A stretch of DNA of 43,662 bases from a virus, in the IMG/VR virus record IMGVR_UViG_3300020733_000435, positions 1-43,662 of that record; one strand, 5' to 3'. The notes under the pieces were generated by a model. It ran no database searches and was not told the DNA's origin. It worked only from the letters and a program-made list of their open reading frames with translations. Shown here piece after piece: positions 1-43,662 of the stretch. A program made the position numbers and the translations under genes. How positions within the stretch are numbered: position 1 is the stretch's first letter; each line of letters begins with the position of its first letter.

Positions 1-204
1 TGTAAACAAGATTACAGGCAACAAAGACAATACCCAAAGACGTTTGAGCATACTTGGATGTGCTTTGATACTGTCTGTATCTTCCTTGATACGCTGTGCC
101 CGCTCAATAGCGTTTTCATAATTGGTTTTGTTGTTGTAATCAATCAAGGCAAGTCCTGCCAAGATTACAATACCGAGAATTACACCTAAGATAATTGTAA
201 ACAT
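1..204 (-). CDS. Small membrane protein, 3'-truncated by window edge
   Basis: Sixty-eight residues are visible, with no stop before the window edge. The start at 204 is preceded by an AAGGAAAA ribosome site. Residues 1-22 (beginning MFTIILGVILGIVIL) form a hydrophobic segment, followed by a charged stretch of about 30 residues (NYENAIERAQRIKED) and a second hydrophobic segment from about residue 56. It is first in line after the lipoprotein genes on the same strand, so a role at the cell envelope is likely. I do not recognise a family. A small lysis or superinfection membrane protein is possible but unsupported. Confidence 0.6.
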   Translation of the reverse strand, partial: MFTIILGVILGIVILAGLALIDYNNKTNYENAIERAQRIKEDTDSIKAHPSMLKRLWVLSLLPVILFT

Positions 205-212
205 ATTTTTCC

Positions 213-770
213 TTATTGTTTATTAAGTTCTTTAAATGCTTCTGGAGCACGTTGAGCCGCAAGTGTTTCTTGTGCTTGCGCCATTTTAGCCTTCTTCAAA
301 AGATTAGCATCTCCAGTAGGCAATGCTACTAGCACATACACACGGAAACGTCCACCTTCTGGAATTCGTTTAATATCACGAATCTCTACGCCAGTAAGGT
401 CAACTTCTTTACAATTAGTACGTAGAGCCATTTCACTCATTTCAGTACTTGTAACAGCTGAGTCTGTACGATAGATTTTAGTTTGTTGAGTAGCAGTACC
501 GCCGGCCAACATACAAATCTTACCAAACGCATCTGCCTTAGCCTTGATATCAGCCATACTAAAGTCTCCGCTAACAGCAGTACCAGCTTCAAAGACGGCT
601 GAGTTACTCAATGGTACCTTAGTCATCCATTCTGGTGCTTTGCTGATAGCACGTTCGACATAGGCTTCTTGGCGTTCACGTTCTTGGTCGGCACGCTTCT
701 GATATACATCAGTTGTACCACAAGCCGCTAACAGCGCAATCACAGGTGCTAGCAATAAAAGTTTCTTCAT
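213..770 (-). CDS. LPP20-like outer-membrane lipoprotein
   Basis: A 185-residue lipoprotein precursor. A basic N-terminus and hydrophobic core end in the lipobox LLAAC (C17), so lipidation and export are expected. The mature part begins with a charged, probably helical segment, then PEWMTKVP and an alternating Ala/Gly-rich domain (FEAGTAVSGDFSMADIKAKAD) that resembles LPP20-type lipoproteins of Gram-negative bacteria. The family assignment is by eye. Its ATG overlaps the TGA of the entericidin-like gene, so the two are translated together. In a phage the lipoprotein could change the infected cell surface or assist lysis; a spanin role is not evident because no partner inner-membrane spanin is seen. 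Confidence 0.75.
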   Translation of the reverse strand: MKKLLLLAPVIALLAACGTTDVYQKRADQERERQEAYVERAISKAPEWMTKVPLSNSAVFEAGTAVSGDFSMADIKAKADAFGKICMLAGGTATQQTKIYRTDSAVTSTEMSEMALRTNCKEVDLTGVEIRDIKRIPEGGRFRVYVLVALPTGDANLLKKAKMAQAQETLAAQRAPEAFKELNKQ

Positions 771-928
771 TTTGAATCTCCTGTCATTTTACTATGTGTC
801 CAATCTGCGGCGCCTTGTATATCTTTACCAACGCCTGCTACAGTTGAGCATCCGCTTAAACAAAAAATAGCAACGAACATAAGGACTATTAAAATCCACA
901 TGTATTCTTTTACACGATAAGAGTTCAT
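767..928 (-). CDS. Entericidin-like small lipoprotein
   Basis: A 53-residue reading frame, ATG at 928, TGA sharing bases with the next ATG (ATGA). An N-terminal hydrophobic stretch (WILIVLMFVAIFCLSGC) ends in a lipobox, followed by STVAGVGKDIQGAADW, which matches the hallmark of entericidin A/B lipoproteins (C-N/S-T-x-x-G-x-G-x-D-I). Entericidins are small membrane lipoproteins; entericidin B is reported to be bacteriolytic and entericidin A its antidote. The N-terminus is longer than usual, with a charged segment before the hydrophobic core. It lies between a small membrane protein and a larger lipoprotein in an overlapping operon behind a consensus promoter, which suits an envelope or lysis function. 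Confidence 0.75.
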   Translation of the reverse strand: MNSYRVKEYMWILIVLMFVAIFCLSGCSTVAGVGKDIQGAADWTHSKMTGDSK

Positions 929-1053
929 TTTGCCAACTCCTGACTTTGTGTCTTAACTGTTTCAACTCCGTGATCTAGGATCTTAGCGATGCCGGAAAAT
1001 CCAACAGTGGCTAATACCAAACCAAAGACTGTGCCTGCGATAAATGCCTTCAT
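925..1053 (-). CDS. Small single-span membrane protein
   Basis: A 42-residue protein. Residues 1-25 (MKAFIAGTVFGLVLATVGFSG) form a glycine-rich transmembrane or signal-anchor segment, followed by a short amphipathic tail (VETVKTQSQELAK). The start is supported by an AAAGGCAA site and by a near-perfect sigma70 promoter about 40 nt upstream; the stop TGA overlaps the entericidin-like ATG. It is the first gene of the three-gene envelope operon. I know no function for it. Holin or pinholin activity is conceivable for a protein of this shape but is not shown by the sequence. Confidence 0.7.
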   Translation of the reverse strand: MKAFIAGTVFGLVLATVGFSGIAKILDHGVETVKTQSQELAK

Positions 1054-1088
1054 AAAATTGCCTTTCTATGTGTGTTAAACATGTTAGT

Positions 1089-1117
1089 ATTATAAAGCCT
1101 AATGATTGATTTGTCAA
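1089..1117 (-). promoter_or_regulatory. Sigma70-type promoter for the envelope operon
   Basis: On the minus strand TTGACA (1117-1112), a 17-nt spacer and TATAAT (1094-1089) match the consensus exactly. The -35 box overlaps the TGA stop of the upstream lipoprotein gene. It should drive the genes starting at 1053, 928 and 770 with a leader of about 30 nt. Confidence 0.85.
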
Positions 1118-1521
1118 CCTTTATCACGAGTTATACAATCAATTTTGGCTTCACTCTTAAACTCTCCGCCCAATTCTAGCAAAAGATTTTCACGAGCCTT
1201 TTCTTTGGCATAGTAACAGATACTAGCCATTTGTTCTAGTCCTTTTTCAGATTCGTCCAAATGATGTAGAACACCGTCTACTTCTATATCGAAATGGACG
1301 GTACATCTATTTTCCCAACCATTGGCTGATTCCTCTTTGGTAAGATTCATCATATCACTAACCTTGTGTTGATTAACCAAATGACTGCTAGTATCAATCA
1401 TACAGCCTTCTGGCTTTTCTACACGGGCTTCTTCGACAGGTTGCGGAACATAAACTATCTGAGGCTCGTTTCTATCACAAGCCGCTAGGAGAGTTACTAA
1501 CAAAAGGGGTAAGTACTTCAT
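1114..1521 (-). CDS. Cysteine-containing lipoprotein
   Basis: A 135-residue precursor starting MKYLPLLLVTLLAACD, with a lipobox at residues 12-15 (C15). The mature domain has four further cysteines (C40, C73, C102, C129 approximately) that could form disulfides in the periplasm. No known domain is recognised. Its start overlaps the stop of the next gene upstream by ATGA, so it ends the SGNH/phosphoesterase operon. The following promoter reuses its stop codon. An envelope location is well supported; the function is unknown. Confidence 0.7.
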   Translation of the reverse strand: MKYLPLLLVTLLAACDRNEPQIVYVPQPVEEARVEKPEGCMIDTSSHLVNQHKVSDMMNLTKEESANGWENRCTVHFDIEVDGVLHHLDESEKGLEQMASICYYAKEKARENLLLELGGEFKSEAKIDCITRDKG

Positions 1522-1937
1522 TGGTATTTGTCATCAAGCTCTACATTAGTTAAACCCGCAATCATCTGGAACTTATCCCATGCTTGCTTTGCGGCCGGAT
1601 TGGTTGCCAATTCACTGCTGGGCAATACAGCTTCTAACCAAATTTCTGAACGACGACTAGGATGTGCGCCAAACTTTCGAGGTTGATGTAGTTTTCCCGA
1701 TTCCCAAAGTTCAATACTAACACTACGGAAGCGGTCCTCGTCCTCGTCCGGGTAAGCTCGCCATTCAGGATTACTCAATCCATACGAGTCATGATATCCT
1801 CCCCAAATGCTTGCCCACTGTATATCATCGCGTGGATCAAAATCTGTGCGACTAATAATGATGAGAACATCGTCAATGTCTACTACTCCATCGACAATAT
1901 CTTTAACACATCGACTATAACTAAGTCCAATTTTCAT
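1518..1937 (-). CDS. Conserved-type phage protein, unknown function
   Basis: A 139-residue protein. I place the start at 1937 (MKIGLSYSRCVKDIVDG) because a GAAAGAAG site precedes it and its ATG overlaps the SGNH gene's TGA; a longer frame to 1973 would run far into that gene. It is rich in acidic and aromatic residues (IQWASIWGGYHDSYGLSNPEW). No signal peptide, metal motif or known domain is seen. Confidence 0.6.
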   Translation of the reverse strand: MKIGLSYSRCVKDIVDGVVDIDDVLIIISRTDFDPRDDIQWASIWGGYHDSYGLSNPEWRAYPDEDEDRFRSVSIELWESGKLHQPRKFGAHPSRRSEIWLEAVLPSSELATNPAAKQAWDKFQMIAGLTNVELDDKYQ

Positions 1938-2332
1938 TTTACTTCTTTCGCAATCTCTTTGTAACCTGACCAACTTGGATGAATCTTATCTGGTTGTAAA
2001 CTTGTAATGGGTAATACAACATCGCCATATTCTACAGCGACCTTTTGAACGATAGCTTGTATATTTGGTTTAATAGCGGGCATGATCCAATATACGCGAT
2101 CCGCTTTAGTAAGAGCTCGTATAGTACGCAATTCTTCCTCAGTCTTAACATACTGATGATCGTTTGATCCTAAACTAATAATAACATGCTTGGCTTCGTA
2201 AGGAGCCTTATCAATATTCTTATTGACCCATTGGTAACTGTTAATACCCCCTTTGGCTATAACAGTACATTGTGGAGAGAACATTGCTGTACCAACAGCA
2301 ATGCTATCTCCCATTATTAGACAATCAATCAT
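1934..2332 (-). CDS. SGNH/GDSL-type hydrolase
   Basis: A compact 132-residue SGNH-fold protein. Block I is MGDSIAVGT (Ser10 nucleophile), block II lies near KGGINSYQ, block III is SLGSNDHQ (Asn57), and block V is DKIHPSWSGY with the Asp115-x-x-His118 pair, so all four hallmark blocks appear. Members are esterases or lipases acting on acyl or acetyl groups of polysaccharides, lipids or proteins. No signal peptide is seen, so it works in the cytoplasm or in the particle. It sits in an ATGA-coupled operon. Phage enzymes of this type are often assumed to deacylate host polysaccharide; the substrate is unknown here. Confidence 0.85.
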   Translation of the reverse strand: MIDCLIMGDSIAVGTAMFSPQCTVIAKGGINSYQWVNKNIDKAPYEAKHVIISLGSNDHQYVKTEEELRTIRALTKADRVYWIMPAIKPNIQAIVQKVAVEYGDVVLPITSLQPDKIHPSWSGYKEIAKEVK

Positions 2333-2496
2333 TTATTAGATGCCTCAAGTTCTGTAATACGATTTGTTAATTGTACTATAGATTCCTCTAGTTTGTCAAT
2401 ATGTGCGGCAACCTGTGCCATAAATTCGGCTGTGTTTGCACCTGTAGTTCGTAGCATTTCTGCAACGGTTACTTTGTTTTCAATCTGTTCACTCAT
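2329..2496 (-). CDS. Small coiled-coil protein
   Basis: A 55-residue protein from ATG 2496 (MSEQIENKVTVAEML). The second half (HIDKLEESIVQLTNRITELEA) has heptad spacing of Leu/Ile typical of a short coiled coil. A longer in-frame start exists at 2595 but lies inside the phosphoesterase gene and is not credible. It overlaps the SGNH start by ATGA. Function unknown; oligomerisation is likely. Confidence 0.65.
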   Translation of the reverse strand: MSEQIENKVTVAEMLRTTGANTAEFMAQVAAHIDKLEESIVQLTNRITELEASNK

Positions 2497-2497
2497 T

Positions 2498-3358
2498 TTA
2501 AATCTCCAATAAAATGTTAGGATTCCAGCCACTGTCTTCACTGTAGCCATCGTTTTCATAACCGCGTGGGTTACATACAACTCTTGTTTCACCAATTACA
2601 TAATCAAATGGTTGGTGCATGTGTCCATGTGTCCAAAGTTTAATCTGTGGGTGATCCAAAATGAACTCACTCAGATCGCTAGCATAACCACCATTCATAA
2701 GCGAGTCGTTTTTATACTGCTCGTGTATGCTTAACGGACTTGGCGCATGATGTCCAACTACTACACATTTTTTATCTTTGTTTTGTTCAACAACAATTTT
2801 GATATAGGCAAGAGTCTTGTCATGTCGAACTGCAACATCTAACGAACTCATAGATGCGTAGCTTCTGTAGTCGTTGCGAACAATACGGAAGTCATTCATC
2901 ATACCTTCAATGGCATGCATGGTAAGTGGATCACGCTTGTTCATATTGGTCCAAAGTGTACCTCCTACGAACACAACATCGTCGATGACTTTAGTATCCT
3001 GTTCTAGCAAGTAGATGTTAGGAAACTTAGCCATTTCATCACGCATGTAATCAATAGCCGCATAGAACTTGCCGTGATAGAATTCGTGATTGCCCATAAC
3101 GTAGATAACGTGTGGGAATTGAAAACTACAACGCTTAAAGAAATCTCTATAACGCTGTGCGGCTTGTTGTCTACGACCCAACCCAGTACCTTTAGCAATA
3201 GCCTCTTGGTCTGAACTATTGTTAGGTTCTGGATGGTCGTGCAGATCCTGAGCAACACAAATGTCACCAGACAGAATCAGGACATCGTAGTCCTGATCGT
3301 TTTGAATATTGATGTCACTGAACTCTAAATGGAGGTCACTGACTAGTTTAATTTTCAT
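2498..3358 (-). CDS. Calcineurin-like metallophosphoesterase
   Basis: A 286-residue protein with the full set of family motifs in order: SDLHLE (D8, H10), SGDICV, GNHEFYHG, VVGHHAPS and THGHMHQPFDY. These provide the two-metal centre of calcineurin-type phosphoesterases. Substrates in the family range from nucleic-acid ends and cyclic nucleotides to phosphoproteins; this one is unassigned. A region rich in Gln/Arg (GLGRRQQAAQRYRDFF) sits between the metal motifs and may bind substrate. It starts directly after its upstream neighbour. A second, shorter phosphoesterase is at 39495-40100. Confidence 0.9.
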   Translation of the reverse strand: MKIKLVSDLHLEFSDINIQNDQDYDVLILSGDICVAQDLHDHPEPNNSSDQEAIAKGTGLGRRQQAAQRYRDFFKRCSFQFPHVIYVMGNHEFYHGKFYAAIDYMRDEMAKFPNIYLLEQDTKVIDDVVFVGGTLWTNMNKRDPLTMHAIEGMMNDFRIVRNDYRSYASMSSLDVAVRHDKTLAYIKIVVEQNKDKKCVVVGHHAPSPLSIHEQYKNDSLMNGGYASDLSEFILDHPQIKLWTHGHMHQPFDYVIGETRVVCNPRGYENDGYSEDSGWNPNILLEI

Positions 3359-3976
3359 TTAATCCTCTTCATTAATTTCTTCACCAATAGTGTAATCAAT
3401 TGGAAATGTAGGCAATCCGTTTTCTTTTGCCCACTGTTTGGCATCTTCTTTAGTATACTGGCCTACTTCAACTTTGTCAACAAATGCCTTTAACATTTTG
3501 TTCATCCAATCATTGAATGTCATGTTTTCAGCATGTGCGGCTTTGAACGCAAACATCAGCAAATCATCTGGCAAGTCCAACGGAACACTGATATCTGTAC
3601 TGTATTCTTCACCTTCTTTAATAGCAAGACATTTGGAAATAAAATCATCGTCAACTTCCAAATCCACGTACTCAACATCGTCCCAAGCCTTATTAAAATT
3701 AATGCCAAATCGTTCAGCTTCTTTACGATGCTTCTCCTGCTTGTTTTCAGCAACCATGCGATATGCGCGATCATTAGTATAGTCGCAGACAGCTACTTCA
3801 TAGACTTTTTGTGTTTTGGTACTGAATACAATATTAAAACTGTATCCACCCTTGCCATGAACACCATTCCAACTGCTTAGACTATAAGCATTTGGCCCAT
3901 AGCAATTCCAACCATAGTCGCTGCCTTCGGTAATTTTATAGTCTACCAACTCCATCCATTCTTTCATTGTAATCAT
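3359..3976 (-). CDS. Hypothetical phage protein
   Basis: A 205-residue acidic protein. The N-terminal part carries GWNCYGPNAYSLSSWNG and GGYSFNIVFSTKTQKVYEVAVCDY, which suggests a small beta-rich domain; the rest is helical and acidic. The start at 3976 overlaps the previous gene's stop (ATGA); an alternative Met lies three codons in. I recognise no family or catalytic motif. Confidence 0.65.
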   Translation of the reverse strand: MITMKEWMELVDYKITEGSDYGWNCYGPNAYSLSSWNGVHGKGGYSFNIVFSTKTQKVYEVAVCDYTNDRAYRMVAENKQEKHRKEAERFGINFNKAWDDVEYVDLEVDDDFISKCLAIKEGEEYSTDISVPLDLPDDLLMFAFKAAHAENMTFNDWMNKMLKAFVDKVEVGQYTKEDAKQWAKENGLPTFPIDYTIGEEINEED

Positions 3977-4578
3977 TGCTCGAATCCTTCTTTGAGTAAT
4001 TTAGTTTCTTCTAATTCATCTTCCGGAGCATCAAAATCCTGTCCACCGTGTTCTACACACACTGTCTTGATCCAACCACCTGGGGTCTGTGTTCCGGGCT
4101 TGCCACATTCTTCGCAAGTTACGCCTGACATTGATTCTGCCATGTCAACAAGTCCGCGAATGTATTCATCACCGCCTGTGTAGTAGAAGCGTAGGGTGCC
4201 AAACTTTTCTTTAACTTGATCCAGAGTTACTTGCGGAACTTCTGCGGGAATTTCACGCAGGGGATCTTTGATAAGTTCTTGCTTACGTTTTTCTACGTAA
4301 TCTCGATTCAGCATGTCTTTCATATCCTCGTCGAATAATGTAGAGTCACCGGCTTTGAGTTGTTCAGCCATCTTATTAAATTTGATAGCGACTTCACGCT
4401 GTCTAATCTTCCAATCAATGTGATGCTGAATATTACCCATAAGTTGATTGAGGATCTGGAACCAACCATCACCACATTCAAATCCCCAACACATACAAGT
4501 CTCCTGCATTGACTTGTCACGATTAACCATCATCTTTGGATATACCTTACATAGGTATTCGTCTAGTTCTCGTTTCAT
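3973..4578 (-). CDS. Phage protein with a C-terminal zinc-knuckle-like motif
   Basis: A 201-residue protein. It has CMCWGFECGDGW near residue 28, a conserved-looking block KFGTLRFYYTGGDEYIRG near residue 125, and CEECGKPG followed later by a CVEHGG, which could be a zinc site. The LRFYY-GGD block recurs in uncharacterised proteins of large phages as I remember them. Both ends overlap neighbours by ATGA. Function is unknown; a nucleic-acid or protein-binding role would fit the zinc-like part. Confidence 0.65.
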   Translation of the reverse strand: MKRELDEYLCKVYPKMMVNRDKSMQETCMCWGFECGDGWFQILNQLMGNIQHHIDWKIRQREVAIKFNKMAEQLKAGDSTLFDEDMKDMLNRDYVEKRKQELIKDPLREIPAEVPQVTLDQVKEKFGTLRFYYTGGDEYIRGLVDMAESMSGVTCEECGKPGTQTPGGWIKTVCVEHGGQDFDAPEDELEETKLLKEGFEQ

Positions 4579-4802
4579 ATAATTTTCCCCAATCCGTTGT
4601 AAATTAGTTGATCCAACTCTGTTTGGTAGTCTTGTCCTTGTCTACGTTTGAGCCAAATGGCAGTGAGCAGTTCGCGACCATCGCCACTGGCTCCGACTGC
4701 AAGTCCACGTTTTTCCATTTCTTCTAAAATATCCTCATCATCGAAATCGTCTAAGTCAACATCAATCTCGACTTCTTTATAAACTGTAGTGTATCTGCTC
4801 AT
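4575..4802 (-). CDS. Small acidic phage protein
   Basis: A 75-residue protein with a very acidic run (EVEIDVDLDDFDDEDILEEM) followed by RGLAV and a helical tail (LLTAIWLKRRQGQDYQTEL). Such acidic small proteins are common in phage early regions, sometimes as inhibitors or DNA mimics, but nothing specific points to that. It overlaps both neighbours by ATGA. Confidence 0.6.
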   Translation of the reverse strand: MSRYTTVYKEVEIDVDLDDFDDEDILEEMEKRGLAVGASGDGRELLTAIWLKRRQGQDYQTELDQLIYNGLGKII

Positions 4803-5053
4803 TTTATTTCATCCGATGTTTCTGGAAAGTGACTGATAATTAAATCTAATGCTTCAATGGTACGCATATTAGTTACTATGTCATCTGGATGCAACCAATA
4901 GCCATCTGGGTTAGATTCTGTTTTAGGATTCTTCTTCCACTGTTTTAGTTCTTTTTTAAGATAAGCACGATAGTCTTTTAGGTTAAGGCTAGTAATGCGA
5001 TCAGCAGTTTCACCATCGATCCATTGATAAGGTTTGTGTTTTGCTTTACTCAT
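4799..5053 (-). CDS. Hypothetical phage protein
   Basis: An 84-residue charged protein with a Lys-rich helical middle (YRAYLKKELKQWKKN) and the segment GYWLHPDDIV. It is flanked by overlapping genes on both sides. No known domain is seen. Confidence 0.6.
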   Translation of the reverse strand: MSKAKHKPYQWIDGETADRITSLNLKDYRAYLKKELKQWKKNPKTESNPDGYWLHPDDIVTNMRTIEALDLIISHFPETSDEIK

Positions 5054-5226
5054 CAGTATACCTCTTTGGTAATTGTGTATTCTTCCTTAGGCCACTTGGC
5101 TTTAAATTCATCTGTCTTTATATATTCATTGAATGATTTGGCATCAAAAAATACTTTATGGAATTCTGTCTTGTAACTACCTTTTTTGGTAATTGTTAAG
5201 TAAACCGATTTAGCTGTACCTGCCAT
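5053..5226 (-). CDS. Small basic hypothetical protein
   Basis: A 57-residue reading frame from ATG 5226 (MAGTAKSVYLTITKKG) to TGA 5053. Both ends share one base with the neighbouring genes (TAATG and TGATG), which is strong evidence that it is translated. The pattern of aromatic and lysine residues (YTITKEVY at the end) suggests a small beta protein. Function unknown. Confidence 0.65.
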   Translation of the reverse strand: MAGTAKSVYLTITKKGSYKTEFHKVFFDAKSFNEYIKTDEFKAKWPKEEYTITKEVY

Positions 5227-5906
5227 TACTGTGCCGCTTTCACAAAGTTAAGTCTAGTTTCATCATTTCCGTGCTTCCAATGTTTGCCCTGAGCTTTAAC
5301 CTTGGCTTTAACAATGACACACGGGCCTTGTTTCAATTCTACTTGGCTCATCCAACTAGCCATTTTATTGTTTATTATAGCACAAATGTTCCAGCCATCA
5401 TAGTTCTTTGACTTGATTACTTCAAGGATTTCGCAATCTAAATCAGCCAAACGATCTCCTTCGGAACCTAGGAATCCTTCTTCAACTGCCCTAGAGGCTT
5501 TCTTAACTTCATTGTGTGTTTTGTCTCTAGCCTGCACACTAGGCAAACAGGCTATCCAACCAAATTCATTTTCTTTAACAGTTTCACTGCCCAGCAACGA
5601 ATTGACTTTGGTGAGAAATTCATTCTCACCGTCAATGGCGGCAAACAATAAACGCTTGTAGTACTTTTGTATTTCCTCTGCCTGAACTTCATCTTCGGGC
5701 AAAATCTTTAATACTTTTAAATCGGGTATAACTTCTGTAGTGCTTACAGTATAGAGCATTAGAGCTTTGTTTGGATATTTGGTGTACATAAGAACACCAT
5801 CATCTGCGTAAACAGGTTCGTGTACTTTAATATAAGTACCATTCACTCTCTGTGCCGCACAGGCTAGTTCTAATACTTGTTTGGTAGGAAAAGTTCTCAA
5901 TTCCAT
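5226..5906 (-). CDS. Hypothetical phage protein
   Basis: I place the start at 5906 (MELRTFPTKQVLEL), which has GGTGAGC upstream; a start four codons earlier at 5918 lacks a ribosome site. The product is about 226 residues, with a stretch LMYTKYPNKALMLYTV in the N-terminal half and LNSLLGSETVK-like helices later. The C-terminal part (GPCVIVKAKVKAQGKHWKHGN) looks like a beta barrel edge. No family is recognised. A promoter at 5937-5965 precedes it, making it the head of the operon that runs down to 1114. Confidence 0.65.
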   Translation of the reverse strand: MELRTFPTKQVLELACAAQRVNGTYIKVHEPVYADDGVLMYTKYPNKALMLYTVSTTEVIPDLKVLKILPEDEVQAEEIQKYYKRLLFAAIDGENEFLTKVNSLLGSETVKENEFGWIACLPSVQARDKTHNEVKKASRAVEEGFLGSEGDRLADLDCEILEVIKSKNYDGWNICAIINNKMASWMSQVELKQGPCVIVKAKVKAQGKHWKHGNDETRLNFVKAAQ

Positions 5907-5936
5907 GTCGCTCACCATATAAGTTAATATACAAGT

Positions 5937-5965
5937 ATTTTACATGAAAATGTATCGTTTGTCAA
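5937..5965 (-). promoter_or_regulatory. Sigma70-type promoter
   Basis: On the minus strand TTGACA (5965-5960), 17 nt, TAAAAT (5942-5937). It lies inside the last codons of the zincin-like gene, so the coding sequence doubles as promoter for the gene starting at 5906. Confidence 0.75.
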
Positions 5966-6602
5966 CCGTTTCTAAATGATAATAAATCTTTTTGGCTAAT
6001 TTTTTGGTTAAGCCATTTAGTCCAAAGTGTCCTACATAAGCACGTAGGGTTGGGCTAGAAAATTGGCTACCTGTACGCATCTTGCTCAATACACTGATTT
6101 TACCTAAACGTCTTTTGGCACGTTCAGCATCCATTGTGCGTAGCAACTCAATTGAAATGCTAAATGCATACGCATCAACTTCGTCATCATCTGCTAGATA
6201 CACTTCATACGGACTGTTAACATGTCCGCCATAGTAGGCATGATTTCTGCGTAGACTTTGATATTGGTGACGGAACTCATGTACTACTGCATCAAATATT
6301 TCTGTAAGGAATAAAGTTACTTGATGAGGACCAAACTGTTCAGTACCGTCTAGATTATTATAGACTACAACTTCGATTGCTGTTTCTAGTTCGCTGTCGT
6401 TTTCGCTATCGTAGTATGCCATGACATACCACTTGTCAGCATCTAGTGTTTTGTCTTTTTTAGTTTTGATAGCAATATCAAAGTTATGACTTTTGAATAC
6501 TTTGCGAGTTTTTGATATTAGCTTTTTAAAGGTAGTTAGGTCCACAGTAGATTCTCGGACTTCTTTGCATACTTCAAATACCCGCCCAAGAATTATGTTC
6601 AT
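5940..6602 (-). CDS. Putative zincin-type metallopeptidase
   Basis: A 220-residue protein with DAVVHEFRHQYQ, giving an HExxH zinc motif at residues 108-112, and a downstream DEVDAYA (140-146) whose Glu/Asp could supply the third ligand. The preceding segment LFLTEIFDAVV is helical, as expected for the active-site helix. Phages carry small zincins thought to process head or tail proteins, but none is shown to be this one. It lies just after IF-1 with a 3-nt gap. Catalysis is inferred from the motif only. Confidence 0.7.
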   Translation of the reverse strand: MNIILGRVFEVCKEVRESTVDLTTFKKLISKTRKVFKSHNFDIAIKTKKDKTLDADKWYVMAYYDSENDSELETAIEVVVYNNLDGTEQFGPHQVTLFLTEIFDAVVHEFRHQYQSLRRNHAYYGGHVNSPYEVYLADDDEVDAYAFSISIELLRTMDAERAKRRLGKISVLSKMRTGSQFSSPTLRAYVGHFGLNGLTKKLAKKIYYHLETVDKRYIFM

Positions 6603-6605
6603 ATA

Positions 6606-6824
6606 TTACAACCTATAAGTTACTCTACCTTTTGTTAGGTCATATGGACTAACTTCTAAACGAACGTTATCCCCTAAAATGATCCTAATCTTGTTTTGTT
6701 TTAACTTGCCACCCATATAGCATAGCAATGGGTTTGGCATGTTTTCAACTTTGACCCGAAACATATTTCCGGGTAGTACTTCGTCAACTGTGCCTGTTAG
6801 TTCTATAATGTCGTCTTTAGCCAT
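6606..6824 (-). CDS. infA: Translation initiation factor IF-1
   Basis: A 72-residue protein, the usual IF-1 length, starting MAKDDIIELTGTVDEVLPG and ending SPYDLTKGRVTYRL. The whole OB fold aligns by eye with bacterial IF-1: E-x-x-G-T-V-x-E-x-L-P, MFRV, GDNVRLEVSPYDL and the KGRV end. IF-1 binds the A site of the 30S subunit and helps IF-2 and IF-3 in start selection. The segment NMPNPLLCYMGGKLKQN replaces the usual loop and helix region with an altered sequence. A phage copy could bias initiation to viral mRNAs, including leaderless ones. It overlaps the AbrB-like gene by 8 nt. Confidence 0.93.
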   Translation of the reverse strand: MAKDDIIELTGTVDEVLPGNMFRVKVENMPNPLLCYMGGKLKQNKIRIILGDNVRLEVSPYDLTKGRVTYRL

Positions 6825-6987
6825 TCGTTACTTTTGAAATGATCCAAGCACCGTCATCCTGCTTAGTCCATTCCAGTGTGTCTCCTTCTTTCCATCCTTG
6901 TAGTTCAAGTAAATCTTGTGGTAGAGGTAGAACAATGTCCCCACTGCCATCATCTGCTTCTTCAACTGTTACTGTCCAATGTGTCAT
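6817..6987 (-). CDS. AbrB/MazE-like small protein
   Basis: A 56-residue frame from ATG 6987 to TAA 6817. The core DIVLPLPQDLLELQGWKEGD followed by TLEW and GAWIISKV matches the swapped-hairpin AbrB fold found in AbrB/SpoVT and MazE-type antitoxins, with an acidic N-terminal stretch (EEADDGSGD). Family members bind DNA as dimers or form the antitoxin half of a toxin pair; no toxin gene is adjacent. It overlaps infA by 8 nt and is translationally coupled to it. Confidence 0.75.
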   Translation of the reverse strand: MTHWTVTVEEADDGSGDIVLPLPQDLLELQGWKEGDTLEWTKQDDGAWIISKVTNG

Positions 6988-7001
6988 AGTATTATTTAAC
7001 C

Positions 7002-7403
7002 TTACTCTTCGTCGTTATCCCAAGGAACAGGAAACCAGCCCAAACGGTTAAGGTCCTTTTCAACTTCTTCAGTGACTTCACCTTCGGAAACATATCCGTT
7101 TTTGGCAAAGTACTCCTCATCCTCTTTACCGTCCAAGCTCAAACCGCCCCTAATACCAGAACAGTAGTAGTCCATGTAGTCCTCACCCTTGCCCCTCCAA
7201 TCGGCAACTAAGCCGCCTGCGCTACGCCAACTACGACTCCAAAGATCCTTTTCGGCATCTTGTCTTAGTGCAGGAAAAAATTCTCTAGGGCACCAGCGCA
7301 TATTACAAAAAGCCGCATAGAGATTTTGAGCATAGTCGTCACGAGTTCGGATCTTGTTTAAGATCTCAGCATCCTGCCAAATTTCTTCTTCTAAATCTCT
7401 CAT
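7002..7403 (-). CDS. Hypothetical phage protein
   Basis: A 133-residue protein with an aromatic, arginine-rich core: YAAFCNMRWCPREFFPAL, then WSRSWRSAGGLVADWRGKG and DYYCSGIRGG, ending acidic (PWDNDEE). The arrangement resembles uncharacterised phage proteins I have seen repeatedly, but no function is known to me. It sits one base after the secreted HExxH gene. Confidence 0.65.
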   Translation of the reverse strand: MRDLEEEIWQDAEILNKIRTRDDYAQNLYAAFCNMRWCPREFFPALRQDAEKDLWSRSWRSAGGLVADWRGKGEDYMDYYCSGIRGGLSLDGKEDEEYFAKNGYVSEGEVTEEVEKDLNRLGWFPVPWDNDEE

Positions 7404-7404
7404 A

Positions 7405-7740
7405 TTATAATCCGTGCCAGTTACCCTGGAAGCAATGGCGAACTTCGTGTCCTACGTCAGTCATCCTTGTAGTCTTGCCTGTAATAATTGTACAGGTAGT
7501 TGTGTCACCTGTCTTGTCCCAAAATGAACAAGCATACATACTAAGACGCCCAAAGCCACCTTTGCCACGCTTTATACTTTCGGCATTGCAGGCTTTGTCA
7601 ACATCATCAACTGTAACCCAAGTGATCGTAGATTTGTTAGTAAGACGCTGTGTAGCATCAAACTCTTTGAATGGCTCGTCATGATACTCTGCATGAGCAA
7701 CAGAAGCCGCTAACAATAAAACAAAAATTACCTTTTTCAT
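7405..7740 (-). CDS. Secreted HExxH protein, putative periplasmic metalloprotease
   Basis: A 111-residue precursor starting at 7740 with a classic signal peptide (MKKVIFVLLLAASVAHA, cleavage after A17). The mature part has C51, C71, C83 and C103 for disulfides, and GHEVRHCFQGNWH, giving an HExxH motif at 98-102 and a further His at 109. The frame can be read upstream to 7866, but that passes through the tRNA-like gene, so I reject the longer start. Similar small secreted proteins occur in proteobacteria. Zinc binding and proteolysis are inferences from the motif. Confidence 0.75.
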   Translation of the reverse strand: MKKVIFVLLLAASVAHAEYHDEPFKEFDATQRLTNKSTITWVTVDDVDKACNAESIKRGKGGFGRLSMYACSFWDKTGDTTTCTIITGKTTRMTDVGHEVRHCFQGNWHGL

Positions 7741-7768
7741 ACGATGCCTTTCATAGTGCCTAAAATGG

Positions 7769-7876
7769 TGTAGACGGTAGGATTCGAACCTACAAAGCCA
7801 CCCTAAGGGCAAGGCCCTATCCCTCCGTTCGCCGAAGCTACTAGGAGGAGGTATACCATATTCCACTCACGTCTAC
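7769..7876 (-). tRNA. Unusual tRNA-like gene with enlarged anticodon arm (108 nt)
   Basis: On the minus strand a perfect 7-bp acceptor stem (GTAGACG with CGTCTAC), a perfect T arm (GTAGG TTCGAAT CCTAC) and a D loop with GG are clear. The rest is not canonical. No 5-7-5 anticodon arm can be formed. The best fold pairs TCCTC with GAGGG and leaves a 19-nt loop in which a U33-like T is followed by AGT and A, then about 12 extra bases. A second hairpin (AGGGC CTT GCCCT) could be a type II variable arm. Total length is 108 nt against 85-95 for normal type II tRNAs. It may be a degenerate tRNA, a tRNA with a small insert at the intron position, or a tRNA mimic. It lies at the island's left edge. Confidence 0.6.
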
Positions 7877-7896
7877 ATGTGTATTGTACAGTCATT

Positions 7897-7904
7897 TGTA
7901 AATA
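7897..7904 (+). promoter_or_regulatory. Late-type promoter box TGTAAATA
   Basis: TGTAAATA differs by one base from the T4 late consensus TATAAATA. It ends 6 nt before the ATG at 7911, so a transcript starting the usual distance downstream would begin at or near the start codon. No Shine-Dalgarno sequence is present. Confidence 0.5.
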
Positions 7905-7910
7905 CTGTCA

Positions 7911-8867
7911 ATGAACTTTAATACTATCCCACTCAAAGATATAACTCGTTTTGGACAACAAACTATGTTGGATCGTCCATTATTTAACATAAGTTGGATA
8001 TTGGGCAGATTTTGTAATTATAATTGTAGCTATTGTTGGCCCTATGCCCGCAGTGATAAAATGGATTATCAGCCATTTGAAGTCTACACTCATGCAGTAG
8101 ATGAAATCAAACGTCAAGCTCGCCAAAATGGATTTACTCAATTCCATTGGAGTTTCAGCGGAGGTGAGCCAACGGCATACAAACAACTGCCCGAACTGAT
8201 AAAGTATTTAGACGAAACAGTAAGTCCTTACCAAAGCATCCACATGACTACTAATTTGAGTCCTGGATCCAAATGGTGGAACAACTGGTGCAATATTACT
8301 AGCAGTCTACAGCGCCGTAGCATCACAGCTAGTTATCACGAAGAGTTCGCTAAGGAACAAGAGTTTGGAGATAAGTGCCTACAACTAATGTATGAACGTG
8401 TTCATGTAACTGTTAATCAAGTTATGGTACCTGACAAATTTTATGAAACACTAGAACGCTGTAATCGTCTGCGTGATAGAGGTATTAACGTAACACTCAA
8501 GCCGCAAAGCAATGATACTGCTACTGCTATTGTAGACGGCTATACACCCGAGATGATTACTATAATGCAAAACGACTTTGAACAGCAGGAAGGTTTCCAA
8601 ATAAGATTAACTGACGGTATCAAGGATTATTATATAGATCAAGCGGAACGTTTTAATGCGCTAGGCTTTAATCAATTTGCCGATTGGACTTGCAATGCAG
8701 GATATCAAAGTGTTATAATAAAAGGTAGTGAGGTTAAACGTGCTTATAGTTGTCACGAAGAGCCTTTGGGCAAAATAGAAAAATTTACTTTGTTTTCCAG
8801 CCCTAAAAAATGTGTGACTACTAGATGTGTTAGTAGTGCAGACAGTAAGATACCTAAGCAAAAATAA
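7911..8867 (+). CDS. Radical SAM protein (MoaA/SPASM-like, family A)
   Basis: A 318-residue radical SAM enzyme. CNYNCSYC (C35, C39, C42) holds the [4Fe-4S] cluster that cleaves S-adenosylmethionine, and FSGGEP (about 82-87) contacts the SAM amino group. The C-terminus has C-rich elements (DWTCNAGYQ, YSCHEEPL, KKCVTTRC) that could bind an auxiliary cluster as in SPASM/twitch domains. It opens the plus-strand block of nine genes and shares the W-x-L-G-R-x-C-N-Y-x-C pattern with the proteins at 11151, 16218 and 17182. Substrate unknown; peptide and small-molecule modifications are both known for such proteins. Confidence 0.88.
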   Translation: MNFNTIPLKDITRFGQQTMLDRPLFNISWILGRFCNYNCSYCWPYARSDKMDYQPFEVYTHAVDEIKRQARQNGFTQFHWSFSGGEPTAYKQLPELIKYLDETVSPYQSIHMTTNLSPGSKWWNNWCNITSSLQRRSITASYHEEFAKEQEFGDKCLQLMYERVHVTVNQVMVPDKFYETLERCNRLRDRGINVTLKPQSNDTATAIVDGYTPEMITIMQNDFEQQEGFQIRLTDGIKDYYIDQAERFNALGFNQFADWTCNAGYQSVIIKGSEVKRAYSCHEEPLGKIEKFTLFSSPKKCVTTRCVSSADSKIPKQK

Positions 8868-9496
8868 TGCAGAGACTAATAGCCTTCGGTGCTTCTAATA
8901 CTTACGGTCAAGGTTTAGAAGATTGTCATGTACCGCCATGCGATCCTGGACCATCACCTAGTAAATTTGCTTGGCCCTCACTCCTATCTCAACAAATGGG
9001 ATTGGAATGTAAAAACATGTCTGATCCGGGTGCTAGCAATGCTCATATAATTGAAGAGCTATTAAAATTTAAATTTGAGCCCGATGATATGATTGTAATT
9101 ATGTGGACTGATCCATACAGGGACATTCTTCATAAAAATGAAAAAGAAACAATAACACTAGCTCATTGGCAACAAGATCCTAGCATCAATATTAAAGAAT
9201 GGATTTTACTACACAACGATTACGACATGTCTTTAAGATCTTGGAAAACTATACATCATGCCTATGTTTATTTAAAATTATTAGGCAACCAATTTTACAT
9301 GCTCACAGACAACAAAGGAACTGAGTTCATTTCAACTAAGCCAGCATGGGCATCAGAAATAGAATTTCCTAATATATACATGTCGGACATTAGAAAAACA
9401 CATCCGGTTGCATTAGATGGTAGACATCCCGGAATAGAAGCACACGCCACTTTGGCAAAATTAATATACGACAACATCTTAAGTCATGCAAATTGA
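8867..9496 (+). CDS. SGNH hydrolase-like protein
   Basis: A 209-residue protein with block I FGASNTYGQG, where GAS replaces the usual GDS but keeps Ser10, a block II-like DPGASNAH, a block III-like IMWTDPYRD, and block V DGRHPGIEAH (D184, H187). The canonical Asn of block III is not obvious. It overlaps the radical SAM stop by one base (TAATG) and the methyltransferase start by 11 bases. It may remove or transfer acyl groups on the same substrate that the neighbouring enzymes modify; this is inference. Confidence 0.75.
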   Translation: MQRLIAFGASNTYGQGLEDCHVPPCDPGPSPSKFAWPSLLSQQMGLECKNMSDPGASNAHIIEELLKFKFEPDDMIVIMWTDPYRDILHKNEKETITLAHWQQDPSINIKEWILLHNDYDMSLRSWKTIHHAYVYLKLLGNQFYMLTDNKGTEFISTKPAWASEIEFPNIYMSDIRKTHPVALDGRHPGIEAHATLAKLIYDNILSHAN

Positions 9497-10085
9497 TACA
9501 GAACACCTACATCATTGGATGCAAGCTATCCGCAAAAGTCCCGAGCCCTTGCGGACCATGGATGCCTTTTGGAGTGGACAACTCAAAAGCAAAGAGTGGT
9601 TGATTGACAACTTAGATGAATATGTTGATCAGGCTTCTAGTATAGAAATATGCGCAGGCTGGGTAGGAGTGCTAGCCAGTATGTTATTTCAAAGTAACAT
9701 TCCAGTCACGCATATTGCTAGTTATGATATTGATCCTACTTGCAAATCTATTGCAGAAGAAATGAACAAGCTAGAAGAAATAGCAGGAAGGTTCCGTGCA
9801 AGTGTAGTAGATATTAGTCAACCAATGCATATGAGTGCTGATATTATTATTAACACCAGTTGTGAACATCTTACACAAGAGCAATACAACAGTTGGTTAA
9901 CCTACACTCCTAAAGATAGTTTGCTTGTCTTGCAAAGCAACAACTACGATATACCTGAACATGTTAGAACAGCCAGCAACTTAGATGATTTTATTAAACA
10001 AAGTCATATAACTGTTAAATGGGCCGGAGAACTTGCATTGCCTTTGTATACTCGCTATATGATTATAGGTACTAGATATGTTTAA
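9486..10085 (+). CDS. Class I SAM-dependent methyltransferase-like protein
   Basis: A 199-residue protein with a Rossmann-like signature: IEICAGWVGVLASML (motif I, with the glycine-rich loop loosened), SYDIDPTC (acidic end of beta 2), VVDISQP and DIIINTSCEHL (motif IV-like). These place it among class I methyltransferases, though the glycine loop is atypical. It overlaps the genes on both sides. A methyl acceptor cannot be told from sequence. Confidence 0.7.
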   Translation: MQIDTEHLHHWMQAIRKSPEPLRTMDAFWSGQLKSKEWLIDNLDEYVDQASSIEICAGWVGVLASMLFQSNIPVTHIASYDIDPTCKSIAEEMNKLEEIAGRFRASVVDISQPMHMSADIIINTSCEHLTQEQYNSWLTYTPKDSLLVLQSNNYDIPEHVRTASNLDDFIKQSHITVKWAGELALPLYTRYMIIGTRYV

Positions 10086-11154
10086 GTTTAATGAGCTACG
10101 ACAAATACATTTAGAAATAACCAACAACTGCCAAGCTAGTTGTCCTATGTGCAGTCGCAATCATCACGGCGGTATAGAAAATCCATTAATAAAAATAAAC
10201 AACTGGACCTTAGAACAGTTTCAAAATACCATCAACCAAGAAGTATTGGATCAAGTTGAGGCTTTATACTTCTGTGGAAATTTTGGTGATCCGTTGCTGA
10301 ACAATGATTTAATTGGCATGGTTGATTACACAGTTGATCACAAACCCGATATAGAAATTAGAATACACACTAACGGCAGTCTTAGAAATATTCAATGGTG
10401 GGAACAACTTGCTCGAGCATTGCCTAAAAATCATGTAGTAGTATTTGCCATTGACGGGCTAAGTGACACACATCATTTATATCGTATAGGTACAGATTAT
10501 AATCAAATACTTCGTAATGCAACAGCTTTCATACAAGCAGGCGGAATCGCTGAATGGGCATTTATTAGATTCAAACATAATGCACATCAAGTAGAAACTG
10601 CTAAGAAGATTGCGGCAGAATCTGGATTTCAAAGATTTGTAATGAAAGACAGCAGTAGATTTGTTTTAGACAAAAAGTTTCCTGTACTAAGTTCTCAAAG
10701 AGTCGTAAGCCATTTTCTCGAACCTGCAATAGAAAGTAAAATTGTTTTTATTGATCGTAAGGTGTTGGATAACTATCAACAAATTGTAGCCTCTAGCACA
10801 ATCGAATGTTATGCTCAGCAACAAAAAGAAATTTATATCGATGCGTTTGGAAGATTGTTTCCTTGTTGCTGGTTAGCTAGTACACCTTACAATTATACAG
10901 AAGACGGATCTGAAATATTAGAAGTTAGAAAAGTAATGACTGATCAGTATAACGACATGATCAAAGACTTTGGCGGGATAGATAATATTGATACAAAATA
11001 CAATAGTGTCAAATCTATAATAAACTCCACAGCCTATCAAACAGTATGGGATAGATATTGGTCAGATCCTAAGATGGTTACATGTGCTAGGGCATGTGGG
11101 GTCAATGCTTTGAGTAAACCTATCGATCAATTTATCGAGCGAGAAAGTTTATGA
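10078..11154 (+). CDS. Radical SAM/SPASM protein (family B, copy 1)
   Basis: A 358-residue protein. EITNNCQASCPMC gives C18, C22, C25; the GGEP motif is replaced by CGNFGDP. The C-terminal part has CYAQQQKEIYIDAFGRLFPCC and TCARACG, a SPASM-like auxiliary cluster region. It is a close paralogue of the protein at 13767-14846: the first 190 residues are largely the same, including RNxHGG, IHTNGS and FIRFKHNAHQV. SPASM proteins often modify peptides. It overlaps its neighbours by 8 and 4 nt and has no clear ribosome site. Confidence 0.9.
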   Translation: MFKFNELRQIHLEITNNCQASCPMCSRNHHGGIENPLIKINNWTLEQFQNTINQEVLDQVEALYFCGNFGDPLLNNDLIGMVDYTVDHKPDIEIRIHTNGSLRNIQWWEQLARALPKNHVVVFAIDGLSDTHHLYRIGTDYNQILRNATAFIQAGGIAEWAFIRFKHNAHQVETAKKIAAESGFQRFVMKDSSRFVLDKKFPVLSSQRVVSHFLEPAIESKIVFIDRKVLDNYQQIVASSTIECYAQQQKEIYIDAFGRLFPCCWLASTPYNYTEDGSEILEVRKVMTDQYNDMIKDFGGIDNIDTKYNSVKSIINSTAYQTVWDRYWSDPKMVTCARACGVNALSKPIDQFIERESL

Positions 11155-12242
11155 TTAAAACTACTGCCATTCGTAACACTGGCAACGAATCTTTTTCAGT
11201 CATTTGGGATACTGGTAGGAGATGTAACTACGACTGTTCGTATTGCGAATCATCTAGACACAATAATACCAGTAACTTTAAAAGTTTAGAAGAATTTAAA
11301 AAGACATTTGATTTTATTCAATCTTGGGCTAACTTATATAATTCTAAAAGAAAACAAACTACAACTACTAATATTAATTTTACAGGTGGTGAACCAACTG
11401 CTAATCCTAACTTTTGGAATTTACTAGACTACATTAAATCGCAACCTGAATATTACTATCTAGGATTAACTACTAACGGTGCTTGGGGAGAAAATTATTC
11501 TAAAAAAATAATTGACACAATTAATCATGTAACCATAAGTTATCATGCAGAAGCAGATCCTAAACTAAAAGAACGAGCAATAAAAAATATACTAGCGTTA
11601 TCTTCTACTGATATTCGCCTGCAGGTTAATGTAATGTTGCACATGGATCATTGGGAAGAAACCCTAGGTGTGTACAATCAATTAAAAGATAAGGGTATTG
11701 ATGTTAAACCTCGTCCAATCGGTGACGGTGCAATTACACGCAAAGGGTGGTTCATTGACGCAGATGGAACTAATCGCAGAACTAGTCACGAGTATACAGA
11801 AGAACAGCAAGCCTGGTTCTGGAATGAAATGGGACTACAAGGTAGCCCTAAATCAAAAGCAGAAGGAACTGAATTAGGTCGTGCTTGCTGTGGAGGCAGA
11901 TGCTTAGAAGGTAAAGTCGACGGTGAATGGCAGCCAATCAAATTAGTCAATACTAATTTTGAGGATTGGAAGTGCCTAGTTGATTGGTATTTTTTATATG
12001 TTGATCAAGAAACTAATCTAGTATATCATCATCAAACTTGTCAAGCATTGTATGACGGTGCCCGAGGACCGATTGGTAGTCTAGATGATAGTGCTAAACT
12101 GTTAAGTGATTTAAAACAACGCATTGAAAATAAAGATAAATTTATAGTATGCCCTAATAAAAGATGCGGTTGCGGAATGTGTGTTCCTAAAGCACAAGGA
12201 CTTGAAGATTTTATTAAGATTAAAGAATCAATAATAGCATGA
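11151..12242 (+). CDS. Radical SAM protein (family A)
   Basis: A 363-residue protein with RRCNYDCSYC (C25, C29, C32), NFTGGEPTANP and LTTNGAW, all radical SAM core motifs. The second half has further cysteines (GRACCGGRCLEGK, WKCLVDW, QTCQALYDG, NKRCGCGMC) enough for one or two auxiliary Fe-S clusters. It most resembles the minus-strand protein at 17182-18087 around CNYDCSYC. It is translationally coupled to both neighbours by ATGA. Confidence 0.88.
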   Translation: MIKTTAIRNTGNESFSVIWDTGRRCNYDCSYCESSRHNNTSNFKSLEEFKKTFDFIQSWANLYNSKRKQTTTTNINFTGGEPTANPNFWNLLDYIKSQPEYYYLGLTTNGAWGENYSKKIIDTINHVTISYHAEADPKLKERAIKNILALSSTDIRLQVNVMLHMDHWEETLGVYNQLKDKGIDVKPRPIGDGAITRKGWFIDADGTNRRTSHEYTEEQQAWFWNEMGLQGSPKSKAEGTELGRACCGGRCLEGKVDGEWQPIKLVNTNFEDWKCLVDWYFLYVDQETNLVYHHQTCQALYDGARGPIGSLDDSAKLLSDLKQRIENKDKFIVCPNKRCGCGMCVPKAQGLEDFIKIKESIIA

Positions 12243-13774
12243 ATCACATAATGATTTTTAGCCTAACTGGCAAGCGATGGGAAAGAGCTCTGTGGCCGCA
12301 TCGAGTGGCTACCTTCTTACGCATGAATGATTGGGACGCAGAAGTAGTCGACTTCACTGCGTTTTGGCAACTTGAAGAACTACAAGAACTAGTGCGTAGT
12401 AGAACAACTAACAAGACTGTAATGTTTTGTTTTGGTACTGCTTTTCTTAATCCCTGGAGTCCGTACCTAAATGAATTTATACTTTGGCTTAAGAAAGAAT
12501 ATCCTAGTATACCTGTAGTAGTGGGCGGTAATAACGCACTGACTACTCCTGCTGAAGGCGTAGACTATTGGGTTGATAGTTATGGAGAAAATGCTATCCT
12601 AGCATTGTGCCAACATCTTATCGGTACATTAGGTGCACCATTAATGACAGATCCTGCATTTTTTGGTAGCAAGAAAGTTATCAGAGGACTGCATCATTAT
12701 CCAAGTGCGCCATTAGACAGCTATCTAGTAGACTATGAAGCTCGTGACTTTATGAGTCCGTATGATTGTCCACAGATTGAAACAGCACGTGGTTGTATGT
12801 TTAGTTGCAGTTATTGTAACTTTCCTATCATAGGACAGGCAAAAGATGTAAGCGTAAGCAAAGAACAATTTAAACTGCAAATGCAAACAGGCTACGAAAA
12901 GTGGGGCATTAAGAACTGGCGTGTAATGGATGAAACATTTAACGACCGTCCTGAAAAGTTAGAGAAGTATGCTGAAGCTGTTGATGAACTAGGATACAAT
13001 CCTTGGATATGTGGATTTGCTCGTGGCGACCTAGTTGTTAAACACAGAGAACATTGGGACACTTATATTAGACTAGGATTCCTAGGGCATTCAATGGGCA
13101 TTGAAACATTTAATCACGAAGCAGGTAAACTTGTACGTAAAGGTATGGATCCTGATAAACTACAAACAGGACTATTAGAATTTCAAACCTATACAGATAT
13201 CCATGCTCCCCAACGCTACAGAGCTAACATACAGATGATATGTGGGATACCAGGGGAAACAAAAGAATCCTGGTATAAGAGTTTAGAATGGTTAAACACC
13301 CATTGGCTCAGACAAAGTGCTAGTGCGCATATTTTAGAAATAGGTGACTATGATGAAACTCTTACTAATCAAAGTCGTTTTACTCGAGAACTTATAGCCA
13401 ACGGTTTAGTTAAATTAGAAGCTAGATCTAATCCAGGATATGTAGTAACTAAAGACAGTAACAAGGATGTAGTATTTCAATCTACTACACCACGAGGCGG
13501 TGGAGTAGGTAGCACCAGGAATGACATTGTAATTTGGCAACATAAAACTATGGATTGGTATCAAGCAGAGGATCTTGTAAAAGAATTTTATTCTGCTGAT
13601 GGATTTAAAGGACTGCGTGGATGCAATCCATTCTTATCAGACAGACTATTCTTATATCATGAAACTAATCAGTATGAGGATATCTACAATTATAAGATAT
13701 CGTCAGTTGATACTGCGGATGTTAAGTTTAAGCAACATGTACAAAATTATATAGATAAGAAATTAAATGTTTAA
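12239..13774 (+). CDS. Cobalamin-type radical SAM protein (family C)
   Basis: A 511-residue protein, the largest radical SAM in the island. The first 130 residues have the layout of a B12-binding Rossmann domain: WPHRVATFLRMNDWDAEVVD, a TVMFCFGTAF strand and PVVVGGNNA. The base-off DxHxxG motif is not visible, so cobalamin binding may be lost. ETARGCMFSCSYC follows with C186, C190 and C193. QMICGIPGETKESW matches the late-core motif of B12-dependent and methylthiotransferase-like radical SAM enzymes. Such enzymes often methylate unactivated carbons. It sits between two SPASM-type genes. Confidence 0.85.
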   Translation: MNHIMIFSLTGKRWERALWPHRVATFLRMNDWDAEVVDFTAFWQLEELQELVRSRTTNKTVMFCFGTAFLNPWSPYLNEFILWLKKEYPSIPVVVGGNNALTTPAEGVDYWVDSYGENAILALCQHLIGTLGAPLMTDPAFFGSKKVIRGLHHYPSAPLDSYLVDYEARDFMSPYDCPQIETARGCMFSCSYCNFPIIGQAKDVSVSKEQFKLQMQTGYEKWGIKNWRVMDETFNDRPEKLEKYAEAVDELGYNPWICGFARGDLVVKHREHWDTYIRLGFLGHSMGIETFNHEAGKLVRKGMDPDKLQTGLLEFQTYTDIHAPQRYRANIQMICGIPGETKESWYKSLEWLNTHWLRQSASAHILEIGDYDETLTNQSRFTRELIANGLVKLEARSNPGYVVTKDSNKDVVFQSTTPRGGGVGSTRNDIVIWQHKTMDWYQAEDLVKEFYSADGFKGLRGCNPFLSDRLFLYHETNQYEDIYNYKISSVDTADVKFKQHVQNYIDKKLNV

Positions 13775-14846
13775 ATTTAATCAATTAGAAAAAATACAAG
13801 TTGAGATCACTAATCGATGTCAAGCTAGTTGCCCTATGTGTCCTAGAAACATACACGGGGGCATTGGTAATCCCTTACTTAAATTAAATGATTGGTCCTT
13901 TGATGATTTTAAAAAAATCATTTCCTACGATGTTTTAACTTATCTAAAAGAAATTAGTTTTTGCGGAGACTTTGGAGATCCAATACTCAACAACGATCTG
14001 ATTACAATGTGCAACTACTTGGCAGTGACTGCGCCTTCAATAAAACTACAAATACATACTAATGGTAGTGCAAGAAATCAAGCATGGTGGACAAAGTTAG
14101 CACAAAGTTTACCTAAACACCATACAGTTATATTTGCCATTGATGGGCTAGAAGATACACATTCAATTTATCGTATAGGAACAGACTACAATAAAATAAT
14201 TGAAAATGCACAAGCGTTCATAGCGGCGGGAGGAAATGCTGACTGGTGTTTTATTAGGTTTAAACATAATGCACATCAAGTTAGTCAAGCGCAAGCATTG
14301 AGCATAGAACTTGGATTCAACTCTTTTACAGTTAAGAACAGTAAACGATTCAATCGTCCTTTCCCTGTAGTTGATAAGAAAGGTAATGTACTTTATAATA
14401 TAGAACAACCCGAAGACAGTATCGTAGAATTTGTTGGTCGTAAACAAGTTGAAGGACACCAACATTGGGCTAACGCTGATCAAATCAACTGTCAATCAAT
14501 CAAAGATAAAGAATTGTATATTGACGCCCATTATTTGTTAAGCCCTTGTTGTATGATAGGAGCATTTTTGTATACTAACTATGACGTTGAGCTACTAAAG
14601 AATTACAATCTTTATGAAGAAGATTCTATAGTAGAAGAAGGTGCTCGAGTACAACAACAAGTGCTAGGACTTCCTGTACTTAATGTATTAGAATTGGGAC
14701 TTAAAAATATAGTTGAAACAGACAAATGGCAAACTATGTGGCAACGTAAATGGAAGGAAAAATCTAGCAGTACTTGTATATTAATGTGCGGGCCCAACAG
14801 CCCTTACATAAGTATTGATAACCAAGAAATAAAAGATGTCAGATAA
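13767..14846 (+). CDS. Radical SAM/SPASM protein (family B, copy 2)
   Basis: A 359-residue paralogue of the protein at 10078-11154. EITNRCQASCPMC gives C18, C22, C25; CGDFGDP stands in for GGEP; the C-terminal CQSIKDKELYIDAHYLLSPCC and TCILMCG supply SPASM-type cysteines. The divergence from copy 1 is concentrated in the last third, so the two may act on different sites or form a heterodimer. It overlaps the preceding gene by 8 nt and the next by 11. Confidence 0.9.
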   Translation: MFKFNQLEKIQVEITNRCQASCPMCPRNIHGGIGNPLLKLNDWSFDDFKKIISYDVLTYLKEISFCGDFGDPILNNDLITMCNYLAVTAPSIKLQIHTNGSARNQAWWTKLAQSLPKHHTVIFAIDGLEDTHSIYRIGTDYNKIIENAQAFIAAGGNADWCFIRFKHNAHQVSQAQALSIELGFNSFTVKNSKRFNRPFPVVDKKGNVLYNIEQPEDSIVEFVGRKQVEGHQHWANADQINCQSIKDKELYIDAHYLLSPCCMIGAFLYTNYDVELLKNYNLYEEDSIVEEGARVQQQVLGLPVLNVLELGLKNIVETDKWQTMWQRKWKEKSSSTCILMCGPNSPYISIDNQEIKDVR

Positions 14847-16221
14847 AATAAAATCCTACGTTAAACTAATAGAAGAGAAAACCGGAAGTCCTACGTTCTG
14901 TGCATTGCCTTGGATACATTTAGCTACTCGTCCAAACGGCGATGCTAGACTGTGCTGTGTTACTAATGCCAGTGGAGCGGCAACAGGTGATCATGAAGTA
15001 GGATTAGTTAAAAAAGAAAATGGGAAGCCTGCTAACTTTGGACGTGAAACTCCATTAGAAGCATTTAACAATCAGTATATGCGTAGTGTTCGTTTAACTA
15101 TGTTAGAAGGCAAGATACCTGCAAGTTGTACAAAATGTTTTGAAGAAGAATCAAACGGAGTCGTAAGCAAACGCTTATGGGAAATGTATGAATGGAATCG
15201 TGACGGGCTGGATTTTGCTGAACTTATTAGGGGCACTGATACTACTGGTGCTGTGCCTCCGGTTATAAGATATTTAGATCTAAGACTAGGGCATACTTGT
15301 AATCTAAAATGCGTTATGTGTAGTCCGCATGACAGCAGTCGTTGGCTACAAGATTATGATAAACTAGTTACTAAAACACGTAGTCCTATTGTTATTAAAC
15401 AAATAGGTTTTGACAAAGAAGAATTTAACAACACCTGGTACGAGAAGCCAGAGTTTTGGGATGATGTATTTGAACAAATTCCTAATATAACTCAATTGTA
15501 TTTTGCCGGTGGCGAACCTTTAATGATCAAAGAGCATCGTAGATTCTTAGACGAAATCATTAAACGTGGGTACGCTAAGAATATCAGTCTACGTTACAAC
15601 AGCAATGGTATATTTGTTAACGAAGACATCATTGAAGTATGGAGTCAATTTAAACAAGTACGTTATGCGTTTAGCATAGATGCTGTAGACATGCGCAATC
15701 ATTACATACGATATCCTACAGATTGGGATGACATAGAGCATAGTCTTCGACTAATGGATAATACTCCGTCTAACATACATTGTGCTATTGCTTGTGCTGT
15801 GCAGGTGTTTAACGTAAAACATATTATAGACTTTGCCAAATGGAAACTTATGCAAGGTTATAAAAAAATTAATAAATTTAAACTAGACGAGTATGAAACA
15901 GGCGGCGGCATTATCAATTTACACTTGTTGTACATTCCTACATTCTTAAGTGCTAGGATACTACCACAATCAGATAAAGAACAGCTAGTTAAAGATTTTG
16001 CAGAATTTAAACAATGGCTATGGGACAACTATAGACAAGATGATAATTTTTGGAAAGATAATCCTTACGGATGGAAACGCTGGGAAGCTATATTAAAATT
16101 CATAATGGCAGAAGATCATACACATCTGTTACCCGACTTTAAGGAATATGTGGATAACTTAGACAGCATACGCAATTTAGATTCTAAAACAATTTTTCCT
16201 GAGCTGATAAACATTCTATGA
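14836..16221 (+). CDS. Radical SAM protein with N-terminal SPASM/twitch domain (family D)
   Basis: A 461-residue protein with an inverted order. An auxiliary cluster module comes first (FCALPWIHLATRPNGDARLCC with C22, C40, C41, and SCTKCFEEE with C98, C101), and then the radical SAM core LGHTCNLKCVMC (C155, C159, C162), FAGGEP and RYNSNG. The minus-strand protein at 18874-20139 has the same plan. This N-terminal twitch arrangement is known from uncharacterised radical SAM proteins. Its position between families B and A suggests one pathway. Confidence 0.88.
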   Translation: MSDKIKSYVKLIEEKTGSPTFCALPWIHLATRPNGDARLCCVTNASGAATGDHEVGLVKKENGKPANFGRETPLEAFNNQYMRSVRLTMLEGKIPASCTKCFEEESNGVVSKRLWEMYEWNRDGLDFAELIRGTDTTGAVPPVIRYLDLRLGHTCNLKCVMCSPHDSSRWLQDYDKLVTKTRSPIVIKQIGFDKEEFNNTWYEKPEFWDDVFEQIPNITQLYFAGGEPLMIKEHRRFLDEIIKRGYAKNISLRYNSNGIFVNEDIIEVWSQFKQVRYAFSIDAVDMRNHYIRYPTDWDDIEHSLRLMDNTPSNIHCAIACAVQVFNVKHIIDFAKWKLMQGYKKINKFKLDEYETGGGIINLHLLYIPTFLSARILPQSDKEQLVKDFAEFKQWLWDNYRQDDNFWKDNPYGWKRWEAILKFIMAEDHTHLLPDFKEYVDNLDSIRNLDSKTIFPELINIL

Positions 16222-17201
16222 AAAAAATAATCGAAATTAAAACAACACATACAAAATTACTCAAAGTCTATTATGAATTGGGTAATTTATGTAATTACAA
16301 GTGTTGGTATTGTTTCCCAGGATCGAATGACGGTACTGAACCTTGGCCAGATGCAGAAAAAGTTAAAAAAGGATTAGAGTCTTTAATCAACCATTACAAC
16401 TCAAGCGATCTAGTAAACGACATTGAGATTATATTCTTAGGAGGAGAACCTACACTATGGAGACACCTTTCTGAAGTTGTTGAATATTTAAAAACTAGAT
16501 GTAAGGTGCGATTGGTTATGACTACTAACGGATCTAGAACACTACGCTGGTGGAGAGAATATGGACATTACTTTGATAATATTAATATCAGCATACATCA
16601 CGAAAGTGTAGATATAGATCATATTATTGAAGTGGGTCGTATACTGCATGAACAAAAAGTAATGTTCAATACCAATGTGTTAATGGATCATACTAATTGG
16701 GACAAGTGTATGGACTTGTATAATAAATTAATGATATCCACTCCTAAGTGGCCTGTATTAGTCAAGCCTCTACACATCGATGGCGTTTATCACTACAATG
16801 AAGAACAAAACAATTTTTTAAAGAAACAATTAAAACGTTGGCCAGCAATTAGTCGTGTATGGATGTACCTAACAAGATTACCTAGGAAAAAATATAAAGC
16901 AATTTTTAGCGATGGTACTAGTGAGGCTGTTGATAATCCAAATTACTTTGGTATGCACCTTTACAATAGATTTAAAGGTTGGGAATGTAATGTAGGTGTT
17001 AATATCTTATTCATAAATTTTAAAGGAGATATACATGGTAATTGCGGACAAAATCTTTATGGTAAAGAAACTCCGTTTAACATTTATGATAATAGCTTTC
17101 CTGAACAATTCAAACCAGTGATAGCACCTGTCGTATGTGAAATGACTGTTTGTGGAACTTGTAGTGGAAATGGTGCAGTAGCTAAGAGGATGATATCTTA
17201 G
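16218..17201 (+). CDS. Radical SAM protein (family A)
   Basis: A 327-residue protein with GNLCNYKCWYC (C25, C29, C32), IIFLGGEPTLW and VMTTNGS. Near the C-terminus KGWECNVGVNILFINFKGDIHGNC and the closing VCEMTVCGTCSG supply an auxiliary cluster site like that of the protein at 17182. It ends the nine-gene plus-strand block. Its last 20 bases overlap the convergent gene, and the overlap contains the inverted repeat CTAAGA...TCTTAG that includes both stop codons. Confidence 0.88.
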   Translation: MKKIIEIKTTHTKLLKVYYELGNLCNYKCWYCFPGSNDGTEPWPDAEKVKKGLESLINHYNSSDLVNDIEIIFLGGEPTLWRHLSEVVEYLKTRCKVRLVMTTNGSRTLRWWREYGHYFDNINISIHHESVDIDHIIEVGRILHEQKVMFNTNVLMDHTNWDKCMDLYNKLMISTPKWPVLVKPLHIDGVYHYNEEQNNFLKKQLKRWPAISRVWMYLTRLPRKKYKAIFSDGTSEAVDNPNYFGMHLYNRFKGWECNVGVNILFINFKGDIHGNCGQNLYGKETPFNIYDNSFPEQFKPVIAPVVCEMTVCGTCSGNGAVAKRMIS

Positions 17202-18087
17202 TAAGGGGAATGTCTGCCGCGCAGGTACAGAAATTACGGTCACAAGTTACGGGTTCGCTAGGGACAACGAAGTTGCCTTCATATATGTTGCCAAGACTAC
17301 CACCGACTCTACAAGTCGCTCTGTGTACATCACCGTCCCAATTTATCATTAGGCTTTCTATACCTGCGTTGCAAGTCCAACCTTTAAATTTATTTTGATG
17401 ATTCTTAATCATGTCGTTGGCATGATATAATACTTGTCCGTAATCTTGATTTAGCCATACAACTGTATTTGCTTCTACAGTAGCTTCGTATTCTTTGATC
17501 CATTGCAAATCTTCGTGGTCATACCTCATATCATCAAATATATCATGATCACCTTCTGTCCAACGCACACGTCGAACAGCATGTGGAATAGCACTAGCCG
17601 CTAGAGCTCCGGCAATATATCTAGTGCGTTTCATATGATCTTGATGTGCCATCACATGTACCATTACTTTGCCAGCAAAATATTCATTAACATTTACAAT
17701 AGTGTTAAGTGCACGTCGTACATCATATTCCATGTGTACACTAAACACAATTTGATCTGCACGTAGATTAGCATACCACTCGTCTTTACGTGTACCATTA
17801 GTTGTGATGCTAATCCAACTAACTCCTTGATTCTTACAGTAATTAACTAGCTCTTCAAATTTAGGATGTACAGTAGGTTCGCCACCTGTAAAACTTATAC
17901 GAATAGGTTTACCTATTTTTAATAATTGATCAACGGCTGATTTAAGTATTTCTATATCAGTATGCTCGCTAGTATTGTCATGTATACTGGCTGGACAATA
18001 ACTACAATCGTAATTGCAACGCTTGCCAAGATTCCATTCTATTTTAACACTATTCTGATGAGGCCATCGACTGGTTACTTTAAGCAT
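17182..18087 (-). CDS. Radical SAM protein (family A)
   Basis: A 301-residue protein with GKRCNYDCSYCPASIHDNTS (C24, C28, C31), ISFTGGEPTVHP and SITTNGT. The C-terminus has WTCNAGIESLMINWDGDVHRATC and CDRNFCTCAADIPL, an auxiliary cluster region matching family A partners. It is the last gene of a four-gene minus-strand block. The ribosome site GAAGTAAG before its ATG is better than in most island genes. Confidence 0.88.
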   Translation of the reverse strand: MLKVTSRWPHQNSVKIEWNLGKRCNYDCSYCPASIHDNTSEHTDIEILKSAVDQLLKIGKPIRISFTGGEPTVHPKFEELVNYCKNQGVSWISITTNGTRKDEWYANLRADQIVFSVHMEYDVRRALNTIVNVNEYFAGKVMVHVMAHQDHMKRTRYIAGALAASAIPHAVRRVRWTEGDHDIFDDMRYDHEDLQWIKEYEATVEANTVVWLNQDYGQVLYHANDMIKNHQNKFKGWTCNAGIESLMINWDGDVHRATCRVGGSLGNIYEGNFVVPSEPVTCDRNFCTCAADIPLTKISSS

Positions 18088-18881
18088 CTTACTTCTTTTA
18101 CCCTATTAAATTTTAATAACGTTTCTTTATCTACTTGCGTGACAATATCTGCTACAGGTATTAATCCTATATTTAAATTATCAAACTTAAATTTTTTAAT
18201 CTTTAACCAAATTTTAATCGCTATAGATCTTAAAAAATATAATACTAAGTTCGTCGAAGGTCCAAATTTAATTATAAAATCTGCCGAGTAATGTGTTTGT
18301 GGTCTTATGGCCTGGACAGTATTATCTCTATCAGTAAATGCATCTAGTACAGTTTTACCTACATGACAGTAATTTATATAGGCAGTACCGGATTTCCATT
18401 TGTAAGTAAAATTTTTCATATCATTTTTAGATAGCACAAGTCTAAGGATATTTTTAAAAGTTATCACTAGAGTAGGATGTTTATTTTTTGTTCTAATTGC
18501 AGATTCTAATTGATGGATTAGTATGTTGTATCTTTCTAATGCTGTCTGTACATGCTCGGGAGCCGAATGAAACCAAACTGTTCCATTGGTAACATCACCT
18601 CTTAGGTCCTCAAAAAATTTATGTAGATAATTAAGATCTTGTTGTGTAGTATACTCTGAAACTGTCATATCTATTAGTTGTTGATAGGAATTGATAATCT
18701 TAATTTGTTCATTCAACTGATCAATAAACGTATGTTTGCCCCAATTACTAAATCTATCAATTTCATACAATTCGTAATTTTTAGATAATTCATTGTACCA
18801 CTTGTTTGCTATATTAGTATTTCGCAATTTAAAGGTTAAAGTTAAATCTTCAACACCGTTAGTTAATATTACCTCAAACAT
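18075..18881 (-). CDS. Hypothetical phage protein
   Basis: About 268 residues from ATG 18881 (MFEVILTNGVEDLTLTF); the frame extends to 18932 but inside the upstream gene, so I prefer 18881. Helical segments such as LNYLHKFFEDLRGD and YNILIHQLESAI precede a beta-rich end with TAYINYCHVGKTVLDAF and IRPQTHYSADFIIKFG. A segment (NTNIANKWYNELSKN) resembles one in the protein at 36669 (DCTLAQNMYDKFLHEN), so the two may be distant relatives. No known catalytic motif; it may be a substrate, scaffold or recognition protein for the radical SAM enzymes beside it. Confidence 0.65.
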   Translation of the reverse strand: MFEVILTNGVEDLTLTFKLRNTNIANKWYNELSKNYELYEIDRFSNWGKHTFIDQLNEQIKIINSYQQLIDMTVSEYTTQQDLNYLHKFFEDLRGDVTNGTVWFHSAPEHVQTALERYNILIHQLESAIRTKNKHPTLVITFKNILRLVLSKNDMKNFTYKWKSGTAYINYCHVGKTVLDAFTDRDNTVQAIRPQTHYSADFIIKFGPSTNLVLYFLRSIAIKIWLKIKKFKFDNLNIGLIPVADIVTQVDKETLLKFNRVKEVRCLK

Positions 18882-20139
18882 GATTTTTAAAATCCGGTGT
18901 GATGTCAAAAAAACTTTGATTGCGAGTAGCATCTAACGCTAGATTAAAATCTATACAGTCTTGCCATCTGCTACTATGATCGTTGGCCCACATAAAATTA
19001 ATAATGCCGTCTATTTGTTTAAGTGTAAGATCTAACAACATAGGATGTTGCTTTACTAGTTTGTAATCTTCTATATGCAATTTGGCAAAGTTCAAATTAA
19101 CAGTGGCTTCTTCTTTAAGATGTTCTGGCAATACCTGTATTGATAACACGTCTGGATAGTTAACCATATTAGTGTAGAACACAATACCTAGTTCATCTAA
19201 AAAATATTTAATCATTTGATCGATAGTCATGATGTTGCTAACTTGTACAGCAACCGCACCGACAATACGACTTACATTTGATATTGTTTGTATTTCTTTA
19301 ATATTTTCAACAACTTGATTCCAATCACTGTTGCCACGAATGTACTCGTAAACATTGCCAATGCCGTCAAGGCTGACGTTAACGGCAACTGATCTAAAAT
19401 GAGGCCAATAGTCATGTATATTCCTTCCACCTTTAATTCCTAATGTAGTGCCATTAGTGGCATACTTAATCTCAATCTGATGCCCGTATGGTTTAAGCAT
19501 ATCTAGTATACGATAATGCTGTGGATCCATTAAGGGCTCGCCACCTGCAAACTCTACTCGTCTAAAATAAGGCAAGTTCTTTTCTAGACTAGCCCACCAA
19601 TTGGGATTGTCTTCAAACTTATCTAGCAAAGGCTTCTTTTCCAAATTATGTTCTGCAACTAAATCAAATATAACTTGCCCTGTTCCTTTGTAATACTTTT
19701 TTACTACACCCCAATCGTTCCAACTAGTACTATCTCCTGGGTGACACATGCGACACTTAAGGTTACACAAATTGTTTAACTTTAATTCCATTGTAGCTAT
19801 TTCGTATGGCATGCTATAATCGTCGTTTAAAGCGTCTAATGCGTCAGGGTATAAGTTGACCCTAGCTTCGGGAATTACGCCGCTTATATGACGTTGTCGC
19901 AAGGATTCGACGCCCTGATCCTCTAATCTAAAACAAGGATCACATTCGGGCGGACGTATGTTAGTAAGCACTGACTTACGTATGCGTTTCATTGTGTCGT
20001 TGTTCCAAATTTCTTCTAGACTATTCTGTTGTATAAAACCAACAGGATGACTACGACAGCAGGCCTGTATGGCTCCGTCTTCTCTAGTTGCTAGCCCTGT
20101 AAAAGGATGCATACAAAATGTTTTACTGTTGTGCGACAT
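18874..20139 (-). CDS. Radical SAM protein with N-terminal SPASM/twitch domain (family D)
   Basis: A 421-residue protein. FCMHPFTGLATREDGAIQACC (C9, C27, C28) and PPECDPCF (C66, C69) form an N-terminal auxiliary cluster module; the core is LNNLCNLKCRMCHPGDSTSW (C125, C129, C132), EFAGGEPLMDP and YATNGT. It is the minus-strand counterpart of the protein at 14836. It overlaps the PLP-fold gene by 17 nt and the following gene by 8 nt. Confidence 0.88.
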   Translation of the reverse strand: MSHNSKTFCMHPFTGLATREDGAIQACCRSHPVGFIQQNSLEEIWNNDTMKRIRKSVLTNIRPPECDPCFRLEDQGVESLRQRHISGVIPEARVNLYPDALDALNDDYSMPYEIATMELKLNNLCNLKCRMCHPGDSTSWNDWGVVKKYYKGTGQVIFDLVAEHNLEKKPLLDKFEDNPNWWASLEKNLPYFRRVEFAGGEPLMDPQHYRILDMLKPYGHQIEIKYATNGTTLGIKGGRNIHDYWPHFRSVAVNVSLDGIGNVYEYIRGNSDWNQVVENIKEIQTISNVSRIVGAVAVQVSNIMTIDQMIKYFLDELGIVFYTNMVNYPDVLSIQVLPEHLKEEATVNLNFAKLHIEDYKLVKQHPMLLDLTLKQIDGIINFMWANDHSSRWQDCIDFNLALDATRNQSFFDITPDFKNHV

Positions 20140-20974
20140 ATCGAATTAGCGGACTGAGTCCAACCGGTTGATTATTTTTTAGTGCTAGATAAATGCTCTT
20201 AGTAGGAGTTAAATCAAAGTCTTTACAAATCTTGTAGTAAATGTCGCCATAGGTCGTCCACAAATAATCCGGTTTAAGATTGCGTAGAAAATGTAAGCCA
20301 ATCATAACAGGCGCACGAAGATTCATATTGAATTCATTCTGAATAGTAATAGCATCTGAGGCCACACTCTTAGTCCAACGTAGTCCTACACGATTCCATC
20401 CTAGTCCTAGTCCTTTACTTAAACTTATCCCGACAGACCTAATTGATGGATGAGATACATCAAAGTCAATTCCGCGGCAGCAAGTAAACCAAGCGCCGTC
20501 CACATGTACACTAATACCTTTGTCTCTCGCTTCATCTAATATCTCCTTCATCTTATCATGCACATCGCCTGTGCTAGGAAATGGCATAGCAATAATTAAC
20601 GGTAAATCTTTTCGTAGGTATCCAGGCACACTGAATACAATGTTTGGATCCAATCTGCTATGATATCTATAGTCGCCCTTTAATGTTTGTACAGGGCCTT
20701 GCATATAGACAGTATCTATAAATTGTGTACATCCGTTAATGATGTCTACACGATTAAATGTTTCAAATCCAGATAGTCTGTTAAGGTTACTACGAAACAA
20801 CCAACTAGTCATTTCTATCTTAAACAGTTGGTAAACATTATCAGAAATGTCTTTATCTATTTTGCCAGATAACACATCTTGTATTAGACTTTCAATTTGG
20901 TTGTCTACCAAAGGCTGTGGTCTATCTACTTCTAGATATTTTGGATCATATTCTGGGGCTATCTTAATCTTCAT
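20123..20974 (-). CDS. PLP-dependent aminotransferase-fold protein, short form
   Basis: A 283-residue protein, clearly shorter than typical fold-type I enzymes (about 380-450). ISVHVDGAWF carries the Asp (D159) that contacts the PLP pyridine nitrogen, and GISLSKGLGLGWNRVG carries the candidate Schiff-base lysine (K187) with following Gly and Arg. The N-terminal 60 residues do not look like a normal small domain and the C-terminal domain is cut down. It may transfer or remove an amino group on the island's substrate. It is first in its minus-strand block behind a TGTAAATA box. Confidence 0.72.
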   Translation of the reverse strand: MKIKIAPEYDPKYLEVDRPQPLVDNQIESLIQDVLSGKIDKDISDNVYQLFKIEMTSWLFRSNLNRLSGFETFNRVDIINGCTQFIDTVYMQGPVQTLKGDYRYHSRLDPNIVFSVPGYLRKDLPLIIAMPFPSTGDVHDKMKEILDEARDKGISVHVDGAWFTCCRGIDFDVSHPSIRSVGISLSKGLGLGWNRVGLRWTKSVASDAITIQNEFNMNLRAPVMIGLHFLRNLKPDYLWTTYGDIYYKICKDFDLTPTKSIYLALKNNQPVGLSPLIRYVAQQ

Positions 20975-20978
20975 GTTT

Positions 20979-20986
20979 TATTTACA
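20979..20986 (-). promoter_or_regulatory. Late-type promoter box TGTAAATA
   Basis: On the minus strand TGTAAATA is followed by AAAC and then the ATG at 20974, a spacing of 4 nt. The same octamer occurs ahead of 7911. No ribosome-binding sequence lies between the box and the start. Confidence 0.5.
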
Positions 20987-21000
20987 CTATAATAGTAGCA

Positions 21001-21008
21001 CATAAATA
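21001..21008 (+). promoter_or_regulatory. Late-type promoter box CATAAATA
   Basis: CATAAATA ends 4 nt before the ATG at 21013 and has one mismatch to TATAAATA. With the box at 20979-20986 on the other strand it forms a divergent pair inside a 38-nt gap. Confidence 0.5.
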
Positions 21009-21012
21009 TTTC

Positions 21013-21678
21013 ATGCTTACTCCTACCAATTATACAACAGATACAACATTATTCCAAGAGGCCTGTAGCCAATTACCTGAAGGAGGTATGAAGACTACTA
21101 TTAACCAGCCCACTGGTGATTTCTTTTACGATCCGTGGATTATCAAAGATGAGTATAAAGGTACAGTTTGGGAAAAATTATATAACTCATTGCCTGTTGT
21201 CAAAGGCGAAGCAAGGATCATTATTTTGGATCCTAACCAATGCTATCAAATACATGCAGATATAGACGACCGTTATCATTTAAACATACTAGGTGACAAT
21301 AGTTACTTGATTAACCTAGTGCAAGAAATTATGTATCCTTTATCCCAGGACGGTATTTGGTATGATATGGATGCAAGTTTCTTGCATACAGCTACAAACT
21401 TTGGACGTAAGGCAAGGGTCCAATTAGTTGTGCGTAAACTATTAAAGAAAAACAAACTATCTAAACCAGTTGAAGTATCCCTAGTCACAAGCATGGACAA
21501 TCCTAATCATGCTAGATTTTTATTTGATAACACAATGAGTCCGTGGTTAAATGATGCAAACAAAGCAGGATTGATAAACAATTTCTCACAGGGAGCTGTA
21601 TCAATAAAATTTAATATAGAAGAAGATAAATTAGAATCTTTTAAACGTATGCTACCAGATGAGTTTAAAATAATATGA
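21013..21678 (+). CDS. Aspartyl/asparaginyl hydroxylase-like protein
   Basis: A 221-residue protein of double-stranded beta-helix type. CYQIHADIDDRYHLNIL gives an H-x-D iron pair, and the later FLHTATNFGRKARVQLVV supplies the distal His and an Arg suited to 2-oxoglutarate binding. The layout follows the aspartyl beta-hydroxylase group, whose members oxidise side chains of proteins. It leads a three-gene plus-strand block ending in another 2OG-like protein, and overlaps the kinase-like gene by ATGA. Confidence 0.75.
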   Translation: MLTPTNYTTDTTLFQEACSQLPEGGMKTTINQPTGDFFYDPWIIKDEYKGTVWEKLYNSLPVVKGEARIIILDPNQCYQIHADIDDRYHLNILGDNSYLINLVQEIMYPLSQDGIWYDMDASFLHTATNFGRKARVQLVVRKLLKKNKLSKPVEVSLVTSMDNPNHARFLFDNTMSPWLNDANKAGLINNFSQGAVSIKFNIEEDKLESFKRMLPDEFKII

Positions 21679-22355
21679 TAACCGACGACTGGAAATACTA
21701 TTATAAGATGGCTCGAGGAGGGTCATGGGACACAACTAATCTATTGTATACACCAATTGTCAATCCTGAAGAAACAATTATGTGTATGCAGTATGATGAA
21801 AATAGCTCTTATCAAAAAAACAAAAGATTAACTAAAGAAGTAGTAGATTTTTTCTTTGAACGTGAAGTTAAATTTTTAACAAAGTTCCAGGGCTATAGCT
21901 GGGCCCCTAAACTATTAGATGTTAATTTAGATACTAGATCAGTATTTGTAGAATTTAACGGTACACAAACAATCAATCGTATATTAATGACTGAGGGTAG
22001 AGATCTTAATGCAGAGTATCCCAATTGGAAGTTGCAAATGTTTGATTTCTTAGAAGATTTAGAAAAAGCAGATTGTTACAAAATGGCATTATATCCACAT
22101 TGCTTTTTCTTTGATAACAACAGACAACTGAAAACATTTGATTTTTATTCTTGTGTAGATCGACAAGATTGTTTAATCCCCCGTAGCGCAGTTGAAAATT
22201 TAATAGGCGGTGATAGTACCGGACGATTTGATAGTGCGACTGAGGGCGACTATATTAACTTTGAAATATTTTTTAAAAATACAGTTATGCATCACTTAGA
22301 TGAACGTTGGCCAGATAATCCTTTTCCAGAATTTTACAAAAAAATATATGATTAA
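21675..22355 (+). CDS. Degenerate kinase-fold-like phage protein (copy 1)
   Basis: A 226-residue protein. The segment REVKFLTKFQGYSWAPKLLD followed by FVEFNG looks like an N-lobe to hinge of a protein kinase or aminoglycoside phosphotransferase; MALYPHCFFFDNNRQLKTFDF occupies the place of catalytic and metal loops, but the HxD Asp is absent (YPHCFFF). The protein at 28178-28861 has the same plan (YSMHPSSYFVVGGKLKSINY). Catalysis is doubtful and the fold assignment is by eye. Each copy lies next to 2OG or radical SAM genes. Confidence 0.6.
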   Translation: MITDDWKYYYKMARGGSWDTTNLLYTPIVNPEETIMCMQYDENSSYQKNKRLTKEVVDFFFEREVKFLTKFQGYSWAPKLLDVNLDTRSVFVEFNGTQTINRILMTEGRDLNAEYPNWKLQMFDFLEDLEKADCYKMALYPHCFFFDNNRQLKTFDFYSCVDRQDCLIPRSAVENLIGGDSTGRFDSATEGDYINFEIFFKNTVMHHLDERWPDNPFPEFYKKIYD

Positions 22356-22839
22356 TTGGAATATTGTAATAGCTAATCTCAAAGACGGTAAGGACATTAC
22401 TGTGGATCCTACCAAATGGAATATGTCAAATCCTGAGTATGCAGAAATACTCAAACTATGGAATGATAATAACTTCAATACTGATAGTGTCAAGTGGACC
22501 AACTACTATGATACTAAAGATATCGAATCAGTACTAGCTGAACAATTTTATGTGAAACCGTTGCGCAGTTGGATTAGTTGTGTAGAGCCTGGATACATGA
22601 CAGGGCACCATTATGACATTGATGATAATGAACAAGAGTATCTAAAACTAGGTAAAATAAAAAGATACAGTGTGTTTATGAGTGAGCCTAGTGTAGGACA
22701 ACTATTCATTATGGGTAGTAACTATTACTACAACATGGAACAGGGTAGTGTGCTAGTTTGGAACGACTACAGAGCTTGGCATAACGGCATCAACGGTAGT
22801 TTGAAAAACAAGTATATGTTTCACTTGTTAGGATATTGA
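22348..22839 (+). CDS. 2OG-Fe(II) oxygenase/cupin-like protein
   Basis: A 163-residue protein from ATG 22348 (MINWNIVIANLKDG); an upstream in-frame ATG at 22300 lies inside the preceding gene. MTGHHYDIDD holds an H-x-D pair, then RYSVFMSEP, SVLVWNDYRAWHNG with the distal His, and a closing strand YMFHLLGY. This is the jelly-roll layout of 2OG oxygenases, but the usual C-terminal Arg is replaced by Lys. It overlaps the kinase-like gene and converges on the next gene with a 12-nt overlap. Confidence 0.7.
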   Translation: MINWNIVIANLKDGKDITVDPTKWNMSNPEYAEILKLWNDNNFNTDSVKWTNYYDTKDIESVLAEQFYVKPLRSWISCVEPGYMTGHHYDIDDNEQEYLKLGKIKRYSVFMSEPSVGQLFIMGSNYYYNMEQGSVLVWNDYRAWHNGINGSLKNKYMFHLLGY

Positions 22840-23361
22840 TCCATCATGTCCTGTTACTTGTAATGTATATCTAGTCTTGTAACTGATATTAACACAGCCG
22901 TGTACGATCATAGGATCACTCCATTCGTATACATCTCCAGCTTTATAATTACTACTAATTTTATCATCCCACACAAAAATATGTCCAGGGTGATAGTCTT
23001 CTAAATACATTGTATAACGCACAGGATCTTTAACTTCGATCAAATGAGGATCTATATGCATAGCCTGCATTTGCCCTGGCAACAATTTTACAAACCACCA
23101 AGCCCAGTTCTTGCGTTCTTTTGGAAATTTAGGCAAGTCTATTTTAAATCCCTGCATGTCTGCAGATCCGGCGTTGAATTGCTGGAACAACGGTGTGTTT
23201 TGTGAATATACAGGACGAGCCATTTCTTTGTATTGTTCTAACAGTGGATGCCCACTCCAACGTTCTGGTTGCCACACTGGAGTGGTATCACCGTCGTGTG
23301 TCGATAGATGTTGCATTAGTTCTGGGGTTATCCAGTCTTTAAAATTTCCAATATATTCCAT
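22828..23361 (-). CDS. 2OG-Fe(II) oxygenase-like protein (pair member 1)
   Basis: A 177-residue jelly-roll protein. AMHIDPH (H-x-D), RYTMYLEDYHPGHIFVWDD, YKAGDVYEWSDP, then MIVHGCVNISYKTRYTLQVTG with the distal His and Arg, all line up with the neighbouring protein at 23361-23855. The shared N-terminus (GNFKDWI / GNYSEWI) shows that the two are tandem duplicates. The genes abut with one shared base. Substrate unknown. Confidence 0.78.
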   Translation of the reverse strand: MEYIGNFKDWITPELMQHLSTHDGDTTPVWQPERWSGHPLLEQYKEMARPVYSQNTPLFQQFNAGSADMQGFKIDLPKFPKERKNWAWWFVKLLPGQMQAMHIDPHLIEVKDPVRYTMYLEDYHPGHIFVWDDKISSNYKAGDVYEWSDPMIVHGCVNISYKTRYTLQVTGHDGSIS

Positions 23362-23855
23362 TATTCGTAAGTGCTAAAATTAAAAATAAGTCTTGGGCTA
23401 TAACCTATGTTACAAGCGCCGTGTATTGCAGTAGGGTCGTCATACATCCAACAGTCACCTTTTTTGTAGTTAGATAGAAATTGCCCACCATTAATATGTA
23501 TGTGACCTTCTTCGTAGTCCTGTAGTGCTATCCAATAACGCTTAACGTTTATTTCCTCTACTGAATGGGGATCTCTATGCATAGGCATAAACTGCCCTGG
23601 CATCATTTTAATAAACCACCAGATACCGTTTTTGTCACTGTCAAAGGGAGGTTGAACTTTTAAAGGACAAGATTTATGGTTATAGTGGTACCAATATGTT
23701 TTTGTTAAATCATAGCCTACTTCCGTTGCTTTTCTAAACTCTGGACTATCAGGATTCTCTTCAGTAGTTTTAGGTCGTGGAGTGCCGTCGTGGGCAAGCA
23801 AATAATCTATCCACTCCTGTTGTATCCACTCTGAATAATTTCCTACGAATATCAT
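23361..23855 (-). CDS. 2OG-Fe(II) oxygenase-like protein (pair member 2)
   Basis: A 164-residue protein from ATG 23855 (MIFVGNYSEWIQQEW), chosen because it overlaps the methyltransferase stop by ATGA and has AAAGGAC upstream. MPMHRDPH (H-x-D), RYWIALQDYEEGHIHI, YKKGDCWMYDDP and AIHGACNIGYSPRLIF carry the expected iron and 2OG residues. It duplicates the protein at 22828. Both have the WWF-K-PGQ strand just before the iron motif. Confidence 0.78.
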   Translation of the reverse strand: MIFVGNYSEWIQQEWIDYLLAHDGTPRPKTTEENPDSPEFRKATEVGYDLTKTYWYHYNHKSCPLKVQPPFDSDKNGIWWFIKMMPGQFMPMHRDPHSVEEINVKRYWIALQDYEEGHIHINGGQFLSNYKKGDCWMYDDPTAIHGACNIGYSPRLIFNFSTYE

Positions 23856-24664
23856 GTGTGTCCTTTGAAACTTGCCCAAGATTGTGGAAGAGCACTTTCT
23901 GTTCTCTTAAACTTTATTACAAATTTTAAAAAATCAATATTTTTTCCTGTGTATTGTCCCATACCAAAGCTGTTTCTATAAGTTGATTTTAAATATTCAT
24001 ACCCGCTTAGATCTTCTGTAAAACCTAATTGATTAAAAAATAATTTTAAATAGCCTATGCTATACATGCTATTAATGTAATTACCAACGCGACTATGATC
24101 GTATTCGGTAAAGCATTCATTGTACTCTATGTCTTTAAAAATTTGATCTATCTCATCAAGTTGATCTTGAGACAAGTTTTGTTTGAGCAACATATTTTTT
24201 AATTTAACTGCTGGACGGTTAACAGGGGTTCCTGTTTCGATTACGATGCAGTCGGTAATCTTAGCAACATCTTTAAAAAATTCTGTGCCATTGTGTAGAG
24301 CATGTACAGTTCTTCCTAAAAACACAATGTCAAATTTCTCTTTGCAATTAGCTACGTAGTCTTCACCGGTACTTGTTACAATAGTAGCATCAGCATTAGG
24401 ATAATATTTTTTTAAATTTTCTCTAGCAATATCTGCAACATAGGGATCAAAATCTACTCCTACGTATTTTCTAGCACCGTTACTTAATACGTAACCTCCG
24501 CCAGCACCTACTTGACATGCAATATCTAACACACTGATATTTTTTATTTCGTTAGGACTTATTCTTGCTACAAATCTTTTGTAAGAATTTTCTACGTTAT
24601 AGTCGGCATCACCGAAGCAAGTATCTCTAGTTATAAAGTCTGTTTGAGTGTTAAATATATTCAT
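23852..24664 (-). CDS. Class I SAM-dependent methyltransferase
   Basis: A 270-residue protein with a canonical motif I, SVLDIACQVGAGGGYVL, followed by YVGVDFDPYVADIA (motif II acid), ATIVTSTGED (motif III) and FDIVFLGRTVHAL (motif IV). This is the clearest methyltransferase in the island. The C-terminal extension of about 100 residues may bind the acceptor. It heads a minus-strand block with the two tandem oxygenases, so methylation and oxidation may share a substrate. No late box is seen at close range upstream. Confidence 0.85.
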   Translation of the reverse strand: MNIFNTQTDFITRDTCFGDADYNVENSYKRFVARISPNEIKNISVLDIACQVGAGGGYVLSNGARKYVGVDFDPYVADIARENLKKYYPNADATIVTSTGEDYVANCKEKFDIVFLGRTVHALHNGTEFFKDVAKITDCIVIETGTPVNRPAVKLKNMLLKQNLSQDQLDEIDQIFKDIEYNECFTEYDHSRVGNYINSMYSIGYLKLFFNQLGFTEDLSGYEYLKSTYRNSFGMGQYTGKNIDFLKFVIKFKRTESALPQSWASFKGHT

Positions 24665-24680
24665 TAGTATTCATGTAACC

Positions 24681-24688
24681 TATAAATA
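24681..24688 (+). promoter_or_regulatory. Exact late promoter box TATAAATA
   Basis: A perfect T4-type late octamer in a divergent 56-nt gap, 32 nt ahead of the TTG start at 24721. The spacing leaves room for a leader with a GGAG site, unlike the close boxes elsewhere in the island. Confidence 0.65.
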
Positions 24689-24720
24689 TTTAACTAATTT
24701 TTTTTATAAACGGAGCCCTT

Positions 24721-25317
24721 TTGGTTATTACGAAATTAAACGTCACCTATAATGTTAACGACGCAGCCGACTATTTTAATCAAATAGCAACTGAAAAATA
24801 TGATCACCTAAAATGGTCTATGCTAGAGGATAAAAATAGTGATTCGACTATTTTAAATGTATACGGTTGGGCTATACAATATCCAAAAGATTTTATTGGG
24901 CTGTCTTATGGTTTGTATTCTACGTATGAATTAGGTATTGAAAATTATCAAGATTCGGAAATAGCATTTGGATTTGCCAAAAAGGTGTTAGACACTTTTC
25001 CTTTAGCATTTAGAGCAACTATGTATGTTAATCCGCCTGGTACGCATTTTCTACCGCATATTGATAGTACACATGCATTTAGAATACATATACCTATTTT
25101 ATCAAATCCTAATGCTATCTGGATCACTAAGGATGGCACAACAAACATGATCCCAGGAAACGCATACCTATTAGATTCTTCTAATACACACGAAACAATG
25201 AATAACGGAATTACAGATCGTGTGCATATTGAATTAGAAATGCGTCGCAACGATGTCCACACTATTAGTAAGTATCTAAGTGATCAATCCCTAGAGTCTT
25301 GCGAAATTCTTTTGTAA
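24721..25317 (+). CDS. Aspartyl/asparaginyl beta-hydroxylase-like protein
   Basis: A 198-residue protein whose first codon is TTG, with CGGAG eight bases upstream; the next ATG would remove about 32 residues. FLPHIDSTHAFRIHIPIL provides H-x-D and a 2OG-binding Arg strand, IPGNAYLLDSSNTHETMN the distal His, and DRVHIELEM the final strand. This order matches aspartyl/asparaginyl beta-hydroxylases, which hydroxylate Asp or Asn in proteins. Its last 53 nt overlap the convergent gene. Confidence 0.8.
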   Translation: MVITKLNVTYNVNDAADYFNQIATEKYDHLKWSMLEDKNSDSTILNVYGWAIQYPKDFIGLSYGLYSTYELGIENYQDSEIAFGFAKKVLDTFPLAFRATMYVNPPGTHFLPHIDSTHAFRIHIPILSNPNAIWITKDGTTNMIPGNAYLLDSSNTHETMNNGITDRVHIELEMRRNDVHTISKYLSDQSLESCEILL

Positions 25318-26071
25318 ATTTTCCGTCAATACGCAAACTATAACTCTGTTCCATAATGCGTTCGCCACCGTGCCAGTCTTGATCATTCCACCAAGCGGCA
25401 CGAGTGTTTAAGTATGTCTTGTTCTTAGTCTCTGGATCCCACAAGTAAAAGGCTTTCTTTGTGTTAGGACGTATGTGTATAAACTCGTTACGATGTGGAA
25501 AAGTTTTGTTCATACCATTCTTAGCATCTAAGTCTCTATGTTCAAAAGGAATGCCATCCGCTTCGCAATGAAAGAAAATCACACGACCAATTTCTTCAAA
25601 CACCTTACCCACTAGACTTTCAACCCATTTAACTGTTTCTGGAAAGTAGGCCGCTTCAGGCGTTAGGTTGCGTGGAGCAGTACGATCATCCCAAGACCCT
25701 TCTTCCCACAAGTAATAATAAATGTATGGATCGTATGCGCCCATAGCCATTTTAAGATAACGTGTAAATTTGTTACGCTGTTGGAAATTTTTAAAATCTA
25801 ACGGCATAAGTTTTAAACCTGCTTCTTTAATAGGATCACCATCTGGTAACTGAGATAGTTCTTCGGCAGCCTTAAATATAGGTTTCCAATGTGGAATATA
25901 GCTCATGTCTTCAAAAGTAAATCCAGGAGCCATCCAAGTACCTTCCTTAGCATACTCACGTGCTAGAGCAAAGCCTGACAATATTTCAGGTTGCAGATGA
26001 TCAAATGCTTCCATATTTAGATATGGAGCCATGTCGTAATAGGCTTGATTATTGATTCCTAATATTGCCAT
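25265..26071 (-). CDS. 2OG-Fe(II) oxygenase/JmjC-like protein
   Basis: A 268-residue protein. PFEHRDLDAKNG contains an H-x-D, NEFIHIRPNTKKAFYLWDP a central strand pair, and DWHGGERIMEQSYSLRIDG the distal His and Arg region, so a jelly-roll iron enzyme is likely. The first 130 residues are helical and lack known motifs. The start at 26071 overlaps the radical SAM gene upstream by 23 nt. It is the last of three genes in a minus block whose other two are COG1964-like radical SAM proteins. Confidence 0.72.
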   Translation of the reverse strand: MAILGINNQAYYDMAPYLNMEAFDHLQPEILSGFALAREYAKEGTWMAPGFTFEDMSYIPHWKPIFKAAEELSQLPDGDPIKEAGLKLMPLDFKNFQQRNKFTRYLKMAMGAYDPYIYYYLWEEGSWDDRTAPRNLTPEAAYFPETVKWVESLVGKVFEEIGRVIFFHCEADGIPFEHRDLDAKNGMNKTFPHRNEFIHIRPNTKKAFYLWDPETKNKTYLNTRAAWWNDQDWHGGERIMEQSYSLRIDGKFTKEFRKTLGIDHLDTY

Positions 26072-27116
26072 AATTATCTATGTATTCCTGTGGTATTGTA
26101 TCGTACAGAGGCAAGTTCTTATTAACAGATCCGTCTCGTAATATAATTTGATGAACTAGCGGGCTAGGAGGTTTACCTGGAAGAACATCGGCTATCGCTT
26201 CTGTTTGCACTTCTTTCAGGTCTAGAGTCTTTGCATCCGGCCATTGTATAATCTTAACAAGTAATCCATTTATATATAATGGATAGTGAGCTCTATTACC
26301 GTAATTTGGAGCATACTCTACTTTCCAATTATTTTTTTCACATATCAATTTAGTTTCTCGCAATAGGTCCGATAAGAATATTTTAGGACCGCCGGGGTGA
26401 CGTCCAATATCTGCACCGCAACGTATGCGATATTGTTCACAAATGCTTGTACCAAATTCTTGTATTTCTTCCAAACAGTATTCTAATTGATCCATTGATT
26501 CTAATGTATAACTAACGTTCTTAATAGGTATTTTAGATTCTATGCAATTCTTAATACCTTCCATTTGCTTACGACGAACACTGTGTCCTTGATAGTCAGG
26601 ATGGTTAAGGCCAATGGTCCACATAACATTTTTTAAATTTCTAAACTGTTCAGTGTATTCTTTATCAGCAAAATATACACCGTTAGTCAGTATCATTATT
26701 CCCCTAGGCTTTCCAGACAATGCTTGTATTGCTAGAACCAGTTCTTTTAAATCTTTACGCACAGTAGGTTCTGCTCCACACAGTGCTACAGGTTTACCAT
26801 TATCTGGCCAACTCTGTATTATTGACAACAAATAATCAATACTAGGATCTTTGCTCATGTTGTCGGGTTCTTGATAGCAATTAGGACAAGCAAGATTACA
26901 TTTATTTGTAACTTCGATTAGATAGCTGTTTAGTGCTTTGCGTGGATAATTATAATTAAGATAAAATTCAGCATCTGGTTCAACTAGATGTTCACTTTCT
27001 CCGTGGAACTTGCATTTTTTCCATAGCCATATTTGTCCGTCTCTTTCAAAACGAACAGCAGGAACATGTCTATAACAATGTTCGCATAACGATAGGGTAT
27101 CTTCTAATTCATTCAT
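26049..27116 (-). CDS. COG1964-like radical SAM protein (family E, copy 1)
   Basis: A 355-residue protein from ATG 27116 (MNELEDTLSLCEHCY); a longer frame to 27176 lies inside the next gene. An N-terminal metal-binding knuckle (C11, C14, C35, H38; CEHCYRHVPA and CKFHG) precedes the radical SAM core EVTNKCNLACPNC (C73, C77, C80), with LCGAEPTVRKDL replacing GGEP and MILTNGV. The CxxC...CxxHG front end is typical of COG1964, a group that includes archaeal pterin-related methyltransferases. The partner gene upstream is a close paralogue. Confidence 0.85.
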   Translation of the reverse strand: MNELEDTLSLCEHCYRHVPAVRFERDGQIWLWKKCKFHGESEHLVEPDAEFYLNYNYPRKALNSYLIEVTNKCNLACPNCYQEPDNMSKDPSIDYLLSIIQSWPDNGKPVALCGAEPTVRKDLKELVLAIQALSGKPRGIMILTNGVYFADKEYTEQFRNLKNVMWTIGLNHPDYQGHSVRRKQMEGIKNCIESKIPIKNVSYTLESMDQLEYCLEEIQEFGTSICEQYRIRCGADIGRHPGGPKIFLSDLLRETKLICEKNNWKVEYAPNYGNRAHYPLYINGLLVKIIQWPDAKTLDLKEVQTEAIADVLPGKPPSPLVHQIILRDGSVNKNLPLYDTIPQEYIDNYGNIRNQ

Positions 27117-28146
27117 GTTGATATTTTTTAGGTACTGTATCCAGCAACATCTGCCCTCGGTTAACTGCTTGATCACGCAGGATGACTTGATGTAGTAAAG
27201 GGCTCATAGGTTTACTAGGAACTATACTAGCCCAACTTTCGCTTTGCACTTCTTCTAAATCTATGGTACGTACATCGCACCATTTAATAAATTTATGTTC
27301 AATGCCATTTATGCGAACAGCATAGTGTGTACGATTACCGTTCTTGTAATCAGGTTCCCATGACCATCCGTTGTCGAGACAAAATTTCTCAGCGACTGAT
27401 ACTAACTCTGACAAATATAATTCTACAAAGTCGCCTTCTGGAACACGACCAATCTCAACTCCTAACTGTATCCTAGCATTGATTTTAAACTTCTGTACTT
27501 CATACATTACATCACTCAACTGTTCTAAGTTAGCTAGTGTATAGGTTAGTGTTTTAACATCTAGTCCTAACTTAATACAGTTCTCTAAACCTTCCATCTG
27601 TTTGGTACGAATCTGTCCACCATTGTAGTCGGGATGGTTAAGTCCAAAGGTCCATTTGAGATTAGTAATGTCTTTAAATCTTTTTACATAATCCCATTTA
27701 GCTAGATAAACTCCATTAGTGACTATTATAACAGTTCGTGGCTTCGTGGGCAAGTTTTGTATGGCTAACACTATCTCAGGCAAGTCTTTGCGTACAGTAG
27801 GTTCAGCACCAACTAAGGATACTGGATATCCGTTATCGGGCCAGCTTTCTACTATTGACAACAAATAATCTATACTAGGATCTGTGCTGTTATTGTCAGG
27901 CATTTGATAGCAATGCGGGCAATCTAAATTACAACGATTAGTGATGTCTAGCCAATATGAACTTGGCTTGCGTCTTTGATATTGTTGTGCATTATAAAAC
28001 TCTGCACTAATATCTAATACTGCTTCTTGGTATCCGTGTTTTGGGCAAGTCTTACCTAGAACCATCTGCCCATTTTTTTCAAATCGTTCAGCTGGTATAT
28101 GGCGATAACAATGCTCGCATAGGGAAATAGTTTCTGAAATAGTCAT
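27109..28146 (-). CDS. COG1964-like radical SAM protein (family E, copy 2)
   Basis: A 345-residue paralogue of the adjacent protein. LCEHCYRHIPAERFEKNG and TCPKHG give C10, C13, C34 and H37; DITNRCNLDCPHCYQMPDN gives C72, C76, C79; then LVGAEPTVRKDL and IIVTNGV. The C-terminus (GIEHKFIKWCDVRTIDLEEV) is also shared. The tandem pair may arise by duplication. The ATG at 28146 abuts a divergent plus-strand gene, with an AATAAATA box 8 nt upstream. Confidence 0.87.
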   Translation of the reverse strand: MTISETISLCEHCYRHIPAERFEKNGQMVLGKTCPKHGYQEAVLDISAEFYNAQQYQRRKPSSYWLDITNRCNLDCPHCYQMPDNNSTDPSIDYLLSIVESWPDNGYPVSLVGAEPTVRKDLPEIVLAIQNLPTKPRTVIIVTNGVYLAKWDYVKRFKDITNLKWTFGLNHPDYNGGQIRTKQMEGLENCIKLGLDVKTLTYTLANLEQLSDVMYEVQKFKINARIQLGVEIGRVPEGDFVELYLSELVSVAEKFCLDNGWSWEPDYKNGNRTHYAVRINGIEHKFIKWCDVRTIDLEEVQSESWASIVPSKPMSPLLHQVILRDQAVNRGQMLLDTVPKKYQHE

Positions 28147-28154
28147 GTGGCAAA

Positions 28155-28162
28155 TATTTATT
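28155..28162 (-). promoter_or_regulatory. Late-type promoter box AATAAATA
   Basis: Minus-strand AATAAATA ends 8 nt before the ATG at 28146; one mismatch to TATAAATA. No ribosome site lies between. Confidence 0.4.
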
Positions 28163-28177
28163 GATAATTACTATACT

Positions 28178-28861
28178 ATGGAATATTATTACAATAACAT
28201 ACCCGGACAAGGCCTTTGCCGCAATAATTTAATCTACACTAGTCTTATATCTGAAGATAAAAAGACATTCTGTCAATGGTATTATAATGACACTGAATAT
28301 CACAAAGGAAAGAATCAAGTTGTTGATCCTGCTAAGATGGAGGAGAAATGGTTACGTGAAGTAAACTACCTAACGCAGATGCGCAATGTGTATCCAGACC
28401 TAGTTCCAAAAATTATTAAGATTGATTTAGAAGCTCGTAAGTTGTTTCTTGAAATTGACGGGCCAGACTTTTGGGAACAAGCAGGATGCGATCAAGCAAA
28501 CTATGATTCTGTAGTTCCAGATTGGCAAGAGCAGATGCTTACAATTATCAAAGCACATAAAAGTTTAGGCTTGCACAAATATAGTATGCATCCTAGCAGT
28601 TATTTTGTTGTAGGCGGCAAGCTCAAAAGCATTAACTACTTCTTTACATATCGTGAAATTGAAGCTAATATAAGTATTGCAGATGTAGAAAGTCACATAT
28701 ACATTACACGCCAAGATGAAATGCGCAAGCATTTAGATACATTAGATATTGAATGGGATAAACCACAGCCGTGGGCAGTTATGGATCAACTATGTTGGGC
28801 TAGTTTTAGTACAAACTATCCAGCAGAATTTATAGAACGTGTAAAAGAATGTATAAAATAA
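28178..28861 (+). CDS. Degenerate kinase-fold-like phage protein (copy 2)
   Basis: A 227-residue protein from ATG 28178 (MEYYYNNIPGQGL). A start at 28145 is possible but would sit on the divergent gene's start codon, and comparison with the paralogue at 21675 favours the shorter form. REVNYLTQMRNVYPDLVPKI followed by KLFLEIDG, and KYSMHPSSYFVVGGKLKSIN, match the paralogue's kinase-like N-lobe and catalytic-loop regions, again without the HxD Asp. It is coupled to a GNAT-like gene by a 13-nt overlap. Confidence 0.6.
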   Translation: MEYYYNNIPGQGLCRNNLIYTSLISEDKKTFCQWYYNDTEYHKGKNQVVDPAKMEEKWLREVNYLTQMRNVYPDLVPKIIKIDLEARKLFLEIDGPDFWEQAGCDQANYDSVVPDWQEQMLTIIKAHKSLGLHKYSMHPSSYFVVGGKLKSINYFFTYREIEANISIADVESHIYITRQDEMRKHLDTLDIEWDKPQPWAVMDQLCWASFSTNYPAEFIERVKECIK

Positions 28862-29388
28862 TTCCCTGGTCTGAAGATTTAGATCTTACTGATTTTTATT
28901 CCGAAGCTAATCGCAAAGGATTCGTAAACAATGCTAGCCAAGAGGCCATGATTGATTGTTTCCGTAATGAAAAACATTGGTGTGTATGGATACTGTATTA
29001 CAATGATCGTGCTGTAGGTAGTGTTGCCGCACACAGCATGGAAGAAGGATATCGAATCTGTGCTAGAACTTGTGTCCTTACACATTTAATACCAACTAAT
29101 ACATTAAGGACTCGCAGTCAAATTATTAATCATCAACATATTACAGCACAATTCTTTATGCCTGTGTGTATTATGTGGGCACCCCCTTGGGAAGATTTGT
29201 ATATAACAAGCCACCCTAGTGAAGTAGGTACACAAAGGCTTGTGCATAATATATGGGCTCCTAGTTTAGAAAAAACAGGTGTCCTTACGCGAGCGTTTGA
29301 AAAAGAATATCGCGGACATGTACAAACATTTTGGAGATTAAATAGTTTTGTATTTTTTGAACAGTTGGATAAGGTCAAGCAATGGTAG
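28849..29388 (+). CDS. GNAT-like phage protein
   Basis: A 179-residue protein. WCVWILYYNDRAVGSVAAHS and YRICARTCVLTHLIP look like strands 2-4 of a GCN5-type acetyltransferase, although the acetyl-CoA pyrophosphate loop (Q/R-x-x-G-x-G/A) is not clear. HQHITAQFFMP and SEVGTQRLVHNIWAP are distinctive; I recall closely similar unnamed proteins from marine T4-like phages. Acyl transfer is therefore a hypothesis. It is coupled to both neighbours. Confidence 0.62.
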   Translation: MYKIIPWSEDLDLTDFYSEANRKGFVNNASQEAMIDCFRNEKHWCVWILYYNDRAVGSVAAHSMEEGYRICARTCVLTHLIPTNTLRTRSQIINHQHITAQFFMPVCIMWAPPWEDLYITSHPSEVGTQRLVHNIWAPSLEKTGVLTRAFEKEYRGHVQTFWRLNSFVFFEQLDKVKQW

Positions 29389-30830
29389 ATAAATTTAATA
29401 CCCTAAAACAAAAATCCATAGTATGTTGTATACTAGATAATATGGATACGTACCAAAGCGGCTGGGCTAGGGAAATATCTATTAATCTTACCGACTTTAT
29501 GATACACAGGTTTGCATTAAAATCTTTTGATATTTTTATAGGAAAAGACGAAGATGAATTGTTAACAGCATCTGCACAAGACGGATATAGTCATGCTGTT
29601 GTAATCAATGCCGGAACATCATTCGGGCTATCGGACAGAATTTTTAAAGCTATCGAAAATATCTGCAAGGAAGAATTTTTTATTGCAGGACATATCTTAG
29701 ATCGTTCAGGACACTCCTATTACGGCAATGCCGGTTTTGAATTGCATCAGCAATTTTATATTGTTAATCTTGCAGAGTACACTGGATTAGGATGCCCTTT
29801 TGTAGGATGTGAAGAATGGGAAAGCTATACACAAATTGCTCCTTTACGTAGTAAAGAATGTTTATATGATGACCCAGAGGTGGCAGCTTGGATTAGACCT
29901 GGTACTGAAGAAAAGACCTATGATGTAAAATTACATGGATGGCACATACTTAATACAGCGTTGCTGGCTGACAAAAAATTAATAGATTTAGGTAAAGAAA
30001 TTCGAGACAGTAAAAAGTATATCTATTACGAATATGATCATGTGTTTACTAGAGAAGTGAGTTCGTTATATTACAATCAATTCTTTTGTCATAACGTGTT
30101 TGCTCCGTTCAATTCTGATAGTCTACAAAAAGATTTACAATTTGATGGGCCTGTAGAGCAATATGTAACTGTAGGTATTGGGTTACATTGGATTAAAAAT
30201 TTAATACAGCTAGGTTGTACTAGAGAGACTAAAGTAATTTTTACAGACATCAACTTTAACTGCTTACGATTTATGAAAGCAATGGTAGAAGATTGGGATG
30301 GAACAAACTATGTAGATTTTTATCAACAGTACTTGTCCATACAGCCTAACGGAAGTACGTTTGATCCACATGCACATACAGGTTCCTGGAATCAAGAGTG
30401 GAATAATTTTGTATCGTCTTTTGATGATTGGGAAAGTGTGTGGCAATCAATTAGATCGTTAACATTTGACTTTGTACTAATTGATTATACTAGTACCTAT
30501 AATTTTGATTGGTTACAGCCGGGCAAAAAAACTTTTGTAAACCTAAGTGATCTATTTAATCACGCACCTTTTATTGTTACGCAGAGTTTAAAATATAGAA
30601 TTGCTAGCGAAAATAGATTATTCGACAAACTAGAAAAGAAAGATCCAAATATAAAACTGCTAGTTACTTCACGTGCGGCTAGTGGTTTTAATAATACTAT
30701 GCAAGTAACATATGGCAATGTAAAAGATTTTGATAGGACCGATACTAATACATTAAAAACACCGGTATGGCATATTCAGGACTGGAAGGTAATTTGTATG
30801 ATTACAGGAAAACCTAAACTATTAGGGTAG
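29382..30830 (+). CDS. Large two-domain phage protein, unknown
   Basis: A 482-residue protein. The N-terminal half has SIVCCILDNMDTYQSGWARE, then AVVINAGTSFGLSDRIFKAI and FFIAGHILDR, a pattern reminiscent of a GT-A glycosyltransferase fold but without a clear DxD. The C-terminal half has VTVGIGLHWIKNLIQLG, then VIFTDINFNCLRFMKAM and DFVLIDYTSTYNFDWL, which resembles a class I methyltransferase with a loose motif I. Both assignments are by eye. A transferase acting on the same target as the surrounding enzymes would fit. Its end overlaps the convergent gene by 9 nt. Confidence 0.65.
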   Translation: MVDKFNTLKQKSIVCCILDNMDTYQSGWAREISINLTDFMIHRFALKSFDIFIGKDEDELLTASAQDGYSHAVVINAGTSFGLSDRIFKAIENICKEEFFIAGHILDRSGHSYYGNAGFELHQQFYIVNLAEYTGLGCPFVGCEEWESYTQIAPLRSKECLYDDPEVAAWIRPGTEEKTYDVKLHGWHILNTALLADKKLIDLGKEIRDSKKYIYYEYDHVFTREVSSLYYNQFFCHNVFAPFNSDSLQKDLQFDGPVEQYVTVGIGLHWIKNLIQLGCTRETKVIFTDINFNCLRFMKAMVEDWDGTNYVDFYQQYLSIQPNGSTFDPHAHTGSWNQEWNNFVSSFDDWESVWQSIRSLTFDFVLIDYTSTYNFDWLQPGKKTFVNLSDLFNHAPFIVTQSLKYRIASENRLFDKLEKKDPNIKLLVTSRAASGFNNTMQVTYGNVKDFDRTDTNTLKTPVWHIQDWKVICMITGKPKLLG

Positions 30831-31475
30831 AGAATTGAGTGTTATAAATTTGCCTGTTGCATTTGCTAACGTTGCAGATTTTGTAATTAACTGTTTCCAT
30901 TCATCTGTTGCATCGTGCCTTGCAACAATTAGATGATACCTATCTTCATCACTGTCATTATACACAGCATGATCATAACTAATATTCATAGCATAAGGTA
31001 GACCTGGCTCCATATATAAATCAGGACTACCATCTCCCCATTTCCAAATACATTGTTTAGGATTGTTTAGAGGTATGTTTATATTTTCAGTTAGCCTAAT
31101 GCCCGATTTAGAATCGTTATGCATACCAATATACCCACCTGCCTCTAGCAACATAAAACGTACTCGCCCGTATTTCTTACAAGGGAATACATTTTGTAAG
31201 AAACTCATTGTAATGGGACATTCTTTTGAAGCCGCAGTCCATTTAAAATCTCTTGCGGCATCTGCTGGAGTAGCATAGCCGTAGTCTTCCCAGTTCTCGT
31301 GCAAGTGCTCATCGAGTCCGTATAATGCTAGACTTTTCCATCCTTCGTGTTTTTCATCTCCGCGATGCTCTGTGTATCTATCTTTTAATGCCTGTGCTTC
31401 TGCCAGCATACCTTCATAGGGTACAGATATATCTAAGATTAAATATTTGGCAGTTGTTTCAAAATACTCTTTCAT
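30822..31475 (-). CDS. Aspartyl/asparaginyl beta-hydroxylase-like protein
   Basis: A 217-residue protein. FMLLEAGGYIGMHNDSKSG gives an H-x-D pair, ENINIPLNNPKQCIWKWGDG a central strand pair, and PYAMNISYDHAVYNDSDEDRYHLIV the distal His and the 2OG Arg. The set matches the Asp/Asn beta-hydroxylase family better than TauD. It is the last gene of a six-gene minus block; its start overlaps the first TauD-like gene by ATGA. Confidence 0.8.
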   Translation of the reverse strand: MKEYFETTAKYLILDISVPYEGMLAEAQALKDRYTEHRGDEKHEGWKSLALYGLDEHLHENWEDYGYATPADAARDFKWTAASKECPITMSFLQNVFPCKKYGRVRFMLLEAGGYIGMHNDSKSGIRLTENINIPLNNPKQCIWKWGDGSPDLYMEPGLPYAMNISYDHAVYNDSDEDRYHLIVARHDATDEWKQLITKSATLANATGKFITLNSLP

Positions 31476-32302
31476 TTATAATCTTGATCCGGAAAATTAA
31501 ACACTGCTCGATGCAACAATCTAGTAGCCATATCTGGGAATGGCCAACGCTTATGGATTCCAAGCCACTGTTCGCTTAAAGTTAAATCACCATCTTCCCA
31601 ATCGTGGTGATACAAGTATTTTTCTTGAGTTGTGTGTTCGATCAAAGGCTTCATCCACTCTGTACTTTCTTCTTCAGTCATGCCTTCAATATTGAGTACC
31701 TGTAAAAATGGAAAAAATAATCCAGTTATGCCTGCTATATTAGTATGAATTAAATTTGGAGTAAATGCTTGCCTTCCTGGATCTCGATCAGTCCAATGGC
31801 ACATGTTAAGTTTGATATCAACTAATGTATCTTTCCATTCCTGAGGCAAATCCTGATATGAAAGAACATTATTGTTCCACGTTGTTCTAGATCCCATTGT
31901 ACCTCTAACTCCGTACAACCAAACTAGAGATCTGCGTTCTGCTCTAGTAGCATCATTGCAGTGCCATTGCAACTCGTCAGTCTCATAAGCTATTCCAGGT
32001 TGGCCATTTTCATCTAGTTCTGCAGTCACACGTAGTATATGATTATCAGTGTTTGCTACGACCGCAGTTTTAAATCCAGCATCTGCTTTATTTGCAAACG
32101 GATAAAATTGATATGGATCCTTGAACATTTTAATAACTCTTACTTCTTCTTCTAAAGTAAGAAATTGTTTTCGAGCAATTACGCAAGTGTGAGTGGATAA
32201 TAATTTTGCCACATGATTAACATCCTCTTGAGTAATTGTTTTAAAATCAACATCATCGAGTATTACTGTCCATCCGTTTTCGTGTATATGATAATTTACC
32301 AT
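31472..32302 (-). CDS. TauD-like oxygenase, HxN variant (copy 1)
   Basis: A 276-residue protein from ATG 32302 (MVNYHIHENGWTVIL), with AAGGAA upstream; an alternative ATG at 32326 enters the next gene. It has the TauD/TfdA layout: ELQWHCND, SLVWLYGVRG, SRTTWNNNVLSY, the distal-His strand SEQWLGIHKRW and ATRLLHRAVF with the 2OG Arg. The carboxylate of the H-x-D iron motif is Asn (H-C-N), which would weaken or alter iron binding. It is one of four tandem paralogues. Confidence 0.85.
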   Translation of the reverse strand: MVNYHIHENGWTVILDDVDFKTITQEDVNHVAKLLSTHTCVIARKQFLTLEEEVRVIKMFKDPYQFYPFANKADAGFKTAVVANTDNHILRVTAELDENGQPGIAYETDELQWHCNDATRAERRSLVWLYGVRGTMGSRTTWNNNVLSYQDLPQEWKDTLVDIKLNMCHWTDRDPGRQAFTPNLIHTNIAGITGLFFPFLQVLNIEGMTEEESTEWMKPLIEHTTQEKYLYHHDWEDGDLTLSEQWLGIHKRWPFPDMATRLLHRAVFNFPDQDYK

Positions 32303-32303
32303 A

Positions 32304-33134
32304 TTATTCCTTAATTGTATATTCAAAAGTTGCTCTATGTAATAGTCTATTTAAAATATTTGCACATGGCCATCGCATGTGTAAACTAGTCCATTGATCA
32401 GAAATTACTACATCTCCATTATCCCACTTGTGTGTGTATTGATACTTAGCTTGTGTAAGATGTTTTATCATAGGAATAATAATAGCCTTACTTTTCTCTC
32501 GATCCATACCAACAAAATTATAAATCTGATTAAATGGAAAATACAATCTTCCATTTTGAATTATTTTAGGATTATAGCCCTCTACAATTTTTCCATGCGG
32601 CCATTGTGTACCATCTGGATCTTTGTAAAATTTTGCAATATTAAAATCAGTATCGCGTAGCATTTCCGCAGTTAGCGTACTTAATAAATCTTTTGTTTCT
32701 TGATCTAACTCATTGTAAGATAATAAATTATTAATCCAACTAGTTTTAGATCCTTCTGCACCACGAACAGCATGTAACCATATCAGAGAAGTTTTATTAG
32801 TTAACTGCCATTGAAAATCATGATGCCATGCCATTTCTTCTTCATGCTCAGCAATTCCTTGTATGCCATTCTCTCCTGCATATCCGCCAACACGTAATAT
32901 TAATCCTTCGGATCCATCTATCGAAATATCTGGATATCCTAAGTCTGTTGGATTGTTAAACATTTTGATAATGCGTAATTCATCTTCTACAGACAACGAT
33001 TGTTTTTTAATCACAACAACAGTATTACTATACAACAGTTTAGATATTTGATCAATATCATCTTGCGTAGCAGAACGAAGATCAAAATTGTCTACAATAA
33101 CTGTCCATCCGTTATCGTGTATCTTGTATTTCAT
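32304..33134 (-). CDS. TauD-like oxygenase with intact HxD (copy 2)
   Basis: A 276-residue paralogue. EMAWHHDFQWQL keeps the classical H-x-D pair, SLIWLHAVRGAEGSKTSWINN aligns with the substrate and 2OG strands, and SDQWTSLHMRW with LNRLLHRATF gives the distal His and Arg. It is therefore the only one of the four with the complete metal triad. It overlaps the next gene by ATGA. TauD relatives hydroxylate small molecules such as taurine; the substrate here is unknown. Confidence 0.88.
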   Translation of the reverse strand: MKYKIHDNGWTVIVDNFDLRSATQDDIDQISKLLYSNTVVVIKKQSLSVEDELRIIKMFNNPTDLGYPDISIDGSEGLILRVGGYAGENGIQGIAEHEEEMAWHHDFQWQLTNKTSLIWLHAVRGAEGSKTSWINNLLSYNELDQETKDLLSTLTAEMLRDTDFNIAKFYKDPDGTQWPHGKIVEGYNPKIIQNGRLYFPFNQIYNFVGMDREKSKAIIIPMIKHLTQAKYQYTHKWDNGDVVISDQWTSLHMRWPCANILNRLLHRATFEYTIKE

Positions 33135-33976
33135 TTGTAGTCCTGGTCGGGAAAATCAAAAACAGCACGGTGCAATAAACGTGTCGCAATTTTTTCAAAG
33201 CGCCATCTTTTGTGTATGCCTAACCACTGCTCACTAATTACTAAATCGCCATCCTGCCAGTCATGATGATAACAATATTTTTCTTGTACAGTATAATCGG
33301 CAAGTTCATTAATTAAGGCTTTACTTTCATCTTTAGTCATTCCTACAAAATGACTAATTTGTAAAAAGGGGAAAAACAATCCTGTCTTTCCTGCATTGTT
33401 TGTATGTACGACACTAGGTGTATAATTTTCTACAGCAATACCACCTTCGCCCTTTTCAAGTTTCTCGGCATTTTCCATGCCCTTTTTAGTGACCATTTTC
33501 AATCCAGATAATCGATCTTTCATAGATTGATCTAAATCATTATAAGTCATGATATTATTATTCCAGCTGGTCCTGGATCCAGCAGTTCCCCTAACACCAT
33601 ACAACCAAACTAACGGACTACGATCTTCTTTATAAGGATGATTGCAGTGCCACGTCATTTCGTCTACGTATCCAGCGATACCTTCTATGCCATGCTCGTT
33701 TAATTCCCCAGTAACTCGTGTTATCATACCGTCAGTTCCAGGAACCCAATAATGCGGATAGTTTTCATCCCCTGGCTCTATAAAGACTTCAGGATCTTTA
33801 AACATTTTAATCACACGCAATTCTTCTTCAACTGATAGAAATTGATTTCTTACTACTACACAAGTATTTGTAGCCACTAGTCGAGCTATGTGATTAACAT
33901 CATCTTGAGTAATTGTTTTAAGGTCAACATCATCTAATATTACGGTCCACCCGTTTTCGTGTAAGTGATAATTCAT
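33131..33976 (-). CDS. TauD-like oxygenase, HxN variant (copy 3)
   Basis: A 281-residue paralogue. EMTWHCNHPYKED has H-C-N where H-x-D is expected, with LVWLYGVRGTAGSRTSWNNN, SEQWLGIHKRW and ATRLLHRAVFDFPDQDYK conserved. It most resembles copy 1, including the closing FPDQDYK. The start MNYHLHENGWTVILDDVDL is shared by the family. It directly abuts copy 4 and shares its boundary base. Confidence 0.85.
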   Translation of the reverse strand: MNYHLHENGWTVILDDVDLKTITQDDVNHIARLVATNTCVVVRNQFLSVEEELRVIKMFKDPEVFIEPGDENYPHYWVPGTDGMITRVTGELNEHGIEGIAGYVDEMTWHCNHPYKEDRSPLVWLYGVRGTAGSRTSWNNNIMTYNDLDQSMKDRLSGLKMVTKKGMENAEKLEKGEGGIAVENYTPSVVHTNNAGKTGLFFPFLQISHFVGMTKDESKALINELADYTVQEKYCYHHDWQDGDLVISEQWLGIHKRWRFEKIATRLLHRAVFDFPDQDYK

Positions 33977-34821
33977 TATTCTATTCCTTGATAATTTTGA
34001 TCTGGATAATCTACTGCGGCTCTATGTAATACACGAGTTTCTAACGAAACAAATTTCCATCGTTTATGAACACCTAGCCATTGATCGCTTATAGAAATAT
34101 CCCCATCATCCCAATCATGGTGATACAAATATTTTTCTTGTAATACATGATCAATTAATGGCTGTATAAGTTTTAAAGATTCTTCTCTAGACATTCCTAC
34201 AAAATGATCAATATCATACACAGGAAAATAAAGTCCAGTTTGTCCAGCATTGTTTGTATAAACAAAATCAAATTCGTGTTTATCATTGACCCAGGATGCA
34301 GGTTGATGCCCATCTGACATCTCTGGACTTAGCACTATTAATTTTAATTTCTTTAGTTGTTCTTTAGTATCATTGTCAAGATCGTTATACGCTAGAATAT
34401 TATTGTTCCAACTAGTGCGAGAATCTACAGTTCCCCGAACTCCGTATAACCAAATTATTGGACTACGATTAGGATCCCATGGCAAATTATTATGCCAATC
34501 AAAATCTCCTGGATTGGCTCCTATACCAGTATGTCCGTGCTCGTTACGTTCAGCTGTTACTCTGCAGATAATTCCTTCTGGATCGACTGAGCAATGTTTA
34601 AATTTTAAATCTGTAGGCTGAAACAATGGCTTAGGATTCTTAAACATTTTTAAAATTCTTAATTCATTTTCTAAAGTTAGATTTTGTTTCTTAGCAATTA
34701 CACAAGTATTTGTTGCCACTAGGCGTGCTATGTGGTTAACATCTTCTTGTGTTAGTGTATTAAAATCAACATCGTCTAGAATAACAGTCCAACCATTTTC
34801 GTGTATGTGATAATTTATCAT
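33976..34821 (-). CDS. TauD-like oxygenase, HxN variant (copy 4)
   Basis: A 281-residue paralogue. DFDWHNNLPWDPNRSP carries H-N-N instead of H-x-D; IIWLYGVRGTVDSRTSWNNN, SDQWLGVHKRW and LETRVLHRAAVDYPDQNY are conserved. AAAGGAATTAC gives a good ribosome site, unlike most island genes. It is the first oxygenase translated in the array and follows the SDR-like gene by 9 nt. Confidence 0.85.
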   Translation of the reverse strand: MINYHIHENGWTVILDDVDFNTLTQEDVNHIARLVATNTCVIAKKQNLTLENELRILKMFKNPKPLFQPTDLKFKHCSVDPEGIICRVTAERNEHGHTGIGANPGDFDWHNNLPWDPNRSPIIWLYGVRGTVDSRTSWNNNILAYNDLDNDTKEQLKKLKLIVLSPEMSDGHQPASWVNDKHEFDFVYTNNAGQTGLYFPVYDIDHFVGMSREESLKLIQPLIDHVLQEKYLYHHDWDDGDISISDQWLGVHKRWKFVSLETRVLHRAAVDYPDQNYQGIE

Positions 34822-34830
34822 GTAATTCCT

Positions 34831-35418
34831 TTACGCATAAGGTTCTCTAGTTGCACGTTCTGCTAATGAATTTCTAATGTAATCGGATGATTGCTGTATG
34901 CCAATAATTGGTATTTCAAATGGAGATTCTATAATCCATTTTATAGCATTTGCAATGTGCATAGGGTCCATAGTCGGGTCACTCCCAGGACTGGTTGCCT
35001 GAAATCCGCCTACTACTATGTGAGTAGTTTTAAAATTTTCATTGTTTAACTTAAGGCTTGTTTTTCTTAAACTAATCTTATCAGCAGTATAAATTGGTTC
35101 TACTTTTGTTAAAATTTCGTTGTCTTCATTTATACTACCTATGTTAATTACATGCCCACTTGTCCAAACTTCCGAAGCAATTTTTAATATGCGTTCTTGT
35201 ACACCATAGGTTACCCAAGAGTAATTGATTAATATGTTGAAATTAGCAATTTTAGATCTTAAACGATCTTCAAGCTCGCTAGTAAACGGATTAAAGTTAT
35301 AACCGTTTGATCTCGATATAAATTCAGTCGCCGGATAAATTTTTTGAATAGATTGTGCAATTCCCCTATCCATTGGATTTCCAGTACACAGTATTTTATA
35401 TTGAGTCGTATCTTGCAT
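34831..35418 (-). CDS. SDR-like Rossmann protein, possibly degenerate
   Basis: A 195-residue protein. KILCTGNPMDRGIAQSI resembles the nucleotide-binding TGxxxGIG turn of short-chain dehydrogenases in altered form; NILINYSWV sits where NNAG occurs; INIGSINED and YTADKISLRKTSL give a Ser and a YxxxK pair at the catalytic place. The protein is shorter than the usual 250 residues. Oxidoreductase activity with NAD(P) is plausible. It leads the six-gene minus block; its upstream sequence holds TATAAATG running into the ATG. Confidence 0.65.
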   Translation of the reverse strand: MQDTTQYKILCTGNPMDRGIAQSIQKIYPATEFISRSNGYNFNPFTSELEDRLRSKIANFNILINYSWVTYGVQERILKIASEVWTSGHVINIGSINEDNEILTKVEPIYTADKISLRKTSLKLNNENFKTTHIVVGGFQATSPGSDPTMDPMHIANAIKWIIESPFEIPIIGIQQSSDYIRNSLAERATREPYA

Positions 35419-35435
35419 TTATATACTTATTTAAA

Positions 35436-35443
35436 AATAAATA
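35436..35443 (+). promoter_or_regulatory. Late-type promoter box AATAAATA
   Basis: AATAAATA ends 4 nt before the ATG at 35448, matching the spacing seen at 21013 and 20974. The 29-nt gap also faces the minus-strand gene at 35418. Confidence 0.45.
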
Positions 35444-35447
35444 GACA

Positions 35448-36107
35448 ATGATTGATAATGAACCCTGGGAACACATAATCATTGATGATTTTTTTGAGAA
35501 ACACGATTTTGATAAAATATCAATGGCCTGTATCAACTTACAGGAAAAATATAAAGATCGAATAGTCACAGCTGACTCATGTCTGAGTTTTGCAGAAGTA
35601 TATGACGTAATCGGTGAGGATGTGTTTGAAATTATTTTGAAATCAAACAGGGCATTATTAGATACGATTGATCAATACCCCGTACATAGAAAATTTAAGC
35701 AATACATAAGTTTCCCAACATTTCACTTGCTACCTCCAAATGTTCCTCCCCAAAAGGTACACGATGAAGCATACGATAAATCTATAAGTGTTGTAGTTTA
35801 CTTGTACCCAGACAGTAGTGTAGGGACTGCTTTATTTAAATCTCAATTAAGAGATTCGTTCGTTAAAGAAGTAGAATGGAAACCTAACAGAGCTATGATA
35901 TTTTGTGGTAAAGAAAATGTAACATGGCATGATTTTTATTCTAGAGAAAATCCAAGGATTACATTAAATTTCTTTGTTCGACAATTAACCTCAACTGACG
36001 TTGCGGAACAAGACGGTAAGTATTATTTTACAGGAATGGCTGGACCAAAAACTTTTATGCCGAAGCATTTAATTACTAGATTAACAGGAAGTTTATTTAG
36101 ACTATGA
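35448..36107 (+). CDS. 2OG-Fe(II) oxygenase
   Basis: A 219-residue protein of the prolyl-hydroxylase-like type. WEHIIIDDFF opens the fold; PQKVHDEAYDKSISVVVYLYP holds H-x-E as the iron pair; VEWKPNRAMIFCGKENVTWHDFY supplies the distal His and PRITLNFFV the 2OG Arg. Such proteins are common in marine T4-like phages, often near tail genes. It leads a three-gene plus block next to the fibre gene. Confidence 0.82.
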   Translation: MIDNEPWEHIIIDDFFEKHDFDKISMACINLQEKYKDRIVTADSCLSFAEVYDVIGEDVFEIILKSNRALLDTIDQYPVHRKFKQYISFPTFHLLPPNVPPQKVHDEAYDKSISVVVYLYPDSSVGTALFKSQLRDSFVKEVEWKPNRAMIFCGKENVTWHDFYSRENPRITLNFFVRQLTSTDVAEQDGKYYFTGMAGPKTFMPKHLITRLTGSLFRL

Positions 36108-36688
36108 TAGCCGCAGGATTAAATTTAGATATCGACTACGAAAAAATGTCTGCTGAATTGTTAGCTCTACAATCAAGGGCAACAGCATTTTCTTATAAAA
36201 CTGATGAATCAAAAGAAACAGTTACAGCATACAGTCTATTTTTACGCAAGTCATCTGAGCCAACTGCTTATAGTTATAGGGGTGCTAAATCTGCAGATTT
36301 TTCTTCTTGGTCTTGGGATGAAACACTAGATATGCCTTACACTCGATCAGTGATTGAAAGTATGCCCTATACTAAATTAGGAACTGTTCGAATTGTGTAT
36401 TTCCCCAATATACCATGCATGGAACACACAGATTGGGACAACGCCGATGATACTACTCACACTTTAGGATTAAGTATTATACCTAGCACGGGAAACACAC
36501 ACTGTAACGTGTGGTCTGAAAAGAAACAAGGATATGTTTCTATTCCTGGAAATGCTATGCTGTTAAATGATTCGATTCCTCATTGGGTTCCAAAATCTGA
36601 AGGAACTCGTATTACTATGAGAATCTTTGGAGACATAGATTATAGTTGGTTTAAAGATAAAATAGACTATGGATCATATTACCTTTAA
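36104..36688 (+). CDS. Aspartyl/asparaginyl beta-hydroxylase-like protein
   Basis: A 194-residue protein. CMEHTDWDNADDTTHTLGLSI gives H-x-D, then CNVWSEKKQGYVSIPGNAMLL, DSIPHWVPKSEGTRITMRIFGD with the distal His and Arg. The layout agrees with the other Asp/Asn hydroxylase-like proteins in this island (21013, 24721, 30822). It overlaps its neighbours by 4 and 20 nt. Confidence 0.78.
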   Translation: MIAAGLNLDIDYEKMSAELLALQSRATAFSYKTDESKETVTAYSLFLRKSSEPTAYSYRGAKSADFSSWSWDETLDMPYTRSVIESMPYTKLGTVRIVYFPNIPCMEHTDWDNADDTTHTLGLSIIPSTGNTHCNVWSEKKQGYVSIPGNAMLLNDSIPHWVPKSEGTRITMRIFGDIDYSWFKDKIDYGSYYL

Positions 36689-37661
36689 ACTAAAAGTCAC
36701 CAGTGATGATAATTTTATACATTGGAATGATCTACAAGAGCACATAAAAAATATCATTGTTTCTGTAGGACTGCATCCTGCATGGTTCCAACTTAGTATG
36801 ATTGATCTGCAGGAACTAGAGCACAAATCATTTAACAACGTATTATCAGCTACATATAATCTTAAAGAAAAAATACTTTATAAAACTTGTAGAATTGATG
36901 ATTGTACATTGGCGCAAAACATGTACGATAAATTTTTACACGAAAATTCTAAAATGATTTTAGATGCTAAAAAATTAGGATTAGAATTCCTTCCTTTAGA
37001 AATTGAACGTAATGTTATTCCTAACATAGAACTTATCAACAAAACTTTGTCTGCACTAACGTCTACAAGTATTCCTTCTTGTGATTTTTCATTGTTAGAA
37101 AATTTATTACCATTGCAAGTAGTTGATACAGATTACGGTAAATTGTTTGTAAAAAAAGATTATGTTGAAGTTTGGTTTGATAAAGGACACACTGACTATA
37201 TCTGTAATTTTGATGTCGAACTTAAGAAGTTTTATTATGCAATGTATAAGGAAAATATTGTAGACAGTTCTATAATCAGATTTGCCTATTTACACAAATA
37301 TGATTTTACTCAACAACAACCTATGCATATAAGCATTGCATGGCCAACAGAAGTGCAAGGAAAATTTTATAATGAAATCGAAATTGATATAGTAGAATAC
37401 ATTGATCAAGTTACAGAACTGATTTCTAAATGGAGTACTGTAACTAGTTTGTTTCCTAACGATCCTATCCGACTTGAGAACAGGATGAAAGATAATGTTG
37501 GATTCTATTTTATATTGTTAGGAAGCAAGCTAGACCATACACTAAGTGAGTTCATCGATTTGCAATTAGAATATTTGGCACAAATAACCGAATACTTGTG
37601 CCTTCCTAACAAATTAGATTATGCTCAAACTAAATGGGTTAGCTTAAACGATACCAACTAG
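36669..37661 (+). CDS. Large hypothetical phage protein
   Basis: A 330-residue protein with no motif that I recognise. The first part is helical and includes DCTLAQNMYDKFLHEN, which resembles a stretch of the protein at 18075; the second part has DYVEVWFDKGHTDYICNFD and HKYDFTQQQPMHISIAWP. Its last 23 nt overlap the end of the fibre gene on the other strand. It may be a structural or adaptor protein for the neighbouring hydroxylases. Confidence 0.62.
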   Translation: MDHITFKLKVTSDDNFIHWNDLQEHIKNIIVSVGLHPAWFQLSMIDLQELEHKSFNNVLSATYNLKEKILYKTCRIDDCTLAQNMYDKFLHENSKMILDAKKLGLEFLPLEIERNVIPNIELINKTLSALTSTSIPSCDFSLLENLLPLQVVDTDYGKLFVKKDYVEVWFDKGHTDYICNFDVELKKFYYAMYKENIVDSSIIRFAYLHKYDFTQQQPMHISIAWPTEVQGKFYNEIEIDIVEYIDQVTELISKWSTVTSLFPNDPIRLENRMKDNVGFYFILLGSKLDHTLSEFIDLQLEYLAQITEYLCLPNKLDYAQTKWVSLNDTN

Positions 37662-39378
37662 TATTGCTTGCTCTATAAATGTATGTGATTGTTGTAGGGG
37701 CTGTTACTGATCCAGCAAATGTTCCTACTAGAGTCGGACCAGCTGTTAGTGCTAGAGTTACTGTGTTTGTTGATACAACGATTTTTAACAACTGACCATC
37801 TAACAATCCTGTACTTGGGAATGTCAATGTTGCAGTTAACCCGGTTGAACCAACTACTAGAATATTGTGTGTAGCAGTTGCGCTCAATGCATAAGTTGTT
37901 GTTGAACTAACTGTAATATAGTTTACTGTAGGAATTTCTAAACCATATGTTACAGAAGGAACTGTAAGAACTCCTAAATAACTAAATTTTAAAGCATAAA
38001 ATCCATTTGAGCTGTTGTTTACACCGATTGCAAAATTACTAGCAGGGTTTGTTAAAGACATATTTGCAGTAGCATCAAAACTAGCATTTAAACCTACAGC
38101 TTCAGTCCATGTGCCGTTGTAATATCCAAACCAACCCAAGCTACCTACTTGGTCTCCAGCTTGTATGTTTGTTGGACTAGCTACTGTTCCTCTAGCACTT
38201 AACATTCTCCAAGTTGGAGTACCTGCACTTGAACCTGTAGTTACAGTGTATAAGTCTGCAGGAAATATGTTATTGCTTTGACTTACTATTGTACTTGCTA
38301 CTGTAGATCCAATATACGCTGAAGATGAAACTGAGCCAGATGCCGTTATAGTACCTGAACTAAGTGTAAGATTGCCTTGAGTTAGTGTTGCATTACCGTT
38401 TGTTAAAGTTAGTGAACCTGAAGTAATACTGATACTACCAGTACCAGTAATGTTCTTACCATTCAATGATAAGTTGCCGCCTAGGCTTGGATTTGTGTCA
38501 CCTGAAACGGCTGTCAATCCAGTACCTGTAGCGTTAACACTCATAGTGCCGGTCGCTGAATTGTAACTGAATGTTATACCCGAATCAGTGCCACCGGCTG
38601 AGAAGTTAGTAGCTGATGGGCTGTAAGAAGTTAAGTTTGTTAGTGCTATTCCAGCTTCTGCATTAGCTAGGCTGTTAGCCAAACTAATTTGATTTGTGCC
38701 AGCTGTTGGATTAACAATGTAATAAGTTCCAGCATTTAATCCGCCACCACCACTACCAGTTACTACAAATGGTGTGTAAGCAACTAGCCCAGCATTTGAA
38801 CCAAGTGTTACTAACGAAACAGTACCGCTAATTGACACACTAGTACCTGTTGTAGGTACAGTACTTAATACAAAGTTTGGATTTGATCCTGATGCAATAT
38901 ATGTTCCAGTTGTAATACCAGTGCCGGCTACTACCATACCAACTTGTGGAACTGTACCACTAACGTAAGTTAAAATACCTACACCGTTAACAGTTGAAAG
39001 ATTACCAACAAATGATATACTAGGAGTTGATGTTGCTGTAATAGTACCAGTTATTATTGATGATCCGCTAGCTGTAAACATTGTGGCAATATCTGCCTTA
39101 GCTCTAGCACTATTATAGTATAAGTTTACTAAACCCTGTGATAAATTGTCTGTTGTGTATCCCGATAATGTACCTGTAAAACGTAAAGTTTGTGAAGCAT
39201 TATCCCAAGTAATTCCGTGATTACCGTCAACAGCAGTTGATAAGATGTTGTTGCCGCCTGGTGTGGCACCGTCGCCAATATACAGTTTTTTACTGTCTGT
39301 TGTGTATACAATTTCGCCTAAGTCAAAAGTTACTGTTTGTCTTTGGCTATCAGTTCCGCGTCTAATTTGTAGCGACAT
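37639..39378 (-). CDS. Tail-fibre-like structural protein with Mtd-type N-terminus
   Basis: A 579-residue protein. Residues 1-45 (LQIRRGTDSQRQTVTF, GEIVYTTDSKKLYIGDG, PGG) match the N-terminal domain found in many phage fibre and tropism-determinant proteins. The rest is rich in Ser, Thr, Gly and Asn with repeated beta-type strands (GSLTLTNGNATLTQGNLTL) and ends SNTSWYRLS, typical of fibres or long adhesins. It has GGAGATAG before its ATG. No diversity-generating reverse transcriptase is seen nearby. It borders the iron-enzyme island and is a candidate substrate. Confidence 0.8.
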   Translation of the reverse strand: MSLQIRRGTDSQRQTVTFDLGEIVYTTDSKKLYIGDGATPGGNNILSTAVDGNHGITWDNASQTLRFTGTLSGYTTDNLSQGLVNLYYNSARAKADIATMFTASGSSIITGTITATSTPSISFVGNLSTVNGVGILTYVSGTVPQVGMVVAGTGITTGTYIASGSNPNFVLSTVPTTGTSVSISGTVSLVTLGSNAGLVAYTPFVVTGSGGGGLNAGTYYIVNPTAGTNQISLANSLANAEAGIALTNLTSYSPSATNFSAGGTDSGITFSYNSATGTMSVNATGTGLTAVSGDTNPSLGGNLSLNGKNITGTGSISITSGSLTLTNGNATLTQGNLTLSSGTITASGSVSSSAYIGSTVASTIVSQSNNIFPADLYTVTTGSSAGTPTWRMLSARGTVASPTNIQAGDQVGSLGWFGYYNGTWTEAVGLNASFDATANMSLTNPASNFAIGVNNSSNGFYALKFSYLGVLTVPSVTYGLEIPTVNYITVSSTTTYALSATATHNILVVGSTGLTATLTFPSTGLLDGQLLKIVVSTNTVTLALTAGPTLVGTFAGSVTAPTTITYIYRASNTSWYRLS

Positions 39379-39424
39379 GTGCTATCTCCGTTATTCTGTA
39401 CATCCAAGGATGATTATTATAGTG

Positions 39425-39432
39425 TATTTATT
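39425..39432 (-). promoter_or_regulatory. Late-type promoter box AATAAATA for the fibre gene
   Basis: Minus-strand AATAAATA lies 46 nt upstream of the ATG at 39378, between a terminator and the gene, leaving a normal leader with a ribosome site. A TATAAT hexamer (39421-39416) follows it but has no convincing -35 box. Confidence 0.5.
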
Positions 39433-39453
39433 AAAATGCACAGAACGCAGAGC

Positions 39454-39480
39454 CAAAAAAATAGGGCCCTAAGGCCCTAT
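39454..39480 (-). terminator. Rho-independent terminator
   Basis: A perfect 8-bp hairpin (ATAGGGCC, loop of 4, GGCCCTAT at 39461-39480) followed on the minus strand by seven T residues (39460-39454). It ends the operon containing the phosphoesterase at 39495 and insulates the fibre gene. Confidence 0.9.
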
Positions 39481-39494
39481 AAAATGCTAACTTA

Positions 39495-40100
39495 TTAGTC
39501 AGCTTTTGTAAAGTTACCGTTTCTAAACCCTACTTCACCGCCTTCTTCTTTAATACGCTTTATAACGTCTTCAAAAAGTATAGGAGCAAAGTCAGTTTGT
39601 TCAACGCAAACACAATGATAACGAACATCGTTTTCATTGCTGTACAGGATTTCGCCTGTCTTTGCGTCAACTCCCCGGGCCTTTTTAACACGATTTGCAT
39701 GGGTATGTCCGTGTACGTTGACACCAAAACGACCCAGCGAATCTGCGTGAAGCGGTATATGGCTAAGAATCATGCCATCCATAACGTGATAGGCTCTAAG
39801 TTCTCTAAAGTGAGCACGATAGTCCTCGTCCTTAAAGATATCGTGATTACCACGAATTAAAACCTTGTCGCCGTTTAATCTCGACATGATACTTAACGCT
39901 TTACGATTAATGACAACATCGCCCAGATGATAGACCTTGTCAGTGGGTTTTACCCGTTCGTTCCACGCCTTAACCATTGCTTCATCCATTTCCTCAGGAG
40001 TATCCCAAGGACGGAGTTTTGTAACACCATCGTTACGTGTAAAGTGGCAAACGCCTTTGTGACCAAAGTGCGTATCACTTACTAGAAATACACTAGGCAT
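39495..40100 (-). CDS. Calcineurin-like metallophosphoesterase, phage type
   Basis: A 201-residue phosphoesterase with SDTHFGHKG (D9, H11), HLGDVV, RGNHDIF, SHIPLHAD and VHGHTHAN, the full metal set. Such short forms are common in phages and are usually of unknown substrate. A good AGGGGG ribosome site precedes ATG 40100. It is last in its transcription unit before the terminator. Confidence 0.9.
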   Translation of the reverse strand: MPSVFLVSDTHFGHKGVCHFTRNDGVTKLRPWDTPEEMDEAMVKAWNERVKPTDKVYHLGDVVINRKALSIMSRLNGDKVLIRGNHDIFKDEDYRAHFRELRAYHVMDGMILSHIPLHADSLGRFGVNVHGHTHANRVKKARGVDAKTGEILYSNENDVRYHCVCVEQTDFAPILFEDVIKRIKEEGGEVGFRNGNFTKAD

Positions 40101-40112
40101 AAAGCCCCCTAA

Positions 40113-40319
40113 TTATAAAAATGTTACTTTGTATTCAGTAACAGAAGAACCGTAATCATACGAACTATGATAACCTAAAAATCTTCCGCCAATTACTTCT
40201 ATTTTGGCTAGACCTTGTTTTTCAAGTCGACGAGCGGCTTGCAAATCTCTGCCGCCACAACGACTCACTTTACGTCCATCAGCACTTTCCCAAACTACCT
40301 GTTTAAATTCGTATTCCAT
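40113..40319 (-). CDS. Small hypothetical phage protein
   Basis: A 68-residue protein from ATG 40319 (MEYEFKQVVWESADG), with AAAGGAAG upstream; the longer frame to 40346 overlaps the kinase gene. RRLEKQGLAKIEVIGGRFLGY suggests a small alpha-beta fold. Function unknown. Confidence 0.6.
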   Translation of the reverse strand: MEYEFKQVVWESADGRKVSRCGGRDLQAARRLEKQGLAKIEVIGGRFLGYHSSYDYGSSVTEYKVTFL

Positions 40320-40333
40320 TTTTACTTCCTTTG

Positions 40334-40795
40334 CTACACATACCAAATTTCACTAAATCCTTCATCTTCAGTTGGCTCTTGCCAATTAGCAATCATACTT
40401 TCTATAATTTCCTGAGGTATAACTTTACCAGGGCGGTTACCCAATCGACGAGCTAACTCGTCTGCATCAGGAGTAAGAAATACTACAGCAACATGCTCAT
40501 AATCTCGTAACATACGAAACTTCTTAGCACGGCTTTCAACTGTAGTTGAAGTTTGATCCCAAATAATGTCCTTGCCTGCTTCACGTGCTTCAACGACTTC
40601 TGCCGCCATCATTTCAACAGCCTTGGGCATTATTTCCTTAAACACTTCTGAATAAGTACGACCGACATTGTGTGCATGAGCGTCTACAAACTTGTCTGTT
40701 GATACATAAGCACACTTGTTTGTCCATGTTTGGCTGTTTACCCACGTGCTTTTACCCGACCCTGGAACTCCAATCAACTGATAACACTTAGGCAT
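40334..40795 (-). CDS. P-loop kinase, T4 polynucleotide-kinase-like
   Basis: A 153-residue ATPase with the P-loop GVPGSGKST (residues 9-17), VSTDKFVDAH after it as in polynucleotide kinases, IIWDQTSTTVESRAKK (substrate region), and VVFLTPDADELARRLGNR (lid with Arg). It has only the kinase domain; the phosphatase part of T4 Pnk is missing. End repair of RNA or DNA is the likely role, perhaps for tRNA cleaved by host defences. The start has GGAG upstream. Confidence 0.82.
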   Translation of the reverse strand: MPKCYQLIGVPGSGKSTWVNSQTWTNKCAYVSTDKFVDAHAHNVGRTYSEVFKEIMPKAVEMMAAEVVEAREAGKDIIWDQTSTTVESRAKKFRMLRDYEHVAVVFLTPDADELARRLGNRPGKVIPQEIIESMIANWQEPTEDEGFSEIWYV

Positions 40796-40804
40796 AACTA
40801 CTCC

Positions 40805-40972
40805 TTAATGCACTGATTCTTTTACGTCTACTTCACACTCGATTACCCAATTTTTAAATTCGGTAAACTTGTTTACTTCAACACCTAGTCCAACTGCTTC
40901 GTTTACAAAATGCTGTAACAGCGTATTGTACAAATGATCGGGCATTGTGTCTTTGTCAAATCGAATTTTCAT
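40805..40972 (-). CDS. Small hypothetical phage protein
   Basis: A 55-residue protein from ATG 40972 (MKIRFDKDTMPDHLYNTLL), which overlaps the upstream TGA by ATGA; the frame reaching 40990 lies in the previous gene. It is a short alpha-beta protein ending ECEVDVKESVH. Function unknown. Confidence 0.6.
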   Translation of the reverse strand: MKIRFDKDTMPDHLYNTLLQHFVNEAVGLGVEVNKFTEFKNWVIECEVDVKESVH

Positions 40973-41169
40973 ATACGTCTTTTCTTCCATGTGTAATCAA
41001 CACCATCTGGACACTTGCCATCTACAATACTGTCCGCACCAAACTTGCCTACAAGTTCCATACCATTAATTTTAATAGTTACGAACTCACCTAATTCTTT
41101 TGCCCAATCCATTGCTTGGGTTAGAGTCTCAAACTCTACTTCTACTTCTTTATGTTCTACTGTTATCAT
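40969..41169 (-). CDS. Small hypothetical phage protein, apparently leaderless
   Basis: A 66-residue protein, MITVEHKEVEVEFETLTQA, with a helix (MDWAKELGEF) and a beta end. The TATAAT of its promoter ends 6 nt before the ATG, so transcription should begin on or next to the start codon. No ribosome site is possible in that arrangement. Confidence 0.65.
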   Translation of the reverse strand: MITVEHKEVEVEFETLTQAMDWAKELGEFVTIKINGMELVGKFGADSIVDGKCPDGVDYTWKKRRI

Positions 41170-41175
41170 ACTGTT

Positions 41176-41204
41176 ATTATAATGCCAAACAAAAGCCCTG
41201 TCAA
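41176..41204 (-). promoter_or_regulatory. Consensus sigma70 promoter inside a terminator
   Basis: Minus-strand TTGACA (41204-41199), 17 nt, TATAAT (41181-41176): a perfect match. The -35 box sits in the loop and stem of the terminator of the TraR-like gene. Confidence 0.88.
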
Positions 41205-41212
41205 GCAGGGCT
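41190..41212 (-). terminator. Terminator overlapping a promoter
   Basis: AGCCCTG (41212-41206 on the minus strand), a 5-nt loop, CAGGGCT, then TTTTG. The T tract is short, so termination may be partial. It follows the TraR-like gene by 17 nt. Confidence 0.75.
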
Positions 41213-41229
41213 GTTGTTTTAATGCCACA

Positions 41230-41475
41230 TTAGGCTACTCTTTTTCGGCGATCATGAAACAGTTGACATTCTATGCACATAGTACAACCCATTACCGCAT
41301 TCCGACGTGCTTCTGGTATTGCTTCGCCGCAGTCTATACATTCAAATAAACTTGGGCCTTTTGGCAAACTAGCACGAAACTTAGCCACAGCATCTGCGTT
41401 AGCAGTCGCTGATAGTAGCTGTGCCATATCGCTCTCTTCTAAATTATCACCTTGAATACTTTCAAATTCTCTCAT
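41230..41475 (-). CDS. TraR/DksA-family zinc-finger protein
   Basis: An 81-residue protein with a four-cysteine zinc finger: C46-x2-C49 ... C67-x2-C70, spacing of 17, embedded in FECIDCGEAIPEARRNAV and CIECQ, the signature of TraR and DksA. DksA and TraR bind the RNA polymerase secondary channel and change initiation at ribosomal and amino-acid promoters; TraR mimics DksA with ppGpp. The protein has the short TraR length and an acidic N-terminal part. An omega-like gene lies next upstream, so two polymerase modulators are co-located. Confidence 0.9.
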   Translation of the reverse strand: MREFESIQGDNLEESDMAQLLSATANADAVAKFRASLPKGPSLFECIDCGEAIPEARRNAVMGCTMCIECQLFHDRRKRVA

Positions 41476-41507
41476 ATTGATTCCTTAAACGCTCATACTA
41501 TTTATGG

Positions 41508-41582
41508 AGCACTGGGTAGGATTTGAACCTACGGCTTTACGGATTTGCAATCCGGTGCATTGGGCCACTCTGCCACCAGTGC
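41508..41582 (-). tRNA. tRNA-Cys (GCA)
   Basis: Acceptor GCACTGG/CCAGTGC, T arm GTAGG TTCAAAT CCTAC, anticodon loop TTGCAAA giving GCA. The discriminator is T, as is normal for tRNA-Cys, and CCA is encoded at 41507-41505. One mismatch sits at the top of the anticodon stem. Confidence 0.93.
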
Positions 41583-41587
41583 GTAAA

Positions 41588-41821
41588 TTATCTAACTCGT
41601 TTTAAATATTCAACGGGATCAATCTTGCCTTCTTGGATTTCTAAGAGTGCAGTTACAATTGGGTGAATGTGCTCAAACTTTTCACTACTTTTATGTTGTT
41701 TGCGAATTTCTCTAGCACGGATAGCACCAGCAATGATAAGATTATATACATTTTCGCCTGCTTGTGTAACACATTTTTGACGATCAATTTGTGGGCCACG
41801 ACTTAGAATTCTACTTTTCAT
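41588..41821 (-). CDS. rpoZ: RNA polymerase omega-subunit-like protein
   Basis: A 77-residue protein. The stretch GENVYNLIIAGAIRAREI and later HPIVTALLEIQEGKID aligns by eye with omega (NRFDLVLVAARRARQM ... TVIALREIEEGLI). The N-terminal residues differ. Omega wraps the beta-prime C-terminus and, in proteobacteria, forms part of ppGpp site 1. A phage copy could replace host omega or make the polymerase blind to ppGpp. It has a strong promoter and GGAGAT site, with the TraR-like gene downstream beyond tRNA-Cys. Assignment is by eye but the pattern is clear. Confidence 0.85.
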   Translation of the reverse strand: MKSRILSRGPQIDRQKCVTQAGENVYNLIIAGAIRAREIRKQHKSSEKFEHIHPIVTALLEIQEGKIDPVEYLKRVR

Positions 41822-41842
41822 TTGTATCTCCGTTAAAGCATT

Positions 41843-41871
41843 ATTATAGCATCTAAACTACTCGTAGTCAA
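41843..41871 (-). promoter_or_regulatory. Sigma70-type promoter for the omega-like gene
   Basis: Minus-strand TTGACT (41871-41866), 17 nt, TATAAT (41848-41843). It overlaps the final codons and stop of the upstream oxygenase gene, with a leader of about 15 nt carrying GGAGAT before ATG 41821. Confidence 0.85.
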
Positions 41872-42418
41872 TGTCTGCGGCTAAAATAAATCTATATTGG
41901 CTACTTTGAACGATACCTGGACGATGCCACGTATTGCTGGGATAAACTAGCCAAGTGTAGTAACTAGGACGAACGTAAAACTTACCATCTGATTCAGGTC
42001 CATTTGGAGCCATCTCAGTTCCGCAAGTATCAAAATCTTCAACATCATCGGGTATGTGCAAATACATAATACCACTTAGGCTTTGCCCACTGTGCTTGTT
42101 GTGATGATGCCAATATTTGTCACGATCTTCCACTGTGCTTAGATTAGTCATAAAACTCCAAGCCATCATATTACTGACCCGGCGTTCTCTGCCCAAATAC
42201 AAGAATACACTGGTTAAAAATGTCATTCGATACTTTAACCAAATGTCTTCAGTTCTTTGGAATAAGTTTTCCTGTGTTTGGAAAGGTGGACTATTCTTAA
42301 AGTAGTTGCCGCTGTCAATGATGCTCTTAATAGTGCTTATAGCTGTGTCATTGTCTGCGGCTGTAATTAAACTACTGTAGTCATACTTACGGCAAAGATC
42401 GTTAGAATCTATTATCAT
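41858..42418 (-). CDS. 2OG-Fe(II) oxygenase, phage type
   Basis: A 186-residue protein resembling the phage group of 2OG-FeII_Oxy_5-like proteins. A WSFMTNLS strand leads to WHHHNKHSGQSLSGIMYLHIP (His cluster at 104-109 for iron), then YVRPSYYTWLVYPSNTWHRPG with the distal His and YRFILAADIDY with the Arg. It overlaps the parvulin gene by ATGA. It stands apart from the island, so an independent function is possible. Confidence 0.82.
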   Translation of the reverse strand: MIIDSNDLCRKYDYSSLITAADNDTAISTIKSIIDSGNYFKNSPPFQTQENLFQRTEDIWLKYRMTFLTSVFLYLGRERRVSNMMAWSFMTNLSTVEDRDKYWHHHNKHSGQSLSGIMYLHIPDDVEDFDTCGTEMAPNGPESDGKFYVRPSYYTWLVYPSNTWHRPGIVQSSQYRFILAADIDYE

Positions 42419-42675
42419 CCAGTGCGATGAATTAAATGAAAGCCAAATTGTGTTTGTACTGGCTGACTGATTTCACCGATTGGAGTTGCTACTGTAGCAT
42501 CTTCAAATGGCTTAACCATCATACCTGGACCAAAATCACCCAAATCACCGCCACGAGCTTTACTTGGACACTTGCTGTGTTGCATAGCTAACTGTGGGAA
42601 AGTTAGTGGTGTTGCCTCTGCTAGGATTGCTTTGGCTTGATCCAATGTATCTACTAAGATATGACTTGCTTTCAT
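42415..42675 (-). CDS. ppiC: Parvulin-type peptidyl-prolyl isomerase
   Basis: An 86-residue single-domain parvulin close to bacterial PpiC in length and sequence: ASHILVDT, FPQLAMQHSKCPSKARGGDLGDFGPGMM, PFEDATV and TQFGFHLIHRTG. These include the catalytic His, Cys, Met/Phe and C-terminal His positions. It catalyses cis-trans isomerisation of Xaa-Pro bonds and helps protein folding in the cytoplasm. No signal peptide is seen. AAAGGAAAAA is the ribosome site. It is coupled to the oxygenase gene. Confidence 0.93.
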   Translation of the reverse strand: MKASHILVDTLDQAKAILAEATPLTFPQLAMQHSKCPSKARGGDLGDFGPGMMVKPFEDATVATPIGEISQPVQTQFGFHLIHRTG

Positions 42676-42699
42676 TTATTTTTCCTTTTATAAATCTGG

Positions 42700-42770
42700 A
42701 GCGGGATAGGAGAATCGAACTCCTAACCGAAGATTGGAAATCTGCTGTTATACCATTTAACTAATCCCGC
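42700..42770 (-). tRNA. tRNA-Gly (TCC)
   Basis: Acceptor GCGGGAT/ATCCCGC, T arm AGGAG TTCGATT CTCCT, anticodon loop TTTCCAA giving TCC. Discriminator T, and CCA encoded at 42699-42697. One mismatch in the anticodon stem. Confidence 0.93.
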
Positions 42771-43068
42771 ACTTTAATCAAACACACTTATCACTTTCGG
42801 ATCAAAACCTGGTGTGCTGTCCTTACTACCTACTACTATGTGCAGGTTAAATGTATTTGATTAAAGTGTCTAGCTACTGCCTCCCGACAACCCTAGACTG
42901 GGCTTGGTATCCGTACCGCATTTTTATGTATCTGGACAGTTATTGCTCTGCCCTAAGATTTTAGTGATCATCCGTAATTGGGACTCCTGCAGGTAGATCT
43001 TAAGCACCTGGCTAACTATGGCCTCTAGCCTGCCCACTTTTTATAACGTAAAAGTGTAAACCGGGAAC
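42771..43068. other. Noncoding stretch with long inverted repeat, possible structured RNA
   Basis: No credible ORF and no T-arm-like sequence lies in these 298 nt. At the left, 42771-42786 and 42852-42867 are inverted repeats of 16 nt with a single mismatch; on the minus strand that mismatch becomes a G-U pair, which suits an RNA made in the tRNA direction. A second hairpin (CACTTTT...AAAAGTG, 43035-43056) lies 12 nt past the 3' end of tRNA-Thr. I do not recognise tmRNA, RNase P RNA or 6S RNA signatures. Confidence 0.5.
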
Positions 43069-43071
43069 TGG

Positions 43072-43144
43072 TGCCCCTTGTCCGACTCGAACAGACCACC
43101 TACTGATTACAAATCAGTTGCTCTACCAGATGAGCTAAAGGGGC
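43072..43144 (-). tRNA. tRNA-Thr (TGT)
   Basis: Acceptor GCCCCTT/AAGGGGC, D arm GCTCATCTGGTAGAGC, anticodon loop TTTGTAA giving TGT, T loop TTCGAGT. Discriminator A, and CCA encoded at 43071-43069. Confidence 0.95.
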
Positions 43145-43154
43145 AATGCATTAC

Positions 43155-43376
43155 TTATTCTACAACTGCTTCAGTAGATTGTACTACTGGCTCTGCTTCA
43201 ACTGCAACTACTTTGGTAGAAACCGCTTGTGTTTTCTTACGAGCTACTAGAGCACGTTCAATCTTAGCTTTGTCTTTTGGCTTACTTGATTTCGCCAATA
43301 GATCTGTCAGTTGTGCTACGTTCAGTGGACCCAAGCGTGTCTTGCCTGTTTTGGTCAGCATTGTTGATTTTGCCAT
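43155..43376 (-). CDS. Small basic phage protein
   Basis: A 73-residue Lys/Ala/Val-rich protein: MAKSTMLTKTGKTRLGPLN, a middle helix AQLTDLLAKSSKPKDKAKIE, and an acidic tail. The layout (basic head, helical centre, acidic end) is common in phage orphans. GGAAAAAG precedes the ATG. The first 95 nt lie inside the 3' part of the gene at 43282 in another frame. Function unknown. Confidence 0.65.
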   Translation of the reverse strand: MAKSTMLTKTGKTRLGPLNVAQLTDLLAKSSKPKDKAKIERALVARKKTQAVSTKVVAVEAEPVVQSTEAVVE

Positions 43377-43479
43377 CTTCTACTTTTTCCTTTTTGAAAA
43401 TATTATCCCAGTTATTGTTGAAAGTATCACGATCAACACTAAATGGTCTTGCTTTACTTCCTTTACCGCCGTCTCCCAT
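43282..43479 (-). CDS. Small phage protein overlapping its neighbour out of frame
   Basis: A 65-residue protein starting MGDGGKGSKARPFSVDRDTF then NNNWDNIF, an N-terminal pattern I know from small conserved phage proteins, with a CAGGAG ribosome site. Homologues as I remember them end soon after the NWDxIF motif, so the last 30 residues, which overlap the next gene, may be an extension by loss of a stop codon. Function unknown. Confidence 0.6.
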   Translation of the reverse strand: MGDGGKGSKARPFSVDRDTFNNNWDNIFKKEKVEDGKINNADQNRQDTLGSTERSTTDRSIGEIK

Positions 43480-43500
43480 AAGAAACTCCTGTGTGTTTGG

Positions 43501-43573
43501 TGGAGGATATCGGGCTCGAACCGATCACCCCCGGCTTGCAAAGCCGATGCTCTCCCAAATGAGCTAATCCCCC
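43501..43573 (-). tRNA. tRNA-Ala (TGC)
   Basis: Acceptor GGGGGAT/ATCCTCC with one G-T pair, D arm GCTCATTTGGGAGAGC, anticodon loop TTTGCAA giving TGC, T arm ATCGG TTCGAGC CCGAT. Discriminator A, and CCA encoded at 43500-43498. Confidence 0.95.
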
Positions 43574-43584
43574 AAATACTATGG

Positions 43585-43658
43585 CTCCCCAGGTACGGTT
43601 CGAACGTACGACATTGGCATTAACAGTGCCACGCTTCTACCAACTGAGCTACTGGGGA
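43585..43658 (-). tRNA. tRNA-Asn (GTT)
   Basis: Acceptor TCCCCAG/CTGGGGA, D arm GCTCAGTTGGTAGAAGC, anticodon loop CTGTTAA giving GTT, T arm GTACG TTCGAAC CGTAC. Discriminator G as expected for Asn, and CCA encoded at 43584-43582. Confidence 0.95.
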
Positions 43659-43662
43659 ATAA

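Follow-up and report, generated by a model that had tools for sequence, protein, structure and literature searches.

A 29.8-kb island of radical SAM and 2OG-Fe(II)-like genes beside a tail-fibre gene in T4-like aquatic phages, and its possible role in surface modification

A 29.8-kb island (7911-37661, 99.6% coding) in the virus record IMGVR_UViG_3300020733_000435 combines eleven radical SAM (rSAM) and thirteen 2OG-Fe(II)-like genes, which make up 24 of its 35 genes. The window, that is, the whole stretch analysed, is 43,662 nt long. The island genes lie in about ten strand-alternating runs rather than in a single operon, with intergenic gaps of at most 56 bp. Tentatively, we read the island as a host-recognition or surface-modification module of T4-like aquatic phages that would make a rare modified sugar or glycoconjugate; it most likely serves in the making or decoration of an unusual surface sugar or fibre. 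A preliminary description had proposed a dedicated modification pathway, and this is still the best reading: the genes form a linked, conserved module. Scattering or unlinking of the genes in related genomes was looked for and not seen: both classes occur, mostly interleaved in one island, in each of the 15 viral contigs given a detailed annotation (7-15 rSAM and 3-13 2OG genes per contig).

Enzymes of the island

PF04055 matches exactly 11 ORFs across the whole window, every one within the island (E 1e-17 to 5.5e-8), ten of them above the Pfam cut-off. Orthologs of every one of the 11 keep the CxxxCxxC cysteines at 95% conservation or more, in full agreement with the number claimed in the preliminary description. 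Further conserved cysteines in most of the 11 suggest auxiliary clusters. The architectures comprise two N-terminal-twitch proteins, one B12-rSAM-like, two with an HMPTM Zn ribbon (PF23545) and six shorter ones. On the plus strand, the core gene A1 (7911..8867, 318 aa, PF04055 1e-12) stands at one island border; it has CNYNCSYC plus conserved C261, C281, C301 and C306, and orthologs in 52 of 80 loci, the loci being often truncated. The same strand carries A4 (10078..11154, 358 aa, PF04055 5e-10, 74/80 loci), with conserved C-terminal cysteines, A5 (11151..12242, 363 aa, PF04055 3e-11), A9 (16218..17201, 327 aa, PF04055 2e-13) and A7, a paralog of A4 (13767..14846, 359 aa). A7 is the eleventh rSAM protein: it is just under the PF04055 cut-off (1e-5), yet has the conserved CxxxCxxC and matches rSAM NCBIfam models. 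The N-terminal-twitch proteins, A8 (14836..16221, plus strand, 461 aa, 80 viral loci) and B3 (18874..20139, minus strand, 421 aa), reach 382 and 340 bits with NF033640, whose curated cut-off is 170; B3 also has a SPASM domain (PF13186 4e-8). The other minus-strand members are the core protein B1 (17182..18087, 301 aa, PF04055 2e-16), with conserved C239, C259, C282, C287 and C289, and two that appear to be HMPTM-type by domain, F2 (26049..27176, 375 aa, PF04055 2e-12, PF23545 1e-13) and F3 (27109..28146, 345 aa, PF04055 4e-14, PF23545 5e-14), where the N-terminal PF23545 scores 51 and 52 bits against a cut-off of 27. The B12-type protein A6 (12239..13774, plus strand, 511 aa, PF04055 2e-12, weak PF02310) has a PhpK/HpnJ-like architecture. 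Its assignment as a PhpK/B12 rSAM P-methyltransferase was rejected (TIGR04479 59 bits, cut-off 600). Prokaryotic viperin was rejected for the island's rSAM proteins (best NF038283 score 60.5 bits, cut-off 180).

The count of thirteen 2OG-like proteins also stands, but the HxD/E...H iron triad is kept in 10 of the 13 only. HxN is found instead in three TauD paralogs, H2 (31472..32326, 284 aa, PF02668 3e-17, WHCN), H4 (33131..33976, 281 aa, 3e-25, WHCN) and H5 (33976..34821, 281 aa, 6e-19, WHNN), leaving at least three proteins without the canonical iron-binding carboxylate; the substitution recurs in related viruses. H3 (32304..33134, 276 aa, PF02668 1e-24, WHHD) is a canonical TauD-like protein. 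All four, encoded on the minus strand, are over the Pfam cut-off, as are two PF05118 proteins of that strand, the Asp/Asn beta-hydroxylase-like H1 (30822..31475, 217 aa, 2e-15) and D2 (23361..23879, 172 aa, 2e-5, conserved HxD...H); C1 (21013..21678, plus strand, 221 aa, conserved H81xD83...H125) has a PF05118 match below it (0.002). The remaining six are without a Pfam match at the E-value limit used, and five are 2OG-like by motif only. The triad is conserved in C3 (22300..22839, plus strand, 179 aa, H104xD106...H161), D1 (22828..23361, minus strand, 177 aa, H102xD104...H154, R164) and the core protein F1 (25265..26071, minus strand, 268 aa, H178xD180...H234), for which a structural model of low confidence (pLDDT 69) has almost exclusively 2OG oxygenases as its best Foldseek matches. 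The other three, all on the plus strand, were recognised by their motifs in the window sequence alone: E1 (24721..25317, 198 aa, HID...H...R), which has homologs in nine loci and a triad below 95% conservation in a 7-row alignment, I1 (35448..36107, 219 aa, HxE...H) and I2 (36104..36688, 194 aa, HxD...H). Outside the island, at 41858-42418, is a weak fourteenth 2OG-like ORF (phrog_81, E 3e-4).

The motif pattern is not due to chance, since it is conserved in orthologs and both classes are present in all 15 contigs. The preliminary description set oxygen-sensitive rSAM clusters against oxygen-requiring 2OG enzymes. As a paradox this carries little weight: MoaA and BioB are examples of rSAM enzymes that function in aerobic cells, and A-type Fe-S carrier genes are present in several of these phages.

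Among the other genes, D3 (23852..24664, minus strand, 270 aa, PF13649 6e-7) encodes a SAM methyltransferase, A2 (8867..9496, plus strand, 209 aa, PF00657 2e-4, below cut-off, GASNTYG motif) an SGNH/GDSL-like hydrolase, and B4 (20123..20974, minus strand, 283 aa) a PLP fold-I-like protein with conserved D159 and SKG K187 and marginal PDB similarity. The core protein A3 (9486..10085, plus strand, 199 aa, 66/80 loci) is methyltransferase-like by eye and without a Pfam match. G1 (28145..28861, plus strand, 238 aa), also core, is kinase-like by a marginal profile match to protein kinase TTK (E 9e-4); C2 (21675..22355, plus strand, 226 aa, no Pfam match) resembles it by eye. Adjacent to G1, in a conserved arrangement, is G2 (28849..29388, plus strand, 179 aa, no Pfam match), GNAT-like by eye. 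G3 (29382..30830, plus strand, 482 aa, AF2 pLDDT 78) is methyltransferase-like in its C-terminal part (Foldseek E 5e-4) and possibly GT-A-like in its N-terminal part, with weak matches to LH3 and Mimivirus R699. Homology of G3 with the DxD-motif protein of the bacterial islands was looked for and not found, and PDB sequence searches with F1, G3, B4 and the DxD protein gave no useful match. H6 (34831..35418, minus strand, 195 aa) is Rossmann/SDR-like by eye; B2 (18075..18932, minus strand, 285 aa) and I3 (36669..37661, plus strand, 330 aa) have no match.

Fixed flanks, exchanged cassettes and related islands

The carriers are large T4-like phages and are widespread in IMG/VR. One relative (G003) has a gp43-type polymerase, a baseplate connector and fibres; with their variable island beside a fibre gene, the carriers match the host recognition clusters of T4-like phages in genome type and arrangement. 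The flanks are fixed. On one side are an Mtd_N tail/fibre gene (37639..39378, minus strand, 579 aa, PF18454 5e-10), which borders the island in 10 of the 15 contigs, and a metallophosphoesterase gene conserved beyond Mtd (39495..40100, minus strand, 201 aa, PF12850 2e-6); on the other is f_133, of unknown function (7002..7403, minus strand, 133 aa), with homologs beside the island in eight other contigs. The core A1-A3-A4-A8-B1-B3-B4-C1-F1-G1-G2 is found again in many loci, and cassettes are exchanged around it. The median identity of A6 to its counterparts elsewhere is about 85%, versus 51% for A4 and 50-60% for its neighbours, and its position differs between loci; as judged from sequence, A6 is a mobile cassette. 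Among named phages, searches with A6, A8 and F1 gave no match or remote matches only.

Phages rich in rSAM genes have been published already, and to this extent the claim that so dense a mixture is undescribed is not borne out in its original wording. The Campylobacter phages CP220 and CPt10 carry 11 and 12 rSAM genes (PMC2853527). Like the island, this Firehammervirus module belongs to T4-like phages and places several rSAM genes close to baseplate genes, within an island that can be exchanged (PMC2853527). However, HMMs of the window's families found no 2OG gene in a 30-kb stretch of CPt10, the module carries a glycine amidinotransferase, and its similarity to B1 is at the superfamily level only. 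The host-recognition islands (HRC) of pelagimyophages and cyanomyophages are likewise hypervariable tail-fibre islands of T4-like aquatic phages, with rSAM cassettes accompanied in pelagimyophages by glycosyltransferases, and an Asp/Asn hydroxylase is a core gene of the phages that bear them (PMC7029224). They differ in being marked by glycosyltransferases and fibres, whereas 24 of 35 genes in the window's island are rSAM or 2OG-like. The marine T4-like genome TARA_ERS488813_N000010 (183 kb) has 12 rSAM genes and an Fe-S carrier; 2OG enrichment is not reported in the part of the description consulted, and the comparison is by published description (PMC5332604). T4-like cyanophages have up to five 2OG genes, fewer than here, and the word 'radical' is absent from the main text of that study (PMC3037559). 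What appears to be new is the coupling of many rSAM with many 2OG enzymes; we found no earlier report of an equally dense mixture in a phage.

The chromosome of a member of Bdellovibrionia (JAUHWH010000001, L160/G025:C15) has an rSAM island homologous to that of the phages. Homologs of A1, A4, A5 and A8 are clustered there with B4-like and A3-like genes, and an ORF similar to H6 is also present. Unlike the phage island, it is chromosomal, near serS, and has hardly any 2OG gene; no Mtd_N was seen in the stretch read. In profile searches of genome contigs, B3 alone gave no match, while the twitch alignment as query did. Two contigs, L166 and L184, are from bacterial MAGs; L166/G029:C3 looks like phage (ThyX and, by eye, fibre-like genes) and was left out of the cellular evidence. 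A 3.5-kb contig, L159, is probably stray phage DNA. In Bdellovibrionota, 6 out of 18 such rSAM clusters have GT2 genes no more than 10 kb away, where 2.2 would be expected.

Sugar genes accompany these rSAM families in some phages also. NAD-sugar epimerases are inside or bordering the island in four relatives (G003, at A1; G006; G011; G012). No GT2 was found in phage islands, these four included, and no recognised glycosyltransferase or epimerase in the window's own island. In G002, G004 and relatives from fresh water, a cassette headed by a different NF033640 rSAM encodes three epimerases, a TPP E1 subunit and RmlC (PF00908 1e-34); of 79 loci with this rSAM, 17 have RmlC and 24 an epimerase within 8 kb of it. 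Homologs of A1, A4, A8 and B1 occur on a marine phage-like contig that also encodes an epimerase, a carbamoyltransferase (1e-52), an FkbM methyltransferase, an aminotransferase and a fusion of rSAM with GFO_IDH_MocA. Since sugar genes are present in a minority of related loci only, the case is one of guilt by association.

Possible functions of the island

The epimerase, carbamoyltransferase and FkbM genes and the sugar cassette of relatives make the tailoring of a glycan or a glycosylated fibre more likely than a peptide natural product. The enzymes would act in series as a tailoring set whose genes keep a constant position between the Mtd_N gene and a conserved block of small genes: the rSAM proteins may carry out deoxygenation, epimerisation, dehydrogenation or methylation at unactivated C-H positions, the 2OG oxygenases hydroxylation and desaturation, and the transferases may add methyl, acyl, phosphoryl and possibly glycosyl groups. 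The resulting rare, heavily modified sugar or glycoconjugate would be displayed on the phage fibre or the surface of the infected cell, and cassettes are swapped among phages as in O-antigen-type loci. Counting against a sugar product, SPASM/twitch rSAM and Asp/Asn-hydroxylase-like 2OG enzymes frequently act on proteins, and the glycosyltransferase-like half of G3 is weak.

These enzymes could instead modify a structural protein directly, Mtd_N or another virion protein, with rSAM crosslinks, epimerisations or methylations and 2OG side-chain hydroxylations that would make the fibre more stable or more diverse. We consider this unlikely, though it has points in its favour: the fibre gene borders the island in two-thirds of the contigs (10/15), auxiliary-cluster cysteines and N-terminal twitch/SPASM features are as in many protein-modifying rSAMs, PF05118 members hydroxylate protein Asp/Asn, and the weak structural neighbours of F1 include AspH and prolyl hydroxylases. 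However, PqqD/RRE (PF05402) is found in 0 of 17 viral contigs, although divergent RREs could escape the model. The C-terminal part of the fibre varies between phages and therefore gives no sign of a conserved substrate; in the stretch read, the Bdellovibrionia island is without a fibre gene, and the sugar genes of relatives would go unexplained. It is improbable that the island makes a diffusible small molecule during infection, be it an antibiotic, a siderophore or a signal. Its mix of B12-rSAM, 2OG, PLP, methyltransferase, kinase-like, GNAT-like and SGNH proteins resembles natural-product tailoring sets, and a homologous island is on a bacterial chromosome, but no PKS, NRPS or cyclase scaffold enzyme was recognised among the scanned proteins and the position next to the tail gene is fixed. 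The tight packing of the island leaves no space between genes for an unannotated precursor; a peptide product is disfavoured for this reason and for want of PqqD/RRE, and a RiPP cluster was rejected.

Two further proposals are very improbable. Metabolic genes raising host fitness at low oxygen, with no single product, were suggested for Campylobacter phages by Timms et al., whose CP220 and CPt10 have exchangeable rSAM modules (PMC2853527); the 2OG enzymes, however, need oxygen, and tight core synteny and fixed flanks point to a shared task. Hypermodification of DNA or tRNA, protecting the genome or translation, is if anything more remote. DNA modification is common in T4-like phages, known base-modification pathways include rSAM and 2OG enzymes, and the window phage encodes tRNAs. 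Against this, no TET/JBP, 5hmU kinase or DNA glycosyltransferase is among the named matches, the island rSAMs score far under the cut-offs of QueE-type models, and neither the homologous chromosomal islands nor the tail-gene neighbourhood fits.

An extended form of the surface-modification reading is doubtful as a whole: combinatorial tailoring carried by phages (about ten rSAM and up to 13 2OG-type enzymes, the core shared with Bdellovibrionota) would yield a new class of hyper-modified glycan or fibre, with a TauD-like clade that works with Asn where other members have the iron-binding Asp. The HxN clade bears on how strict the requirement for an iron-binding carboxylate is in 2OG-type enzymes, and A1, A4, A8, B1, B3 and F1 offer a concrete core set for testing. 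If the surface-modification reading is true, abundant freshwater phages would hold dense, exchangeable radical and oxygenase chemistry at their host-recognition locus, and phage surface diversification would be linked to enzyme families mostly studied in natural-product pathways.

Composition of the island and its relatives

The segment at 7911-37661 of the window, which is a linear IMG/VR virus record of 43.7 kb, carries 35 genes that occupy 99.6% of its bases. Exactly 11 radical SAM (rSAM) proteins were found in this island by a PF04055 search, and 13 proteins are 2OG-Fe(II)-like (2OG), so both counts of the preliminary description are correct, the backing for the 2OG set being uneven (Pfam matches, conserved motifs, and a single fold search). 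The GC content is about 0.33-0.38 within the island versus 0.39-0.41 outside, a compositional shift consistent with an acquired or exchanged segment. Beyond the island, a weak fourteenth 2OG-Fe(II)-like ORF lies at 41858-42418 (phrog_81, E 3e-4), with a homolog (86%) near Mtd_N in the related contig G002, and the right end of the window (41505-43658) has tRNA genes for five amino acids, one each for Cys, Gly, Thr, Ala, and Asn.

Searches of IMG/VR with one N-terminal-twitch rSAM of the island (A8) yielded 80 loci, and those with another island rSAM (A1) at least 561 relatives. There are 6-15 rSAM proteins per contig among 24 contigs (PF04055 search), and in the 15 contigs with detailed annotation the rSAM/2OG counts range from 7/5 (G021), 7/8 (G003) and 11/3 (G011) up to 15/13 (G008). 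A core gene set repeats in similar order among the relatives, bordered by an Mtd_N tail/fibre protein and a metallophosphoesterase on one side and a 133-aa protein (f_133) on the other. Some members sit off the main cluster, as in G005 (at 13 and 94 kb), and G011 has additional rSAM genes past Mtd_N. The cassette of the B12-type rSAM (A6) shows about 85% identity from one locus to another, against 50-60% for the adjoining genes, and its position varies; together these indicate that cassettes move. G003, a relative of 163 kb, has genes for a DNA polymerase of the T4 type (phrog_262; nearest match Sinorhizobium phage Phosso, 49%), a baseplate connector, a fibre and ribonucleotide reductase. An A-type Fe-S carrier gene (PF01521) is found in 8 of 18 records searched, namely seven viral contigs and the MED685 bin, which fits a high Fe-S demand.

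The mixture had been thought undescribed in phages. For the combined rSAM/2OG island with its fixed Mtd_N border and core gene set, no description was found in open-access papers. However, phages with 11-12 rSAM genes (PMC2853527; PMC5332604), host-recognition islands with rSAM cassettes (PMC7029224) and cyanophages with multiple 2OG genes (PMC3037559) have been published.

Active sites

All rSAM families of the island retain the CxxxCxxC cysteines (conservation 95% or higher), and most of the short rSAMs have four or five additional conserved cysteines, which suggests auxiliary clusters. The HxD...H motif is kept across homologs of six 2OG proteins (C1, C3, D1, D2, F1, and H1). Three others (E1, I1, and I2) have the motif in the window sequence, with few or no homologs in the comparison sets.

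Three TauD-like proteins (31472-32326, 33131-33976, and 33976-34821) have HxN instead of HxD. This replacement also occurs in TauD-like proteins of G005, G009, G013, G017 and one Bdellovibrionota contig, indicating a recurrent substitution and not a lone mutation. HxD is found in H3, another TauD-like protein, and two marine homologs, and one G008 homolog has HxE. Since AspH is reported to be a 2OG hydroxylase without the iron-binding carboxylate (PMC13168262), it is possible by analogy that the HxN paralogs are active. No description of this clade was found within the same open-access scope.

Homologs outside phages and the likely product

Twitch-rSAM homologs are present in bacterial genomes (profile search), the closest being in Bdellovibrionota, setting aside a 3.5-kb stray contig. 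A 936-kb Bdellovibrionia contig has an rSAM island with A1-, A4-, A5-, A8-, and A6-like genes adjoining serS (an identification by eye), which means that phages are not the only carriers of this chemistry. This chromosomal island, at about 638-666 kb of G025:C15 (L160), has about a dozen rSAM genes and an unnamed DGDN-motif protein family that phages also have. A 108-kb 'Gammaproteobacteria' contig, a phage-like record judged by its genes, has the same rSAM families together with an epimerase, a carbamoyltransferase, an FkbM methyltransferase, an aminotransferase, and an rSAM/GFO_IDH_MocA fusion. G029:C3 (L285-L287), binned as Gammaproteobacteria MED685, resembles a T4-like phage and has about 15 rSAM genes.

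Epimerases lie inside or border the island in G003, G006, G011, and G012. In G002, another NF033640 rSAM, about 14 kb past the island, is the first gene of a cassette that also encodes RmlC, a TPP enzyme, and three epimerases. Of the 79 viral loci at which this rSAM occurs, 24 have an epimerase nearby and 17 have RmlC. GT2 genes are near 6 of 18 rSAM clusters versus 2.2 expected (a rough Poisson estimate from three bacterial genomes). By association, these neighbors favor a glycan or glycoconjugate product. No sugar enzyme is recognized in the window's own island, apart from weak hints in G3 (methyltransferase-like) and H6 (Rossmann/SDR-like), and the main rival explanation is that the fibre protein itself is directly modified. 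At L100:12760-20000 and L322:7959-15062, phages share a conserved cassette that joins a twitch-rSAM with RmlC, a TPP E1 subunit, and epimerases; in L322, genes that resemble fibre and DxD glycosyltransferase genes lie immediately upstream (by eye).

The oxygen conflict raised earlier between the two enzyme classes does not exclude their functioning together: aerobic cells run rSAM enzymes such as MoaA, BioB, and LipA, and both classes work in natural-product pathways. Under the glycan reading, which is the favored one, rSAM and 2OG enzymes would tailor a sugar or glycoconjugate in successive radical and oxygenase steps, the product would land on the fibre or on the surface of the infected cell, and cassette swapping would alter its structure.
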